Below are positions 1-47,151 of a stretch of 47,151 bases of DNA, piece by piece. Each line of letters starts with the position of its first letter. Position 1 is the first letter of the stretch. A program made the translations under genes and the position numbers. A model generated the notes under the pieces. That model saw only the letters and a program-made list of their open reading frames with translations. It did no database searches and was not told the origin of the DNA. The stretch is from Chitinophagales bacterium (lineage in GTDB: Bacteria > Bacteroidota > Bacteroidia > Chitinophagales > Saprospiraceae), in assembly GCA_026928325.1 (NCBI GenBank), contig JAIXKS010000021.1, forward strand, positions 87,542 to 134,692, read 5' to 3'.

Positions 1-2
1 AC

Positions 3-719
3 AAAATAAATGAGATGCAAATGAATTTCATCTTACATATCAACAATCCTGGTACAGGATTCGTCTCGGGATTTTTCAGTTCGATAACCTCATCCGCGGT
101 GCAGAACTTAGGTGGTGGTAAGGTAGCCACGGTGATAGGCGGCGGTCTTACAGGAGGTGTTGGCGCCGCAGTATCAGGCGGCAACTTTTTTCAGGGAGCT
201 ACGTATGGATTGATTGCAAGTAGCTTGAATCATATTGCACATGAGATTGTTCATAAATATCAAATTGATGTTGAATTAAAAGATGCGGGAATAAAAGGTT
301 CTGATGTGCCAGAGATGGATATGGAATCAGTAAAAAAGGTAGAAACGATGAAATCAATATCTGCACTTTCTAAAGCTACAAACCCAAAGTATAATATTAT
401 TCAAAAAAAATCAAATGCATTCGGTTCTATAAATGATAATAATTGGGAAGTTGAATTATATGCTCAAGCATTTAGTAGTTATCGGATTTTAGCTTCTACC
501 ATATTTCATGAGTTGACACATTTATCGCATTTTGTTAACCCACAATATTATAGAAAATGGGCAAATTCGAGGCTTGATCCCTCTAAGGCTACTTTAAGAA
601 ATTATTCCGAATTCTTAGCCCATTCAGCAGAATTAAAATATTCAGGTTTAGGCAATCCTGAATTGTATGATAAATTAGACATTCAATCATTAAAAAGACT
701 TTTTGGCAATGGGAATTAA
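3..719 (+). CDS. C-terminal end of a probable Rhs-type polymorphic toxin with HExxH metallopeptidase domain (5' partial)
   Basis: The reading frame is open to the left window edge, so the first in-window ATG (15) is probably internal and the gene starts outside. Counting from that ATG, residues 30-80 are Gly/Ala-rich with the pattern SGGNFFQGATYGLIASSLNH, which resembles the segment after the Rhs core in Bacteroidota Rhs proteins. A different-looking tip follows. Residues 165-169 are HELTH, a zinc-metallopeptidase HExxH motif, and a Glu in NYSEFLAHSAE (about 199) could be the third ligand. Known of the family: Rhs proteins carry variable C-terminal toxin domains paired with an immunity gene downstream. 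Inference: this is a peptidase toxin tip, and the overlapping lipoprotein gene is its immunity partner. The Rhs core is not in the window, so the assignment rests on the linker and the motif. Confidence 0.6.
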   Translation, partial: KINEMQMNFILHINNPGTGFVSGFFSSITSSAVQNLGGGKVATVIGGGLTGGVGAAVSGGNFFQGATYGLIASSLNHIAHEIVHKYQIDVELKDAGIKGSDVPEMDMESVKKVETMKSISALSKATNPKYNIIQKKSNAFGSINDNNWEVELYAQAFSSYRILASTIFHELTHLSHFVNPQYYRKWANSRLDPSKATLRNYSEFLAHSAELKYSGLGNPELYDKLDIQSLKRLFGNGN

Positions 720-1317
720 ACTAATATTATCGATATTTACCTTTACTTCCTTATTAAGTTGCTCAACGGTATCAACTAATTTTAAGGTAGAGACCTCAAT
801 GAAAGAAGTAGTATTTAAATGCCCTGATGATTATGATATTAATTCTCCTTTGTTTGAAGAAACCTATTTGGATACAGTTATTTGCTTTCAAATTATCAAT
901 AGAGATGACAAAGATTTATTTTTTTTTCATGATAAAACATTTCCTATCACATACGATACAATGTTTAGGAATCCGCCAAATGAATCAAACACAATTATCC
1001 GATACTTTGATGAAAATAAGCATGAGATCAGAGGGAGGTTTAGCTCAGTACGTGTAGATCCTTCATCTGTTGCCTCGGATTTTTATATCGAATTAGTTGA
1101 TACAATTACTTATAAAATCAGGAAATTTGACACCTTAAGTATAAGCCAAAAATTAAAATTACCTTATTTTAAATACGAGCTTTTAATTACTATACACGCT
1201 GATGAATGTAAAAAAGTTCATTTTATAAAATTTTGTATAGGTCAAGGGAAGAAAAAGAAGAAAAATAAATTATATGGTTTTGAATGTAGTGATTTTATAA
1301 GGGTAATTCATAAATAA
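709..1317 (+). CDS. Small lipoprotein, candidate immunity protein for the upstream toxin
   Basis: The ATG at 709 starts 11 bases before the end of the upstream toxin frame, so the two genes overlap and are probably translationally coupled; a TTG at 703 is a less likely start. The N-terminus MGIKLILSIFTFTSLLSC is a lipoprotein signal peptide with its lipobox Cys at residue 18. The mature part, about 184 residues, is acidic and aromatic in the middle and ends with a Lys-rich stretch (GKKKKKNK) followed by a short tail. I recognise no family. Position directly after an Rhs tip is where immunity genes usually sit, and an outer- or inner-membrane lipoprotein could neutralise a peptidase acting in the periplasm; that role is inference. 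It could instead be an unrelated lipoprotein. Confidence 0.7.
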   Translation: MGIKLILSIFTFTSLLSCSTVSTNFKVETSMKEVVFKCPDDYDINSPLFEETYLDTVICFQIINRDDKDLFFFHDKTFPITYDTMFRNPPNESNTIIRYFDENKHEIRGRFSSVRVDPSSVASDFYIELVDTITYKIRKFDTLSISQKLKLPYFKYELLITIHADECKKVHFIKFCIGQGKKKKKNKLYGFECSDFIRVIHK

Positions 1318-1416
1318 AGGCAAACATTAAGCATTTGAAAATGTATAGATTAAAAGAAAAAATGGAAATAATGTGTTAATACTTAAAACTAAAATAATGA
1401 TACTTGAGTTCAACTA

Positions 1417-1431
1417 ATAAATGCAACTTTT
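1417..1431 (+). repeat. Left terminal inverted repeat of the IS30 element
   Basis: ATAAATGCAACTTTT; exact reverse complement of 2506-2520. The next bases (GGTAGG) no longer match the right end, so the perfect part is 15 bp. Confidence 0.85.
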
Positions 1432-1460
1432 GGTAGGAAAGAAATAAGGGATAATTTTTT

Positions 1461-1500
1461 TCAGAAAAGAGAAGAGAAAAACTCTCCTCTCCTTTTCTGA
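1461..1500 (+). other. Hairpin in the IS30 leader, upstream of the transposase gene
   Basis: TCAGAAAAG at 1461-1469 pairs with CTTTTCTGA at 1492-1500, with further partial pairing of GAGAAGAG with the CTCTCCTCTCC side around an AAAAA loop. No U-run follows on either strand, so it is not a standard intrinsic terminator. It lies 46 bases before the transposase ATG. Structures in this position in other IS elements limit transposase expression from outside promoters; applying that here is inference. Confidence 0.6.
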
Positions 1501-1546
1501 ATGGTAAAATTTCCTCATTTTGCTCCTCGTCCAAAATTCGCAATAA

Positions 1547-2527
1547 ATGGGACATTTAACCGTAGCACAAAGATACACAATTCAAGTATTAAAAGAAGAA
1601 GGTTTTTCACAAAGTGAAATAGCTAAAAGAATTAATCGGGATAAGTCAGTTGTGAGTAGAGAACTGAAAAGGAATTGTGACCAAAGAAGTGGTAAGTACA
1701 AAGCCGAATTGGCGGAAAGAAAATGTGCTAACAGGCATAAAACAAAAAAGAAGAAAATCAGATTTACCGCTGAAATTCAGGAAAATGTAGAAGAATTACT
1801 CCGACAAGATTACAGTCCGGAGCAAGTCGTAGGATTTTCTAAACTTCAAGGAGACGATTGCGTGTCAATAGAGCGAATTTACCAACATATTTGGTCAGAC
1901 AAAAGACAGGGCGGCAATCTTTACACACACTTGCGGACAAAGGGCAAAAGATACCGTAAAAGAGGAGCTTCAAAGGATAAACGGGGGCAAATTCCTGATA
2001 AAGTAAGTATTGAAAATCGACCTAAAATAGTAGAAGAAAAAGTCAGAATAGGAGATGTGGAAATAGATTTAGTAATTGGGAAAAATCACAAAAGGGCAAT
2101 ATTGACGGCAAATGACAGGGTAACAGGAAAAGCAAAAATGGCATTATTAGAGTCAAAGTCATCGGAAGAGACCAAGCAAAAGGCAATTGAAATCCTTACA
2201 GAATGGAAGTCCTTTTTGAAAACCATTACCTCCGATAATGGAAAAGAATTTGCTTTACACAAAGAAATCGCAACAGAATTGGAGATAGATTATTTCTTCG
2301 CAAGACCTTATCATAGTTGGGAAAGAGGAGCAAATGAAAACTTTAATGGGTTGGTAAGACAGTATTTCCCAAAGAATTACGACTTTAATTTAATCACAAA
2401 TGATGATATCGAATATGTAGAAGATAAACTAAACAATAGACCAAGAAAAAGATTTGGATTTTTATCTCCAAATCAAGTACATTTGCATTTAATTAATAAT
2501 GACGGAAAAGTTGCATTTATGACTTGA
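1547..2527 (+). CDS. IS30-family DDE transposase
   Basis: This 326-residue protein catalyses transposition of the element that carries it. An N-terminal helix-turn-helix (residues 1-45, with FSQSEIAKRINRDKSVVSREL) binds the ends. The DDE core follows: Asp174 in GDVEIDLVIGK, Asp230 in TSDNGKEF, and Glu264 in ERGANENFNGLVRQYFPK, which is the family signature. Length is normal for IS30 and no stop or frameshift interrupts it. The frame runs through the right inverted repeat: ATG (2519-2521) ends the element, ACT is the target duplication, and the TGA stop (2525-2527) comes from target DNA. The C-terminus therefore depends on the insertion site. Confidence 0.95.
   Translation: MGHLTVAQRYTIQVLKEEGFSQSEIAKRINRDKSVVSRELKRNCDQRSGKYKAELAERKCANRHKTKKKKIRFTAEIQENVEELLRQDYSPEQVVGFSKLQGDDCVSIERIYQHIWSDKRQGGNLYTHLRTKGKRYRKRGASKDKRGQIPDKVSIENRPKIVEEKVRIGDVEIDLVIGKNHKRAILTANDRVTGKAKMALLESKSSEETKQKAIEILTEWKSFLKTITSDNGKEFALHKEIATELEIDYFFARPYHSWERGANENFNGLVRQYFPKNYDFNLITNDDIEYVEDKLNNRPRKRFGFLSPNQVHLHLINNDGKVAFMT
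2506..2520 (+). repeat. Right terminal inverted repeat of the IS30 element
   Basis: AAAAGTTGCATTTAT, the exact reverse complement of 1417-1431. It lies inside the last codons of the transposase gene. Confidence 0.85.
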
Positions 2528-2546
2528 ATCCGCCATAAGATTAATA

Positions 2547-3130
2547 ATGATAGGCTCTTTTTTTGCCCTAATATTAAATCAATGCTATGGGCAAATAATA
2601 ACCGATACAATATTTAGCGGTCGATCACGGGATATAGATATATCTGGTTCAATTAGTAAAAAAATAATTGACAGTTTGCAAGGAATTAATTTATGTAAAG
2701 ATAAACCATTCTTTAATGTTGAAAGAGCACACATAAAAGCGAACATTCCCTTTTTACTATATTACTATAGTACCAGAAGATTAAAAAAATCGGTTGTACA
2801 GGAATATGATGCGCTTATATATACATCATTTTGTGGCCAGTATAATTTTATACACGATGTCTATTTTTTGGAAATGTTTTTTGAAGATGAAAAAAAAGCT
2901 AATGAATGTATAAAGTCATTAGATAAATTAAATAATTTTTTGAGTACGCAAAAAAGCATGATGTGCTTGAAAGTAAGAATGAGTTAGTAAGCCCTATCAT
3001 AGCTTATAATTTTTTTTACATGCGAAAAGGAAATGTTGTGTATATGATACATAAAATTTTACCAGATATTGATGATATCCCAACTACCCGGATTATAAAG
3101 AATAGATTTTTGGAAATTGTAAATCCCTAA
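2547..3130 (+). pseudogene. Exported protein of unknown family, frameshifted in an A-run
   Basis: The frame from ATG 2547 begins MIGSFFALILNQCYGQ, a short signal peptide, and runs to a TAG at 2985-2987. From the A-run at about 2950-2955 the -1 frame continues the protein without a stop (KHDVLESKNELVSPIIAYNF and onward, ending FLEIVNP) to TAA at 3128-3130. Restoring one A to the run gives a single protein of about 194 residues. The break may be a true mutation, a homopolymer sequencing error, or a slippage site. I recognise no family. The IS30 element ends 25 bases upstream, so the gene has also lost its native promoter region. It may be another small effector-locus gene, but that is inference from position only. 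Confidence 0.6.
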
Positions 3131-3132
3131 AA

Positions 3133-3306
3133 ATGGCTCGCATATTATTAATGATGTTATTTATCGGTAATTGCCATAATTACGACAAAATAAATAAAGT
3201 ACCATTTCATCAAACACCCATTTCCAACATCATACAACGTAGAAAATTCCACTTTTTACACAGCATACATGGGCGCGTCAACTTCAAGATTTCGATCAAA
3301 ATCTAA
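3133..3306 (+). CDS. Possible 57-residue ORF directly after the frameshifted gene
   Basis: The ATG begins two bases after the TAA of the preceding (frameshift-repaired) gene, the spacing expected of a coupled operon gene. It encodes MARILLMMLFIGNC at the start, which looks like a short hydrophobic leader with a Cys, but the residue before Cys is Asn, not the small residue a lipobox requires. The rest is basic and shows no motif. It could be a truncated gene remnant or chance. Confidence 0.25.
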   Translation: MARILLMMLFIGNCHNYDKINKVPFHQTPISNIIQRRKFHFLHSIHGRVNFKISIKI

Positions 3307-3313
3307 CACAAAA

Positions 3314-3346
3314 AAAGCCATTTAATTGTGATTATTAAATGGCTTT
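3314..3346 (-). terminator. Intrinsic terminator for the YceI-like gene
   Basis: A perfect 13-bp stem (AAAGCCATTTAAT at 3314-3326 with ATTAAATGGCTTT at 3334-3346) has a 7-base loop. On the minus strand it is followed by a run of U from the A-run at 3311-3316. It lies about 140 bases past the stop of the minus-strand gene at 3485 and may also stop transcription from the left. Confidence 0.75.
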
Positions 3347-3484
3347 ATACGAAAGTAATTTTTTGAATCGATACTAAAATCCATATCTCAGTTCATGGCT
3401 AAAACATTAGCCTAAGACACGAATCGAGTGTTTTCAACTCATGTAAATGTCATCTTCGTAATATATATATGATATTATGTCGGA

Positions 3485-4171
3485 TTATTCCATCGACGTG
3501 GCAGTCTCCGCATTGGCATTGGCCATAATTTGAAGATAAATATTATCATCAACAAATTTATCTCCTAAGTCTTTAAACACGTTTTTAGACTTATATACGA
3601 TACCCCAATCTGTTCTATTGATAGTAAATTGATTGGTAGTTACCGCTACATTGTTGTCAGTAACTGTGATATTTGCAGGAATAATAACCTCTTTAGAAAT
3701 ACCTTTCAATGTCAAATTTCCCTTTACGCTTGCATTTACATTTTCTTCTGTTGCCGGAGAAATGCTAACGATTTCAAATAATCCTGTAGGGAATTTTGTA
3801 ACATTAAAGAAGTCGTCAGCACTATCGTCACCGCCCAATCCTTTAAGGTGTCCTTCTAACATTTCTTTATACTCTCCTTCCATGTCTAAATCAACAATAG
3901 AGTTCATATTGATAACAAAACTTCCAGCTACAACTTGACCATCTTTAACTACCAATTGTCCGGATTGAATATCAATTGTCCCGTGGTGTGTCGTTCCTGG
4001 TTTTGAAGCTTGCCAGTTGATCTTAGCATCCTGTGGAGTAACCGTATAGTTAACGCCTTCAGCTGAAGCCGCTTCTTGGGTTGCATCAGCTGCACTTGCT
4101 GCCTTTTCTTTACATGAAAATATAGCAGTCGTAAACAATAATAAAAATGCAAAATTAATAATGCCTTTCAT
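3485..4171 (-). CDS. YceI-family lipoprotein
   Basis: This 228-residue protein has a YceI-like fold prediction: a lipocalin-type barrel that in known members binds isoprenoid or amide-type lipids in the periplasm; substrate here is unknown. The start at 4171 is chosen because it gives a lipoprotein signal peptide, MKGIINFAFLLLFTTAIFSC, with Cys at 20; the longer frame to 4273 adds 34 residues without sense. An Ala-rich linker follows, then the domain from about residue 40: INWQASKPGTTHHGTIDIQS, then GSFVINMNSI, FPTGLFEI, and near the end FTINRTDWGIVYKSKN and the region LGDKFVDDNIYLQI, all typical. The gene stands alone, with a strong terminator downstream. Family assignment is firm; ligand is not known. 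Confidence 0.9.
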   Translation of the reverse strand: MKGIINFAFLLLFTTAIFSCKEKAASAADATQEAASAEGVNYTVTPQDAKINWQASKPGTTHHGTIDIQSGQLVVKDGQVVAGSFVINMNSIVDLDMEGEYKEMLEGHLKGLGGDDSADDFFNVTKFPTGLFEIVSISPATEENVNASVKGNLTLKGISKEVIIPANITVTDNNVAVTTNQFTINRTDWGIVYKSKNVFKDLGDKFVDDNIYLQIMANANAETATSME

Positions 4172-4458
4172 GAAATTAATACTTTTAAAATAAACAATTA
4201 ATAAAACTTCTTGACTTACTCGAAAGAGTAAAGCATAATTAACGACAAACCATTCTTCAAAGTTTTTTACCAAAAGCTAATGATTGTAAACAGCTTGTTA
4301 ATTATCATGAATTATCCGGAATATTCGAACCCTTAATACCAAAGCAATTCAAGATACAACGACAATTAACCACAAAATCAGCATTTTAAATGTATAAATC
4401 ACATAAATAATTCCATTTAAGCAGACAGGTTCTTTACTTTCAAATTATAAATAAATAT

Positions 4459-4466
4459 TACCTTTG
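4459..4466 (+). promoter_or_regulatory. Candidate Bacteroidota -7 box for the porZ-like gene
   Basis: TACCTTTG matches TAnnTTTG, the -7 element of Bacteroidota sigma-ABfr promoters. It would give a leader of roughly 85-90 bases before ATG 4559. No clear -33 TTG was found at the usual distance. Confidence 0.4.
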
Positions 4467-4558
4467 AAGTCTTTTAAACGTATTTTCTTAAAATTCCTAA
4501 TTGTTATTACAATAAAAACCAAGGCGATTGCTTTATAAAATAGATCACCGAACCAATC

Positions 4559-6883
4559 ATGATGATAGATAAAAAAATCTTTAAGTACCTATTTTTTATA
4601 CTCCTTGTGGCACATCAAGCTGCCGGACAAAGCGATCTTGCCCTAAATCAGTGGAAATCCCACCTTTCTTATAGAAGCGGTGTCCAAGTTACGCAAACTA
4701 ACGACAAAATCGTGTATGCTGCCCAACGAGGCATATTCACCATTGACAAAGAAGATCTATCTGTACGCTTTCTTTCTCGTGAAAACGGGCTAACGGATAT
4801 ACGTGCTTCCAGGCTATTTTACGACCCATTCAACCAACAAGTGATTATCATTTATGAGGATAGCAATATTGACTTTTTAACCAACAAAGACGTAGTCAAT
4901 ATTCCTTTTATCAACACCAATACATCCATCCTAGGAAATAAAACAATCCATGATTTCAATGTATCGGCTCAAAACTTTGCCTTATTAGCTACTGATTTTG
5001 GTATCTTGGGATTTAATCCATCCAATTACGAGTTTTTATTTACGACTTTTACTTCGACATCAGTCAATGCCGTTGGATCCCTTCACGGATACCACTATGC
5101 CGCAACAGAAAAAGGTTTATACGCCATCCCTGAAAGTGGGCTCAATATATCAGACTTCGGCCAATGGTCAAAAATAGATGCTTCCGCCGGACTACCTGCC
5201 AATACTGCCGTCAACAACCTTAAAATCGTTCACAATACCTTATACCTGACGACTTTAAACCAACTTTATAAACTTAGAGAAGATGGACAATTCGAAATAA
5301 TTTTCAAGCCTTCAAATGCTGAGGAAGATCTTAAAAACCTATCCGTATCCGGCCAAAATCTCGTCATCAGCATTGCCAAAGGGAATGAAGGAAAGGTGAT
5401 GACCTTAGACGAACACGGTGTGATGACCAATAATTACTACGGTTGTGTCCAGGAAATCCAAGATGCAGTCATCGACGATCGAGGAAGAATATGGTTTGCC
5501 GACTTAAAGTCACCGGTCAAATATTTGGAAGATATACGTTCTGATCAATGCAAAACACTAGAATTTTCATCACCTTATAGCAATGAAGCTTCTTGGATTA
5601 AATTTAAAAAGGATAAGGCTTATATCCCTTCTAATGGCATTACCGAAGATTTTCAATATACTTACACCCTTTACGGATATTATACGCTTCAACATAATAC
5701 TTGGACCAACTACAGCCCATATACTTTTCCTGCTTTAAACGATTATGGTTTCAACCATTTAGTGGTTCTAGCACCTCATCCAAAAAAAAACGAAATCTAC
5801 TTAGGCAGTTTTTTCAATGGGTTAGTGCGATTGGATGAAGATAGCGGACAAACTGAGCATTGGAACAAAGACAATAGCATCTTGCAAAAAACCATAGGCG
5901 ATGAAACGCGAACACGGATTGCTGGCTTGGCTTTTGACAGCAATGAAAACCTTTGGATTAGCAATTTCGGTGCAGAAAAACCCATAGCTGTCTTGACAAA
6001 AGATCAAAAATGGTATAATTTCAGTGTTCCCGGAAATACCAACCTTCACGAAATATCCATCGACAAAAGAGGCAATAAATGGATGCCCGTCTATGGTCCG
6101 GGCAATGGTGTCATCGTTTACCATGAAGGCAGCGATATATCCAAAACCAGCGACGACAAGGTTAGAAACATCAACAAAAGCAATAGCGAAATTGCTGGAA
6201 ATAAAGTTAACTGCGTAGCTGTAGATTTAGATGGCGCTGTATGGGTAGGAACCGATCAAGGCCCGGTCGTCTTCGATTGTGGAGACCCCTTTAGTGAAAA
6301 TTGTCGAGGCACCACTCGAAAGGTCATTGTTGAAGATATTCCCGCCCCATTACTCCGATATGAAGATATCATCAGCATCGCTATCGATGGTGCTAACCGC
6401 AAATGGTTTGGTACGCGCAATGGCATCTTTGTTCAGTCTCCGGATGGTGTAACCCAAATTGCCAAATATGATACACGGACATCGCCCTTATTGGATAATC
6501 GCGTGGATAGACTCTCCTATAATCCCGAAACAGGTGAAATGTATATTGTAACACCGGGTGGCATTCAAAGTATTAAAACAACGACAACTGGTGGTGGCAA
6601 CCAATTTGCATCTAATGTTTATGCCTATCCTAATCCCGTTACTCCTGATTTTCAAGGTTCGATAGCTATCAAAGGTCTCGTGCGGGATGCAAATGTAAAA
6701 ATCACAGATATCAACGGCAGACTGATTTACGAAACCAAAGCCCTCGGCGGCCAGGCTATTTGGGACGGCTATGATTATAATGGCAAAAAAGCTCCTACAG
6801 GTGTTTATCTCGTATTTAGTGCCAATGAAAATACATCCCTCGATCCCAATACTTTGGTTACAAAGATTTTGATAGTGAAGTAA
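4559..6883 (+). CDS. porZ: PorZ-like type IX secretion protein (beta-propellers plus C-terminal sorting-type domain)
   Basis: This 774-residue protein has a signal peptide (about residues 1-23, cleavage after AAG) and then an N-terminal propeller that reads like PorZ: QWKSHLSYRSGVQVTQTNDK, GIFTIDKEDLSVRFLSRENG, then LTDIRASRLFYDPFNQQVII. Further propeller blades carry two-component-regulator-type repeats (NLWISNFG, AVWVGTDQGPVVFD, RKWFGTRNGIFV). The last 90 residues, with VYAYPNPVTPDFQGSIAI, KITDINGRLIYE and PTGVYLV, match a type A type-IX sorting/FlgD-like domain. Known of PorZ: it is a surface component of the attachment complex that handles cargo signals. A generic propeller protein exported by T9SS is the alternative. 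The gene stands alone, with a -7 box upstream. Confidence 0.8.
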   Translation: MMIDKKIFKYLFFILLVAHQAAGQSDLALNQWKSHLSYRSGVQVTQTNDKIVYAAQRGIFTIDKEDLSVRFLSRENGLTDIRASRLFYDPFNQQVIIIYEDSNIDFLTNKDVVNIPFINTNTSILGNKTIHDFNVSAQNFALLATDFGILGFNPSNYEFLFTTFTSTSVNAVGSLHGYHYAATEKGLYAIPESGLNISDFGQWSKIDASAGLPANTAVNNLKIVHNTLYLTTLNQLYKLREDGQFEIIFKPSNAEEDLKNLSVSGQNLVISIAKGNEGKVMTLDEHGVMTNNYYGCVQEIQDAVIDDRGRIWFADLKSPVKYLEDIRSDQCKTLEFSSPYSNEASWIKFKKDKAYIPSNGITEDFQYTYTLYGYYTLQHNTWTNYSPYTFPALNDYGFNHLVVLAPHPKKNEIYLGSFFNGLVRLDEDSGQTEHWNKDNSILQKTIGDETRTRIAGLAFDSNENLWISNFGAEKPIAVLTKDQKWYNFSVPGNTNLHEISIDKRGNKWMPVYGPGNGVIVYHEGSDISKTSDDKVRNINKSNSEIAGNKVNCVAVDLDGAVWVGTDQGPVVFDCGDPFSENCRGTTRKVIVEDIPAPLLRYEDIISIAIDGANRKWFGTRNGIFVQSPDGVTQIAKYDTRTSPLLDNRVDRLSYNPETGEMYIVTPGGIQSIKTTTTGGGNQFASNVYAYPNPVTPDFQGSIAIKGLVRDANVKITDINGRLIYETKALGGQAIWDGYDYNGKKAPTGVYLVFSANENTSLDPNTLVTKILIVK

Positions 6884-7262
6884 GCCTAAAATGAGGTGAG
6901 TAATTGGACTTGCTACATTGCTTTACAAGGTGGAAATCATTTGCCACATGTATATTTGCAAATATCTTATTATCCTCAAGGATTAGCGTAGAAGACCTAA
7001 TAATATATTTTATGGCAGGTTACAAGACAGGACCTTCGACGCATCACTTTTCTGATAAATAGTAGTGGCAAACAACATCATGGCTTTGCGCATTCAATAC
7101 AAAACCAAATTGCGATCCACACCATTGCAAATCCATGTCTTATGTATCTCCATAACATAAGCCCGCACCCAATTATTGAGCACATTTGAATCATAAAATA
7201 AAATCATCAGAAATCTATGATCAATTTCCTAAGATTAAAAAATTCTCGCTACTGTAAAAAAT
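6884..7262. other. Intergenic region between convergent genes, no gene recognised
   Basis: About 380 bases between the ends of the porZ-like gene and the CBS gene. All frames are broken by stops within short distances. A weak inverted repeat (CTTATGT near 7138, ACATAAG near 7155) has no U-run. I see no tRNA, repeat or convincing terminator. Confidence 0.5.
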
Positions 7263-7682
7263 CTATTTAAATGCTTCTTCAAATAGAATAGGTCGTGGAT
7301 ATTCCATATTAAAGGCGACACGAATCACATCAAATGCAGTAACAACACCTTTGAGATCATTGGATAAGTTGACAACTGGCAAAGTTTTAAATCGTTGGTC
7401 TGCAAACAATTCCGCTGCCGTACCTACCTTATCTTTAGGTGTAATTTTGATGATATTGGTACTCATCACCTCAGAAATTGGTGTATTTTCGTCGTGGCCT
7501 TCACGGATGCCTTTCCACAAGTCAAAAACCGTAATCATGCCTACCAACTTTCCGTCCGTAGTTACCGGCAATTGTTGCATATTATTGTCGAGCATCAACG
7601 CTTCAACATCCTTAATCGTCTGTGTTGGGAATGCTACCAATGGATCTTTTGACATAATAGCACGTACTTCCTGATTCATCAT
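7263..7682 (-). CDS. CBS domain-pair protein
   Basis: This 139-residue protein is a stand-alone Bateman module: two CBS domains (about residues 5-58 and 68-130) with the usual DLW and FDV helices (LVGMITVFDLWKGIRE, LKGVVTAFDVIRVAF). CBS pairs bind adenosyl nucleotides and report energy state to a partner; nothing here identifies the ligand or the partner. It is cytosolic, with no signal peptide. Neither neighbour is obviously a client. A TATTTTTG -7 box lies on the minus strand at 7706-7713, implying a leader of about 20 bases, so the start at 7682 fits. Confidence 0.9.
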   Translation of the reverse strand: MMNQEVRAIMSKDPLVAFPTQTIKDVEALMLDNNMQQLPVTTDGKLVGMITVFDLWKGIREGHDENTPISEVMSTNIIKITPKDKVGTAAELFADQRFKTLPVVNLSNDLKGVVTAFDVIRVAFNMEYPRPILFEEAFK

Positions 7683-7705
7683 AACTTTAAAATTTAGAGG
7701 TTCAA

Positions 7706-7713
7706 CAAAAATA
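7706..7713 (-). promoter_or_regulatory. Candidate -7 box for the CBS gene
   Basis: CAAAAATA on the plus strand reads TATTTTTG on the minus strand, a TAnnTTTG match 24-31 bases before the ATG. Confidence 0.45.
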
Positions 7714-7964
7714 TATATTCTAAAGCGAAGAAAAAGGAACTATACGTAGATAGCCTAATTCCTATAACGCAAATCATTTCAAAATAGTTAGACAAAAATG
7801 AATTTTTTTTATTTTTTTATTTGTTTGATAAGGATGATAGAATTTTTTTGCCGAATATCAAAAAAAATAAAGGTTTTGGGAGCGTTTATTTGTATTTTTG
7901 ACTCTTATCATTAGAAGCGCATCTATTTAGGTTTGTGTTCCCTAATCATAAAAAAGAATTTGAA

Positions 7965-10232
7965 ATGAAAATTAAACATGTATTTTGGATTGCCATAGTA
8001 ACTTTAACGACTTTTGTCAGTTGTCATCGAGATATAGACGATGACTTTTCAGAAGAAGTCTCCACGACCTTCCAGCCCATCGTCTATCAAGAAATAACGG
8101 GTAATATCATAGGTTTTGTTTACGATGAAGCTTACTTACCGGTGGCGGATGCTCAAGTTTCGATTTACAGCACGACGACCAAGACCGATGAGCACGGCAT
8201 ATTCTATATCAAAAACGCCAAAATGGACCGCCAAGGGACCTACCTAAAGGTGGTTAAAAACGGATATTTCTTGGGTTCGGATATTGTCTATCCTCTAGAG
8301 GAAGGCGCGGCTTATACCCGAGTGAAAATGTTAAAACTAGACAATGCTCTTAATTTTTCAGCGGCTGCTGGTGGCGAGATCGCAATCCCTGAAGGCGGAA
8401 AAGTGATTTTTCCAGCAGGAGCTATCGCTAATGCAGATGGTACGCCCTACCAAGGACAAGTTTTAGTATCAGCCAGATTTTTAAATCCCAATCATCCGGA
8501 TATGGGAGATATGATGCCCGGAGGACTTATGGCGGATGGTGCTAATGGCAATACCTACGTATTAGCTACGCTCGGTATGGCAGCTATCGAATTGCACGAC
8601 CCTTCTGGTAAAACACTCAATATCTTAAAAGGAAAAGAAGCAACCCTTGAATTGCCAGCGGTGACCGGATATCAAGGCAATGAAGTTCCCTTCTGGTATT
8701 TTGACGAGGCCAAAGGAAGATGGCAAGAAGAAGGTGTTGCCGTATTACAAGGCAATAAATTTGTAGCCCAAGTCAAACACTTTAGCTTTTGGAATCTCGA
8801 TGTACCTTATCCTTTGATTCAATTATGCGGAAAAGTCACTTATGAAAACGGTTATCCTGCCCAAAATGTAAATGTACGTATAGATGTAGATGGCTTAGGC
8901 ACGAGATTTGGTTATATCGACGAAAATGGAATGTTTTGTGGCAAAGTACCTAAAGATGTGCAGCTCAAAATCTCTATTTTATCCAATGTATGCAATAAAA
9001 CCCTTGCCGAAACGACGATTGGGCCACTCAAAGATGATACACAAATGAATACCATCATCGTTGATAAAGTCGATATTTACTCAATTGCGGGTAAGGTCAC
9101 GTGCCAAGGAAGTGCACCATTGAGCGGAATCGTTGTTTTAAGAGCTAATAACCGATTATATCCCTTTGCAACAGACGAAAATGGTAATTTCAATATTAAT
9201 ATTTCAGGTTTAGTATGTAATACTTCCGACCAAGTTTCGGTATTTGGCTTTGACAATGCTAGTCACAATACTAGCAACGAGATTGTTTTACCTAATAAAA
9301 TTAATACAAATCTCGAGCTCGAAATATGTGATACAGGATGTCCTTTGGATGGACAAATCACTTATGATTGCGATGAAACCATAAGTGTTCAAATCACTCG
9401 AGGCTCAGGACAATATACCTATCAATGGGAAAACAGTGCTACTACGGCATCCATTCACGTATCTACTTTCGACCTATTCAATCCTAAAACTTATTGTGTA
9501 ACGGTCACAGATTTAGTCAATAATTGTAGTAAAACATTCTGCAATCTCTTCGCAAAACCAGAATTAGGCATAGAGTCTAATTGTCAAGAGGGTATCATTT
9601 ATGCTTATCCACAAGGTGGCCAGCAACCTTATACGATCTTATGGTCGAATGGAAAAACGGATCAAGAATTACATGTAACGCAAGCCGGTACCTATTGTAT
9701 TACGCTTACGGACAATTTGGGTTGTTCTGTAGAAAAATGTGTCGAATTTAATCCGGTCACCATGAATACGACACCGATATCTTGTTCCAATCAAACATAT
9801 AGGTTTGATTCATCCCCATTCAGTGGCGGCAATTATTATCCTCAAGGTGCAAATGGAGGCAGAATCACCTACCCGATCGAAATTAATATTTTTGAAACAG
9901 GTTTTATATTTGATATCTTTATAGGCAATGATTATTGTAGCTTTTATGACCGGATCACCTTACCTAGGCTCATCAATGGACTCAAAGCCACACCGACACA
10001 TACCACATGCAGCGGTTGCAGTGATGGAAAGATTCAAATCGAATTGATTAACGGAGCTACCTGTGAAAACTGTGTTGCCGGAAGCACACGGGTTTACAAA
10101 ACCGATAATCTCAATACGGACTTATCTTCGATTAACAATAGCGGTAATTTACCAGCAGGTAATTATTACGTAGTCGTCGTCGATAATAATACAAATTGTT
10201 TTATAGCCTTCGAGAAAGTAACCATCAATTAA
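7965..10232 (+). CDS. Large lipoprotein with carboxypeptidase-regulatory-like and PKD/SprB-like repeats
   Basis: ATG 7965 is chosen over the upstream GTG (7935) because it gives MKIKHVFWIAIVTLTTFVSC, a lipoprotein signal with Cys at 20. The 755-residue protein next has a carboxypeptidase-regulatory-like beta-sandwich (GNIIGFVYDEAYLPVADAQV, TKTDEHGIFYI), then a conserved middle segment (FPAGAIANADGTPYQGQVLV) and two more sandwich domains with CGKVTYENGYPAQNVNV and AGKVTCQGSAPL. The C-terminal third is Cys-rich, with SprB-like repeats (ITRGSGQYTYQWENSAT, CVTVTDLVNNC, ITLTDNLGCSVEKCVEF). No sorting domain ends it. It opens an operon with an ECF sigma factor (24-base gap) and a barrel-anchored protein, so a surface sensor or structural role regulated by the sigma factor is plausible but unproven. 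Confidence 0.85.
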   Translation: MKIKHVFWIAIVTLTTFVSCHRDIDDDFSEEVSTTFQPIVYQEITGNIIGFVYDEAYLPVADAQVSIYSTTTKTDEHGIFYIKNAKMDRQGTYLKVVKNGYFLGSDIVYPLEEGAAYTRVKMLKLDNALNFSAAAGGEIAIPEGGKVIFPAGAIANADGTPYQGQVLVSARFLNPNHPDMGDMMPGGLMADGANGNTYVLATLGMAAIELHDPSGKTLNILKGKEATLELPAVTGYQGNEVPFWYFDEAKGRWQEEGVAVLQGNKFVAQVKHFSFWNLDVPYPLIQLCGKVTYENGYPAQNVNVRIDVDGLGTRFGYIDENGMFCGKVPKDVQLKISILSNVCNKTLAETTIGPLKDDTQMNTIIVDKVDIYSIAGKVTCQGSAPLSGIVVLRANNRLYPFATDENGNFNINISGLVCNTSDQVSVFGFDNASHNTSNEIVLPNKINTNLELEICDTGCPLDGQITYDCDETISVQITRGSGQYTYQWENSATTASIHVSTFDLFNPKTYCVTVTDLVNNCSKTFCNLFAKPELGIESNCQEGIIYAYPQGGQQPYTILWSNGKTDQELHVTQAGTYCITLTDNLGCSVEKCVEFNPVTMNTTPISCSNQTYRFDSSPFSGGNYYPQGANGGRITYPIEINIFETGFIFDIFIGNDYCSFYDRITLPRLINGLKATPTHTTCSGCSDGKIQIELINGATCENCVAGSTRVYKTDNLNTDLSSINNSGNLPAGNYYVVVVDNNTNCFIAFEKVTIN

Positions 10233-10256
10233 AAACAAAATATAGACGGATATATA

Positions 10257-10823
10257 GTGGATTTAGATACTATAATACAAGGATGTAAGGAGGGAAACCG
10301 AGCAAGTCAGGATGCTCTGGTGCGGAAGTTTGCACCAGGGCTCCTTTCGCTGTGTGTCCGATATACGTCGGATTACGACCTTGGTCGCGACGCCTTACAA
10401 GAAAGTTTTATCAGTATATTCAAATCCATTCATCAATACAATGGTCAAGGTTCATTTGAAGGTTGGATTAGAAAAATCGCTGTCCGTGCTGCTTTAGGCC
10501 TAAAGAAAAAATTTAGAACCTTTAGATTTGAAGCTGTAACGGAAGAAGAAATAGGACAATATGCCGCTATTCCAGATATTTACACGGATATGAATACGGA
10601 AGATATTCTTGCATTGATGCTTCAATTACCCGAAACCCTTTATCTAGTTTTTAACCTCTATGTCGTCGAGGGGTATCAGCATCGTGAAATTGCAGATATT
10701 CTCGGCATTACTGAAAGCACGTCTCGGGCTTCTCTATTCAAAGCCAGAAACCGAATGATAACCTTACTTGAACAACAAACACCCAAAACAATAAAATCAT
10801 CCATTTACCCATCTTCAATATAA
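10257..10823 (+). CDS. ECF-type RNA polymerase sigma factor
   Basis: This 188-residue protein has both domains of an ECF sigma factor: region 2 (about residues 20-85, with LCVRYTSDYDLGRDALQESF, then ISIFKSIHQYNGQGSFEGWI and RKIAVRAAL) and region 4 (about 120-175, LPETLYLVFNLYVVEGYQHR then EIADILGITESTSRASLFKA). It would direct RNA polymerase to a dedicated set of promoters. The start is a GTG at 10257, 24 bases after the preceding stop. The next gene begins six bases after its stop and encodes a protein with a short cytosolic N-terminus and one membrane helix, the arrangement of an anti-sigma factor. The three genes probably form one transcript. The target regulon cannot be inferred. Confidence 0.95.
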   Translation: MDLDTIIQGCKEGNRASQDALVRKFAPGLLSLCVRYTSDYDLGRDALQESFISIFKSIHQYNGQGSFEGWIRKIAVRAALGLKKKFRTFRFEAVTEEEIGQYAAIPDIYTDMNTEDILALMLQLPETLYLVFNLYVVEGYQHREIADILGITESTSRASLFKARNRMITLLEQQTPKTIKSSIYPSSI

Positions 10824-10829
10824 ATAGAT

Positions 10830-12200
10830 ATGGATTATAGAGACTTCGAAAAACATATAGCACACCAACTCAATGTCCATGAATTACCCTTGGATACAGA
10901 GGCTTTTATCGAGCAACTACACGGCAAGAAGTCCCGCCGCAAACTATGGTGGCTTTGGATGATAATCCCTACCTTAGTGGCATCGGGTTTATATGGCCTA
11001 TTTTTTGTGCAAGAACAAGGCACTATGGACGTTCCGCATCAAGAGAAAGTTATAGAAAAGCCAATAGCTCATCAGCAAATTGTCGAAGCTGCCGAACCCA
11101 TGGTTATCGACTTGAACCCGACCGATATAGTAGCTAATACGGTGAACTCGCCGACGCTACCGTCAGCAGGTGAAACAGAAAATATGGGTACTTTATCCGG
11201 ATTCAACCAACAATCCACCATGATACAATCACAAAAACACGGGGTAACGGCTCAAGATGCAACTCACAACACCACTGAAGCATGGCAAAACGCCGGTATT
11301 CAGCAAATCATCCCTATTGAAGATCAGGTCGAAGCAGAAGTTGATGGTCAAAATATTGCAGAAAATCAAATCAAATATTCGACATTAAGCCCATTATCGA
11401 GTACACTTAGTGGCTTAGCCATAGATCGACAGCTTCCATACCCGGGCGACAAGATTATATGTCCGGATTTTTCGACGCGTACTAAGTTGAATTTCGAACT
11501 CATCCCTGAAATTGGTGTTTTCTTACCTATAAAAAATTTAGAAATCATATCATCAGATCCAGTAATCACGAGCAAAAGAAAAGACTTGGAAGAATCATTA
11601 GAGGGAATTTCTGCTGCATTATACGGGAAAATCAGTCACAGAAAATTTCCACTTTATCTAAAAGCCGGAGTTTCCTGGTCAAAATTAACAGAAAAAACCG
11701 TTCTTGATTACTCCTATATGATGCGTGATACTACCAAGGGTATTATATCTGTGACCTATTCCCAAACGGGTGATACCATAACAGCCATTATAGGAGATAT
11801 CGTTTCAGAGCGAAAGTTTTCAGGTAGCAAAACCCGACATTACGCATTAAAAATGTGGGATATCCCGGTGATGATCGGTTATGAAAAACAATGGAACCAA
11901 TGGATTGTCGGAGCCGAATTGGGTGCGGTGATCAATCTCTCGTTAGAGGCTGAAGGACATATGCTTCAGACAGACTCGTCCTTTATCGATGTGAAAAACC
12001 CAAACCAACTGTTTCATTCGAAACTTGGGTTATCATATACCGGTGGGCTTTTTATTGGTCGCAACCTGAATTCTTGGAGCCGCATCTACCTGACAGCTCG
12101 CATGCGCTACCTACCCGATTCCTTTAATGTTCCTTCGGCAGATTACAAACAGCAATATCAATTTGTAGGTTTGTACGCAGGTTACAGTATTGCTTTTTAG
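10830..12200 (+). CDS. Membrane-anchored protein with C-terminal barrel, candidate anti-sigma/envelope sensor
   Basis: The 456-residue product starts with about 38 cytosolic residues (acidic, then KKSRRK), followed by one membrane helix at about 39-60 (LWWLWMIIPTLVASGLYGLFFV). Residues 61-210 form a low-complexity Gln/Thr/Ser-rich linker. From about 215 alternating aromatic/hydrophobic strands appear (LNFELIPEIGVFLPI, RKFPLYLKAGVSWSKL, WNQWIVGAELGAVINLSLEA, SRIYLTARMRYLPDSF), and the chain ends FVGLYAGYSIAF with a terminal aromatic, as outer-membrane barrel proteins do. An N-terminal domain facing the sigma factor and a barrel across the periplasm would link outer membrane to cytosol; this is inference. 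The gene follows the sigma gene by six bases. Confidence 0.75.
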   Translation: MDYRDFEKHIAHQLNVHELPLDTEAFIEQLHGKKSRRKLWWLWMIIPTLVASGLYGLFFVQEQGTMDVPHQEKVIEKPIAHQQIVEAAEPMVIDLNPTDIVANTVNSPTLPSAGETENMGTLSGFNQQSTMIQSQKHGVTAQDATHNTTEAWQNAGIQQIIPIEDQVEAEVDGQNIAENQIKYSTLSPLSSTLSGLAIDRQLPYPGDKIICPDFSTRTKLNFELIPEIGVFLPIKNLEIISSDPVITSKRKDLEESLEGISAALYGKISHRKFPLYLKAGVSWSKLTEKTVLDYSYMMRDTTKGIISVTYSQTGDTITAIIGDIVSERKFSGSKTRHYALKMWDIPVMIGYEKQWNQWIVGAELGAVINLSLEAEGHMLQTDSSFIDVKNPNQLFHSKLGLSYTGGLFIGRNLNSWSRIYLTARMRYLPDSFNVPSADYKQQYQFVGLYAGYSIAF

Positions 12201-12205
12201 GGAAA

Positions 12206-13564
12206 CTAAACGGTGAGTTTTTTACGCCAAGGGCCAAATTTAATATACAAGTAACTCGGCATAATCATGCTTAGCCAGTAAGTCCATTCGCTCATCCAAC
12301 CGATTTCTAGCGGATATTTCATGATTTCGATGGTTATCCAAACGTATAAAAGATAAACCGTGATACCAGCCATTTCCGTAAATAGGACAATTTTGGTTTG
12401 GCCCGTAGCGACTACGCTATTAAGCCAGATAACCCCAATCGTCGTCATAAACATGGCCACGCTTACGATACGTAAAATATTGATTCCGGCTTCTACGAAA
12501 TGCGGTGGTTGTCCGAATAAGCCGAAAAATAACGTAGGAAAAACATTTAACAAGATGATTAAAGCGCTCATTCCTGTCAAGCTAATCAACAATAATCTTC
12601 GGATCGTTGAGATTACTTCTTCATGTCGCTTTTGACCGATCAAATTGCTGAGAATGGTATTGGTCGATGAACCAAATGACCACGAAAAGACACCGCCCAA
12701 CCCAAATAAATTGCGCATCGCTTGTGATATTGCTTGCTCTTCAACAGTATAATTTCGACTGACTAGGATAAAAAACACCCACCACGACCAAGTACCTAAT
12801 GTGAGTTGCAACATCAATGGAAACCCAACCTTAAACACAAGACCAATCTTGCGTAATGACACTGCAAAATTCGGAACAATATGATAATTCCGCTTTATGT
12901 TTAGCGAATAAATGACCAGCATCACGGTAAGCATGCCCACCAATTCTGAGATCACCGATGCATAAGCAGCACCGTTAAAACCAAGGTTGGGAAGCCCTAA
13001 ATTTCCGAAAATCAAACCATAATCGAGCACAATATTCACGACAGATTGAATAATCGCAATGATAATCAGGTACCTTGTTTTTTGAATGGTTATCAAAAAG
13101 GAATTTTGCATTTGAAGCGCAAATAGAAAAAACAGGCCGACGATCCTGATATTGAGATAATCACCCGCTATTTGCACGCCGCTTCCTTCTACGCCGGCCC
13201 AAGACATGATCGGTTTTATGGCAACCCAAGTAAAAACATTGAAAATCACGGCAAGTAGAAGCCCTAAGAGAATACCGTGCCACAAGATTACAAAAATGGC
13301 ATTTCGGTTTTCAGCACCAGCCTTTCGCGACATTAAGGACAAAAGCGCATTGTTCAGTCCATAGCCTAAAGAAGCGAATATAAGATAATACACACCCGTT
13401 ATCCCGGCCAATGCCAATTCTTGACTTCCCAAATGGCCCAAAAACGCTGCATTAAAAAGGTAGTTGAGTTCCGGAATCAGCTTCGCCATACTGATCGGCA
13501 AGGTCAGCATGATGATATTTCTAACAGAAGTATCGATTTTAAGAGAAGCGACGGATTGTGGCAT
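12206..13564 (-). CDS. MATE-family efflux transporter
   Basis: This 452-residue integral membrane protein has about twelve hydrophobic segments in two six-helix halves, the MATE layout, with the PISMAKLIPELNYLFNAAFLG entry helix and a second half starting near SLRKIGLVFKVGFPLMLQ. MATE proteins export drugs or other compounds in exchange for Na+ or H+; the substrate here is unknown. The ATG at 13564 lies one base past the stop of the M15 peptidase gene, so it is the last gene of the 14725-12206 operon. It ends five bases from the end of the convergent barrel-protein gene, with no terminator between. MATE-like flippases of the MurJ or Wzx type were considered; the half-and-half layout favours MATE. 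Confidence 0.88.
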   Translation of the reverse strand: MPQSVASLKIDTSVRNIIMLTLPISMAKLIPELNYLFNAAFLGHLGSQELALAGITGVYYLIFASLGYGLNNALLSLMSRKAGAENRNAIFVILWHGILLGLLLAVIFNVFTWVAIKPIMSWAGVEGSGVQIAGDYLNIRIVGLFFLFALQMQNSFLITIQKTRYLIIIAIIQSVVNIVLDYGLIFGNLGLPNLGFNGAAYASVISELVGMLTVMLVIYSLNIKRNYHIVPNFAVSLRKIGLVFKVGFPLMLQLTLGTWSWWVFFILVSRNYTVEEQAISQAMRNLFGLGGVFSWSFGSSTNTILSNLIGQKRHEEVISTIRRLLLISLTGMSALIILLNVFPTLFFGLFGQPPHFVEAGINILRIVSVAMFMTTIGVIWLNSVVATGQTKIVLFTEMAGITVYLLYVWITIEIMKYPLEIGWMSEWTYWLSMIMPSYLYIKFGPWRKKLTV

Positions 13565-13565
13565 G

Positions 13566-14384
13566 TTAATTAGATTGGCAAGCCGTACTTATTCCTAGTA
13601 TATAATGGCGAAGCATATCGATGGCAACTGCGGTTTCACTTCCCATAAATCCAGCAATCATCTCATTTTTAAAATACCTTTTGGCTTGCTCGGTCAAGGG
13701 TATCGAAACCGGCATGTACGACCAATGCCACTTCTCTTCAAAATACCCAGAGTTTCGATCCGTCCCCATCTCGGAGTAGGGTTGGCAGAAGCCATATTGG
13801 TGTGCGTGTTCCTGCATCCATGTATATATTTTCAAGCCTTCGCCCTTTTCAAAATAGGGATTATTAAAGTTATTGAGGTCGATATCGCTTCCCCAATGAT
13901 GCCTGGACGTACCCGGCATAGAGCTGTACTCGAGGATTTTTCTGGCTCTTTGTTCGGGATCGGGAATATCCTTAGCAGCATTAATACCGCCTTCAAGCAA
14001 GGTTTTTCCCGTCCATTTATTCTCCCAAATTCGCTTTTGATTGTCAAAATTGCGCGTTGCAGACAAAATCTTTAGCGTGATGCCTTCCTTTTTTGCCGCT
14101 TCATACATAGCTATAAAGGCATCCAACACATCTTTGCGCAAATACCTAATTTCACTATCTCTGTACATGGTTGGAATGACCACAAAATCCGGATGTTTTG
14201 CAGGGTCAAATTGCCCCATAATATATGCCAGATCTACCGTATCCCTTGCTTCACTAGGAATTGTATCCTGATTTGCTGCCTGAATGACTTCGGGCAGCGG
14301 CATAGGATTGGTTGCTGTTCCCTTACAGGAGGATAGCGCGAGAACTTGAATAAGCAATAAGTAAAATACAATTTTAAACTTCAT
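13566..14384 (-). CDS. M15-family D-Ala-D-Ala carboxypeptidase-like lipoprotein
   Basis: A 272-residue envelope peptidase that probably trims peptidoglycan stem peptides. The ATG at 14384 shares its first base with the TGA of the upstream gene; a TTG at 14387 would add one Met. A lipoprotein signal (KIVFYLLLIQVLALSSC, Cys20) is followed by an M15 VanY-type zinc domain. Its motif SRHHWGSDID (residues 160-169) carries the ligands His162 and Asp169, and EKWHW gives Glu217 and His220. All four key residues are present. It lies in a tight operon between a small membrane protein and a MATE transporter. Activity on DD- or LD-bonds cannot be told from sequence alone. Confidence 0.88.
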   Translation of the reverse strand: MKFKIVFYLLLIQVLALSSCKGTATNPMPLPEVIQAANQDTIPSEARDTVDLAYIMGQFDPAKHPDFVVIPTMYRDSEIRYLRKDVLDAFIAMYEAAKKEGITLKILSATRNFDNQKRIWENKWTGKTLLEGGINAAKDIPDPEQRARKILEYSSMPGTSRHHWGSDIDLNNFNNPYFEKGEGLKIYTWMQEHAHQYGFCQPYSEMGTDRNSGYFEEKWHWSYMPVSIPLTEQAKRYFKNEMIAGFMGSETAVAIDMLRHYILGISTACQSN

Positions 14385-14725
14385 CAATTCGTTTTTACCT
14401 TTCTTTGAGCAATGAGCGTAATGGTTGACATCATAGCGGTAAAAACCATAATAGCATAGAAAACACCTTCCCGATAATTTTCAACGCTTAATGTTTCCCA
14501 AGACATTTTAGCCAAAAACAACAACGAAGCTATCGTAATAAAAATGGCGGCATTGACTTGTGCCTTGTTGTTAAACATAATACCATTATTGAGCGAAAGC
14601 AAAATTATACCCATCGCCAAAGGAAATAATTGGTGAATACCTTGATTAACGGCATCATAGTAAATCCAGAAACTTAGAAAAATCTGAACTAATGCGTGTA
14701 TTAAATTAGCTTGCCTTTTAGTCAT
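14384..14725 (-). CDS. Small membrane protein of unknown function
   Basis: The 113-residue product has four hydrophobic segments (about residues 8-24, 32-48, 57-74 and 86-104) and a basic C-terminus, so it should span the inner membrane four times. I recognise no family. Its TGA stop overlaps the ATG of the M15 peptidase by one base, so it heads the three-gene operon to 12206. A role in the envelope is suggested by that context and nothing else. Confidence 0.8.
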   Translation of the reverse strand: MTKRQANLIHALVQIFLSFWIYYDAVNQGIHQLFPLAMGIILLSLNNGIMFNNKAQVNAAIFITIASLLFLAKMSWETLSVENYREGVFYAIMVFTAMMSTITLIAQRKVKTN

Positions 14726-14820
14726 ACAAAGGGAATCAATCTTTTGATGTAACTATTCGAAACAACGGATTCCGACAAATGGTTTATAACTGCCGGATTT
14801 ATGACTTCTCAGCGCTCTAT

Positions 14821-16995
14821 TTACAATTTTTCAAATATAAAATTCGTCATTTTAGTATATAGATGAATGGTTGCATTGTCGCCATAGATACCGTGATTTC
14901 GATTTGGATAAAAGTAAGTATCAAATTGTTTATTCGCTTTTATCAGGGCATTTGCCATTTCGACAGTATTTTGAAAATGAACGTTGTCATCTGCCATCCC
15001 GTGAACCAAGAGATAATTGCCTTTGAGCCGATCAACAAAGTTAATGGGCGAATTATCTGCATATCCATTTGGATTTTCGGCTGTTGTCCGCATATATCGC
15101 TCTGTATAAACGGAGTCATACCATTTCCAGTTGGTCACGGGCGCTACTGCAATTGCCGCTTTAAACACGTCGTTCCCTTTTAATATACACAATGAAGACA
15201 TATAGCCACCGTAACTCCATCCCCAAATTCCGATGCGCGATTTGTCCACAAAAGGCAAGGAGCCCAAATATTTGGCAGTTTCGATTTGATCCAACGTTTC
15301 ATAATGGCCAAGCTTGAGGTAGGTCATTTTTTTAAAGGCTTCTCCGCGACCACCTGTTCCTCGTCCATCCACGCAGACGACGACGTATCCCGACTGTGCC
15401 AACAATTGATGCCACCAATAGCTAGAGCCGCGCCATCCATCGGAGACCGATTGGCTTCCTGGTCCACTGTACTGGGTCATCAATACCGGATACTTTTTAC
15501 CAGGTTTAAAATCCTTTGGTTTTAGCATCCATCCGTTTAACTGTACGTTTTCTAAGGTAGTAAAGCTAAAAAACTCGATAGGATTCGTCCCATAATTGCT
15601 TTGAAGTGTTGCGTAATCCTTGTTATCTTCGATTACTCGAATGACCTTTCCATTGCGATCATAAACCGTATAGGTTGGTGGTCTATTGATGGTACTGTAA
15701 TTCACACTGTAATAATCGAAGGTACTACTAAACTGAGCACTACTCGTACCTTCCTTGGTCGGTGTCAAGTTGGTCAACTTTTTACCATCCAAGTTTACTG
15801 AAAACACGCTTTTGCGCAGTGGACTTTCGTCAATAGCTTGAAAATATACCTTTTTATTTTTTTCATCAATGCCATAAAACCGAGTGACATCATACTTTCC
15901 TTCAGTCAACTTCACCTTTTGCTTTCCATCCATACCCATTAAGTAGATCTGATTGTATCCTTCTTTTTCAGATAGCCAGATAAAATGCTTATTGTCCTTC
16001 AAAAAAGTTAGGTCATCATCGATAGATATATAATATTGGTTTTGCTCCTCATACAAAACCGAAGACTTATAATTTCTCGTTTCTAACAAGTAGAGTTTCA
16101 AATCATTTTGATGTCTATTGAGCTTATAAATGCATAATTTGTTAGGATCTTCAGTCCACTTGAGTCGAGGAACATACATCTCCTTGAGATCTCCGATATC
16201 AACTTTGACGGGCTTGCCTCTGACAAATTCAAATACCCAGACGCTTACTTCTGAATTATTTTCACCGACTTTTGGGTACTTGAACGTTTCATTTTCAGGA
16301 TACATGTCACCATGATACATTTGCATCGTAAATTCAGGGACCTTGCTTTCATCAAAACGAATATAAGCGATTTTTTTACTATCTGGAGCCCAATAAAAAG
16401 CCCTAGTAAAACTAAATTCTTCCTCATAAACCCAATCTGCCATCCCGTTGATGATACTGTTTTTCGCACCATCTTTTGTGATTTGTGTTAATTGTCCATT
16501 GGACAAGTCCTGAACAAAGAGGTTATTATTGTGAACAAATGCCACCTTGCTACCATCCGGTGACAACTGAGGATTGATGACCTTACCGTGGCTATATACT
16601 TCTGTCAACATTTTTGACGAAACATCATATACATGACATTTGACCTTAGAAGAATGGCGGTACACCGACTCGTGTTCGGACTCGATCAGGATTTTGCCTT
16701 CATCATTAGAAAAATCATAACTGCCGATGCTTCCATTAAAATTGGTCTTACCCTTATAATCTTGGGCATTAAATAGGATTTCTACGACATTGCCGGACGT
16801 GATATCGTGCTTATTAATCGCTTGATTGCGCAAAGTCGTGTAATGCTTGCCATCATTCATAAAGTTAAATCCCGGAACTGACTTCGCATTAAAAGCGTAT
16901 TTTACAAAAATATCGTCTAGCGTTATGGCTTTTTGGCTAAAGCCGACATTCGTCCCAAAAATCAATAAAGTCAGAATAAGCAAAATGTGTCGCAT
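14821..16995 (-). CDS. Dipeptidyl peptidase IV-type serine peptidase (S9B)
   Basis: This 724-residue exported enzyme releases N-terminal dipeptides with Pro or Ala at position two. A signal peptide (residues 1-20, ending FGTNVGFSQ) is followed by a DPP-IV N-terminal propeller that includes the double-Glu motif in WVYEEEFSF, which binds the substrate N-terminus. The C-terminal alpha/beta hydrolase domain has the nucleophile Ser594 in GWSYGGYMS, Asp669/670 in HGMADDNVHF, and His701 in NRNHG. Length is standard. It probably acts in the periplasm or at the surface on peptides for nutrition. A TAAATTTG box lies at 17029-17036 upstream. Downstream begins the M15 operon, 95 bases away, likely separately transcribed. 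Confidence 0.92.
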   Translation of the reverse strand: MRHILLILTLLIFGTNVGFSQKAITLDDIFVKYAFNAKSVPGFNFMNDGKHYTTLRNQAINKHDITSGNVVEILFNAQDYKGKTNFNGSIGSYDFSNDEGKILIESEHESVYRHSSKVKCHVYDVSSKMLTEVYSHGKVINPQLSPDGSKVAFVHNNNLFVQDLSNGQLTQITKDGAKNSIINGMADWVYEEEFSFTRAFYWAPDSKKIAYIRFDESKVPEFTMQMYHGDMYPENETFKYPKVGENNSEVSVWVFEFVRGKPVKVDIGDLKEMYVPRLKWTEDPNKLCIYKLNRHQNDLKLYLLETRNYKSSVLYEEQNQYYISIDDDLTFLKDNKHFIWLSEKEGYNQIYLMGMDGKQKVKLTEGKYDVTRFYGIDEKNKKVYFQAIDESPLRKSVFSVNLDGKKLTNLTPTKEGTSSAQFSSTFDYYSVNYSTINRPPTYTVYDRNGKVIRVIEDNKDYATLQSNYGTNPIEFFSFTTLENVQLNGWMLKPKDFKPGKKYPVLMTQYSGPGSQSVSDGWRGSSYWWHQLLAQSGYVVVCVDGRGTGGRGEAFKKMTYLKLGHYETLDQIETAKYLGSLPFVDKSRIGIWGWSYGGYMSSLCILKGNDVFKAAIAVAPVTNWKWYDSVYTERYMRTTAENPNGYADNSPINFVDRLKGNYLLVHGMADDNVHFQNTVEMANALIKANKQFDTYFYPNRNHGIYGDNATIHLYTKMTNFIFEKL

Positions 16996-17028
16996 CGTTT
17001 AAATGAATTTACTTGATTAGATAAACCA

Positions 17029-17036
17029 CAAATTTA
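17029..17036 (-). promoter_or_regulatory. Candidate -7 box for the DPP-IV gene
   Basis: CAAATTTA on the plus strand is TAAATTTG on the minus strand, a TAnnTTTG match 34-41 bases before the ATG at 16995. Confidence 0.4.
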
Positions 17037-17111
17037 AAACAATTGTGGGAATAGCCAAGATATACTTGATCTATGGCTATAAAATACAAAAATTATCGCA
17101 AAATATGTCTT

Positions 17112-17271
17112 AGTGCAACGTCCATAAAAAGACTTATATCATAATGGAAGTAATTTTTTTAAAGATCAAGGCAAAAAACGCAGGCATAGTGGTAACTATG
17201 GCGAGTATTTTTAACGATGAGATTTGAAAAAAGAACAACATTTTATTAAGATTTTTTTGTGGACAGAGCAC
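17112..17271 (+). repeat. 160-bp palindromic element, locus 1 copy 1
   Basis: First of three head-to-tail copies with an exact 160-bp period. Its left end is degraded (GTGCAACGTC instead of GTGCTCTGTC); from ATAAAAAGAC onward it matches copies 2 and 3. A TA dinucleotide precedes the end. It carries the intact 27-codon ORF at 17144-17227. Confidence 0.95.
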
Positions 17272-17431
17272 AGTGCTCTGTCTATAAAAAGACTTATATC
17301 ATAATGGAAGTAATTTTTTTAAAGATCAAGGCAAAAAACGCAGGCATAGTGGTAACTATGGCGAGTATTTTTAACGATGAGATTTGAAAAAAGAACAACA
17401 TTTTATTAAGATTTTTTTGTGGACAGAGCAC
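17272..17431 (+). repeat. 160-bp palindromic element, locus 1 copy 2
   Basis: Full copy with GTGCTCTGTC and GACAGAGCAC ends. As far as I can read it is identical to copy 3. The junction with the neighbours is GAGCAC-A-GTGCTC, one T short of the TA seen at other loci. ORF at 17304-17387. Confidence 0.95.
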
Positions 17432-17592
17432 AGTGCTCTGTCTATAAAAAGACTTATATCATAATGGAAGTAATTTTTTTAAAGATCAAGGCAAAAAACG
17501 CAGGCATAGTGGTAACTATGGCGAGTATTTTTAACGATGAGATTTGAAAAAAGAACAACATTTTATTAAGATTTTTTTGTGGACAGAGCACT
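17432..17592 (+). repeat. 160-bp palindromic element, locus 1 copy 3
   Basis: Last copy of the triplet, followed by TA. Its final bases overlap the stop codon (TAG, 17593-17591) of the minus-strand exonuclease gene. ORF at 17464-17547. Confidence 0.95.
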
Positions 17593-18136
17593 AATCTAAG
17601 GACCACTCTTTAAAATACTTGATGAAAATTTTAGCTAGATTTTCAGCATCAGAGATCGCTCTATGATGAATACCTGTAAATTCGAAACCTTCCAATCGAA
17701 CTGCTTTTTTTAGCCCGAGTTCTGTTTTAAAAGACTTCAACTTGCTGTACGCAGGTTTTAAGTTATAATGATGATTTACCCATTCCGGGTCGATTTGATG
17801 TAATTCGCAATCGCTTCTAAGTTGATCTTTATCGTATTTTCCCCAGCTGATCAACGTATATTTTTCTTGATCTATATTGATCCAATCCTGAAATTCCTCA
17901 ATCACCGATGGATACAATTTGGCTCGATCGACTTGTTGTTGCGTTATCGAAGTCAAACTTTTGCAAAAATCGGATAAAACCGGGTTAATCGTAGGTTTTA
18001 CGAAGCGAATAAACGTCGATTCTATCTCAGCATAATCATTGACTTTGACAACCCCGATTTCAATTATTTCGTTGACACCTTTTGGAGGTCTTCCCAACCA
18101 ACACGTTGCTTCTAAATCAAAGATAATATAATTCAA
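17591..18136 (-). CDS. DEDDh-type 3'-5' exonuclease
   Basis: The 181-residue protein is an exonuclease of the DnaQ/ERI-1-like class. FDLEATCW near the start gives the first Asp and Glu, LISWGKYDKDQL gives the second Asp, and HHRAISDAENLAKIF gives the His and final Asp. Two metal ions at these residues remove 3' nucleotides from DNA or RNA; which one is unknown. The start is a TTG at 18136; no ATG fits. It follows the acyltransferase gene by 26 bases and probably ends the engB-acyltransferase-exonuclease transcript. Its stop codon TAG is made of one native base and two bases of the palindromic repeat array, so the array touches the gene end exactly. Confidence 0.88.
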   Translation of the reverse strand: MNYIIFDLEATCWLGRPPKGVNEIIEIGVVKVNDYAEIESTFIRFVKPTINPVLSDFCKSLTSITQQQVDRAKLYPSVIEEFQDWINIDQEKYTLISWGKYDKDQLRSDCELHQIDPEWVNHHYNLKPAYSKLKSFKTELGLKKAVRLEGFEFTGIHHRAISDAENLAKIFIKYFKEWSLD

Positions 18137-18162
18137 AGTTGATACAATTTTCCTTCTTTTTG

Positions 18163-19830
18163 CTAACTAATTTTTTTCCAGCCCATTAACTCTTCAAATT
18201 CGTAATTGATCAATCTATTATGATAAAAGAAAAGCAGTTTGAGATCTGAACAAACAATTTGCTTCTGATCATTGACTGAAAGTACAGGTGGCACATGATA
18301 AATTCCCAATCGGGAAATGCCTGCTTTTATCAATGCAGGTATATCATCCCAAGGTGCATCTGCTATCGTCACTTGGTGGTCGGAAGCTTTTTCCTTAATT
18401 ATATGTACAAGTTTTGTTACGTTTTGTTCAAATAAATCTCCTTCAATAGAGAAACTCTTTCCCTTGTGATTCATCAATCCAATTAAATCCAAATCGGGAA
18501 ACTCTTGCGAGACCATCTGAAAAGCGACAAAGGCAACCACATTGCTAGAGAGAATGACATTGTGTTTTCGGTAAGACTCAACAATAACTTCTCCTAAGTA
18601 TTTTGAATAAATACTCTCTCTCTGTGGGTTTTGAGACAAGGTACCGCCAAAAGAAAAGTAATCCTTTAAATCAACCTTATTGCCAAACTTGTCAAAACTA
18701 ACACCTTCCTGATCTACACGATTGCCAAGAATATCAATTGGATCGCCGAAAGACATATATACTTCTGAATCTTTGCGATACAAGTCTCTAATAAAGCGCA
18801 TGATGGTTTTAAAATTGGGTCCTGAAGGTCGCGCCCTTTTATACTTATCTCTACCGATGGCTTGCAAATGTTGATCAACCAATCCGGAAGCTTCAAGTAC
18901 AAAGTGATAACCGATATTCAACGGAACAACAAAAACTTTTTTATCGCTTTCTTGCTCAATCATTAATCTTTGTGCTTCAATGACCGAACCGATTAGGCCG
19001 AGCTTCAGATTGCTTTCAGTCTGTCCGCTTCTGGATCGAGTACCACCCGGAAAAAACAAACAATTAACGCCTTGGGTGATGGAATAACAAGTCATAGATT
19101 TAAGGCATTCGAGATATATTGGGTTTTTCTTCCGACGATCTACCCTAAATGCCCCTAATCGATTCATAAAATACCCGACGATTTCTACATTATACAGGTT
19201 TAGGCCGGCACCATAAGAGAAAAATGGCAGTCCTACATTGGAATCTATCGCATATCCAACCATAATCGAATCTAGGTTTGAATAATGAGTGGGTAAGATG
19301 ACAACATTTCCCTTTTGGTATAAAGTGCGGATCTTCTCGATATCACCTACTACTTTTATCCTTTGTTGCAAATCAGCTTTACTACCCCATCGCCACTGTC
19401 CGCGAGCAAAAAATCTACTGAACAATCTTTTGAAAAAGGCAGTCAAAAACCATCGGGCAAACTTAAAAATGCCCGGACTAAAATGAGCGACAATTTCTTC
19501 ACTATATCGATTGATGATTTTTTTGAGTAAAGCCTCTTGCAAGGCATCTTTATTCTCTTTAGAAAGCGAGGCTTCAAGTTCCTTACTGATGTTCTGCCAA
19601 TAGGCCTTTTCGTCTTGTGGATCTACCTTCCATGGATTGTGCTTAATCCGCTGGGTTTCCATATAAATCGCCTTAGAAATGACGTCGTAGTACGAACCTT
19701 TAAATTCTTCTTGAAGATTTTCGTAAATAAAAACATTGAGTCGCTGAATAAAATCCGCCCTTTCTTTACTTTGTTTCGCAACAGGCCAAGTGGAAATATC
19801 AGGTTGTATATGTGGAAATATCTGAGTCAT
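18163..19830 (-). CDS. PlsB-like glycerolipid acyltransferase
   Basis: The 555-residue protein has an acyltransferase core in the middle: HYSNLD (residues 182-187) is the HX4D catalytic motif, GAFRVDR (about 226-232) and FPGGTRSRSG (260-269) are substrate-binding blocks, and VFVVPLNIGYHFV the last. This order fits the glycerol-3-phosphate/1-acylglycerol-phosphate acyltransferase family, and the length with extended N- and C-terminal parts is closer to PlsB than to PlsC. It would add acyl chains in phospholipid synthesis at the inner membrane; the exact acceptor is uncertain. A basic, aromatic stretch at about 120-145 (FKFARWFLTAFFKRLFSRFF) may bind the membrane. It starts 18 bases after engB. 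Confidence 0.85.
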   Translation of the reverse strand: MTQIFPHIQPDISTWPVAKQSKERADFIQRLNVFIYENLQEEFKGSYYDVISKAIYMETQRIKHNPWKVDPQDEKAYWQNISKELEASLSKENKDALQEALLKKIINRYSEEIVAHFSPGIFKFARWFLTAFFKRLFSRFFARGQWRWGSKADLQQRIKVVGDIEKIRTLYQKGNVVILPTHYSNLDSIMVGYAIDSNVGLPFFSYGAGLNLYNVEIVGYFMNRLGAFRVDRRKKNPIYLECLKSMTCYSITQGVNCLFFPGGTRSRSGQTESNLKLGLIGSVIEAQRLMIEQESDKKVFVVPLNIGYHFVLEASGLVDQHLQAIGRDKYKRARPSGPNFKTIMRFIRDLYRKDSEVYMSFGDPIDILGNRVDQEGVSFDKFGNKVDLKDYFSFGGTLSQNPQRESIYSKYLGEVIVESYRKHNVILSSNVVAFVAFQMVSQEFPDLDLIGLMNHKGKSFSIEGDLFEQNVTKLVHIIKEKASDHQVTIADAPWDDIPALIKAGISRLGIYHVPPVLSVNDQKQIVCSDLKLLFFYHNRLINYEFEELMGWKKIS

Positions 19831-19848
19831 AGATGGGCTATAATAGGG

Positions 19849-20451
19849 TTATACGCTTAATTCAGCAAGGATTTCTTCGATATATTTTAAGACTTCCTCA
19901 CGTCCCAATTTACTTTCGGAACTCGTAATAAAATAGGGAGGCAACTGTTCCCAAGATTTCAATAATGTCTTCAACAAGCTATTGATTTGAGATTGTAATT
20001 GAGTCTTGCCGAGCTTATCTGCCTTGGTAAAAACAAGGGCAAAAGGCACTTGGTTCTCACCGCACCAATCTAAAAATTCCTTATCCACCTTTTGAAGTTC
20101 GTGCCTACAATCGATCAATACAAAGGCTACAACCAATTGTTGCCTTTTGGCCAGATAAGTCGAGATCAACTTACTAAATCCTGCTTTCTTATCTTTAGAT
20201 ACTTTAGCATAGCCATAACCCGGCAAATCGACAAGATACCAAGCTTGATTAATCGTAAAATAATTAATCAATTGAGTCTTTCCAGGCGTAACGGATACCT
20301 TGGCTAAACCCTTCCGATTCGTCAGCATATTGATTAAAGAGGACTTTCCAACATTTGACCTTCCTATAAAGGCAAATTCCGGTTTGTCGTCTTTAGGACA
20401 TGCACTTTCTTTAGGAAAACTCGCAAGAAACTCAACTTCATTCATCTTCAT
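19849..20451 (-). CDS. engB: Ribosome-biogenesis GTPase EngB (YsxC/YihA)
   Basis: This 200-residue GTPase acts in late assembly of the large ribosomal subunit. Its motifs are complete: G1 GRSNVGKSS (30-38), the TPGKTQ switch (55-60), G3 DLPGYGYA (75-82), G4 TKAD (142-145) and a SSES loop (177-180). Length is standard. It leads a minus-strand group with the acyltransferase and the exonuclease; the acyltransferase gene starts 18 bases after its stop. The divergent barrel gene at 20679 shares the 227-base upstream region. Confidence 0.95.
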   Translation of the reverse strand: MKMNEVEFLASFPKESACPKDDKPEFAFIGRSNVGKSSLINMLTNRKGLAKVSVTPGKTQLINYFTINQAWYLVDLPGYGYAKVSKDKKAGFSKLISTYLAKRQQLVVAFVLIDCRHELQKVDKEFLDWCGENQVPFALVFTKADKLGKTQLQSQINSLLKTLLKSWEQLPPYFITSSESKLGREEVLKYIEEILAELSV

Positions 20452-20678
20452 TTCGGCATTGTTTTTGATATATTACAATCAACAATTATAGATTAAAACC
20501 TATCATTCAACAAAATAACCATCTGTTAAATTAGATTATGGCTATTTGAGACTTTATAATTATAACAAATAATTGTTAAACAATTTGCAAAAATAACCAT
20601 TTCTAAACGTTTTTTTCGTTATTGGATAAAGATAATGACTAAATACTTGGAATTTGTATTCAACTTTAATATTACCCC

Positions 20679-21314
20679 ATGAAACAATTTATTCTATATA
20701 TCGTATGTTTATTTGGCGTGTTAACGACCGGTTACAGCCAAATCGAGATCGGTCTCAAGGCCGGTATCAGCTCCTATGACCTCGCCAATAAAGGCTTGGT
20801 CGTGAAAGACCAAAATGAGACCTTTCAATGGAAGATACTCGATGCCGGATATGGTCATCACCTCGGCGTTTATACCCGATTGACCTTGCTCGGACTTTAT
20901 GTGGAGCCTGCTCTTTTATTTAATTCAAGTACCGTCAACTACGATTTAAAAACCTACAGCGAAAATGGTGTCTTGAATGTCATTCGTCAAGAGACCTATC
21001 ATGGTTTAGATATGCCGGTCATAGCAGGATTTAAAGTAGGTGCATTGAGGTTTCAAGGCGGTGTAGTTGGCCATTTTTTTGCCAATAACATCAGTGATGT
21101 TTTGAATATCAAAGGATATAGTCAAAAATTCAAAACCGGTACTTTTGGTTGGCAGGCCGGTACAGGCATCGATATCTGGAGACTCCGATTAGATCTGATG
21201 TTCGAAGGGAATTTCAACAAATTTGGCGATCATATTCGTATAAATGGTCATAATTATGCTTTTTCAGATGTGCCATCCAGGCTCATGCTTACTGCTGGCT
21301 TGAGGTTGTGGTAG
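20679..21314 (+). CDS. Small outer-membrane beta-barrel protein
   Basis: The 211-residue product has a signal peptide (MKQFILYIVCLFGVLTTGYS, cleavage before Q) and then repeated amphipathic strands typical of the PorT/OmpA-like Bacteroidota barrels: IEIGLKAGISSYDL, LGVYTRLTLLGLYVEPALLF, MPVIAGFKVGALRFQGGVVG and FGWQAGTGIDIWRLRLDLMF. It ends LMLTAGLRLW, a terminal aromatic suited to BAM recognition. Probably eight strands in the outer membrane. No specific function is shown. A role like that of PorT in type IX secretion is possible but not supported by any motif. Confidence 0.8.
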   Translation: MKQFILYIVCLFGVLTTGYSQIEIGLKAGISSYDLANKGLVVKDQNETFQWKILDAGYGHHLGVYTRLTLLGLYVEPALLFNSSTVNYDLKTYSENGVLNVIRQETYHGLDMPVIAGFKVGALRFQGGVVGHFFANNISDVLNIKGYSQKFKTGTFGWQAGTGIDIWRLRLDLMFEGNFNKFGDHIRINGHNYAFSDVPSRLMLTAGLRLW

Positions 21315-21367
21315 TGACTATTTCATCACAGCATCTAATATCCACTCAAACTTTGATGATATTATCG

Positions 21368-21375
21368 TATATTTG
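21368..21375 (+). promoter_or_regulatory. Candidate -7 box for the thioredoxin-like gene
   Basis: TATATTTG matches TAnnTTTG and lies 20-28 bases before ATG 21396, giving a leader of about 15 bases. Confidence 0.45.
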
Positions 21376-21395
21376 CCGCATAATCTAATAAGTTT

Positions 21396-21950
21396 ATGGC
21401 CTTAACAGAATCCAATATGCTAGCATTAGGAGTCAAAGCTCCTACCTTTTACCTTCCGGATACGACTTCAGACCGTCATCTTTCTTTTGAGGATATACAA
21501 GGAGAACAAGGAACCGTTGTGATGTTTTTGTGCAATCACTGTCCTTACGTCATCCATGTCAATGCCCAACTTGTAGCCATTGCCAAAGAATATGCTGCCA
21601 AAAACATTGGGTTTGTCGCCATCAGTAGCAACGATGCCGTAAATTATCCTGACGACGCACCTGATAAAATGCGCTTGATTGCCAAGGTACTTCAATACCC
21701 ATTTCCTTATCTTTATGACGAATCTCAGGCTGTGGCTCGGGCTTATGATGCTGCTTGTACACCGGACATTTATGTCTTTGACAAGGCAGGTCAACTGTAT
21801 TACCGAGGAAGACTTGACGAATCCCGACCTTCCAATGACAAGCTACTCGATGGAAAAGATTTGAGATTAGCGCTTGATTTGATGCTTCGTGGCGAACCAC
21901 CGATGCATAAGCAATATCCAAGTGCAGGCTGTAATATCAAGTGGAAATAA
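21396..21950 (+). CDS. Thioredoxin-like/peroxiredoxin-like protein with CNHCP motif
   Basis: The 184-residue protein has a redoxin fold with the active-site motif CNHCPYV (Cys46, Cys49) where a thioredoxin has WCGPC, followed by GFVAISSND and FPYLYDESQAVARAYDAACT, then PDIYVFDKAGQLYYRGRLDE. This pattern is that of the peroxiredoxin-like (PRX_like1) group. It lacks a signal peptide, so it is probably cytosolic and reduces disulphides or peroxides; the substrate is not known. It is transcribed alone and is convergent with the small lipoprotein gene, whose end is 14 bases away. Confidence 0.9.
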   Translation: MALTESNMLALGVKAPTFYLPDTTSDRHLSFEDIQGEQGTVVMFLCNHCPYVIHVNAQLVAIAKEYAAKNIGFVAISSNDAVNYPDDAPDKMRLIAKVLQYPFPYLYDESQAVARAYDAACTPDIYVFDKAGQLYYRGRLDESRPSNDKLLDGKDLRLALDLMLRGEPPMHKQYPSAGCNIKWK

Positions 21951-21959
21951 GGAGAAATT

Positions 21960-21983
21960 AGGCATTAATCGACCTTAATGCCT
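21960..21983. other. Inverted repeat at the convergent gene ends
   Basis: AGGCATTAA at 21960-21968 pairs with TTAATGCCT at 21975-21983 around a six-base loop. It overlaps the last codons of the minus-strand lipoprotein gene and lies 10 bases past the plus-strand gene. It may terminate both, but no clear U-run follows on either strand. Confidence 0.45.
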
Positions 21984-22321
21984 ACTATACCCACATACTT
22001 TGCTCTCCTTGCAAATAAATTTTGTTTTTCATCCACCAAGATTCCATTTTCTTTCCCATCATTGGTTAAGAAATATACGCCATTGCAGTCAAATGGATTT
22101 ACTAATCTGTCTTCTATACAGGAACTATATGCAAAATATGCATTTCCGTCAAAGTTATATTGGAGTAAACTTATACAAAAAGGAGCATTTTCCTCATAAG
22201 GAACCATACCATATTGCTGTAATACTTTATGGATACAGGCATCATCAACCTTGGGCGTATCATCATTTTTAGTACAACCAAACATCGCGCCCAAACATAT
22301 AATTAAAATATACCTTTTCAT
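21965..22321 (-). CDS. Small Cys-rich lipoprotein of unknown function
   Basis: The 118-residue product starts MKRYILIICLGAMFGC, a lipoprotein signal with Cys at 16. The mature part has several further Cys residues (DDACIHKVL, APFCISLL, SSCIEDRL, PFDCNGVYFL) that could form disulphides. I recognise no family. It has no obvious operon partner: the DoxD/DoxA gene upstream is separated by a hairpin at 22469-22513. Confidence 0.75.
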   Translation of the reverse strand: MKRYILIICLGAMFGCTKNDDTPKVDDACIHKVLQQYGMVPYEENAPFCISLLQYNFDGNAYFAYSSCIEDRLVNPFDCNGVYFLTNDGKENGILVDEKQNLFARRAKYVGIVGIKVD

Positions 22322-22468
22322 TTGAAATCCCTTTTTAAAAACACATATTTATTAGCCATAACTAATTTTTTAAATGTGAAGATTATCTCTATTAAGAAGA
22401 TAATTATTGGCCTTACGCTTAAAATCATCCTATCAATTATTAACGATTTTATATTATGAAAAGTTTCC

Positions 22469-22513
22469 AAATGGCGGCTATTATCAGAATGGATATCTAA
22501 TACGCCGCCATTT
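22469..22513 (-). terminator. Hairpin after the DoxD/DoxA gene
   Basis: AAATGGCGGC (22469-22478) pairs with GCCGCCATTT (22504-22513); an inner TATTA/TAATA helix extends the stem after one bulged base. It lies just past the stop of the minus-strand gene at 22534. The following U-run is weak, so termination is likely but not certain. Confidence 0.55.
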
Positions 22514-22533
22514 TAAACTTTATTAATGTGTAA

Positions 22534-23544
22534 TTATCGAACCTTTGCCACCCATTCGATACCACTGATATCCGTCAATTTGACAGTATAATTTTCATCC
22601 AATGAAATACCATCCAATGGAACCGTAATGTCTGCCTTAGCCCCAAGTGGGATAATCAAACTATGTTTACCCGGTTTAATTTTTGCTACATAGTGATTGT
22701 TAATACTTTCAGTTGGAAATGTAGATAATGCCTTTTGATCAATAGATTTTACAACGTTATTATTGCCATCCAAAATCTCTATTCCTATCAAAAACGATCC
22801 ATACACATCCGCTCCTTCCGTCCTATAAAGCTGAAAAGTCAATTGGGTGTCGGTAAAATGAATATTTGAGATTTCAACTTTTGGCCTCACGGACTTATTA
22901 TGAAGCGTGCCATATACGCCACCGTGAAAATATTGATTCGTAAACAAAGCTAAGCCAAAAATAAAAAGAGACATTACTAAGACTTTAGGTTGTAAGCGAC
23001 GGATAGGAAGATAACCCGAACCTAAATAGGAAAACCACTTTTTATTGGTAAAAGAAAATTGTCTATTTATAAAATATTGGTCAAGCGAATAAGCTCCACT
23101 TCCGGTAAGAAATAATACAAATCCACTAGAAACACCCAAAATACCTATTTGCCATTCATCCAAACAAGTGGTACCAATCCAACCCGATCCTAACAAAATG
23201 CCCATGGCAAGGGAGAAAATCCCAACGCTCATCAACCTTGTAAACAATCCTAAGATTATAAATAGGCCAACAATAGCTTCCACAATTGTAAAAACAACCA
23301 TAGAAACATGTAAGGCCTCAGGATTTGAAACTAAATATTCTATTATCGGCTTTATGCCGAGCGCATTGGGAAGAAAGTGATTAAACTTTTCGCCGATATA
23401 TCCGGCTTCTTCGGGAATCAACTTGTTATCAATAATTAACCGCCTCCAAAAGGCCGAAAAATAGGTCCAACCTATGACCCACCGTAAAGATAAAGTAAAT
23501 AGCCCGGCTATATCATGAGCCGTAGCTTGCATATGATTTTTCAT
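22534..23544 (-). CDS. DoxD/DoxA fusion protein (thiosulfate:quinone oxidoreductase-like)
   Basis: The 336-residue protein joins a DoxD-like membrane part (about residues 10-160, four helices with LSLRWVIGWTYFSAFWRRL, VEAIVGLFIILGLFTRL and GSGWIGTTCLDEWQIGILG) to a further helix (187-205) and a DoxA-like periplasmic beta domain (about 215-336, with ISNIHFTDTQLTFQLYRTEG). In the archaeal enzyme these two are separate subunits that oxidise thiosulfate and reduce quinone. In Bacteroidota the fused form is common and its substrate is untested. No other sulphur-oxidation gene is nearby, so the role here is unknown. It is transcribed apart from its neighbours. Confidence 0.85.
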   Translation of the reverse strand: MKNHMQATAHDIAGLFTLSLRWVIGWTYFSAFWRRLIIDNKLIPEEAGYIGEKFNHFLPNALGIKPIIEYLVSNPEALHVSMVVFTIVEAIVGLFIILGLFTRLMSVGIFSLAMGILLGSGWIGTTCLDEWQIGILGVSSGFVLFLTGSGAYSLDQYFINRQFSFTNKKWFSYLGSGYLPIRRLQPKVLVMSLFIFGLALFTNQYFHGGVYGTLHNKSVRPKVEISNIHFTDTQLTFQLYRTEGADVYGSFLIGIEILDGNNNVVKSIDQKALSTFPTESINNHYVAKIKPGKHSLIIPLGAKADITVPLDGISLDENYTVKLTDISGIEWVAKVR

Positions 23545-23727
23545 TGAAAATATATTTTAACCCAAATTATGCATTAGAAAATCTATTACGCACCAAAATA
23601 GCTTCAAATCAGACGTTTTACTGAATTTATCGCTCTTTTGACGGTCATAACGAAACCTAACGCGTAATCTGAGTTTAATGTGAAAAAAGGTACTTGTGCA
23701 CTAAACCTCGTGCTAAAGATGGTGCTA

Positions 23728-24081
23728 TCAAGCTACGGCTAATTTCAATCGCTTAAATAAAATATACTTAGGAGGTGCATTGGCCGAAACATCAAAGAAT
23801 AATTGAATACGGCTAATATGCTTAATAAGGGAAGGCCTAAATACCGGTATAACATCCACCACGACATCCCATAGCGCCTTTTGGCCGATTACGACCTTTT
23901 TGGCGTAAGAAAATGCCAAGTCCATCGATAAGGAAGCCTGACAAGAACTGTTCTGAAATGTAGATTTTGTCTTATTGAGCGGTTTGACGTAGGCTATATC
24001 AACCGTTTGAGATAGGATGCCCTTAACAACACAAGGACTAAAGGCCAATACAATAAAGCCCATCGTAAGGATGAGTTTCAT
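23728..24081 (-). CDS. Small exported protein of unknown function
   Basis: ATG 24081 gives 117 residues with a signal peptide MKLILTMGFIVLAFSPCVVKG. The longer frame to 24111 is less likely because a TATATTTG promoter box sits only five bases upstream of that ATG; transcription would start at about 24111, leaving a leader of roughly 30 bases before 24081. The mature protein includes DIAYVKPLNKTKS, VVVDVIPVFRPS and a basic C-terminus. I recognise no family. Neighbours (DoxD/DoxA and a TonB-domain protein) do not explain it. Confidence 0.6.
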   Translation of the reverse strand: MKLILTMGFIVLAFSPCVVKGILSQTVDIAYVKPLNKTKSTFQNSSCQASLSMDLAFSYAKKVVIGQKALWDVVVDVIPVFRPSLIKHISRIQLFFDVSANAPPKYILFKRLKLAVA

Positions 24082-24116
24082 CTTGATCTTCAACTGTGTT
24101 TCTTGTACCATGTTTG

Positions 24117-24124
24117 CAAATATA
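24117..24124 (-). promoter_or_regulatory. Candidate -7 box that fixes the start of the small exported protein
   Basis: CAAATATA on the plus strand is TATATTTG on the minus strand. Its position only five bases before the ATG at 24111 argues that translation begins at the next ATG, 24081. Confidence 0.5.
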
Positions 24125-24242
24125 CATCCTTTTACTCAGATAGCCATTAAAGTCTTCGAGTTTTTAGATATATTTAGCAATTTGAAAGGTTTATTTTTAG
24201 AAATAGGAGGAGAAAAACGACATTTACAATCCATTTTTAGGA

Positions 24243-24995
24243 TTACTTAGGTCTATCTCCTAAAGAAAAACGTACCGGCAACACAAACCAAACGGACACG
24301 GGCTTTCCATGTTGGTATCCTGGTGTCCATTTTTGATTAAAATCTTTCATGGCATCGACAACCTCGAGCGCAGCCTTGCCCATACCAGAACCCGGATCGG
24401 ATATTAATTCGGTTTGTTCTATATTGCCCGTTTTATCAACGACAAATTTGATTAAAACCTCACCTTCAAGATTGTTTTTTAGCGCTTGTGGCGGATATTT
24501 TAGGCTGGCACGAATATATTCAAAGAGTTTTTGTTCGGCACATTTGGCTTTTTCCTTTTCTGAAACCTTATAATGTTCGCATCCCGGAAACCTGGGCATT
24601 TGTTCGGCTCGCATAAAAATCTCTTCTTTCTCAGGCTTCTTTTCTTCCTCCGTTACCATAGGTTGTTCAGGCGCCGCAGGTGGTTGTATATTGGATTTTT
24701 CAGCCTTTTTATCCTGTTGCTTTTTGCGCTTTGCCAATGGTTTTTCTTTGGGAGAAACATCAGGCTCTACAATAGGTGTTGACGGCACATTATCAAGTAA
24801 ACCGCTATGTATTTGGGTATCAATTTTGGTGGAATCCATTTCGACGACAGGCAATTCAATATCTTCTAATTTATCTTCCTTAGAAGAACAACTCCCTAGG
24901 GCAAACACTAGCATTAGACAAATCATCCAAGACATTCCGTCTATGAATATCCTTGGTTGGTAATTTTTAGTATTCCATTTAGAAATTTGTGTCAT
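24243..24995 (-). CDS. TonB C-terminal-domain protein with a lipobox-like signal
   Basis: Residues run from ATG 24995 (250 in all); a further Met at 25031 is less likely. After a 20-residue basic start, the segment IFIDGMSWMICLMLVFALGSC is a hydrophobic helix ending in a lipobox-like Cys (about 36), then SSKED. A charged Pro/Lys linker follows (about 60-130, with QQDKKAEKSNIQPPAAPEQP), then a TonB C-terminal domain (about 150-245: FEYIRASLKYPPQALKNNLE, GEVLIKFVVDKTGNIEQTEL, KWTPGYQHGKPVSVWFVLPV). TonB proteins carry energy from ExbB/D to outer-membrane transporters; a lipid-anchored form would be unusual. It begins 82 bases after the sprA stop and may be co-transcribed with it. Confidence 0.8.
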   Translation of the reverse strand: MTQISKWNTKNYQPRIFIDGMSWMICLMLVFALGSCSSKEDKLEDIELPVVEMDSTKIDTQIHSGLLDNVPSTPIVEPDVSPKEKPLAKRKKQQDKKAEKSNIQPPAAPEQPMVTEEEKKPEKEEIFMRAEQMPRFPGCEHYKVSEKEKAKCAEQKLFEYIRASLKYPPQALKNNLEGEVLIKFVVDKTGNIEQTELISDPGSGMGKAALEVVDAMKDFNQKWTPGYQHGKPVSVWFVLPVRFSLGDRPK

Positions 24996-25077
24996 ACTAT
25001 ATATTTTAAAATGAATACACCTTATAATCATCAGAACATACCCACCTCTTATCTCAATTGCACTCAGGCCTTGAATT

Positions 25078-28000
25078 TTAATTAATATTAAACCGCAGCG
25101 TCACGCCAGAACGAATGGTCGTAACTGGGAAGGACAATGTGGTACGAGGTACTGTCTTCGAATAGTCGAAGAAAAACCGCAATGCTAGGTTTTTATTGAC
25201 ATCATACTCAACATTTGGGCTGAAAGTGACCGTCTTTTGACCTCTATTGGCTTGGCCATCTACACCCGTTTGAAGGTCATAAACCTCGGAGATATCATCC
25301 TTTAGGGAGTATGTCAAGTTAATCTTCAAATCCTTACCTTGAGCACTCGTTCCCTTGTCCTTAACCAATTTAGACAATAAATTATCCTTTTTGGCTGGTG
25401 GTTCTTCTTCTTCGTTTTTCTTGCGCTTTTTAGATGATTTTTTATCCTTTTTAAATGCTTTGAAATTTTTCACCACATAACCACCATTCACACTAATCTC
25501 TTTAGACTTGGTTTCCCTCAGCTGCGATACGTCAATGGTCAAACTACGAGCCATCTTAAAGTCAAAATCTAATTTTAAATCCTTGACTGTTTTCAAGCTA
25601 ATACCGAGTACCGGCACAAACTGCTCCTGAATCGCCACTGCTGGCACTTCAAGCCTAGAGAAGTAGTTGGCATTAGGTGACAACTCACCATATGGATCCT
25701 GTGCATTATACAATGGTGAAGTTTGGAAGCTGCTCACTCGAATGGTGGATGCATATCCGTGCTTGATCGTAATATTAGAAAAATACTTACGAATCGGTCC
25801 CAATTTACTCAAACCTGCATAATTCAATTGCCAATTCGGTAACGGTATAAAAGTATTTTTGCTATAACGAGCTACCTGATCCAACTCTACATCATACGCT
25901 GATTGATTGGTATAAGTCGCTATAAATGCCGGAACAGTAACGTTAATATTAGTAGGTCCATATCCACCTGGATAATGTGGGTCTTGTTCATAAACACCCG
26001 GATTATCGATATTAGGTAATCTTCTGGCTATAATCTCTCGATTACTCTTGAATAATTCGTACAATCCACGGCTATCCTTAAACAAGGTATTCAGTGCATA
26101 AAACGAAGCATCATAAGAACCAACGTCATAGAGTGCCAATTGCTGGAATTCATCACCTGTTTTATCCGTCTTTCTAAACACTTCATTATGTGTCTCCTGA
26201 TAATTCTTTTTAAAGGAAACATCAATGCTGAAATCCTTAAATGGCTCAATCAAGGTCTTAATGTCTATCGAATGTCGTTTCGTTTGTATCAAGCCTTCAT
26301 TGAACTTCGTGCTTGGGTTAAACCATTCTTGATTGCGAAGCAACCAATTATTTTGACCCTGAATATTCGGTTGAATTCCTGCGATAAAGTCCCAACCTGG
26401 AGCTGTAAACCCTTGGCTTTGGCCGAGTAATTGAGACTGTGGCATAAACCCAGGTATCTGTGTCGTGCGATCGTCTTTAAAATTGACTTTCACTGATCTA
26501 ACCAACATCAATGGCCTGAGTATGACTCGTTCGATGATGGATGGATCTCGTGGTTTGTCGTCCTTTTTAGCCTTATCCTTAGGATCTGCCTTTCCAGAAT
26601 TATCGCCTTCATCAGCAATCGCCTTATCCGGTTCTAGTGCATCCATGGTCATCCGTTTGTCTCTTGTAGAAACATTGCGTTGCCGTTGCTGTGGCTGATT
26701 TTTAACTGACCTTGCAGCCTTTCCGGTTTCTATGGATTTGAGGTAGCTAGATTTTAAATACAACTTACTAAAGTCTAAAGAAACATTCAGGCCTGAATTC
26801 TGACCATTTCTGATGGTATTACCCAATAATGTACCTTCTTCGTCTATCGTGATCAAACTTCCAGCATCCCAACCGTAACTAGCTCGATAATCTGCACCTG
26901 CCGTTATCCAATCCAAAATAGGAACACTCCTGAAAGGCAACCTATAATTGAGGGAAACATCATGCGTATAAGTTTTTGATCGACCTAAGGATCGTAGGTT
27001 TCGATTTCTATAATAATTCGGGTCGTCAATTTCGTTGATAACATCTTTATACAATCGTCCATTTTCATCTCGGAGACTTCCCTTTTCGTCCACCAATTGT
27101 CGATCTTCCAAAGTATTAGCTACGCCTACATATCTCAATTGGTCAACAATGGCATTTGTCTTTGCTCGATATCCAAACCGAATCGATTTTGTCAAATCCC
27201 AGTCAAGCACATAGTTCCGTTCCCAATTAAACCGATTATCATCAAAAGCATATATCGGCTCTAGTGGCTGTCTGAAAGTACGTCGATTGAGCTGATCGAC
27301 CATTTTTGATGTAAAAGAAAAATTATTTGGCAATATACTAAAGTTGAAGTCCGAAAGGAGTTTCAGAGATTTAACTTTAATAAACTTCAATGGCTCTATA
27401 AAAGTAGATTTACGGGAGAAAACATATTCCAATCCCAAGGCTCTTGATACTTGTTTGTCTTCTTTAAGCAAGAAATTGGAAAAAGAATTTTCCGTAAAAG
27501 CATAAGAAATACCAAAATTTGACGGAGACCACGGCTTGCCAGAACCTCCGGCTGTAACCTTCGCATTGGTGATGGTAAATGTTTTGATGGTTACTTCTTC
27601 TCTAGCCAAAGAGCGAATAGAATCCCGAGCATGATTATCACTGATCAAATCCAATTTTTCGCGAACTTTGATATCTTGATCGATGGGGTCGTATTCAGGA
27701 GTTACAATCGTCTTTTGGTACTGGGCATACATCGGAACAACGAGTTTCGCTGCCTTAGGCACCAACTTACCGGCATCTATGTTAATGGCTGCATCATATT
27801 GCAGTTTTTCTTCTCGCATCCGTTCATGCAGTCTATTATCCAATCCTCCAAAACCGGTACTTGTATATTCTCCGGCAAGGTTGATTTCTCCTAAATCGGC
27901 CATTTGCAACTGAAGGCGGCTTTGTGCAGCCCAAGAAAATTGCTCATTATATCCCGTAACACGCATTTCATTGACCCAAATCTCTCCACTCACAATCTTC

Positions 28001-31000
28001 TGAGTCGTTCTGTTTTTAACAGAGATTTCGATTACTTTGACCGTTCCTAAAGATGGATTACCCACCATTCGGATGACATCGCCTTTTTCGGAATTAATAA
28101 CCGCTTGTACGATCGTATCTCGGGCATTAATACCATTGGCGATTCTAACCTTGCGAAGCCCTAAAAGACTATCCAAAGGTAAGTTTATATAATTTCTATC
28201 GGGCCAAATATTTTCAGGTCGCTGGTCAGTATGTCCCGGGGTACTCTTAGAGATGGTCAACGGCAATTCGTACTCATAGTAATTATTGACCATTTGACGT
28301 CTTTCTACCGTATAAAGATTTGTTGTATCTACCGGAAAGTCTTTACCCAATCTGACCACTACTGAAATATCTCCATTATTGATCGAGTCACCAATAATAT
28401 TTAAAAGGTTTTCAGCATGTACAAACATTTGCAATCGCTTATATAATGCGAGGTTTACATTAGCGATTTTAGTCATACCTACTTCACAATCTTGTGGTAG
28501 ATTTCTAAATTTCAATGCCATCGATCTTTCATCTTGGAAGGTAGTAGCCAACTGTCCAAAGGAGCGTGTACGAATCGTACCTCGTGGTGTCTGATACTTG
28601 AATGGTAGCTTATCTGAATTTTCCTCAATACCCACATCATCAATACTAAATTCCAATCTATCAATTCCATCTCTTACCACTTCACATATAGGTTTTTGCT
28701 TTCTCCAGATACTACGTTGCAATTGGAATTCTGCAAGACGGAAAGTCTTAGGCGTCTCGAAGTCCGTAAAATACATCCGCATAAACTGAATACCCCTAAA
28801 TCCATCGATTTCTCCGACTTTCGAACCAGAAGATAATGGAATTTGGAATCGATACCATTTTTGCTCTTTATTATTTACTACGATCACTTTGGATTCTCGC
28901 AAGTATTGACTAATAGAGACGGTATCTAACTCATCAGTATTGCCCAACCTTCGGATATCGATGATATATTCATAAAAGGCTTCTGTCTGATCGAGCGATT
29001 TATTATTATTGATATCTTCCGAATCTGGATAATTATTACCTCTTACTGACGTGGTCGCATTTTGAGAATTTCCATTATTAAACGGAGTGTTTCCTTGTGG
29101 TCCGTTAAATCTTTTCATCCTATCGAGGAGTGAATTGTGGTGACTTAAGGATGGGTCATTAAAGAAAACAAAGTCATCATTGGATGGGTCGGCTACAATC
29201 TCTGCGATATTGGCCAGACCATTTTCAATCAACCAAGATTCATACTTGGTCGCTTCCTGCGCATTATCTAAACCATCTAGCCCTAAATCTTGCTTAGGTC
29301 CTTCTTCCAAATCAAAGCCATTGACCAATGGAATACTTACAGTCGCCCTACCATACACCGTATTTAAGACTGGAACTCTGTGTTGTGTCGTCGGCAAAGC
29401 ATTCTCAAAAAACAATAAATTATCTTTGATGACATCTTCAGAGACACTTCCTAAGTTAAACACGATCTTTCCGGACTCGCCACTGATTTGCGGTTGGCCA
29501 TCACCTCGATCCATGAAGGGATTGAGCATCCAAAACTCGATACTTTCATAATTGGCCGATTCAAAATCTGAATTTGGAAAATAGCGCTGAATACCCGCCC
29601 ATCTTGAAGTCGGATCACGAAGTACAATCTGATTATCTACAAGATCAAAACCTCTACTATATCCCGGGTGGCCATCTCTATTTTCAAAGTTATAGGGTCC
29701 TCTTTCACTCGGGTAGTAGCTCAAGTCAAAGGTAAATAATTGTTGTTGTTGTCCAGGTTGAACTTCCCTATTTTTGAATAGTTGATTTTGATTAATAATG
29801 GCCGTATAAGGATTCTGATTATCAACACTAGTCCTATTCGTTCCTAAATCCAAGGTACTCCAGTTAAGCAACGCACGGTTTGCATTACTGGCAAGATGGT
29901 TGACAAGAGAGGATTCTTTAAACTTAGTGGCATCCGTGGTTAATTCAGAAGGCACACTCGCCAATGACCAAACATTGGTATTTGATCCTCCTAAATTAAA
30001 TCCGGAAACGGCGCCTTCGAAATCATCCAGATTGGCAATTCCTTCATCTTCAAATACTTGATTTCCATTATTATCTGTATATTCCAAGTTTATACCCTTG
30101 GCGTGACCGGGTTTTAGCCCTGCTACTTCTGCTGTAAAATTCAAGATCGACTTTTCTGATGTACTATAAAACGGCAGCTTATCAACCAATTTAGTGACCA
30201 ACGGAACTTCATTTGAATAGTTAAAATCCAATCCAAAAATACGGTTTCGAATCGGATCATCTCCAATATTCACCTTTTGCGTAATCGGTCGCTCTGACAA
30301 TCTTAAAAAAGTAGCACCTAATGAGGATTTTTTATTAAATTGATACTCAGCTCGTAACCCAATCATGTTCTTTTGCTGCAAACTGAATAACGAGTTATCT
30401 TCAAAAGAGACATTAATAGGTGTACCTTGCGATAAATAAGCCGGATTAATGATTCTCAATTTTCCTAAAGAGTAATCTATTTCGTAATCCAAGCCTTCCA
30501 CTAATTGCTTTCCTCCTGCTGACACGCGCACCGATCCTTGCGGTATGTAAAATCCAAGGCTAAATTCACCATTTGAACTACCCGATTTCACCTTACCTAC
30601 CATACGGAATTTATTTTGAGTCAATCCGGTATGTTCGGTTACGGCTTGGATTTGTTGGTATAATTCGTTATATCTAAATTTAGAAAGCGCAGCTTCAACG
30701 CCTATCGTATCCAAATTGTATTTATCGACCATGATCTTACCGATTCGCTCTCCGGTCAAGTGAGAACCAAAAGGCTCTAACACTGGAAACACAACACTTC
30801 CTGTTCTCTCTATGACCGTCACGCCCGGGATATAGTCAAAAAATCCATCGGGTTGTGGATCACCAAATCTATTGAGATTATCTAGATTAAATAACTCTAA
30901 TATCGGCAATTTGATCAAAAGCGGATCCGGCATATATCTTTTTAAAGACCCATCCGTAAAGTCGTCTTCATAAAAAATATCAAACTCAAAATCTGATGGA

Positions 31001-32655
31001 TTGAGCGAACTCGTATTCAAATTATACACGTTTTTCATCATCAAATCCCACATAGGAGTATTGACGATTTGATTGGTTGATTTCAAAAGCTTTACGAAGT
31101 GTACTTTAGGTGGTTCAACCCGTGTTGTATCGGCTTGATTGGCAGGATTAATGGAGTTTAAAGACAACTGACCTACTTCATATACTGCGTTTGGATTGGA
31201 AGTATAGTAGTAGTTGTAAGCCACACCCAATACCTGATTTGGTCGTAATCGAACATTTAGCGATAGGGTTCCCAACTTAGGATTATAGGTATATTCAGAA
31301 GAATTCAATCTGCGACCTCGGAATACTTCAAAGTCTTTGGTTCTTTTAAGCAAAAATTCAGGACCTTCGAGGACATTGGTCACTTTATCGATATCGACAA
31401 TATTTTTATTGCGCTGTAACTTTTCATAGATGTCATTGACTTTATTATCTGGCAAATACTCGCCAAAATCATCTCTATCACCTCCTAAATAGTTGGTTGC
31501 TGAATTCGGATTGGTCGAGTGCTTGCGATCTGCTTCCGCCAAATCGGCAATAGCGGCAATCATATTGGAGTTCTCTTGAAATTCCGGTCGATCATCAGAC
31601 ACCCATACTTCTATCTGCACGATCTGATGTGGCGTTCGGATATAAGGAATGCTTGACAAAGCCCTTTCGTACACATCTCTATTGTAATGGGAAATAAAGA
31701 AGTGACGGTCTGCATCATATTTGTTTGGCGTAAGGATAAATTCTTGCTCCGAAACTCCGTTTTCTATCCGGATGGAATTATTTTTAGAACGTTGTTGAGA
31801 CGCCAAACCAGTAATTCTCAACCTTGCAAATTGCACTTCTGCTTTGAGACCGAACAAACTTTGTGCACCTTGGATTAGATTGCCTCGCAACGGCAAACTC
31901 ACATTACCTGCTTCGATTTTTTTGATGATATCATCTTCTGAGAAAGCGTCAGAATCAAAGGCGAGTTTTGTTTTTCGATCAAAATCAAAGGTTGATTGTG
32001 TATCGTAATTAAAGTCAAGGTCGAGTTTTTTACCTATTTTACCATTGACATTCATTTTTATTTGGGTCGTAAAATCCGGCTGACTTACTCTTTGTGCATT
32101 TAGGGTAAGTCTAGGGTCATTTCTTCTCGTATAGAGCCAACCGACATTGAGATCAACCCTTCCTTGTGGTTGAATATTGACTTCCGTACCTCCAAACAAG
32201 CGGTCAATCAGACTGTTTTCTAAGTCTATCCGATCGACAGGGTCGATTTTTCCAGATTTAGACTTTTTATCAGATTTAATACCTCCTAATGTATTAAAAT
32301 ATCTTCGCTCCTGATCCTGACCTACGTAGTCCATGTACTCTTCAAACGTCATATAGGTTGGTGTCCGATAGTATTCGTCGCCTATTTTTTCATATATGAT
32401 GTATTGGCCGGAAATCGGGTCGTATTCTACCTTCTGTGAGATTTCCTTTGTAGTAATATCAAATGGATTGTATTTTTTGTCCGTGATGAAGTCGCCATGT
32501 CGATCGACTAACGGAATCGTATCCAACGTATTGGTTTTCAGTATCTCATGACTAAATGGGTTTGGTAAATTTCTAGACGGAGCCGATCCAGCTACCATTT
32601 GAAATACCCAGCCCAAAATCATTAAACTAACTAAGCAAAGCTTTCTAAAAGTCAT
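25078..32655 (-). CDS. sprA: SprA, outer-membrane translocon of the type IX secretion system
   Basis: At 2525 residues this is the giant beta-barrel through which type IX cargo crosses the outer membrane; related proteins are Sov and SprA of gliding bacteria. A signal peptide (MTFRKLCLVSLMILGWVFQMVAGS) is followed by family regions such as GGTEVNIQPQGRVDLNVG near residue 155, RPNQVLGVAYNYYY, KSSLGATFLRLSERP, LDFDFKMARSLTIDVSQLRE and, at the end, VTFSPNVEYDVNKNLALRFF. Length matches the family (about 2,400). The frame is intact. A Lys-rich, low-complexity insert (KKDKKSSKKRKKNEEEEP) lies near 2400. It follows ruvA by 117 bases, an order also known from other Bacteroidota. PorZ elsewhere in the window belongs to the same system; PorV, PorU and the PorK-N motor are not seen here. 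Confidence 0.96.
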   Translation of the reverse strand: MTFRKLCLVSLMILGWVFQMVAGSAPSRNLPNPFSHEILKTNTLDTIPLVDRHGDFITDKKYNPFDITTKEISQKVEYDPISGQYIIYEKIGDEYYRTPTYMTFEEYMDYVGQDQERRYFNTLGGIKSDKKSKSGKIDPVDRIDLENSLIDRLFGGTEVNIQPQGRVDLNVGWLYTRRNDPRLTLNAQRVSQPDFTTQIKMNVNGKIGKKLDLDFNYDTQSTFDFDRKTKLAFDSDAFSEDDIIKKIEAGNVSLPLRGNLIQGAQSLFGLKAEVQFARLRITGLASQQRSKNNSIRIENGVSEQEFILTPNKYDADRHFFISHYNRDVYERALSSIPYIRTPHQIVQIEVWVSDDRPEFQENSNMIAAIADLAEADRKHSTNPNSATNYLGGDRDDFGEYLPDNKVNDIYEKLQRNKNIVDIDKVTNVLEGPEFLLKRTKDFEVFRGRRLNSSEYTYNPKLGTLSLNVRLRPNQVLGVAYNYYYTSNPNAVYEVGQLSLNSINPANQADTTRVEPPKVHFVKLLKSTNQIVNTPMWDLMMKNVYNLNTSSLNPSDFEFDIFYEDDFTDGSLKRYMPDPLLIKLPILELFNLDNLNRFGDPQPDGFFDYIPGVTVIERTGSVVFPVLEPFGSHLTGERIGKIMVDKYNLDTIGVEAALSKFRYNELYQQIQAVTEHTGLTQNKFRMVGKVKSGSSNGEFSLGFYIPQGSVRVSAGGKQLVEGLDYEIDYSLGKLRIINPAYLSQGTPINVSFEDNSLFSLQQKNMIGLRAEYQFNKKSSLGATFLRLSERPITQKVNIGDDPIRNRIFGLDFNYSNEVPLVTKLVDKLPFYSTSEKSILNFTAEVAGLKPGHAKGINLEYTDNNGNQVFEDEGIANLDDFEGAVSGFNLGGSNTNVWSLASVPSELTTDATKFKESSLVNHLASNANRALLNWSTLDLGTNRTSVDNQNPYTAIINQNQLFKNREVQPGQQQQLFTFDLSYYPSERGPYNFENRDGHPGYSRGFDLVDNQIVLRDPTSRWAGIQRYFPNSDFESANYESIEFWMLNPFMDRGDGQPQISGESGKIVFNLGSVSEDVIKDNLLFFENALPTTQHRVPVLNTVYGRATVSIPLVNGFDLEEGPKQDLGLDGLDNAQEATKYESWLIENGLANIAEIVADPSNDDFVFFNDPSLSHHNSLLDRMKRFNGPQGNTPFNNGNSQNATTSVRGNNYPDSEDINNNKSLDQTEAFYEYIIDIRRLGNTDELDTVSISQYLRESKVIVVNNKEQKWYRFQIPLSSGSKVGEIDGFRGIQFMRMYFTDFETPKTFRLAEFQLQRSIWRKQKPICEVVRDGIDRLEFSIDDVGIEENSDKLPFKYQTPRGTIRTRSFGQLATTFQDERSMALKFRNLPQDCEVGMTKIANVNLALYKRLQMFVHAENLLNIIGDSINNGDISVVVRLGKDFPVDTTNLYTVERRQMVNNYYEYELPLTISKSTPGHTDQRPENIWPDRNYINLPLDSLLGLRKVRIANGINARDTIVQAVINSEKGDVIRMVGNPSLGTVKVIEISVKNRTTQKIVSGEIWVNEMRVTGYNEQFSWAAQSRLQLQMADLGEINLAGEYTSTGFGGLDNRLHERMREEKLQYDAAINIDAGKLVPKAAKLVVPMYAQYQKTIVTPEYDPIDQDIKVREKLDLISDNHARDSIRSLAREEVTIKTFTITNAKVTAGGSGKPWSPSNFGISYAFTENSFSNFLLKEDKQVSRALGLEYVFSRKSTFIEPLKFIKVKSLKLLSDFNFSILPNNFSFTSKMVDQLNRRTFRQPLEPIYAFDDNRFNWERNYVLDWDLTKSIRFGYRAKTNAIVDQLRYVGVANTLEDRQLVDEKGSLRDENGRLYKDVINEIDDPNYYRNRNLRSLGRSKTYTHDVSLNYRLPFRSVPILDWITAGADYRASYGWDAGSLITIDEEGTLLGNTIRNGQNSGLNVSLDFSKLYLKSSYLKSIETGKAARSVKNQPQQRQRNVSTRDKRMTMDALEPDKAIADEGDNSGKADPKDKAKKDDKPRDPSIIERVILRPLMLVRSVKVNFKDDRTTQIPGFMPQSQLLGQSQGFTAPGWDFIAGIQPNIQGQNNWLLRNQEWFNPSTKFNEGLIQTKRHSIDIKTLIEPFKDFSIDVSFKKNYQETHNEVFRKTDKTGDEFQQLALYDVGSYDASFYALNTLFKDSRGLYELFKSNREIIARRLPNIDNPGVYEQDPHYPGGYGPTNINVTVPAFIATYTNQSAYDVELDQVARYSKNTFIPLPNWQLNYAGLSKLGPIRKYFSNITIKHGYASTIRVSSFQTSPLYNAQDPYGELSPNANYFSRLEVPAVAIQEQFVPVLGISLKTVKDLKLDFDFKMARSLTIDVSQLRETKSKEISVNGGYVVKNFKAFKKDKKSSKKRKKNEEEEPPAKKDNLLSKLVKDKGTSAQGKDLKINLTYSLKDDISEVYDLQTGVDGQANRGQKTVTFSPNVEYDVNKNLALRFFFDYSKTVPRTTLSFPVTTIRSGVTLRFNIN

Positions 32656-32771
32656 AAAATCTCTATATATTTTTATCGAAAATTTTCGATTTTTACAATT
32701 TCAGTACAAAACATTGATGAATAACGATAATTGTTCTCCAAATCGTATAAAAAAAGTTAAAAAAATTATAA

Positions 32772-33365
32772 TTAACTCATTTGCTTGAGTGCAATTTTAA
32801 TTAACTCTTGTACAGATTCGATATCCGGTTGTTTACTGATAATCTGTCTGACATTTTTATCTACGATTGGCTTAGGAAATCCTAAAGCTACCAAGGCGGA
32901 CACCGCTTCTTGTTGAATAGGTTGTACCGACATACTCACCGGAACGGTTTGTTCTAGGCCGATTTCTTTAACCACCTTATCCTTTAGATCCAAAATAATC
33001 CGCTTGGCCGTTTTAGGACCAACTCCTTTAGCTTTGCTAAAAGCATGCGCATTATCATGCAAGATCGCCGATCGGATTTCGTCGGGATTCATATAAGACA
33101 AGATAACCCTTGCCGTATTGACGCCAATCCCCGAAACCGATATCAACAAAACAAAAATAGAACGCTCATCATCATCAAAAAAACCATATAAGGATTGGTC
33201 GTCTTCCCGAACATTCATATATGTAAAAATCTTAATTTTTGTCAATCCGTCTATTTTGGAGTAAGTATTAAGACTGATATTGACATGATAACCTACACCG
33301 TTGCATTCTACATAAATGAACGTCGGCGTTTTATAAGTAATTTCCCCATTGAGATACGCTATCAA
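32772..33365 (-). CDS. ruvA: Holliday junction DNA helicase subunit RuvA
   Basis: This 197-residue protein binds four-way junctions as a tetramer and loads RuvB for branch migration. It starts MIAYLNGEITYKTP with a TTG start, followed by the OB-type domain I (ECNGVGYHVNISLNTYSKID, FTYMNVREDDQSLYGFFDDD), the helix-hairpin-helix domain (ISVSGIGVNTARVILSYM, AKGVGPKTAKRIILDLKDKV) and the domain III that touches RuvB (ALVALGFPKPIVDKNVRQI). Length is standard. A TACATTTG box lies at 33402-33409. It is the first gene before sprA, with which it may share a transcript. Confidence 0.96.
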   Translation of the reverse strand: MIAYLNGEITYKTPTFIYVECNGVGYHVNISLNTYSKIDGLTKIKIFTYMNVREDDQSLYGFFDDDERSIFVLLISVSGIGVNTARVILSYMNPDEIRSAILHDNAHAFSKAKGVGPKTAKRIILDLKDKVVKEIGLEQTVPVSMSVQPIQQEAVSALVALGFPKPIVDKNVRQIISKQPDIESVQELIKIALKQMS

Positions 33366-33401
33366 AATGCCTTATTTTATAATAAACAAACAATAAAAGT
33401 G

Positions 33402-33409
33402 CAAATGTA
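33402..33409 (-). promoter_or_regulatory. Candidate -7 box for ruvA-sprA
   Basis: CAAATGTA on the plus strand is TACATTTG on the minus strand, a TAnnTTTG match 37-44 bases before the start of ruvA. Confidence 0.45.
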
Positions 33410-33464
33410 TTAAAATATTATACATTCTATTGTTTTATAATATGAAAATTAATGGATTGCGGGA

Positions 33465-34511
33465 CTATTTTAAAGAATTTTCCATTAATTGGGTGCGATA
33501 TTGCTCCCATTTCCAAGCAGAAGACATAATATCACGGACTGTAAATTGTGGCTGCCAGCCCAATAATTGTGCAGCTCTTGAATAATCTGCATAGATTGCG
33601 ACCACATCTCCTGGCCTTCTTGGTCCCAACTTATAGTTGAGTTTAACACCTGTTTCCTTTTCAAAGGCCGCAATGATCTCTAGTACAGAAAGTCCATTTC
33701 CGATGCCCACATTAAAGACGTCACAAGACTGATTTTGCTTGCCATCAAAGAGGTATTGCAAAGCTAGCGTATGCGCTCGAGCCAAATCCATCACATGAAT
33801 GTAATCTCGAATACAGCTGCCGTCCCGCGTCGGATAATCCGTTCCAAATACCGTCATTTGATCCCGTCTGCCTATCGCTGTCTCGGTAATGACCGGAACA
33901 AGGTTTTGAGGTGGATTGATGGGTGACTCACCGATGATTCCACTCGGGTGTGCACCGGCAGGATTAAAATATCGAAGAAGAATCCCTTGCATCGCCGAAT
34001 CCTTTATCGTATCTGTTATGATATGTTCGCCTATCTGCTTCGTCCGACCATACGGAGAGGCTGCCTCTTGCCATGGTGTTTGTTCTGTCACTGGACTCTC
34101 CGGAGCATCGCCATAGACTGTACAACTCGAACTAAATATAAACCCTTTGACTTTATATCGCAACGCTAAGGTCAAGATATTCATTAACGACTCTAAGTTG
34201 TTTTTGAAGTATAGCAGTGGTTTTTCGACCGATTCTCCTACCGCTTTCAAGGCAGCAAAATGAATGATACCACGGATATCGGGATGATCAACAAAAATCT
34301 GCTCAGAAGCATCTAAATCACACAAATCCAAGGGATAAAAAGGCACCTCGACACCAGTCAATTGCTTGATCGTTTGCAAGGGTGACGTATCGGAGTTGCT
34401 GCCATTATCGACGCAAACGACTTCATATCCATGCTGAATTAAATCAATAATCGTATGGCTGCCAATATATCCTGTTCCACCTGTTACCAATACCTTTTGT
34501 TTCATATCCAT
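33465..34511 (-). CDS. galE: UDP-glucose 4-epimerase GalE
   Basis: The 348-residue enzyme interconverts UDP-glucose and UDP-galactose with bound NAD. The Rossmann motif VTGGTGYIGSHT is at residues 9-20, FSSSCTVYGD marks the catalytic Ser region, and the YGRTKQIGE pattern gives the Tyr-x-x-x-Lys pair. RDYIHVMDLARAH and the C-terminal FNVGIGNGLSVLEII and GPRRPGDV match the family. Both ATGs (34511, 34505) are possible starts. It follows a sensor kinase gene by about 33 bases, an unusual pairing. It supplies sugars for surface polysaccharide or lipopolysaccharide, probably; galactose use is the alternative. Confidence 0.94.
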   Translation of the reverse strand: MDMKQKVLVTGGTGYIGSHTIIDLIQHGYEVVCVDNGSNSDTSPLQTIKQLTGVEVPFYPLDLCDLDASEQIFVDHPDIRGIIHFAALKAVGESVEKPLLYFKNNLESLMNILTLALRYKVKGFIFSSSCTVYGDAPESPVTEQTPWQEAASPYGRTKQIGEHIITDTIKDSAMQGILLRYFNPAGAHPSGIIGESPINPPQNLVPVITETAIGRRDQMTVFGTDYPTRDGSCIRDYIHVMDLARAHTLALQYLFDGKQNQSCDVFNVGIGNGLSVLEIIAAFEKETGVKLNYKLGPRRPGDVVAIYADYSRAAQLLGWQPQFTVRDIMSSAWKWEQYRTQLMENSLK

Positions 34512-34544
34512 GGTTCTAAAATGTTAGTCAAACGCCTTTTTTAC

Positions 34545-35714
34545 TTATTTTGGCAAGATAATACAAAATGTTGTTTCTTCATATGGTTTTGAGGATTTGA
34601 CATATATTTTGCCTTTATGGTATTCCTCTACGATTCTTTTGACCAATGATAGCCCAAGCCCCCAACCTCTCTTTTTGGTTGAATATCCCGGTTTGAAAAT
34701 GGTCTTAAATTGCGACTGAGGTATTCCATGTCCGGTATCGCTCAATTCGATAAATACTTGATTTTTTTGTTCGTAGATATGACACGAGATCGTACCAGCA
34801 CCATCCAAAGCATCGAGGGCATTGCGGATAAGGTTTTCGATTACCCAAGCAAATAAATGTTTATTGATGCTAGCGGTTATCCGATTTTCAGGTGCAAAAA
34901 AGTCAAATTTGACTCTGCTTGGCGACCGCCGAATAAAATACTCTTTGACTTCCTCTAATTCTGCAAATATATCCATCTCGGTAAGAATCGGTTCCGAGCC
35001 AATCTTCGAAAATCGTTCTGCAACCAATTCCAATCGATCCACATCTTTTTTCATTTCTTCAAAGATATCGAGATCCGAAGGATTATCGGAATAAGTATCC
35101 TTTAAAACCTCAATCCAACCTACAATAGCGCTAATCGGCGTACCCAATTGATGCGCTGTTTCTTTAGCCATACCTGCCCAAACCCTGTTTTGCTCTGATC
35201 GCCTGGACGAACTAAACATCACGTATCCTAAGGCAATATACAAGCCGACGAGCAAGCCTTGAACATATGGAAACAGCTTGATGTAATTTAATAACGGAGA
35301 ATTAAACCAATAGATATATTGAGCATATCCTGTTCCTTCGATTGGTTTTTCTCCTGATGCCAAAAACTCACGTTTTTTTTGCTCTAAGAATGCTTTACTT
35401 TCTAGATCTTTGGGATTGAAGTTTTGTCCTTCTAACATTCCGGATTCATCCTCAAAAATAACCGGCAAGGGAAAAGACTCTATAATCGTCTGAAGAAAAG
35501 TAATATCCGCCGAGTAATCCGAGACAACATCCTGTCTAATAAATTCCGTCAGGGCTTGCTTAAATAAAAAGACATGCTTTTCTTCCTTTTCTTTAAGATT
35601 TTCAGCCAAAAAATTGGAATATAGTATCGTCAAAAACAATATCATTGCACCCATTACCATAAGTAAGAGCTTCGACCTATTGCTTTTGTTAAATAAGAAT
35701 ACTATATTATCCAA
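34545..35714 (-). CDS. Sensor histidine kinase
   Basis: The 389-residue protein has two membrane helices (about 14-34 and 148-168) with a short external sensor part between them. The kinase part has the phospho-acceptor His188 in AKETAHQLGTPISAIVGWIE, an N box with Asn294/Asn298 (ENLIRNALDALDG), DTGHGI (326-331), and GWGLGLS (350-356), so all catalytic motifs are present. Input signal is unknown and the external loop shows no recognised sensor domain. No response-regulator gene is next to it; galE follows by 33 bases. The partner regulator must lie elsewhere, or the kinase works in a phosphorelay. Confidence 0.92.
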   Translation of the reverse strand: MDNIVFLFNKSNRSKLLLMVMGAMILFLTILYSNFLAENLKEKEEKHVFLFKQALTEFIRQDVVSDYSADITFLQTIIESFPLPVIFEDESGMLEGQNFNPKDLESKAFLEQKKREFLASGEKPIEGTGYAQYIYWFNSPLLNYIKLFPYVQGLLVGLYIALGYVMFSSSRRSEQNRVWAGMAKETAHQLGTPISAIVGWIEVLKDTYSDNPSDLDIFEEMKKDVDRLELVAERFSKIGSEPILTEMDIFAELEEVKEYFIRRSPSRVKFDFFAPENRITASINKHLFAWVIENLIRNALDALDGAGTISCHIYEQKNQVFIELSDTGHGIPQSQFKTIFKPGYSTKKRGWGLGLSLVKRIVEEYHKGKIYVKSSKPYEETTFCIILPK

Positions 35715-35908
35715 ATACGCTTTTTATATAATGATAACGGTGTATCAATCATCTGATATTGTATTTAATCCCAAAATTTGTACCATTTATCTTTAAACAA
35801 TTTAAAATTGTATAATTGATAGTTGAAAATTGAAAACTAAACACATGAATTATAAGTGTGTTGCAACAAATGGGTATATAGTAATCCTTTATGATGACTA
35901 TAAAACAA

Positions 35909-35952
35909 AAAGTACCGAAAACAGTATGACCAACTCCTGCTTCCGGTACTTT
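35909..35952 (-). terminator. Terminator for the unknown gene at 35973
   Basis: AAAGTACCG (35909-35917) pairs with CGGTACTTT (35944-35952). On the minus strand the stem is followed by a U-rich run (TTTTTGTTTTATAG). It lies about 20 bases past the stop at 35973. Confidence 0.7.
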
Positions 35953-35972
35953 ATGTTATACTATGGTTGTGA

Positions 35973-36419
35973 TTAGTTCACTCGCTTCAATACTATCGTA
36001 CTACTATCTAATACTGTATTCGGTGGTAAGCTTGGAGAGTCCCGATCATCATACTGGTTTTCTCTCAACTCCAATTTACAATGCAACTCTTTGGTATCTG
36101 CTCCTACATTTTTGTAATCTTTAACTACCAAAAATGTATAATACGTAACTGCCTTACCACGAGCATTCCAACATACATCAAAAAACTCACCTCGTCCATT
36201 ACTTGTACCTGTACTACCAACGAGCCAATTTTCTTTACTTCCCTGATTTTCCAAATACTGATAGTTTCTAATGTATATTGTCGGAGAGTTTATTTCGTCA
36301 ATTGGAAATCCAACTGCTATTGAATCGTTAAAGCAATAAAAATCAGGAAAACCAGAAAAAAGATACAGTTCCCTTTTCTCCTGCCAGCAATTCCCAAATA
36401 TTTTATAAACTATTTTCAA
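35973..36419 (-). CDS. Protein of unknown function, uncertain start
   Basis: The 148-residue frame begins with a TTG (36419). Upstream the frame is open for only ten codons with no ATG, and reads into hydrophobic residues (CLVLSVIEYLKIVYKIFGNC), so the true start or signal peptide may be lost or altered. The chain has GEFFDVCWNARGKAVTYYTF and YYTFLVVKDYKNVGADT and ends TVLDSSTIVLKRVN. I recognise no family. A good terminator follows. It could be the 3' part of a gene that lost its 5' end. Confidence 0.55.
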   Translation of the reverse strand: MKIVYKIFGNCWQEKRELYLFSGFPDFYCFNDSIAVGFPIDEINSPTIYIRNYQYLENQGSKENWLVGSTGTSNGRGEFFDVCWNARGKAVTYYTFLVVKDYKNVGADTKELHCKLELRENQYDDRDSPSLPPNTVLDSSTIVLKRVN

Positions 36420-36580
36420 ATATTCTATTACACTTAATACTAAGCATCAACAATACGAAATCAACCAATAACAGTATTTTATTTCGTATTTCTAATAATA
36501 TTTGCATCTTACACCAGCATAAAACCACAAAACATTTCCACAGAAAAGCAAATAATTCCTGATAATTGACGGAATGGTCT

Positions 36581-36588
36581 TATTTTTG
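36581..36588 (+). promoter_or_regulatory. -7 box deciding the start of glycyl-tRNA synthetase
   Basis: TATTTTTG matches TAnnTTTG. It overlaps the first codons of the longer frame (from 36574), so translation must begin later, at ATG 36628, about 35 bases into the transcript. Confidence 0.55.
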
Positions 36589-36627
36589 CAGTCTCATTAC
36601 AAATTTTCATTTAAAAATATCAAAATA

Positions 36628-38160
36628 ATGGATTTTAAAAACCTAGTTGCGCATTGCAAGGAATATGGATTTATATTTCAATCCAGTGAAATTTATGACG
36701 GACTCAGTGCCGTATATGATTATGGTCCTTATGGTGTAGAACTAAAAAACAACATCAAATCCTATTGGTGGAAATCTATGGTTCAAATGCATGAGAACAT
36801 CGTAGGAATTGATGCCGCCATCTTTATGCATCCGAAAACTTGGAAAGCTTCAGGCCACGTCGATGCCTTTAATGACCCATTAGTGGACAACAAAGATTCT
36901 AAAAAAAGGTATAGAGCAGACCAATTGATAGAAGGCTATGCTGAAAAAATAGAACTCAAAATCAGAAAGGACGTCGAAAAAGCCGCCGAAAGATATGGCG
37001 ATGCCTTTGATGAAGCTCAGTTTAGAGCCACCAATGCCCGTATCATTGAACGCCAAAATCAAATCGATGCAATCTTAGCGAGATTAGGTGCGGCCATGAA
37101 AGCGGGAGATATGGATGATCTTAAAGCGCAGATAGAAACCTACGAAATTGCTTGTCCTGAGAGTGGTTCTAAAAATTGGACGGAAGTCCGTCAATTCAAC
37201 TTGATGTTTAATACTCAATTGGGTAATATTGCCGGTGAAGAAGGCAAATTATACCTGAGACCTGAAACGGCTCAAGGGATTTTTGTCAATTTCTTGAATG
37301 TGCAGAAATCTACTCGCCAGAAAATACCTTTTGGAATCGCACAAATAGGAAAAGCTTTCCGTAATGAGATCGTAGCTCGCCAGTTTATATTTAGAATGCG
37401 AGAGTTTGAACAAATGGAAATGCAATTTTTTGTTCGCCCAGGCACAGAGATGGAATGGTATAACTATTGGAAGGATGCTAGGCTAAAATGGCACAAAGCC
37501 TTAGGCACAGTGGACAATAAGCTCAGATATCACGATCACGATAATTTGGCACACTACGCAAATGCAGCCGTCGATATCGAATTTGACTTTCCATTTGGGT
37601 TTAGAGAGCTTGAAGGTATTCATTCTCGTACCGACTATGACCTCACCCAGCATCAAGCCCTATCGGGTAAAAAACTCCAATATTTTGATCCGGAGCAAAA
37701 CGAAAATTATGTACCCTATGTCGTAGAAACCTCTATAGGATGCGATAGAATGTTTTTGGCGGTGTTGTCAAATGCCCTCGTCGAAGAAGCAGTACCTGAC
37801 GCTGAAGGTCAAGAATCTACTCGAGTAGTCATGAAGCTTCCGCCTGCACTTGCACCCGTTAAAGTTGCCGTTCTTCCATTATTAAAAAATAAGGAAGCCT
37901 TAACGCAAGCGGCTGAAAAAATATATAACGACCTTAAACGCCACTTCAATTGTCAATACGATGAGAAAGATGCAATCGGCCGTAGATATAGAAGGCAAGA
38001 TGCAATCGGTACGCCTTATTGCGTTACTGTAGATTTTGACACCCTTGAAGATAATACGGTTACGATTAGAGATAGAGATACATTAGAGCAAAAAAGAATC
38101 AAGATTGACGATATTCGCAGCTTTGTTCAGGATAAAGTGTCGATAGAAAATCTCCTCTAA
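36628..38160 (+). CDS. glyS: Glycine--tRNA ligase (single-chain class II type)
   Basis: ATG 36628 gives 510 residues. The longer frame to 36574 would overlap the promoter box. The protein opens with MDFKNLVAHCKEYGFIFQSS then EIYDGLSAVYDYGPYGVELK, the class II start seen in the alpha-2 enzymes. Motif 2 is FRNEIVARQFIFRMREFEQM and motif 3 is ETSIGCDRMFLAVLSNA, followed by the anticodon-binding domain (KVAVLPLLKN to the end). It charges tRNA-Gly. The gene is followed by a strong terminator (38187-38237). This is the eukaryote/archaea-like single-chain form, usual in Bacteroidota, and not the alpha-beta heterotetramer. Confidence 0.95.
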   Translation: MDFKNLVAHCKEYGFIFQSSEIYDGLSAVYDYGPYGVELKNNIKSYWWKSMVQMHENIVGIDAAIFMHPKTWKASGHVDAFNDPLVDNKDSKKRYRADQLIEGYAEKIELKIRKDVEKAAERYGDAFDEAQFRATNARIIERQNQIDAILARLGAAMKAGDMDDLKAQIETYEIACPESGSKNWTEVRQFNLMFNTQLGNIAGEEGKLYLRPETAQGIFVNFLNVQKSTRQKIPFGIAQIGKAFRNEIVARQFIFRMREFEQMEMQFFVRPGTEMEWYNYWKDARLKWHKALGTVDNKLRYHDHDNLAHYANAAVDIEFDFPFGFRELEGIHSRTDYDLTQHQALSGKKLQYFDPEQNENYVPYVVETSIGCDRMFLAVLSNALVEEAVPDAEGQESTRVVMKLPPALAPVKVAVLPLLKNKEALTQAAEKIYNDLKRHFNCQYDEKDAIGRRYRRQDAIGTPYCVTVDFDTLEDNTVTIRDRDTLEQKRIKIDDIRSFVQDKVSIENLL

Positions 38161-38186
38161 AGATCGACGAAAAAAGTTAATTGATA

Positions 38187-38237
38187 AAAATGCTCGAAAA
38201 CATGGACGTTAAAAAGTCGTTTTCGGGCATTTTTTTT
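38187..38237 (+). terminator. Intrinsic terminator after glyS
   Basis: AAAATGCTCGAAAAC pairs with GTTTTCGGGCATTTTT across a 17-base loop, followed by a run of T to 38237. It lies 27 bases past the stop codon. Confidence 0.75.
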
Positions 38238-38356
38238 AGTAATAAATACCTATATTTGAATATAAATTGGGTTTTAAAAAATAATTTGGTGATTTTTATA
38301 ACTTCAATTTTAAAAAATGAATTAACTTTACGTTTATAACCATATAAGGTGTTTTT

Positions 38357-39292
38357 ATGAATATACAAGTTTCCCAATTGAAATATTTACTAGCATTGGT
38401 AAGTACACGTAGTTTTAGTGAGGCTGCAGAACAGTGCTTTGTTTCCCAACCAGCTCTAAGTATGGCCATACGCAAGCTAGAAGAAGAGTTAAACATTACG
38501 CTTTTTGACCGCAAGAGCAATCCAATCGAATTGACAGAGAAGGGGGAGATTATCGTTTCTCAAGCGCAAAAGATTATAGAAGATCTTGCCTTTTTAGAGA
38601 AGATAACCGCCGAACTTCAAAGTCTTGAGCCAAAAGGAAATATTTCACTAAGTATCATACCGACTTTAGCGCCGTATTTGATTCCTCTATTTATGAAAAA
38701 GTTTGCTGAAGACTATCCAAGCATTCAACTTTCCATAGAAGAAGATAGTACAAAAGCCATTCTCCATAAGCTCAAAAATTCAGAAACGGATGTAGCCATC
38801 CTTGTTACACCCATAGATGACAAGTCTCTGATTTACAATCCGCTATTTTACGAAGAATTTTACTTATATACCAATGAAAAAATAGATAAAAAGAGTATCG
38901 CTACCGATGACATCGATTATCGCAATCTTTGGTTATTGGAAGAAGGGCATTGTATGCGTCAGCAAATGATCAACATTTGCGAATCCAGAGAACGCGACCA
39001 TACTAATATCACGTATAATGCTGGAAGTATAGAATCACTCATCAATATCACCGATACCAACGGAGGGATGACGATTATACCCGAACTTGCAGTTAGAAAT
39101 CTATCGGCAGAAAGAAAAAATAAGGTTTTCCCGTTTAAATCGCCCAAACCGGTAAGGGAAATCAGCATCATGTACCATAAGTTAACACCAAAAATGATTC
39201 TGATTAATCCTTTATTGCATTCTATTTTAAATTCGTTGCCGTCATATCTAAAGACACAAGCTGACGATTACTTGAAGATACCTATCGAATAG
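38357..39292 (+). CDS. oxyR: OxyR-type LysR regulator (peroxide sensor)
   Basis: The 311-residue protein has a LysR winged-helix (residues 1-60: LKYLLALVSTRSFSEAAEQC, FVSQPALSMAIRKLEEELN) and a substrate-type C-terminal domain. The key feature is EGHCMRQQMINIC: Cys199 and Cys208 with eight residues between, the same spacing and numbering as the redox pair of E. coli OxyR, whose disulphide activates the regulator under peroxide. It would control antioxidant genes; the thioredoxin-like gene at 21396 is not adjacent. No divergent partner is seen. The 160-bp repeat begins 21 bases after its stop. Confidence in the peroxide role is high because of the two Cys residues. Confidence 0.92.
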   Translation: MNIQVSQLKYLLALVSTRSFSEAAEQCFVSQPALSMAIRKLEEELNITLFDRKSNPIELTEKGEIIVSQAQKIIEDLAFLEKITAELQSLEPKGNISLSIIPTLAPYLIPLFMKKFAEDYPSIQLSIEEDSTKAILHKLKNSETDVAILVTPIDDKSLIYNPLFYEEFYLYTNEKIDKKSIATDDIDYRNLWLLEEGHCMRQQMINICESRERDHTNITYNAGSIESLINITDTNGGMTIIPELAVRNLSAERKNKVFPFKSPKPVREISIMYHKLTPKMILINPLLHSILNSLPSYLKTQADDYLKIPIE

Positions 39293-39313
39293 TCCGATAG
39301 TCAATTTTAAACT

Positions 39314-39474
39314 AGTGCTCTGTCTATAAAAAGATTTAAATAATAATGGAAGTTGTTTTTTTAAAGATCAAGGCAAAAAACGCAGACATAGTGGTAACTA
39401 TGGCGAGTATTTTTAACGATGAGGTTTGAAAAAAGAACGACATTTCATTAAGATATTTTTGTGGACGGAGCACT
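39314..39474 (+). repeat. 160-bp palindromic element, locus 2 copy 1
   Basis: Preceded by CTA; ends GACGGAGCACT. Junction with the next copy is GAGCAC-TA-GTGCTC. Shares with copy 2 the variants GATTTAAATAATAATGG and GCAGACATAG, not found at other loci. ORF at 39346-39429, ending with GTT TGA. Confidence 0.95.
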
Positions 39475-39635
39475 AGTGCTCTGTCTATAAAAAGATTTAA
39501 ATAATAATGGAAGTTGTTTTTTTAAAGATCAAGGCAAAAAACGCAGACATAGTGGTAACTATGGCGAGTATTTTTAACGACGAGATTTGAAAAAAGAACA
39601 ATATTTCATTAAGATATTTTTGTGGACAGAGCACT
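39475..39635 (+). repeat. 160-bp palindromic element, locus 2 copy 2
   Basis: Ends GACAGAGCACT and is followed by ACCC. ORF at 39507-39590. Bases after the end (39636-39655) read as a broken inverted end. Confidence 0.95.
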
Positions 39636-39655
39636 ACCCTGTCCACAAAAAATAC
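39636..39655 (-). repeat. Remnant of an inverted copy of the palindromic element
   Basis: CTGTCCACAAAAA at about 39639-39651 is the reverse complement of the right end of the element (TTTTTGTGGACAG). No full copy follows, so it looks like a truncated, oppositely oriented end. Confidence 0.5.
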
Positions 39656-39718
39656 TATAGAATTGCATTCAAATAGCGAAGCAATCTCAAAAATATCACC
39701 TCACCTAAGCCTATAAAA

Positions 39719-39750
39719 AAAGGAGACACTTTTTTTGAAGTATCTCCTTT
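39719..39750 (-). terminator. Terminator after ompH
   Basis: AAAGGAGA (39719-39726) pairs with TCTCCTTT (39743-39750). On the minus strand a run of seven T follows. It lies about 25 bases past the ompH stop at 39776. Confidence 0.7.
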
Positions 39751-39775
39751 CATATTTTAAAAGAATAGTCTGCTC

Positions 39776-40282
39776 TTAGTGAATGCCTAATTTCTGCATG
39801 AGAATTGGCATCAAGTCTTCTGATTCCGCTGCATGTAAAATCATACCTGCACTTGCATCAAAAATCATAGTGTAACCACCTTCGACACCTAGCTTTTCGA
39901 TTTCTGTTTTAACTCTGTCTATAACAGGTTTGTATAAATCATCCCGCTTTTTAGCCAATTGTTGCTGGATTTCTCCTTCATATTTTTTGATTTCCTCCTG
40001 CTGCGCAACGAGGGTTTCTTCTTTTTGCTGCATTTGTACTTTAGACAAGGTTCCGCTATTGGCTTCAGCCATATACTTTTTGTATTCAGCTTCAAATTTG
40101 ATAACCATCTCTTCACCTTTTGCTACCAATTCGTTTTGCAATTTCTGCAATTCATTGTCAGCGAGTTTCATTTCAGGCATATTAGACAGCAATTCTTGTG
40201 AGTTGACATATCCAAACTTTTGAGCATTTAGGCTTCCAGACATAAATAAAGCCAGCATAATACTTAAAAAAGTGTACTTCAT
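39776..40282 (-). CDS. OmpH/Skp-family periplasmic chaperone
   Basis: The 168-residue protein has a signal peptide (MKYTFLSIMLALFMSGSLNA) and then GYVNSQELLSNMPEMKLADN, the start of the OmpH core, followed by a long charged coiled-coil region (residues 40-110, with KGEEMVIKFEAEYKKYMAEA and VAQQEEIKKYEGEIQQQLAK) and a closing VEGGYTMIFDASAGMILHAA. Skp-type trimers hold unfolded outer-membrane proteins in the periplasm. It follows bamA by about 100 bases and precedes a terminator, the last gene of uppS-bamA-ompH. Confidence 0.92.
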   Translation of the reverse strand: MKYTFLSIMLALFMSGSLNAQKFGYVNSQELLSNMPEMKLADNELQKLQNELVAKGEEMVIKFEAEYKKYMAEANSGTLSKVQMQQKEETLVAQQEEIKKYEGEIQQQLAKKRDDLYKPVIDRVKTEIEKLGVEGGYTMIFDASAGMILHAAESEDLMPILMQKLGIH

Positions 40283-40379
40283 TATTAATTTGTTTTGATT
40301 TAAAAAATATACTTATAAAATGTTTTCTATCCTCAATAAGTTAACAACAGAAAAATTCTTAACTTAACATTAATACATC

Positions 40380-42980
40380 CTATTCTGGTTCGAAACCAAG
40401 TACGATATTAAACTTCCCATAGCTATTTGATCCGGTAAGCGTTTTGTCAAATCCCCAACCATAGTCAAATCCAAGCAAGCCAAACATAGGCAAGAAAACT
40501 CTTGCACCAAATCCTGCAGAACGCTTCAAATCAAACGGATTGTATTTTTTAAATGACTCATAAGCATTACCGCCTTGAAGCCAACTCGTTACATAGATGG
40601 TTGAATTGGGATTGAGCGAGAGTGGATATCTCATCTCTACAGTAAACTTATTATACAAAGGTGCTCCAGGTGAATTACCCAATGAATTCGTAATACCATT
40701 ACCCGCTATATCAGATACATCATATCCTCGCATGGAGATAATCTCACGACCTTGCAAACCGACATTTTGGTTATTAATACCATCGCCTCCTACTTGGAAT
40801 CGTTCAAATGGAGATATACCTATATCGCTATTGAATGAACCCATGATTCCCATCTTTGCCGAAGTCGCCACGACAAATTTATCAAAAAGATTAAAATACC
40901 ATTCTGAAGTAATCTTCCACTTATGGTATTCTAGCCATTTGAAGCGATTTGCCTCCTTAAGTTCTTCGATTTTGGCATTGATATCCGCATCTGTAACCGG
41001 TCGAGCCGGGCCATTTTCAAACCTTAAATCCCGAATAATCTCTTCGCGCTGTGCATCTGTAGGCACAAACGTATTGTCCTTTCTAAACAATGAATATGGT
41101 GGTGTGATTTGCAATGACAAAGATACCCGCGAACCTCCTCTTGGATATAAAGGATCACTGACACTACTTCTTGTTATATTCTGGGTAATGCTGAAGTTAT
41201 TGAATTTTCCAACGGAAACCGGGAATCCTCCACTAATAAATTTATCCAGATTAATTTGCTCTATATTTAAGGTTGTGCTAGAAGAGAAATAGTCATCTGG
41301 CCATTTCAATTGAGACCCTAAGCCGACGTATCCACGGGTAATGCCCAATTTTCCACTTCCTGACAGCGTATAGTCAAATGCAGTGTGGAAAGCACCTACC
41401 GTGAAGGATCTCGGCTTTTTACCGCCTAACCACGGCTCAGTAAATGAAAAGTTGTAGGACTTAAAATAACGGCTGTTAGACTGTAATCGCAATGACAACT
41501 TCTGGCCATCTCCTTGCGGTAACGGACTCCATGTAGAGCGATCTTTGATATTGGCAATAGAGAAATTGTTAAAAACAACACCTAAGGTTCCAATCAACCC
41601 ACTAAAACCGCCATATCCTGCGGACAATTCTAACTGGTCAGATGGTTTTTCTTCAAGTTGGTATTCAATACTTACCGTACCTCTATTTTGGTTAACCGGA
41701 TTTTCAATACCCAAGGACTCCGGATTAAAATAACCTAAATTGATGATTTCACGCTGAGAACGAATGATATCCGAACGGCTGAATTTTTGACCAGGTCGTG
41801 TCCTGATTTCTCTTCTAATCACATTTTCGTTGGTCCGATCATTGCCTTTAATGACTATGTTGTCAATTGTAAATTGTGGTCCTTCGAAAATTCGCATTTC
41901 AATATCTACCGAATCATTTTCTATTGCTATCTCTACGGGTGTCACTTCAAAAGCAAGATATCCATCATCCAAATATAATGAGGAGATGTCCCTGCCGTCT
42001 AAACTAAATTTCAGCCTATTTTGAAGCAATTCCGGATTATATAAATCTCCTTTAGATATCCCGAGTACCGTATATAAATATTCGTCCGTGTATAAAGAAT
42101 TGCCTTTCCACTTAATATCTCTAAAAAAATGTCGATTACCCTCTTCGATTTTAATTTCGATCTTAACATTGCCATCTTTTTGGCGATAAACGGTATCATG
42201 GACAATGGTCATATTTTTATAACCTTCATTTTGGTAAAATTTTGTCAAGCTCGTCAAGTCCTCTTGATATTCCTTATCAATAAACTTCGACTTTCGCAAG
42301 AAGGTCCCTTTTCTTTTGATTTTGCTCATTTTTTTTCGCAATTTTCGCGCTGAAAAGGCCTCATTTCCTTCAAATACAATGTCTTCTACCTTGATTCGTT
42401 CATTGGGATATATCTCAAATACCAATCTTACACTAGCAATCTTTGACTCTTCAGGAACCTCTGCTACATCCACTTTAACATCTAAATTACCTTTACCGAT
42501 ATAAAATTCTCTAATTTTTGCTTTAGCAAGATCCTTTTGATCATCCGTAACGATACCACCTTTCGTAAGTATATTTTTTAAAATATCATTGAGATCTTCA
42601 TGTTGAGAAGTTTTTATACCCTTGTAGCTCCATCGGGTCAAAATGGGTCTTTCGACCAATACAAGACGAAGAAAAACGATATCTCCTTCTATCTTATCGA
42701 TTAATACTTGAACATCATCAAATAATCGCAATCTTAATAATGATTTGATCGCTGTGGGAATATCTGTACCTGGAATCTGAATTTTGCTACCTTCCTTAAG
42801 TCCGGTTATAGACTTGATGGCATTTCTATCTCTAGTTTCAGAGCCTTGGATGGTTACTCCACCAATTTCATACGTTTTTTTATCTCCATAATTAAAGATA
42901 TCGTCCTCTTGGGCATGAACCTGTCCAAATCCAATCCCGAATACGCATGTACAAAAAACAATCCTGAATATGTGCTTCAT
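40380..42980 (-). CDS. bamA: Outer-membrane assembly factor BamA
   Basis: ATG 42980 gives 866 residues and a signal peptide (MKHIFRIVFCTCVFGIGFGQ then VHA); the frame to 42998 adds only six residues. Five POTRA repeats follow (about 25-430: YEIGGVTIQGSETRDRNAIK, IKVEDIVFEGNEAFSARKLR, FTIDNIVIKGNDRTNENVIR, with RREIRTRPGQKFSRSDI in the last). The C-terminal half is the 16-stranded barrel, with SRVSLSLQITPPYS and FGARVFLPMFGLLGFDYGWG near the end, and the protein ends VLGFEPE. BamA folds and inserts outer-membrane proteins, presumably including the barrels in this window. It sits between uppS and ompH. Confidence 0.95.
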   Translation of the reverse strand: MKHIFRIVFCTCVFGIGFGQVHAQEDDIFNYGDKKTYEIGGVTIQGSETRDRNAIKSITGLKEGSKIQIPGTDIPTAIKSLLRLRLFDDVQVLIDKIEGDIVFLRLVLVERPILTRWSYKGIKTSQHEDLNDILKNILTKGGIVTDDQKDLAKAKIREFYIGKGNLDVKVDVAEVPEESKIASVRLVFEIYPNERIKVEDIVFEGNEAFSARKLRKKMSKIKRKGTFLRKSKFIDKEYQEDLTSLTKFYQNEGYKNMTIVHDTVYRQKDGNVKIEIKIEEGNRHFFRDIKWKGNSLYTDEYLYTVLGISKGDLYNPELLQNRLKFSLDGRDISSLYLDDGYLAFEVTPVEIAIENDSVDIEMRIFEGPQFTIDNIVIKGNDRTNENVIRREIRTRPGQKFSRSDIIRSQREIINLGYFNPESLGIENPVNQNRGTVSIEYQLEEKPSDQLELSAGYGGFSGLIGTLGVVFNNFSIANIKDRSTWSPLPQGDGQKLSLRLQSNSRYFKSYNFSFTEPWLGGKKPRSFTVGAFHTAFDYTLSGSGKLGITRGYVGLGSQLKWPDDYFSSSTTLNIEQINLDKFISGGFPVSVGKFNNFSITQNITRSSVSDPLYPRGGSRVSLSLQITPPYSLFRKDNTFVPTDAQREEIIRDLRFENGPARPVTDADINAKIEELKEANRFKWLEYHKWKITSEWYFNLFDKFVVATSAKMGIMGSFNSDIGISPFERFQVGGDGINNQNVGLQGREIISMRGYDVSDIAGNGITNSLGNSPGAPLYNKFTVEMRYPLSLNPNSTIYVTSWLQGGNAYESFKKYNPFDLKRSAGFGARVFLPMFGLLGFDYGWGFDKTLTGSNSYGKFNIVLGFEPE

Positions 42981-43064
42981 AAAATACGATGTTATCATTG
43001 CTCTTATTCCCTTTAACGATACTTCCAGAAAGTATGTAGTTTGGAATTCATTAAAATCATAAGA

Positions 43065-43811
43065 TTAAGATGTTTTTAAAATTTGTTCACTTGTCTTACC
43101 AAAACGTCGTTCTCGGCTTTGATAGTCTGTTATCGCTGCTAAAAAATGTTCTTTTCTAAAATCTGGCCACAATACCGGAGTGAAAAACAATTCCGAATAA
43201 GCGATTTGCCACAATAGAAAATTGCTAATACGCTGTTCGCCACTTGTACGAATCAACAACTCTGGATCCGGAATATCTCTAGTACTTAGATAATTGCTAA
43301 AATCTTGTGCTTCGAGCACATTGGGATCAATCTCCTTGCGTATGGATGCATCGGCTATCTTTTTTGCAGCTTCAACAATCTCCCATCTCGCAGAGTAATT
43401 CAAGGCCAATACTAAAGTCATCCTTGTATTGTTGCGTGTATTCTCGATACCTTCATACAAGGATTCCCGTGTTTTATCGGGCAATTTAGACAAATCTCCG
43501 ATCGCCATCAATCGAATATTATTCTTATTGAGTGTTGCTAACTCCTTTCGAACAGTCTCCACCAACAAAGACATGAGCGCATTTACTTCGATACTCGGCC
43601 TAGACCAGTTTTCCGTTGAAAAAGCATACAACGTCAGATACTTAATACCCAATTCTGCAGCAGCCTCAGTTACTTCTCTAACTGCAGTAACGCCGTGCTT
43701 ATGGCCAAAAACCCGTGGTTTGCCTTGCAATTTTGCCCACCTACCATTGCCATCCATGATGATAGCAATGTGTTGCGGGAGATTATCCGGATTAATATCG
43801 CTGCCTAACAA
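43065..43811 (-). CDS. uppS: Isoprenyl transferase (undecaprenyl diphosphate synthase)
   Basis: The 248-residue enzyme condenses isopentenyl units in cis to make the lipid carrier used for peptidoglycan and polysaccharides. The start is a TTG at 43811, giving NLPQHIAIIMDGNGRWAKLQ, where Asp in MDGNGRWA is catalytic. GHKHGVTAVREV, TLYAFSTENWSRP and the C-terminal LLIRTSGEQRISNFLLWQIA with YSELFFTPVLWPDF are signature segments. A TACATTTG box at 43846-43853 implies a leader of about 30 bases. It is the first gene of uppS-bamA-ompH. Confidence 0.95.
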   Translation of the reverse strand: MLGSDINPDNLPQHIAIIMDGNGRWAKLQGKPRVFGHKHGVTAVREVTEAAAELGIKYLTLYAFSTENWSRPSIEVNALMSLLVETVRKELATLNKNNIRLMAIGDLSKLPDKTRESLYEGIENTRNNTRMTLVLALNYSARWEIVEAAKKIADASIRKEIDPNVLEAQDFSNYLSTRDIPDPELLIRTSGEQRISNFLLWQIAYSELFFTPVLWPDFRKEHFLAAITDYQSRERRFGKTSEQILKTS

Positions 43812-43845
43812 TATCGAATTCAGTTTAAATATTTGTTATGTGGCG

Positions 43846-43853
43846 CAAATGTA
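43846..43853 (-). promoter_or_regulatory. Candidate -7 box for uppS-bamA-ompH
   Basis: CAAATGTA on the plus strand is TACATTTG on the minus strand, a TAnnTTTG match 35-42 bases before the TTG start at 43811. Confidence 0.45.
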
Positions 43854-44280
43854 TAAAAAAATATGAAGCCTCCACGCTATTTACGCCGATAAATTATTGA
43901 ACCATAACCCGATTCGATACTTTTAATTCAATCTTAACATTTATTATCTCGTAAAATCATCTTCTAACACATCAATTATTCATTCAATCCAGTCCAAACT
44001 TGAAAATATGCGTTCAATACTTTAGGTCATTCATGCACCCAGTTTTCTTCGATAAAAACAACTAAGAGGAACACAACCCTCAGTTTTTACGCATTGATTT
44101 TTCATTTTATCAACCTATAATTACAATCTTAAAAGCATGATATTAAAAATTACATATACTTATAGTACCTTAATAACCAGTAATTTAAAATCAAATATCT
44201 ATTTAAACTCAAACACTTAACACCATGCTTTTTATATTCAAAAAATCACCAAAAATTTCTGTTTTACCACTGACACCTTC
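43854..44280. other. Intergenic region, no gene recognised
   Basis: AT-rich sequence upstream of uppS with stops in every frame. I see no RNA gene or hairpin of note. The three 33-bp repeats and then the palindromic elements of locus 3 follow. Confidence 0.5.
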
Positions 44281-44370
44281 AAAACACCCCTTGTTTTGTT
44301 ACAAAGGTTTAGCAAAACACCCTTTGTTTTGTTACAATTTTTATTAAAAACACCCCTTATTTTGTTACAA
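44281..44370. repeat. Three direct repeats with an exact 33-bp period
   Basis: A 24-base core (AAAACACCCC then TTGTTTTGTTACAA, with one base changed in copies 2 and 3) occurs at 44281-44304, 44314-44337 and 44347-44370, separated by unrelated 9-base spacers. Each core contains the near-palindrome TTGTTACAA and an AAAAC/GTTTT pairing. On the minus strand the frame stays open through all three, reading CNKxxGV each time, so it may be a coding remnant; alternatively a phased protein-binding site. Confidence 0.85.
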
Positions 44371-44395
44371 ATTACCAGTAAAATATCCTATTCCT

Positions 44396-44555
44396 AGTGC
44401 TCTGTCTATAAAAAGACTTAAATTATAATGGAAGTTGTTTTTTTAAAATCAAGGCGAAAAACGCAGGCATAGTGGTAACTATGACGAGTATTTTTAACGA
44501 TGAGATTTAGAAAAAGAACGACATTTCATTGAGATTTTTTTGTGGACAGAGCACT
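44396..44555 (+). repeat. 160-bp palindromic element, locus 3 copy 1
   Basis: Preceded by CCTA. Ends GACAGAGCACT and joins the next copy as GAGCAC-TA-GTGCTC. Lacks one base in AAAGATC, which breaks the small ORF. It has ATGACGAG in place of ATGGCGAG, as does copy 2. Confidence 0.95.
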
Positions 44556-44721
44556 AGTGCTCTGTCTATAAAAAGACTTAAATTATAATGGAAGTTATTT
44601 TTTTAAAAATCAAGGCGAAAAACGCAGGCATAGTGGTAACTATGACGAGTATTTTTAACGATGAGATTTAGATTTGAAAAAAGAACGACATTTTATTAAG
44701 ATCTTTTTGTTGACGGAGCAC
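44556..44721 (+). repeat. 160-bp palindromic element, locus 3 copy 2
   Basis: 166 bp because GATTTA is duplicated (about 44665-44676). The right end is altered (TGACGGAGCAC then AA). The 27-codon ORF is intact at 44588-44671 but ends in TAG. Confidence 0.95.
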
Positions 44722-44969
44722 AAGTTTAAAAAACGCATAAATCCTGATGGTTAACAGGCATCTTTCCTGAAGTTTTTACGAACGTGATTTGAACTCAAGC
44801 AAGCTAAACATAATTCGCGTGACATACCTCGTAAAACACCATTCGCCAAACCCAAAATATTTGAACTTGACTTTTTTAACTCACTCCATATTTTATCATA
44901 CCGAGCCTCCTTTATTGAAAATATTGCTAAAAAACTGCATTCATTATCACATTTTTTATAATTTTGATA

Positions 44970-44977
44970 TACATTTG
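44970..44977 (+). promoter_or_regulatory. Candidate -7 box for the DUF2207 gene
   Basis: TACATTTG matches TAnnTTTG and would give a leader of about 60 bases before ATG 45042. Confidence 0.4.
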
Positions 44978-45041
44978 TTTCGACGTATAAAATCAACACA
45001 CAATTGGCCTATAAAAAATACCTAATAAAACTTCATACACC

Positions 45042-46838
45042 ATGATAAGAATATTACAAGTGTTTATTTTAGTATCGATAGGTTGGATTTATGGACATAC
45101 CCAAGATACTGCTCCTAAAACACCGCCTGGTATTGACCGTATAATATCTTTTCACTCCGATGTAAAAGTAGGCATTAGAGGTGGTCTATCCGTGACTGAA
45201 ACGATCAAAGTCTTTAAAAGTCCAGATAGAACCGATGGTCAAATAGAACGAGGAATCACAAGGGAATTTCCGACCAAGTACAAAACCCCACTCGGCGGCT
45301 ATACGGAAGTGCCTTTTAGGTTTATTGGTGTTGTTAAAAATGGAAGAGTTGAAAAATGGAAAAGTGAAGATGTCTCAAATGGTGTACGTTTGTATTTCGG
45401 AGATCAAAACATCATATTAAATCCAGGCATCTATGTTTATACGATTCAATACACTACCGCCAAACAATTGATTTATCACCAAGAAAAGGATGAACTTTTT
45501 TGGAATGTAAACGGCGCCGGTTGGAAATTGGGAGCTGAAGAAGTGAGTTGTACGATTACTTTTCCAGATAGTGCTCGCATCATCAAGGACTACTGCTATA
45601 CTGGTCAACAAGGATCAAAAAATTCTAAGTGTACATCAGCATTGGTTAGTAACAACGTAATCACCTTTAAAACTAAAGAAAGACTAGAACCGCTAGAGAC
45701 TATGAGTATTTCCGCTACGATAGAAAAAGGTGTATTGATACCGGAACAAATACAAATCGTAAATCCGATGGATTATATCGTCTTTTTAATAGTCATCGGA
45801 AGTGTATTTTTAATACTCATCGTCAATATTTACAACTGGTGGAAAGTTGGTAGAGATCCTAAAAAAGGTACAATAGTTCCAAACTTCAGCCCACCCAAAG
45901 GATTTTCACCTGCTGATTGCGGCTTTCTGCACAACCCAAAATTTACAAACAAATTGTTTACGTCTGCTTTAGTGGATATGGCAGTAAATAAAATGTTGAA
46001 AATTGACATAATAAAAGATAATTCTGAAACTCAGATTGAAGCATACAAATTTTCGAAACCCGATGATGAAGTATCCAATGAATTAATCGATTCACGGTTC
46101 GAATGGTACGGTTTTAAACCCGATGAATTGTATGGTTTATTGCTCGTAAAAAACGAATTTAATAGCAATTTTGCTGAAATCAATAAAAAATTTGTAAGTA
46201 ACGTCAAAAAAAGACTTACAGAAGTAGGGAATGAAGACAAAACGAAACAAGTTCTTTACAGAACAAATAACAGTAAAATCGATTTTGGATGTGTTACAAT
46301 CATCGTGGTAGCTATAATTTTAGGTTTCTATAGTGAAATGTCAGGCATGGGCGAAATTATTTTAGTACTATACTTTGCGTTCTTGTTGATTGGTGCTTTT
46401 TTCCAATTTCTTTTCGCCCGTTGGTTGCCGGCATATAGCGAAGAAGGAAGAAAAGTTTTAGATGAAATTTTAGGATTTAAGATGTATCTCAGTGCCGCAG
46501 AAAGCTACTTTATGAATCTGATGAATCCACCAGAAAAATCACTGCAACTTTTCGAAAAATACCTACCTTATGCTATTGCTCTAGAATGTGACTTCAAGTG
46601 GACATACAAATTTCAGGGTATAATTGATACAGCCATCAAGAAAGAAGAAAATCATGACTTCTTTTTATTTTCAGATGATAATAATTTTGATATAAACACC
46701 TTCTCTTCTAATTTAAATGACAGTTTTTCCTATACCATTTCTTCGGCGAGTACATTACCAAGCAGTAGTGATGGAGGTAGTGATGGAGGTGGTAGTGCCG
46801 GTGGCGGCGGTGGTGGAGGCGGTGGTGGCGGCTGGTAA
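45042..46838 (+). CDS. DUF2207 membrane protein with Gly-rich tail
   Basis: The 598-residue protein has a signal peptide (MIRILQVFILVSIGWIYG), an extracytoplasmic beta domain (about 30-225, with IDRIISFHSDVKVGIRGGLS, ITREFPTKYKTPLGGYTEVP and LFWNVNGAGWKLGAEEVSCT), one helix at about 246-264, a cytosolic part (FSPPKGFSPADCGFLHNPKF), two close helices at about 408-458, and a second cytosolic part that ends in an extreme Gly-rich tail closing with Trp. This is the DUF2207 layout, whose function is unknown. The Gly/Ser tail after the last folded part is common in the family and may be a flexible linker. It is the last gene before the fourth repeat locus. Confidence 0.9.
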   Translation: MIRILQVFILVSIGWIYGHTQDTAPKTPPGIDRIISFHSDVKVGIRGGLSVTETIKVFKSPDRTDGQIERGITREFPTKYKTPLGGYTEVPFRFIGVVKNGRVEKWKSEDVSNGVRLYFGDQNIILNPGIYVYTIQYTTAKQLIYHQEKDELFWNVNGAGWKLGAEEVSCTITFPDSARIIKDYCYTGQQGSKNSKCTSALVSNNVITFKTKERLEPLETMSISATIEKGVLIPEQIQIVNPMDYIVFLIVIGSVFLILIVNIYNWWKVGRDPKKGTIVPNFSPPKGFSPADCGFLHNPKFTNKLFTSALVDMAVNKMLKIDIIKDNSETQIEAYKFSKPDDEVSNELIDSRFEWYGFKPDELYGLLLVKNEFNSNFAEINKKFVSNVKKRLTEVGNEDKTKQVLYRTNNSKIDFGCVTIIVVAIILGFYSEMSGMGEIILVLYFAFLLIGAFFQFLFARWLPAYSEEGRKVLDEILGFKMYLSAAESYFMNLMNPPEKSLQLFEKYLPYAIALECDFKWTYKFQGIIDTAIKKEENHDFFLFSDDNNFDINTFSSNLNDSFSYTISSASTLPSSSDGGSDGGGSAGGGGGGGGGGGW

Positions 46839-46929
46839 TCCGAAAGTCGCATTTGTATTAACACCTTGAAATTGCTCTTGTTTTGATATTACATCTCAAT
46901 CTCTTGCGTCCATATTCGATATTGTAGTT

Positions 46930-47090
46930 AGTGCTCTGTCTATAAAAAGACTTAAATTATAATGGAAGTTGTTTTTTTAAAGATCAAGGCGAAAAACGCA
47001 GGCATAGTGGTAACTATGGCGAGTATTTTTAACGATGAGATTTGAAAAAAGAACAACATTTCTTTAAGATTTTTTTGTGGACAGAGCACT
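46930..47090 (+). repeat. 160-bp palindromic element, locus 4 copy 1
   Basis: Preceded by TTA; ends GACAGAGCACT. The apex hairpin CATAGT-GGTA-ACTATG is at 47003-47018. ORF at 46962-47045. It starts 91 bases past the DUF2207 stop. Confidence 0.95.
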
Positions 47091-47151
47091 AGAGCTCTGT
47101 CTATAAAAAGACTTAAATTATAATGGAAGTTATTTTTTTAAAGATCAAGGC
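47091..47151 (+). repeat. 160-bp palindromic element, locus 4 copy 2 (cut by window end)
   Basis: Left end is AGAGCTCTGTC, with the usual GTGC altered to GAGC. The copy runs out of the window after GATCAAGGC; the start of the small ORF is present. Confidence 0.9.

What the first reader, a model, noticed from the sequence alone, without database searches (positions are those of the whole stretch)
17112..47151. A family of about 160-bp elements, tandem at four loci, with GTGCTCTGTC ends and TA flanks
Nine copies lie at 17112-17592, 39314-39635, 44396-44721 and 46930-47151. Every locus is intergenic, every array is head-to-tail, and all copies point the same way. The ends GTGCTCTGTC and GACAGAGCAC are exact inverted repeats, and the outer flanks are TA in nearly every case (locus 3 right side is AA). 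A TA duplication is the mark of IS630/Tc1-mariner elements, so this looks like a non-autonomous MITE of that group. No transposase with these ends is in the window.
Basis: partly seen in the sequence, partly recalled or inferred. Interest (0 to 1): 0.85.

Follow-up and report, generated by a model that had tools for sequence, protein, structure and literature searches.

The report
Hairpin mini-transposons sharing one core
These 160-letter repeats are small jumping DNA hairpins related to ones found across a whole bacterial family; unusually, their inner folded core is shared while their outer ends, the part a transposase normally reads, differ widely.

Summary
Observation confirmed: nine copies (eight complete, one cut by the window end) in four intergenic head-to-tail arrays. 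The genome holds 61 exact-ended copies and 257 TAGTGCTCTGTC half-sites. They are mobile, non-autonomous, MITE-like: borders are mostly CTA...TAG, and G003 has filled and empty copies of one repeat. IS630 membership is not supported: no DDE_3 gene in G000, in 8 of 9 congeners, or in 10 of 16 element-bearing family genomes. New: the middle ~89 nt is a structured core found in 173 of 298 family genomes, 78 of 112 genera, with strong covariation. The ends are near chance (outer 15 nt 32% identical, core 62%), yet body length and core position are nearly fixed. G293 alone carries at least five end classes, one with 3-bp duplications. The + strand folds better as RNA in 38 of 40 genomes. Best reading: a hairpin module selected as a folded single strand, probably RNA, and moved in trans by several different transposases. 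Mobiliser and core function are unknown. Elements were found through the core, which limits the core-versus-ends contrast.

The parts
17111..17593 (+). Array 1: three copies 17113-17271, 17273-17431, 17433-17591; outer TA at 17111-17112 and 17592-17593; junctions are a single A (17272, 17432); left end of copy 1 decayed
39313..39636 (+). Array 2: copies 39315-39473 and 39476-39634, each flanked by TA
44395..44723 (+). Array 3: copies 44397-44554 and 44557-44721 (second 165 nt); TA left and between, AA right
46929..47151 (+). Array 4: copy 46931-47089, then TA and the first 60 nt of a second copy (from 47092, first letters GAGCTCTGTC) cut by the window end; beyond lies an assembly gap and then a right end
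39512..39600 (+). Core (89 model positions) of the example copy 39476-39634; corresponding core stretches were read at 17154-17228 and 46972-47046
39476..39511 (+). Left arm (36 nt) of the same copy; begins with the class-specific end GTGCTCTGTC
39601..39634 (+). Right arm (34 nt) of the same copy; ends with GACAGAGCAC, pairs with the left arm

Best explanation
The window's repeats belong to a family-wide class of miniature mobile elements with a body of about 155-162 nt: a shared structured core of about 89 nt between two complementary arms of about 32-37 nt. Shown by sequence: copies move (empty paralogs; the same element in unrelated flanks), usually duplicate TA (CTAG target in this genome), and no autonomous copy was found. 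The core is shared across genera while the end sequences are not, and the + strand is the one kept foldable. Inferred: each end class is moved in trans by its own cut-and-paste transposase, which reads the arms, while the core is kept because the element's + strand works as a folded single strand, more likely RNA than ssDNA since G.U/G.T pairs are tolerated. Inferred too: tandem arrays form in this class because the ends begin with G and end with C, so an insertion into CTAG re-creates CTAG at both borders; inverted neighbours are missing because they would make a roughly 320-bp palindrome.
For: Copy number: 61 exact pairs in G000, 130+127 half-sites. Flanks and tandem structure. Three filled and three empty paralogs in G003. 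G293: 13 copies with the same top score; the 8 loci read are the same element between TAs in unrelated DNA. Core model R1 hits 173 of 298 family genomes and 7 of 395 across the phylum, 3 of those 7 being family members. Covariation: 21 of 24 pairs with double changes; score 0.491 against 0.144 shuffled and at most 0.122 slid. In the 24 of 40 genomes with TA found on both sides: outer 15 nt 0.32 identity (chance 0.27), core 0.62; body 155-161 nt with the core 34-37 nt from the left and 32-35 nt from the right end in 23 of 24. Several end classes in one genome; 3-bp duplications in class b, 4 of 5. Arm mismatches, one element per genome, 40 genomes: G.T 71, A.C 21, other 115; 41 elements of other genera: 71, 16, 110. 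+ strand RNA more stable in 38 of 40 genomes, arms alone 37 of 40.
Against: No transposase was tied to any end class, so trans-mobilisation is inferred. Elements were collected by their core, so the contrast between shared core and differing ends is partly built in; two G293 elements have class-b ends with a different interior. The 49-row alignment was fitted to the model and contains one antisense row and two rows each from L020, L180 and L183; shuffles and slides do not reproduce the score, however. Genomes sharing an end class are not independent in the mismatch counts. In G000 the G.T excess over the first 19 positions (218 against 15) comes largely from positions 11, 13 and 19, and position 21 shows A.C in 46 of 86 copies. 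No transcript was seen. Orientation to neighbouring genes disagrees between data sets (G000 26 antisense against 10 sense; other genera 10 against 17), so an effect through read-through RNA is not supported. 16 of 40 elements did not show TA on both sides in the automatic check.
Confidence: 0.6

Rival explanations
1. Ordinary IS630/Tc1-mariner MITE: a deletion derivative of an IS630-type element, moved by its transposase; the core is just shared ancestry.
For: TA duplication with CTAG preference, short exact TIRs, empty sites.
Against: No DDE_3 in G000 or 8 of 9 congeners or in 10 of 16 element-bearing genomes; G293 has 13 copies with the identical top score, of which the 8 loci read are the same element, but no DDE_3. 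No short inward pair of its exact ends other than the elements themselves. IS630 loci of six other genomes show no inward pair of element ends, only stray 8-9-nt matches in G109 and G287 loci. Ends near chance while the interior is shared; one class has 3-bp duplications.
Confidence: 0.2
2. A single-strand DNA element of the REP/RAYT kind: the + strand hairpin is the substrate of an HUH (Y1) transposase encoded elsewhere in the genome.
For: Strand-specific fold, intergenic, head-to-tail arrays, no autonomous copy seen; orientation coherent along contigs in G000 (41 of 50 neighbouring places).
Against: Y1_Tnp absent from 3 of 20 element-bearing genomes, G293 with the fresh burst included, and present in 13 of 17 genomes without a core match. 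TA or 3-bp duplications. No replichore-linked orientation in G293.
Confidence: 0.07
3. Host-encoded structural or regulatory repeat fixed by selection, not a mobile element.
For: Intergenic, nearer to gene 3' ends (median 73 against 161 bp), shared structured core.
Against: No element match between LysR and OmpH in G005 and G001. Empty paralogs. The same element in unrelated flanks. No consistent orientation to genes.
Confidence: 0.05
4. The element encodes its own guide RNA: the + strand RNA carries both arms, binds a protein through the core, and finds the element's ends by base pairing, so ends can change freely without a matching transposase.
For: Shared core, nearly fixed length, differing ends, several end classes in one genome, + strand fold favoured even in the arms, no matching transposase found.
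Against: Two duplication lengths in one genome suggest more than one enzyme; no transcript or protein partner seen; no neighbour protein family recurs in more than 4 of 37 genomes.
Confidence: 0.08

Closest known systems
TA-ended bacterial MITEs: Correia/NEMIS (Neisseria), ERIC, RUP (pneumococcus); review PMC2229807 (passages read)
   Same: Under 200 bp, TIRs, TA at the ends, no protein, long stem-loop as RNA; mobiliser unproven, with TIR similarity to IS630-Spn1 as indirect evidence for RUP
   Different: Here the ends differ between genera and inside one genome while the middle is shared family-wide; nearly fixed body length; one class with 3-bp duplications; head-to-tail arrays
REP/RAYT and REPIN elements (features recalled; of PMC3116915 and PMC3733652 only the listing and the start of the abstract were seen)
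   Same: Palindromic, intergenic, high copy, transposase not part of the repeat
   Different: 160 nt instead of 20-40 (the REP size given in the abstract start of PMC3733652), target duplication, no link to Y1_Tnp
MITECca01 of Cardinium (PMC9769881, passages read)
   Same: A MITE in a bacterium that I recall as Bacteroidota
   Different: About 240 bp, derived from an IS982-family element of the same genome; not found in other Cardinium strains according to the passages seen
IS110 bridge RNA / IS1111 seekRNA (recalled, not tested)
   Same: Structured RNA from a mobile element with constant scaffold; dinucleotide shared by target and ends
   Different: No recombinase gene seen with the element, long palindromic ends, no guide loops identified

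Membership tests
IS630/Tc1-mariner MITE | TA target duplication (CTAG preference of IS630 is recalled) | tested here: met
   CTA 48 of 72 left, TAG 53 of 77 right; empty site with one TA (in the filled copies the left one reads CA and there is one extra T on the right)
IS630/Tc1-mariner MITE | Same TIRs as an IS630-type transposon | tested here: inconclusive
   no such element in the DNA examined; G000 was not read completely, so a parent may lie outside it
IS630/Tc1-mariner MITE | IS630 transposase present where elements are recently active | tested here: not met
   absent in G000, in G293 and in 10 of 16 element-bearing genomes
TA-ended bacterial MITEs (CREE/NEMIS, ERIC, RUP) | Under 200 bp, TIR, TA ends, stem-loop, mostly outside ORFs | tested here: met
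   (5 of 81 places overlap an ORF of 90 aa or more in that script)
TA-ended bacterial MITEs (CREE/NEMIS, ERIC, RUP) | TIR is the conserved part within the family | tested here: not met
   outer 15 nt 0.32 identity (chance 0.27) against core 0.62 in 24 genomes; met only inside one class. Elements were found by the core, which biases this test
REP/RAYT | Y1 transposase in the genomes that carry the repeats | tested here: not met
   absent in 3 of 20 element-bearing genomes
Known RNA family (Rfam 15) | Match at gathering score | tested here: not met
   none in the window; three matches below gathering score in six other loci
IS110 bridge RNA type | DEDD recombinase and guide loops | not tested

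The most novel reading that the evidence does not exclude
A family-wide mobile RNA module: the element's + strand RNA, with constant core and both arms, directs recognition of the element's own ends (by pairing or by docking any of several transposases), which frees the ends from sequence-specific protein recognition.
Probability: 0.08. Interest if true: 0.95.

Novelty: new variant of a known kind. Interest (0 to 1): 0.74.

Why it matters
Bacterial MITEs are usually pictured as passive: ends kept for a transposase, interior free to drift. Here the interior is shared and the ends differ, in 78 of 112 genera of one family, with evidence that one strand's fold is under selection. That makes two open questions testable: who moves such elements, and why bacterial MITEs fold so well as RNA. 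The core has no Rfam match in the loci searched and gives a searchable model.

Tried and rejected
Rejected or unproductive: IS630 mobiliser; Y1/RAYT mobiliser; autonomous copy with the same ends in G293 (exact TAAGTAATGR only, pairs judged by eye) and a 1.87-kb inward pair in G000, which proved to be two separate element places around ordinary genes; a recurrent neighbour gene; replication-strand orientation, suggested by G000 but not seen in G293, G109 and G172 not tested with skew; orientation to genes; known RNA families; plasmids, phages, viral contigs (no match). The genome contigs pattern hit three Marinifilum records at what looks like one orthologous upstream region; read as chance. 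A first strand test with RNAalifold pairs was dropped because it favours whichever strand is folded; the end-register tests replaced it. Rows dropped or doubled: one search left out the L066 copies that repeat the window, but one partial copy at the window end stayed counted twice, and some arrays are split by assembly gaps; C55 of G000 was asked for in a failed call and not fetched later, though one search lists a copy there. One search left out L194 (contig end); searches use one element per genome, also without L194.
Full report
OBSERVATION. The window holds nine copies of a ~159-nt element in four intergenic arrays, all on +. The 10-nt ends occur far above chance (17 hits with up to one mismatch, 16 in the arrays, against 0.98 expected). 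Details to correct: copy 1 of array 1 has a decayed left end; array 1 junctions are a single A; array 3's right flank is AA; array 4 runs out of the window into an assembly gap.

OWN GENOME. The host genome G000 (3.72 Mb, 74 contigs) has 61 exact-ended pairs, 63 sense matches by blastn plus 26 rows that are the antisense of the palindrome, with only 40 of 316 candidates scored, and 130+127 TAGTGCTCTGTC half-sites. In 52 pieces (51 fetched, and the window) nhmmer gives 122 matches, 88 full length, in 86 clusters, 29 with two or three matches; some clusters are one array split by an assembly gap and one partial copy is counted twice. All 36 neighbouring pairs have the same orientation (5 across gap Ns, one an overlapping pair of partial matches). 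Spacers are TA 12, A 11, T 2, none 2, other short ones 4, Ns 5. Left flanks are TA in 61 of 72 and CTA in 48 of 72; right flanks TA in 68 of 77 and TAG in 53 of 77. Copies in one array are more alike (0.953, 20 pairs) than copies of different arrays (0.913, 3635 pairs). Because the element begins with G and ends with C, insertion into CTAG re-creates CTAG at both borders; that would explain tandem growth (inference). Inverted neighbours would form a palindrome of about 320 bp, which bacteria do not keep well (established knowledge); that is my explanation for their absence.

MOBILITY. No element match lies between LysR and OmpH in G005 and G001, where the window has array 2. In G003 a repeat exists filled (L176, L177, L178) and empty (three copies in L177): empty GGC-TA-GCTC, filled GGC-CA-[element]-T-TA-GCTC, so the left TA reads CA and one T is extra; two other paralog pairs (L174/L175, L180) are less clean. 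In the near-complete genome G293, 13 of 42 matches have the same top score; the 8 of these that I read are the same element, between TAs in unrelated DNA.

BEYOND THE FINDING: THE CORE. Elements of several congeners show the same interior; those of G009 have other ends. A covariance model of the central 89 nt (R1) hits 173 of 298 genomes of the family, 78 of 112 genera (at most 14 candidates scored per genome), against 7 of 395 across the phylum, of which 3 are family members, 3 belong to one other family of the class (cores of a variant type) and 1 is weak. The family is not named by any search; from genome sizes and numbers I guess Saprospiraceae.

THE ENDS. One element from each of 40 genomes: TA was found on both sides in 24. 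In these the outer 15 nt are 0.32 identical (chance from composition 0.27) and the core 0.62. In 23 of the 24 the body is 155-161 nt with the core 34-37 nt from the left and 32-35 nt from the right end; the other was called at 178 nt. G293 alone carries at least five end classes around the core, two of them read once. Class b (GAAGTTGTTTAAAAATGG) shows 3-bp duplications in 4 of 5 copies (TGT, TTA, CAT, AAT). G109 and G264 each carry three classes and G172 two. So the ends look exchangeable. Caveat: elements were found by their core, so the same ends with other interiors would be missed; two such elements, with 3-bp duplications, were met by chance.

ONE STRAND IS SELECTED. With the register fixed by the ends and both mismatch types penalised alike, one element per genome from 40 genomes gives G.T 71, A.C 21, other 115 (p = 2e-7; G.T exceeds A.C in 29 genomes, the reverse in 6, 5 ties); 41 elements of other genera give 71, 16, 110. 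Neither is corrected for shared descent. In 86 G000 copies G.T is 218 against 15 over the first 19 positions, mostly from positions 11, 13 and 19, while position 21 shows A.C in 46. RNA of the + strand folds better in 38 of 40 genomes, the core alone in 33, arms alone in 37 (fixed 156-158-nt stretches). Core covariation: 21 of 24 pairs with changes on both sides, score 0.491 against 0.144 for shuffles and at most 0.122 for slid partners (alignment fitted to the model, one of 49 rows antisense). G.U tolerance favours RNA over ssDNA but does not prove it.

WHO MOVES THEM. IS630 DDE_3: absent in G000 and 8 of 9 congeners (only G009 has it), absent in 10 of 16 element-bearing genomes and present in 6 of 12 without a core match. 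Y1_Tnp: absent in 3 of 20 element-bearing genomes, G293 included, and present in 13 of 17 without a core match. No same-ended autonomous copy was found in G293 or at the one G000 candidate; the listing of G000 ends was cut short, so others may exist. IS5/IS427, IS30 and IS110 families were not tested.

TANDEMS. Each of 37 loci from other genera gave a single core match. Second copies abutting the first appear, judged by their ends, in three of six newly read G236 loci, whose ends are of the same GTGCTC/CTAG class. This fits the CTAG re-creation idea.

ORIENTATION. In G000 neighbouring places on a contig share orientation (41 of 50), but G293 shows no replichore link (15+/5- against 13+/8-; my count from the list and the skew), and gene orientation gives no consistent rule. 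I leave the G000 pattern unexplained.

LITERATURE. Small TA-ended bacterial MITEs with stem-loop transcripts and no proven mobiliser are reviewed in PMC2229807 (passages). I found no paper describing this element.

VERDICT. Mobile MITE-like element: near certain. IS630 membership: not supported. Shared core with exchangeable ends and a selected + strand fold: well supported by sequence, with the ascertainment caveat above. Function of the core and identity of the mobilisers: open.

Noticed in passing
window 44278-44389: Three 33-bp direct repeats around CACCCCTTGTTTTGTTACAA, upstream of the undecaprenyl diphosphate synthase gene; look like repeated binding sites.
   Followed up: no
window 17591-18136: The exonuclease ORF ends exactly at the element: its stop codon is formed by the duplicated TA plus the end base of the element. 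Six of 78 gene 3' ends in G000 lie at distance 0 from an element.
   Followed up: partly
G000 contigs C2, C13, C14 (L049-L066): Element orientation is coherent along whole contigs (7 of 7, 6 of 6, 7 of 7 places) although no replication-strand rule holds in G293.
   Followed up: partly
L176, L177, L178, L120, L172, L173, L182, L184: Extra hairpins or longer inserts sit in the apex or beside the core of some copies; L182 (G002) and L184 (G006) share a related insert.
   Followed up: no
L138 (G008:C332): About 50-nt deletion derivative with both TIRs but no core.
   Followed up: no
L259 (G293:C1:4560001-4580000), 10221-10385 and 15084-15282: Two MITEs with class-b ends and 3-bp duplications but a different hairpin interior.
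   Followed up: partly
L128, L131, L133 (G000:C2:96359, 96820, 97701): Three element copies with the same flanks in the stretch read, 461 and 881 bp apart: a larger duplicated unit.
   Followed up: no
window 25078-32655: ORF of 2525 aa on the minus strand, not examined.
   Followed up: no
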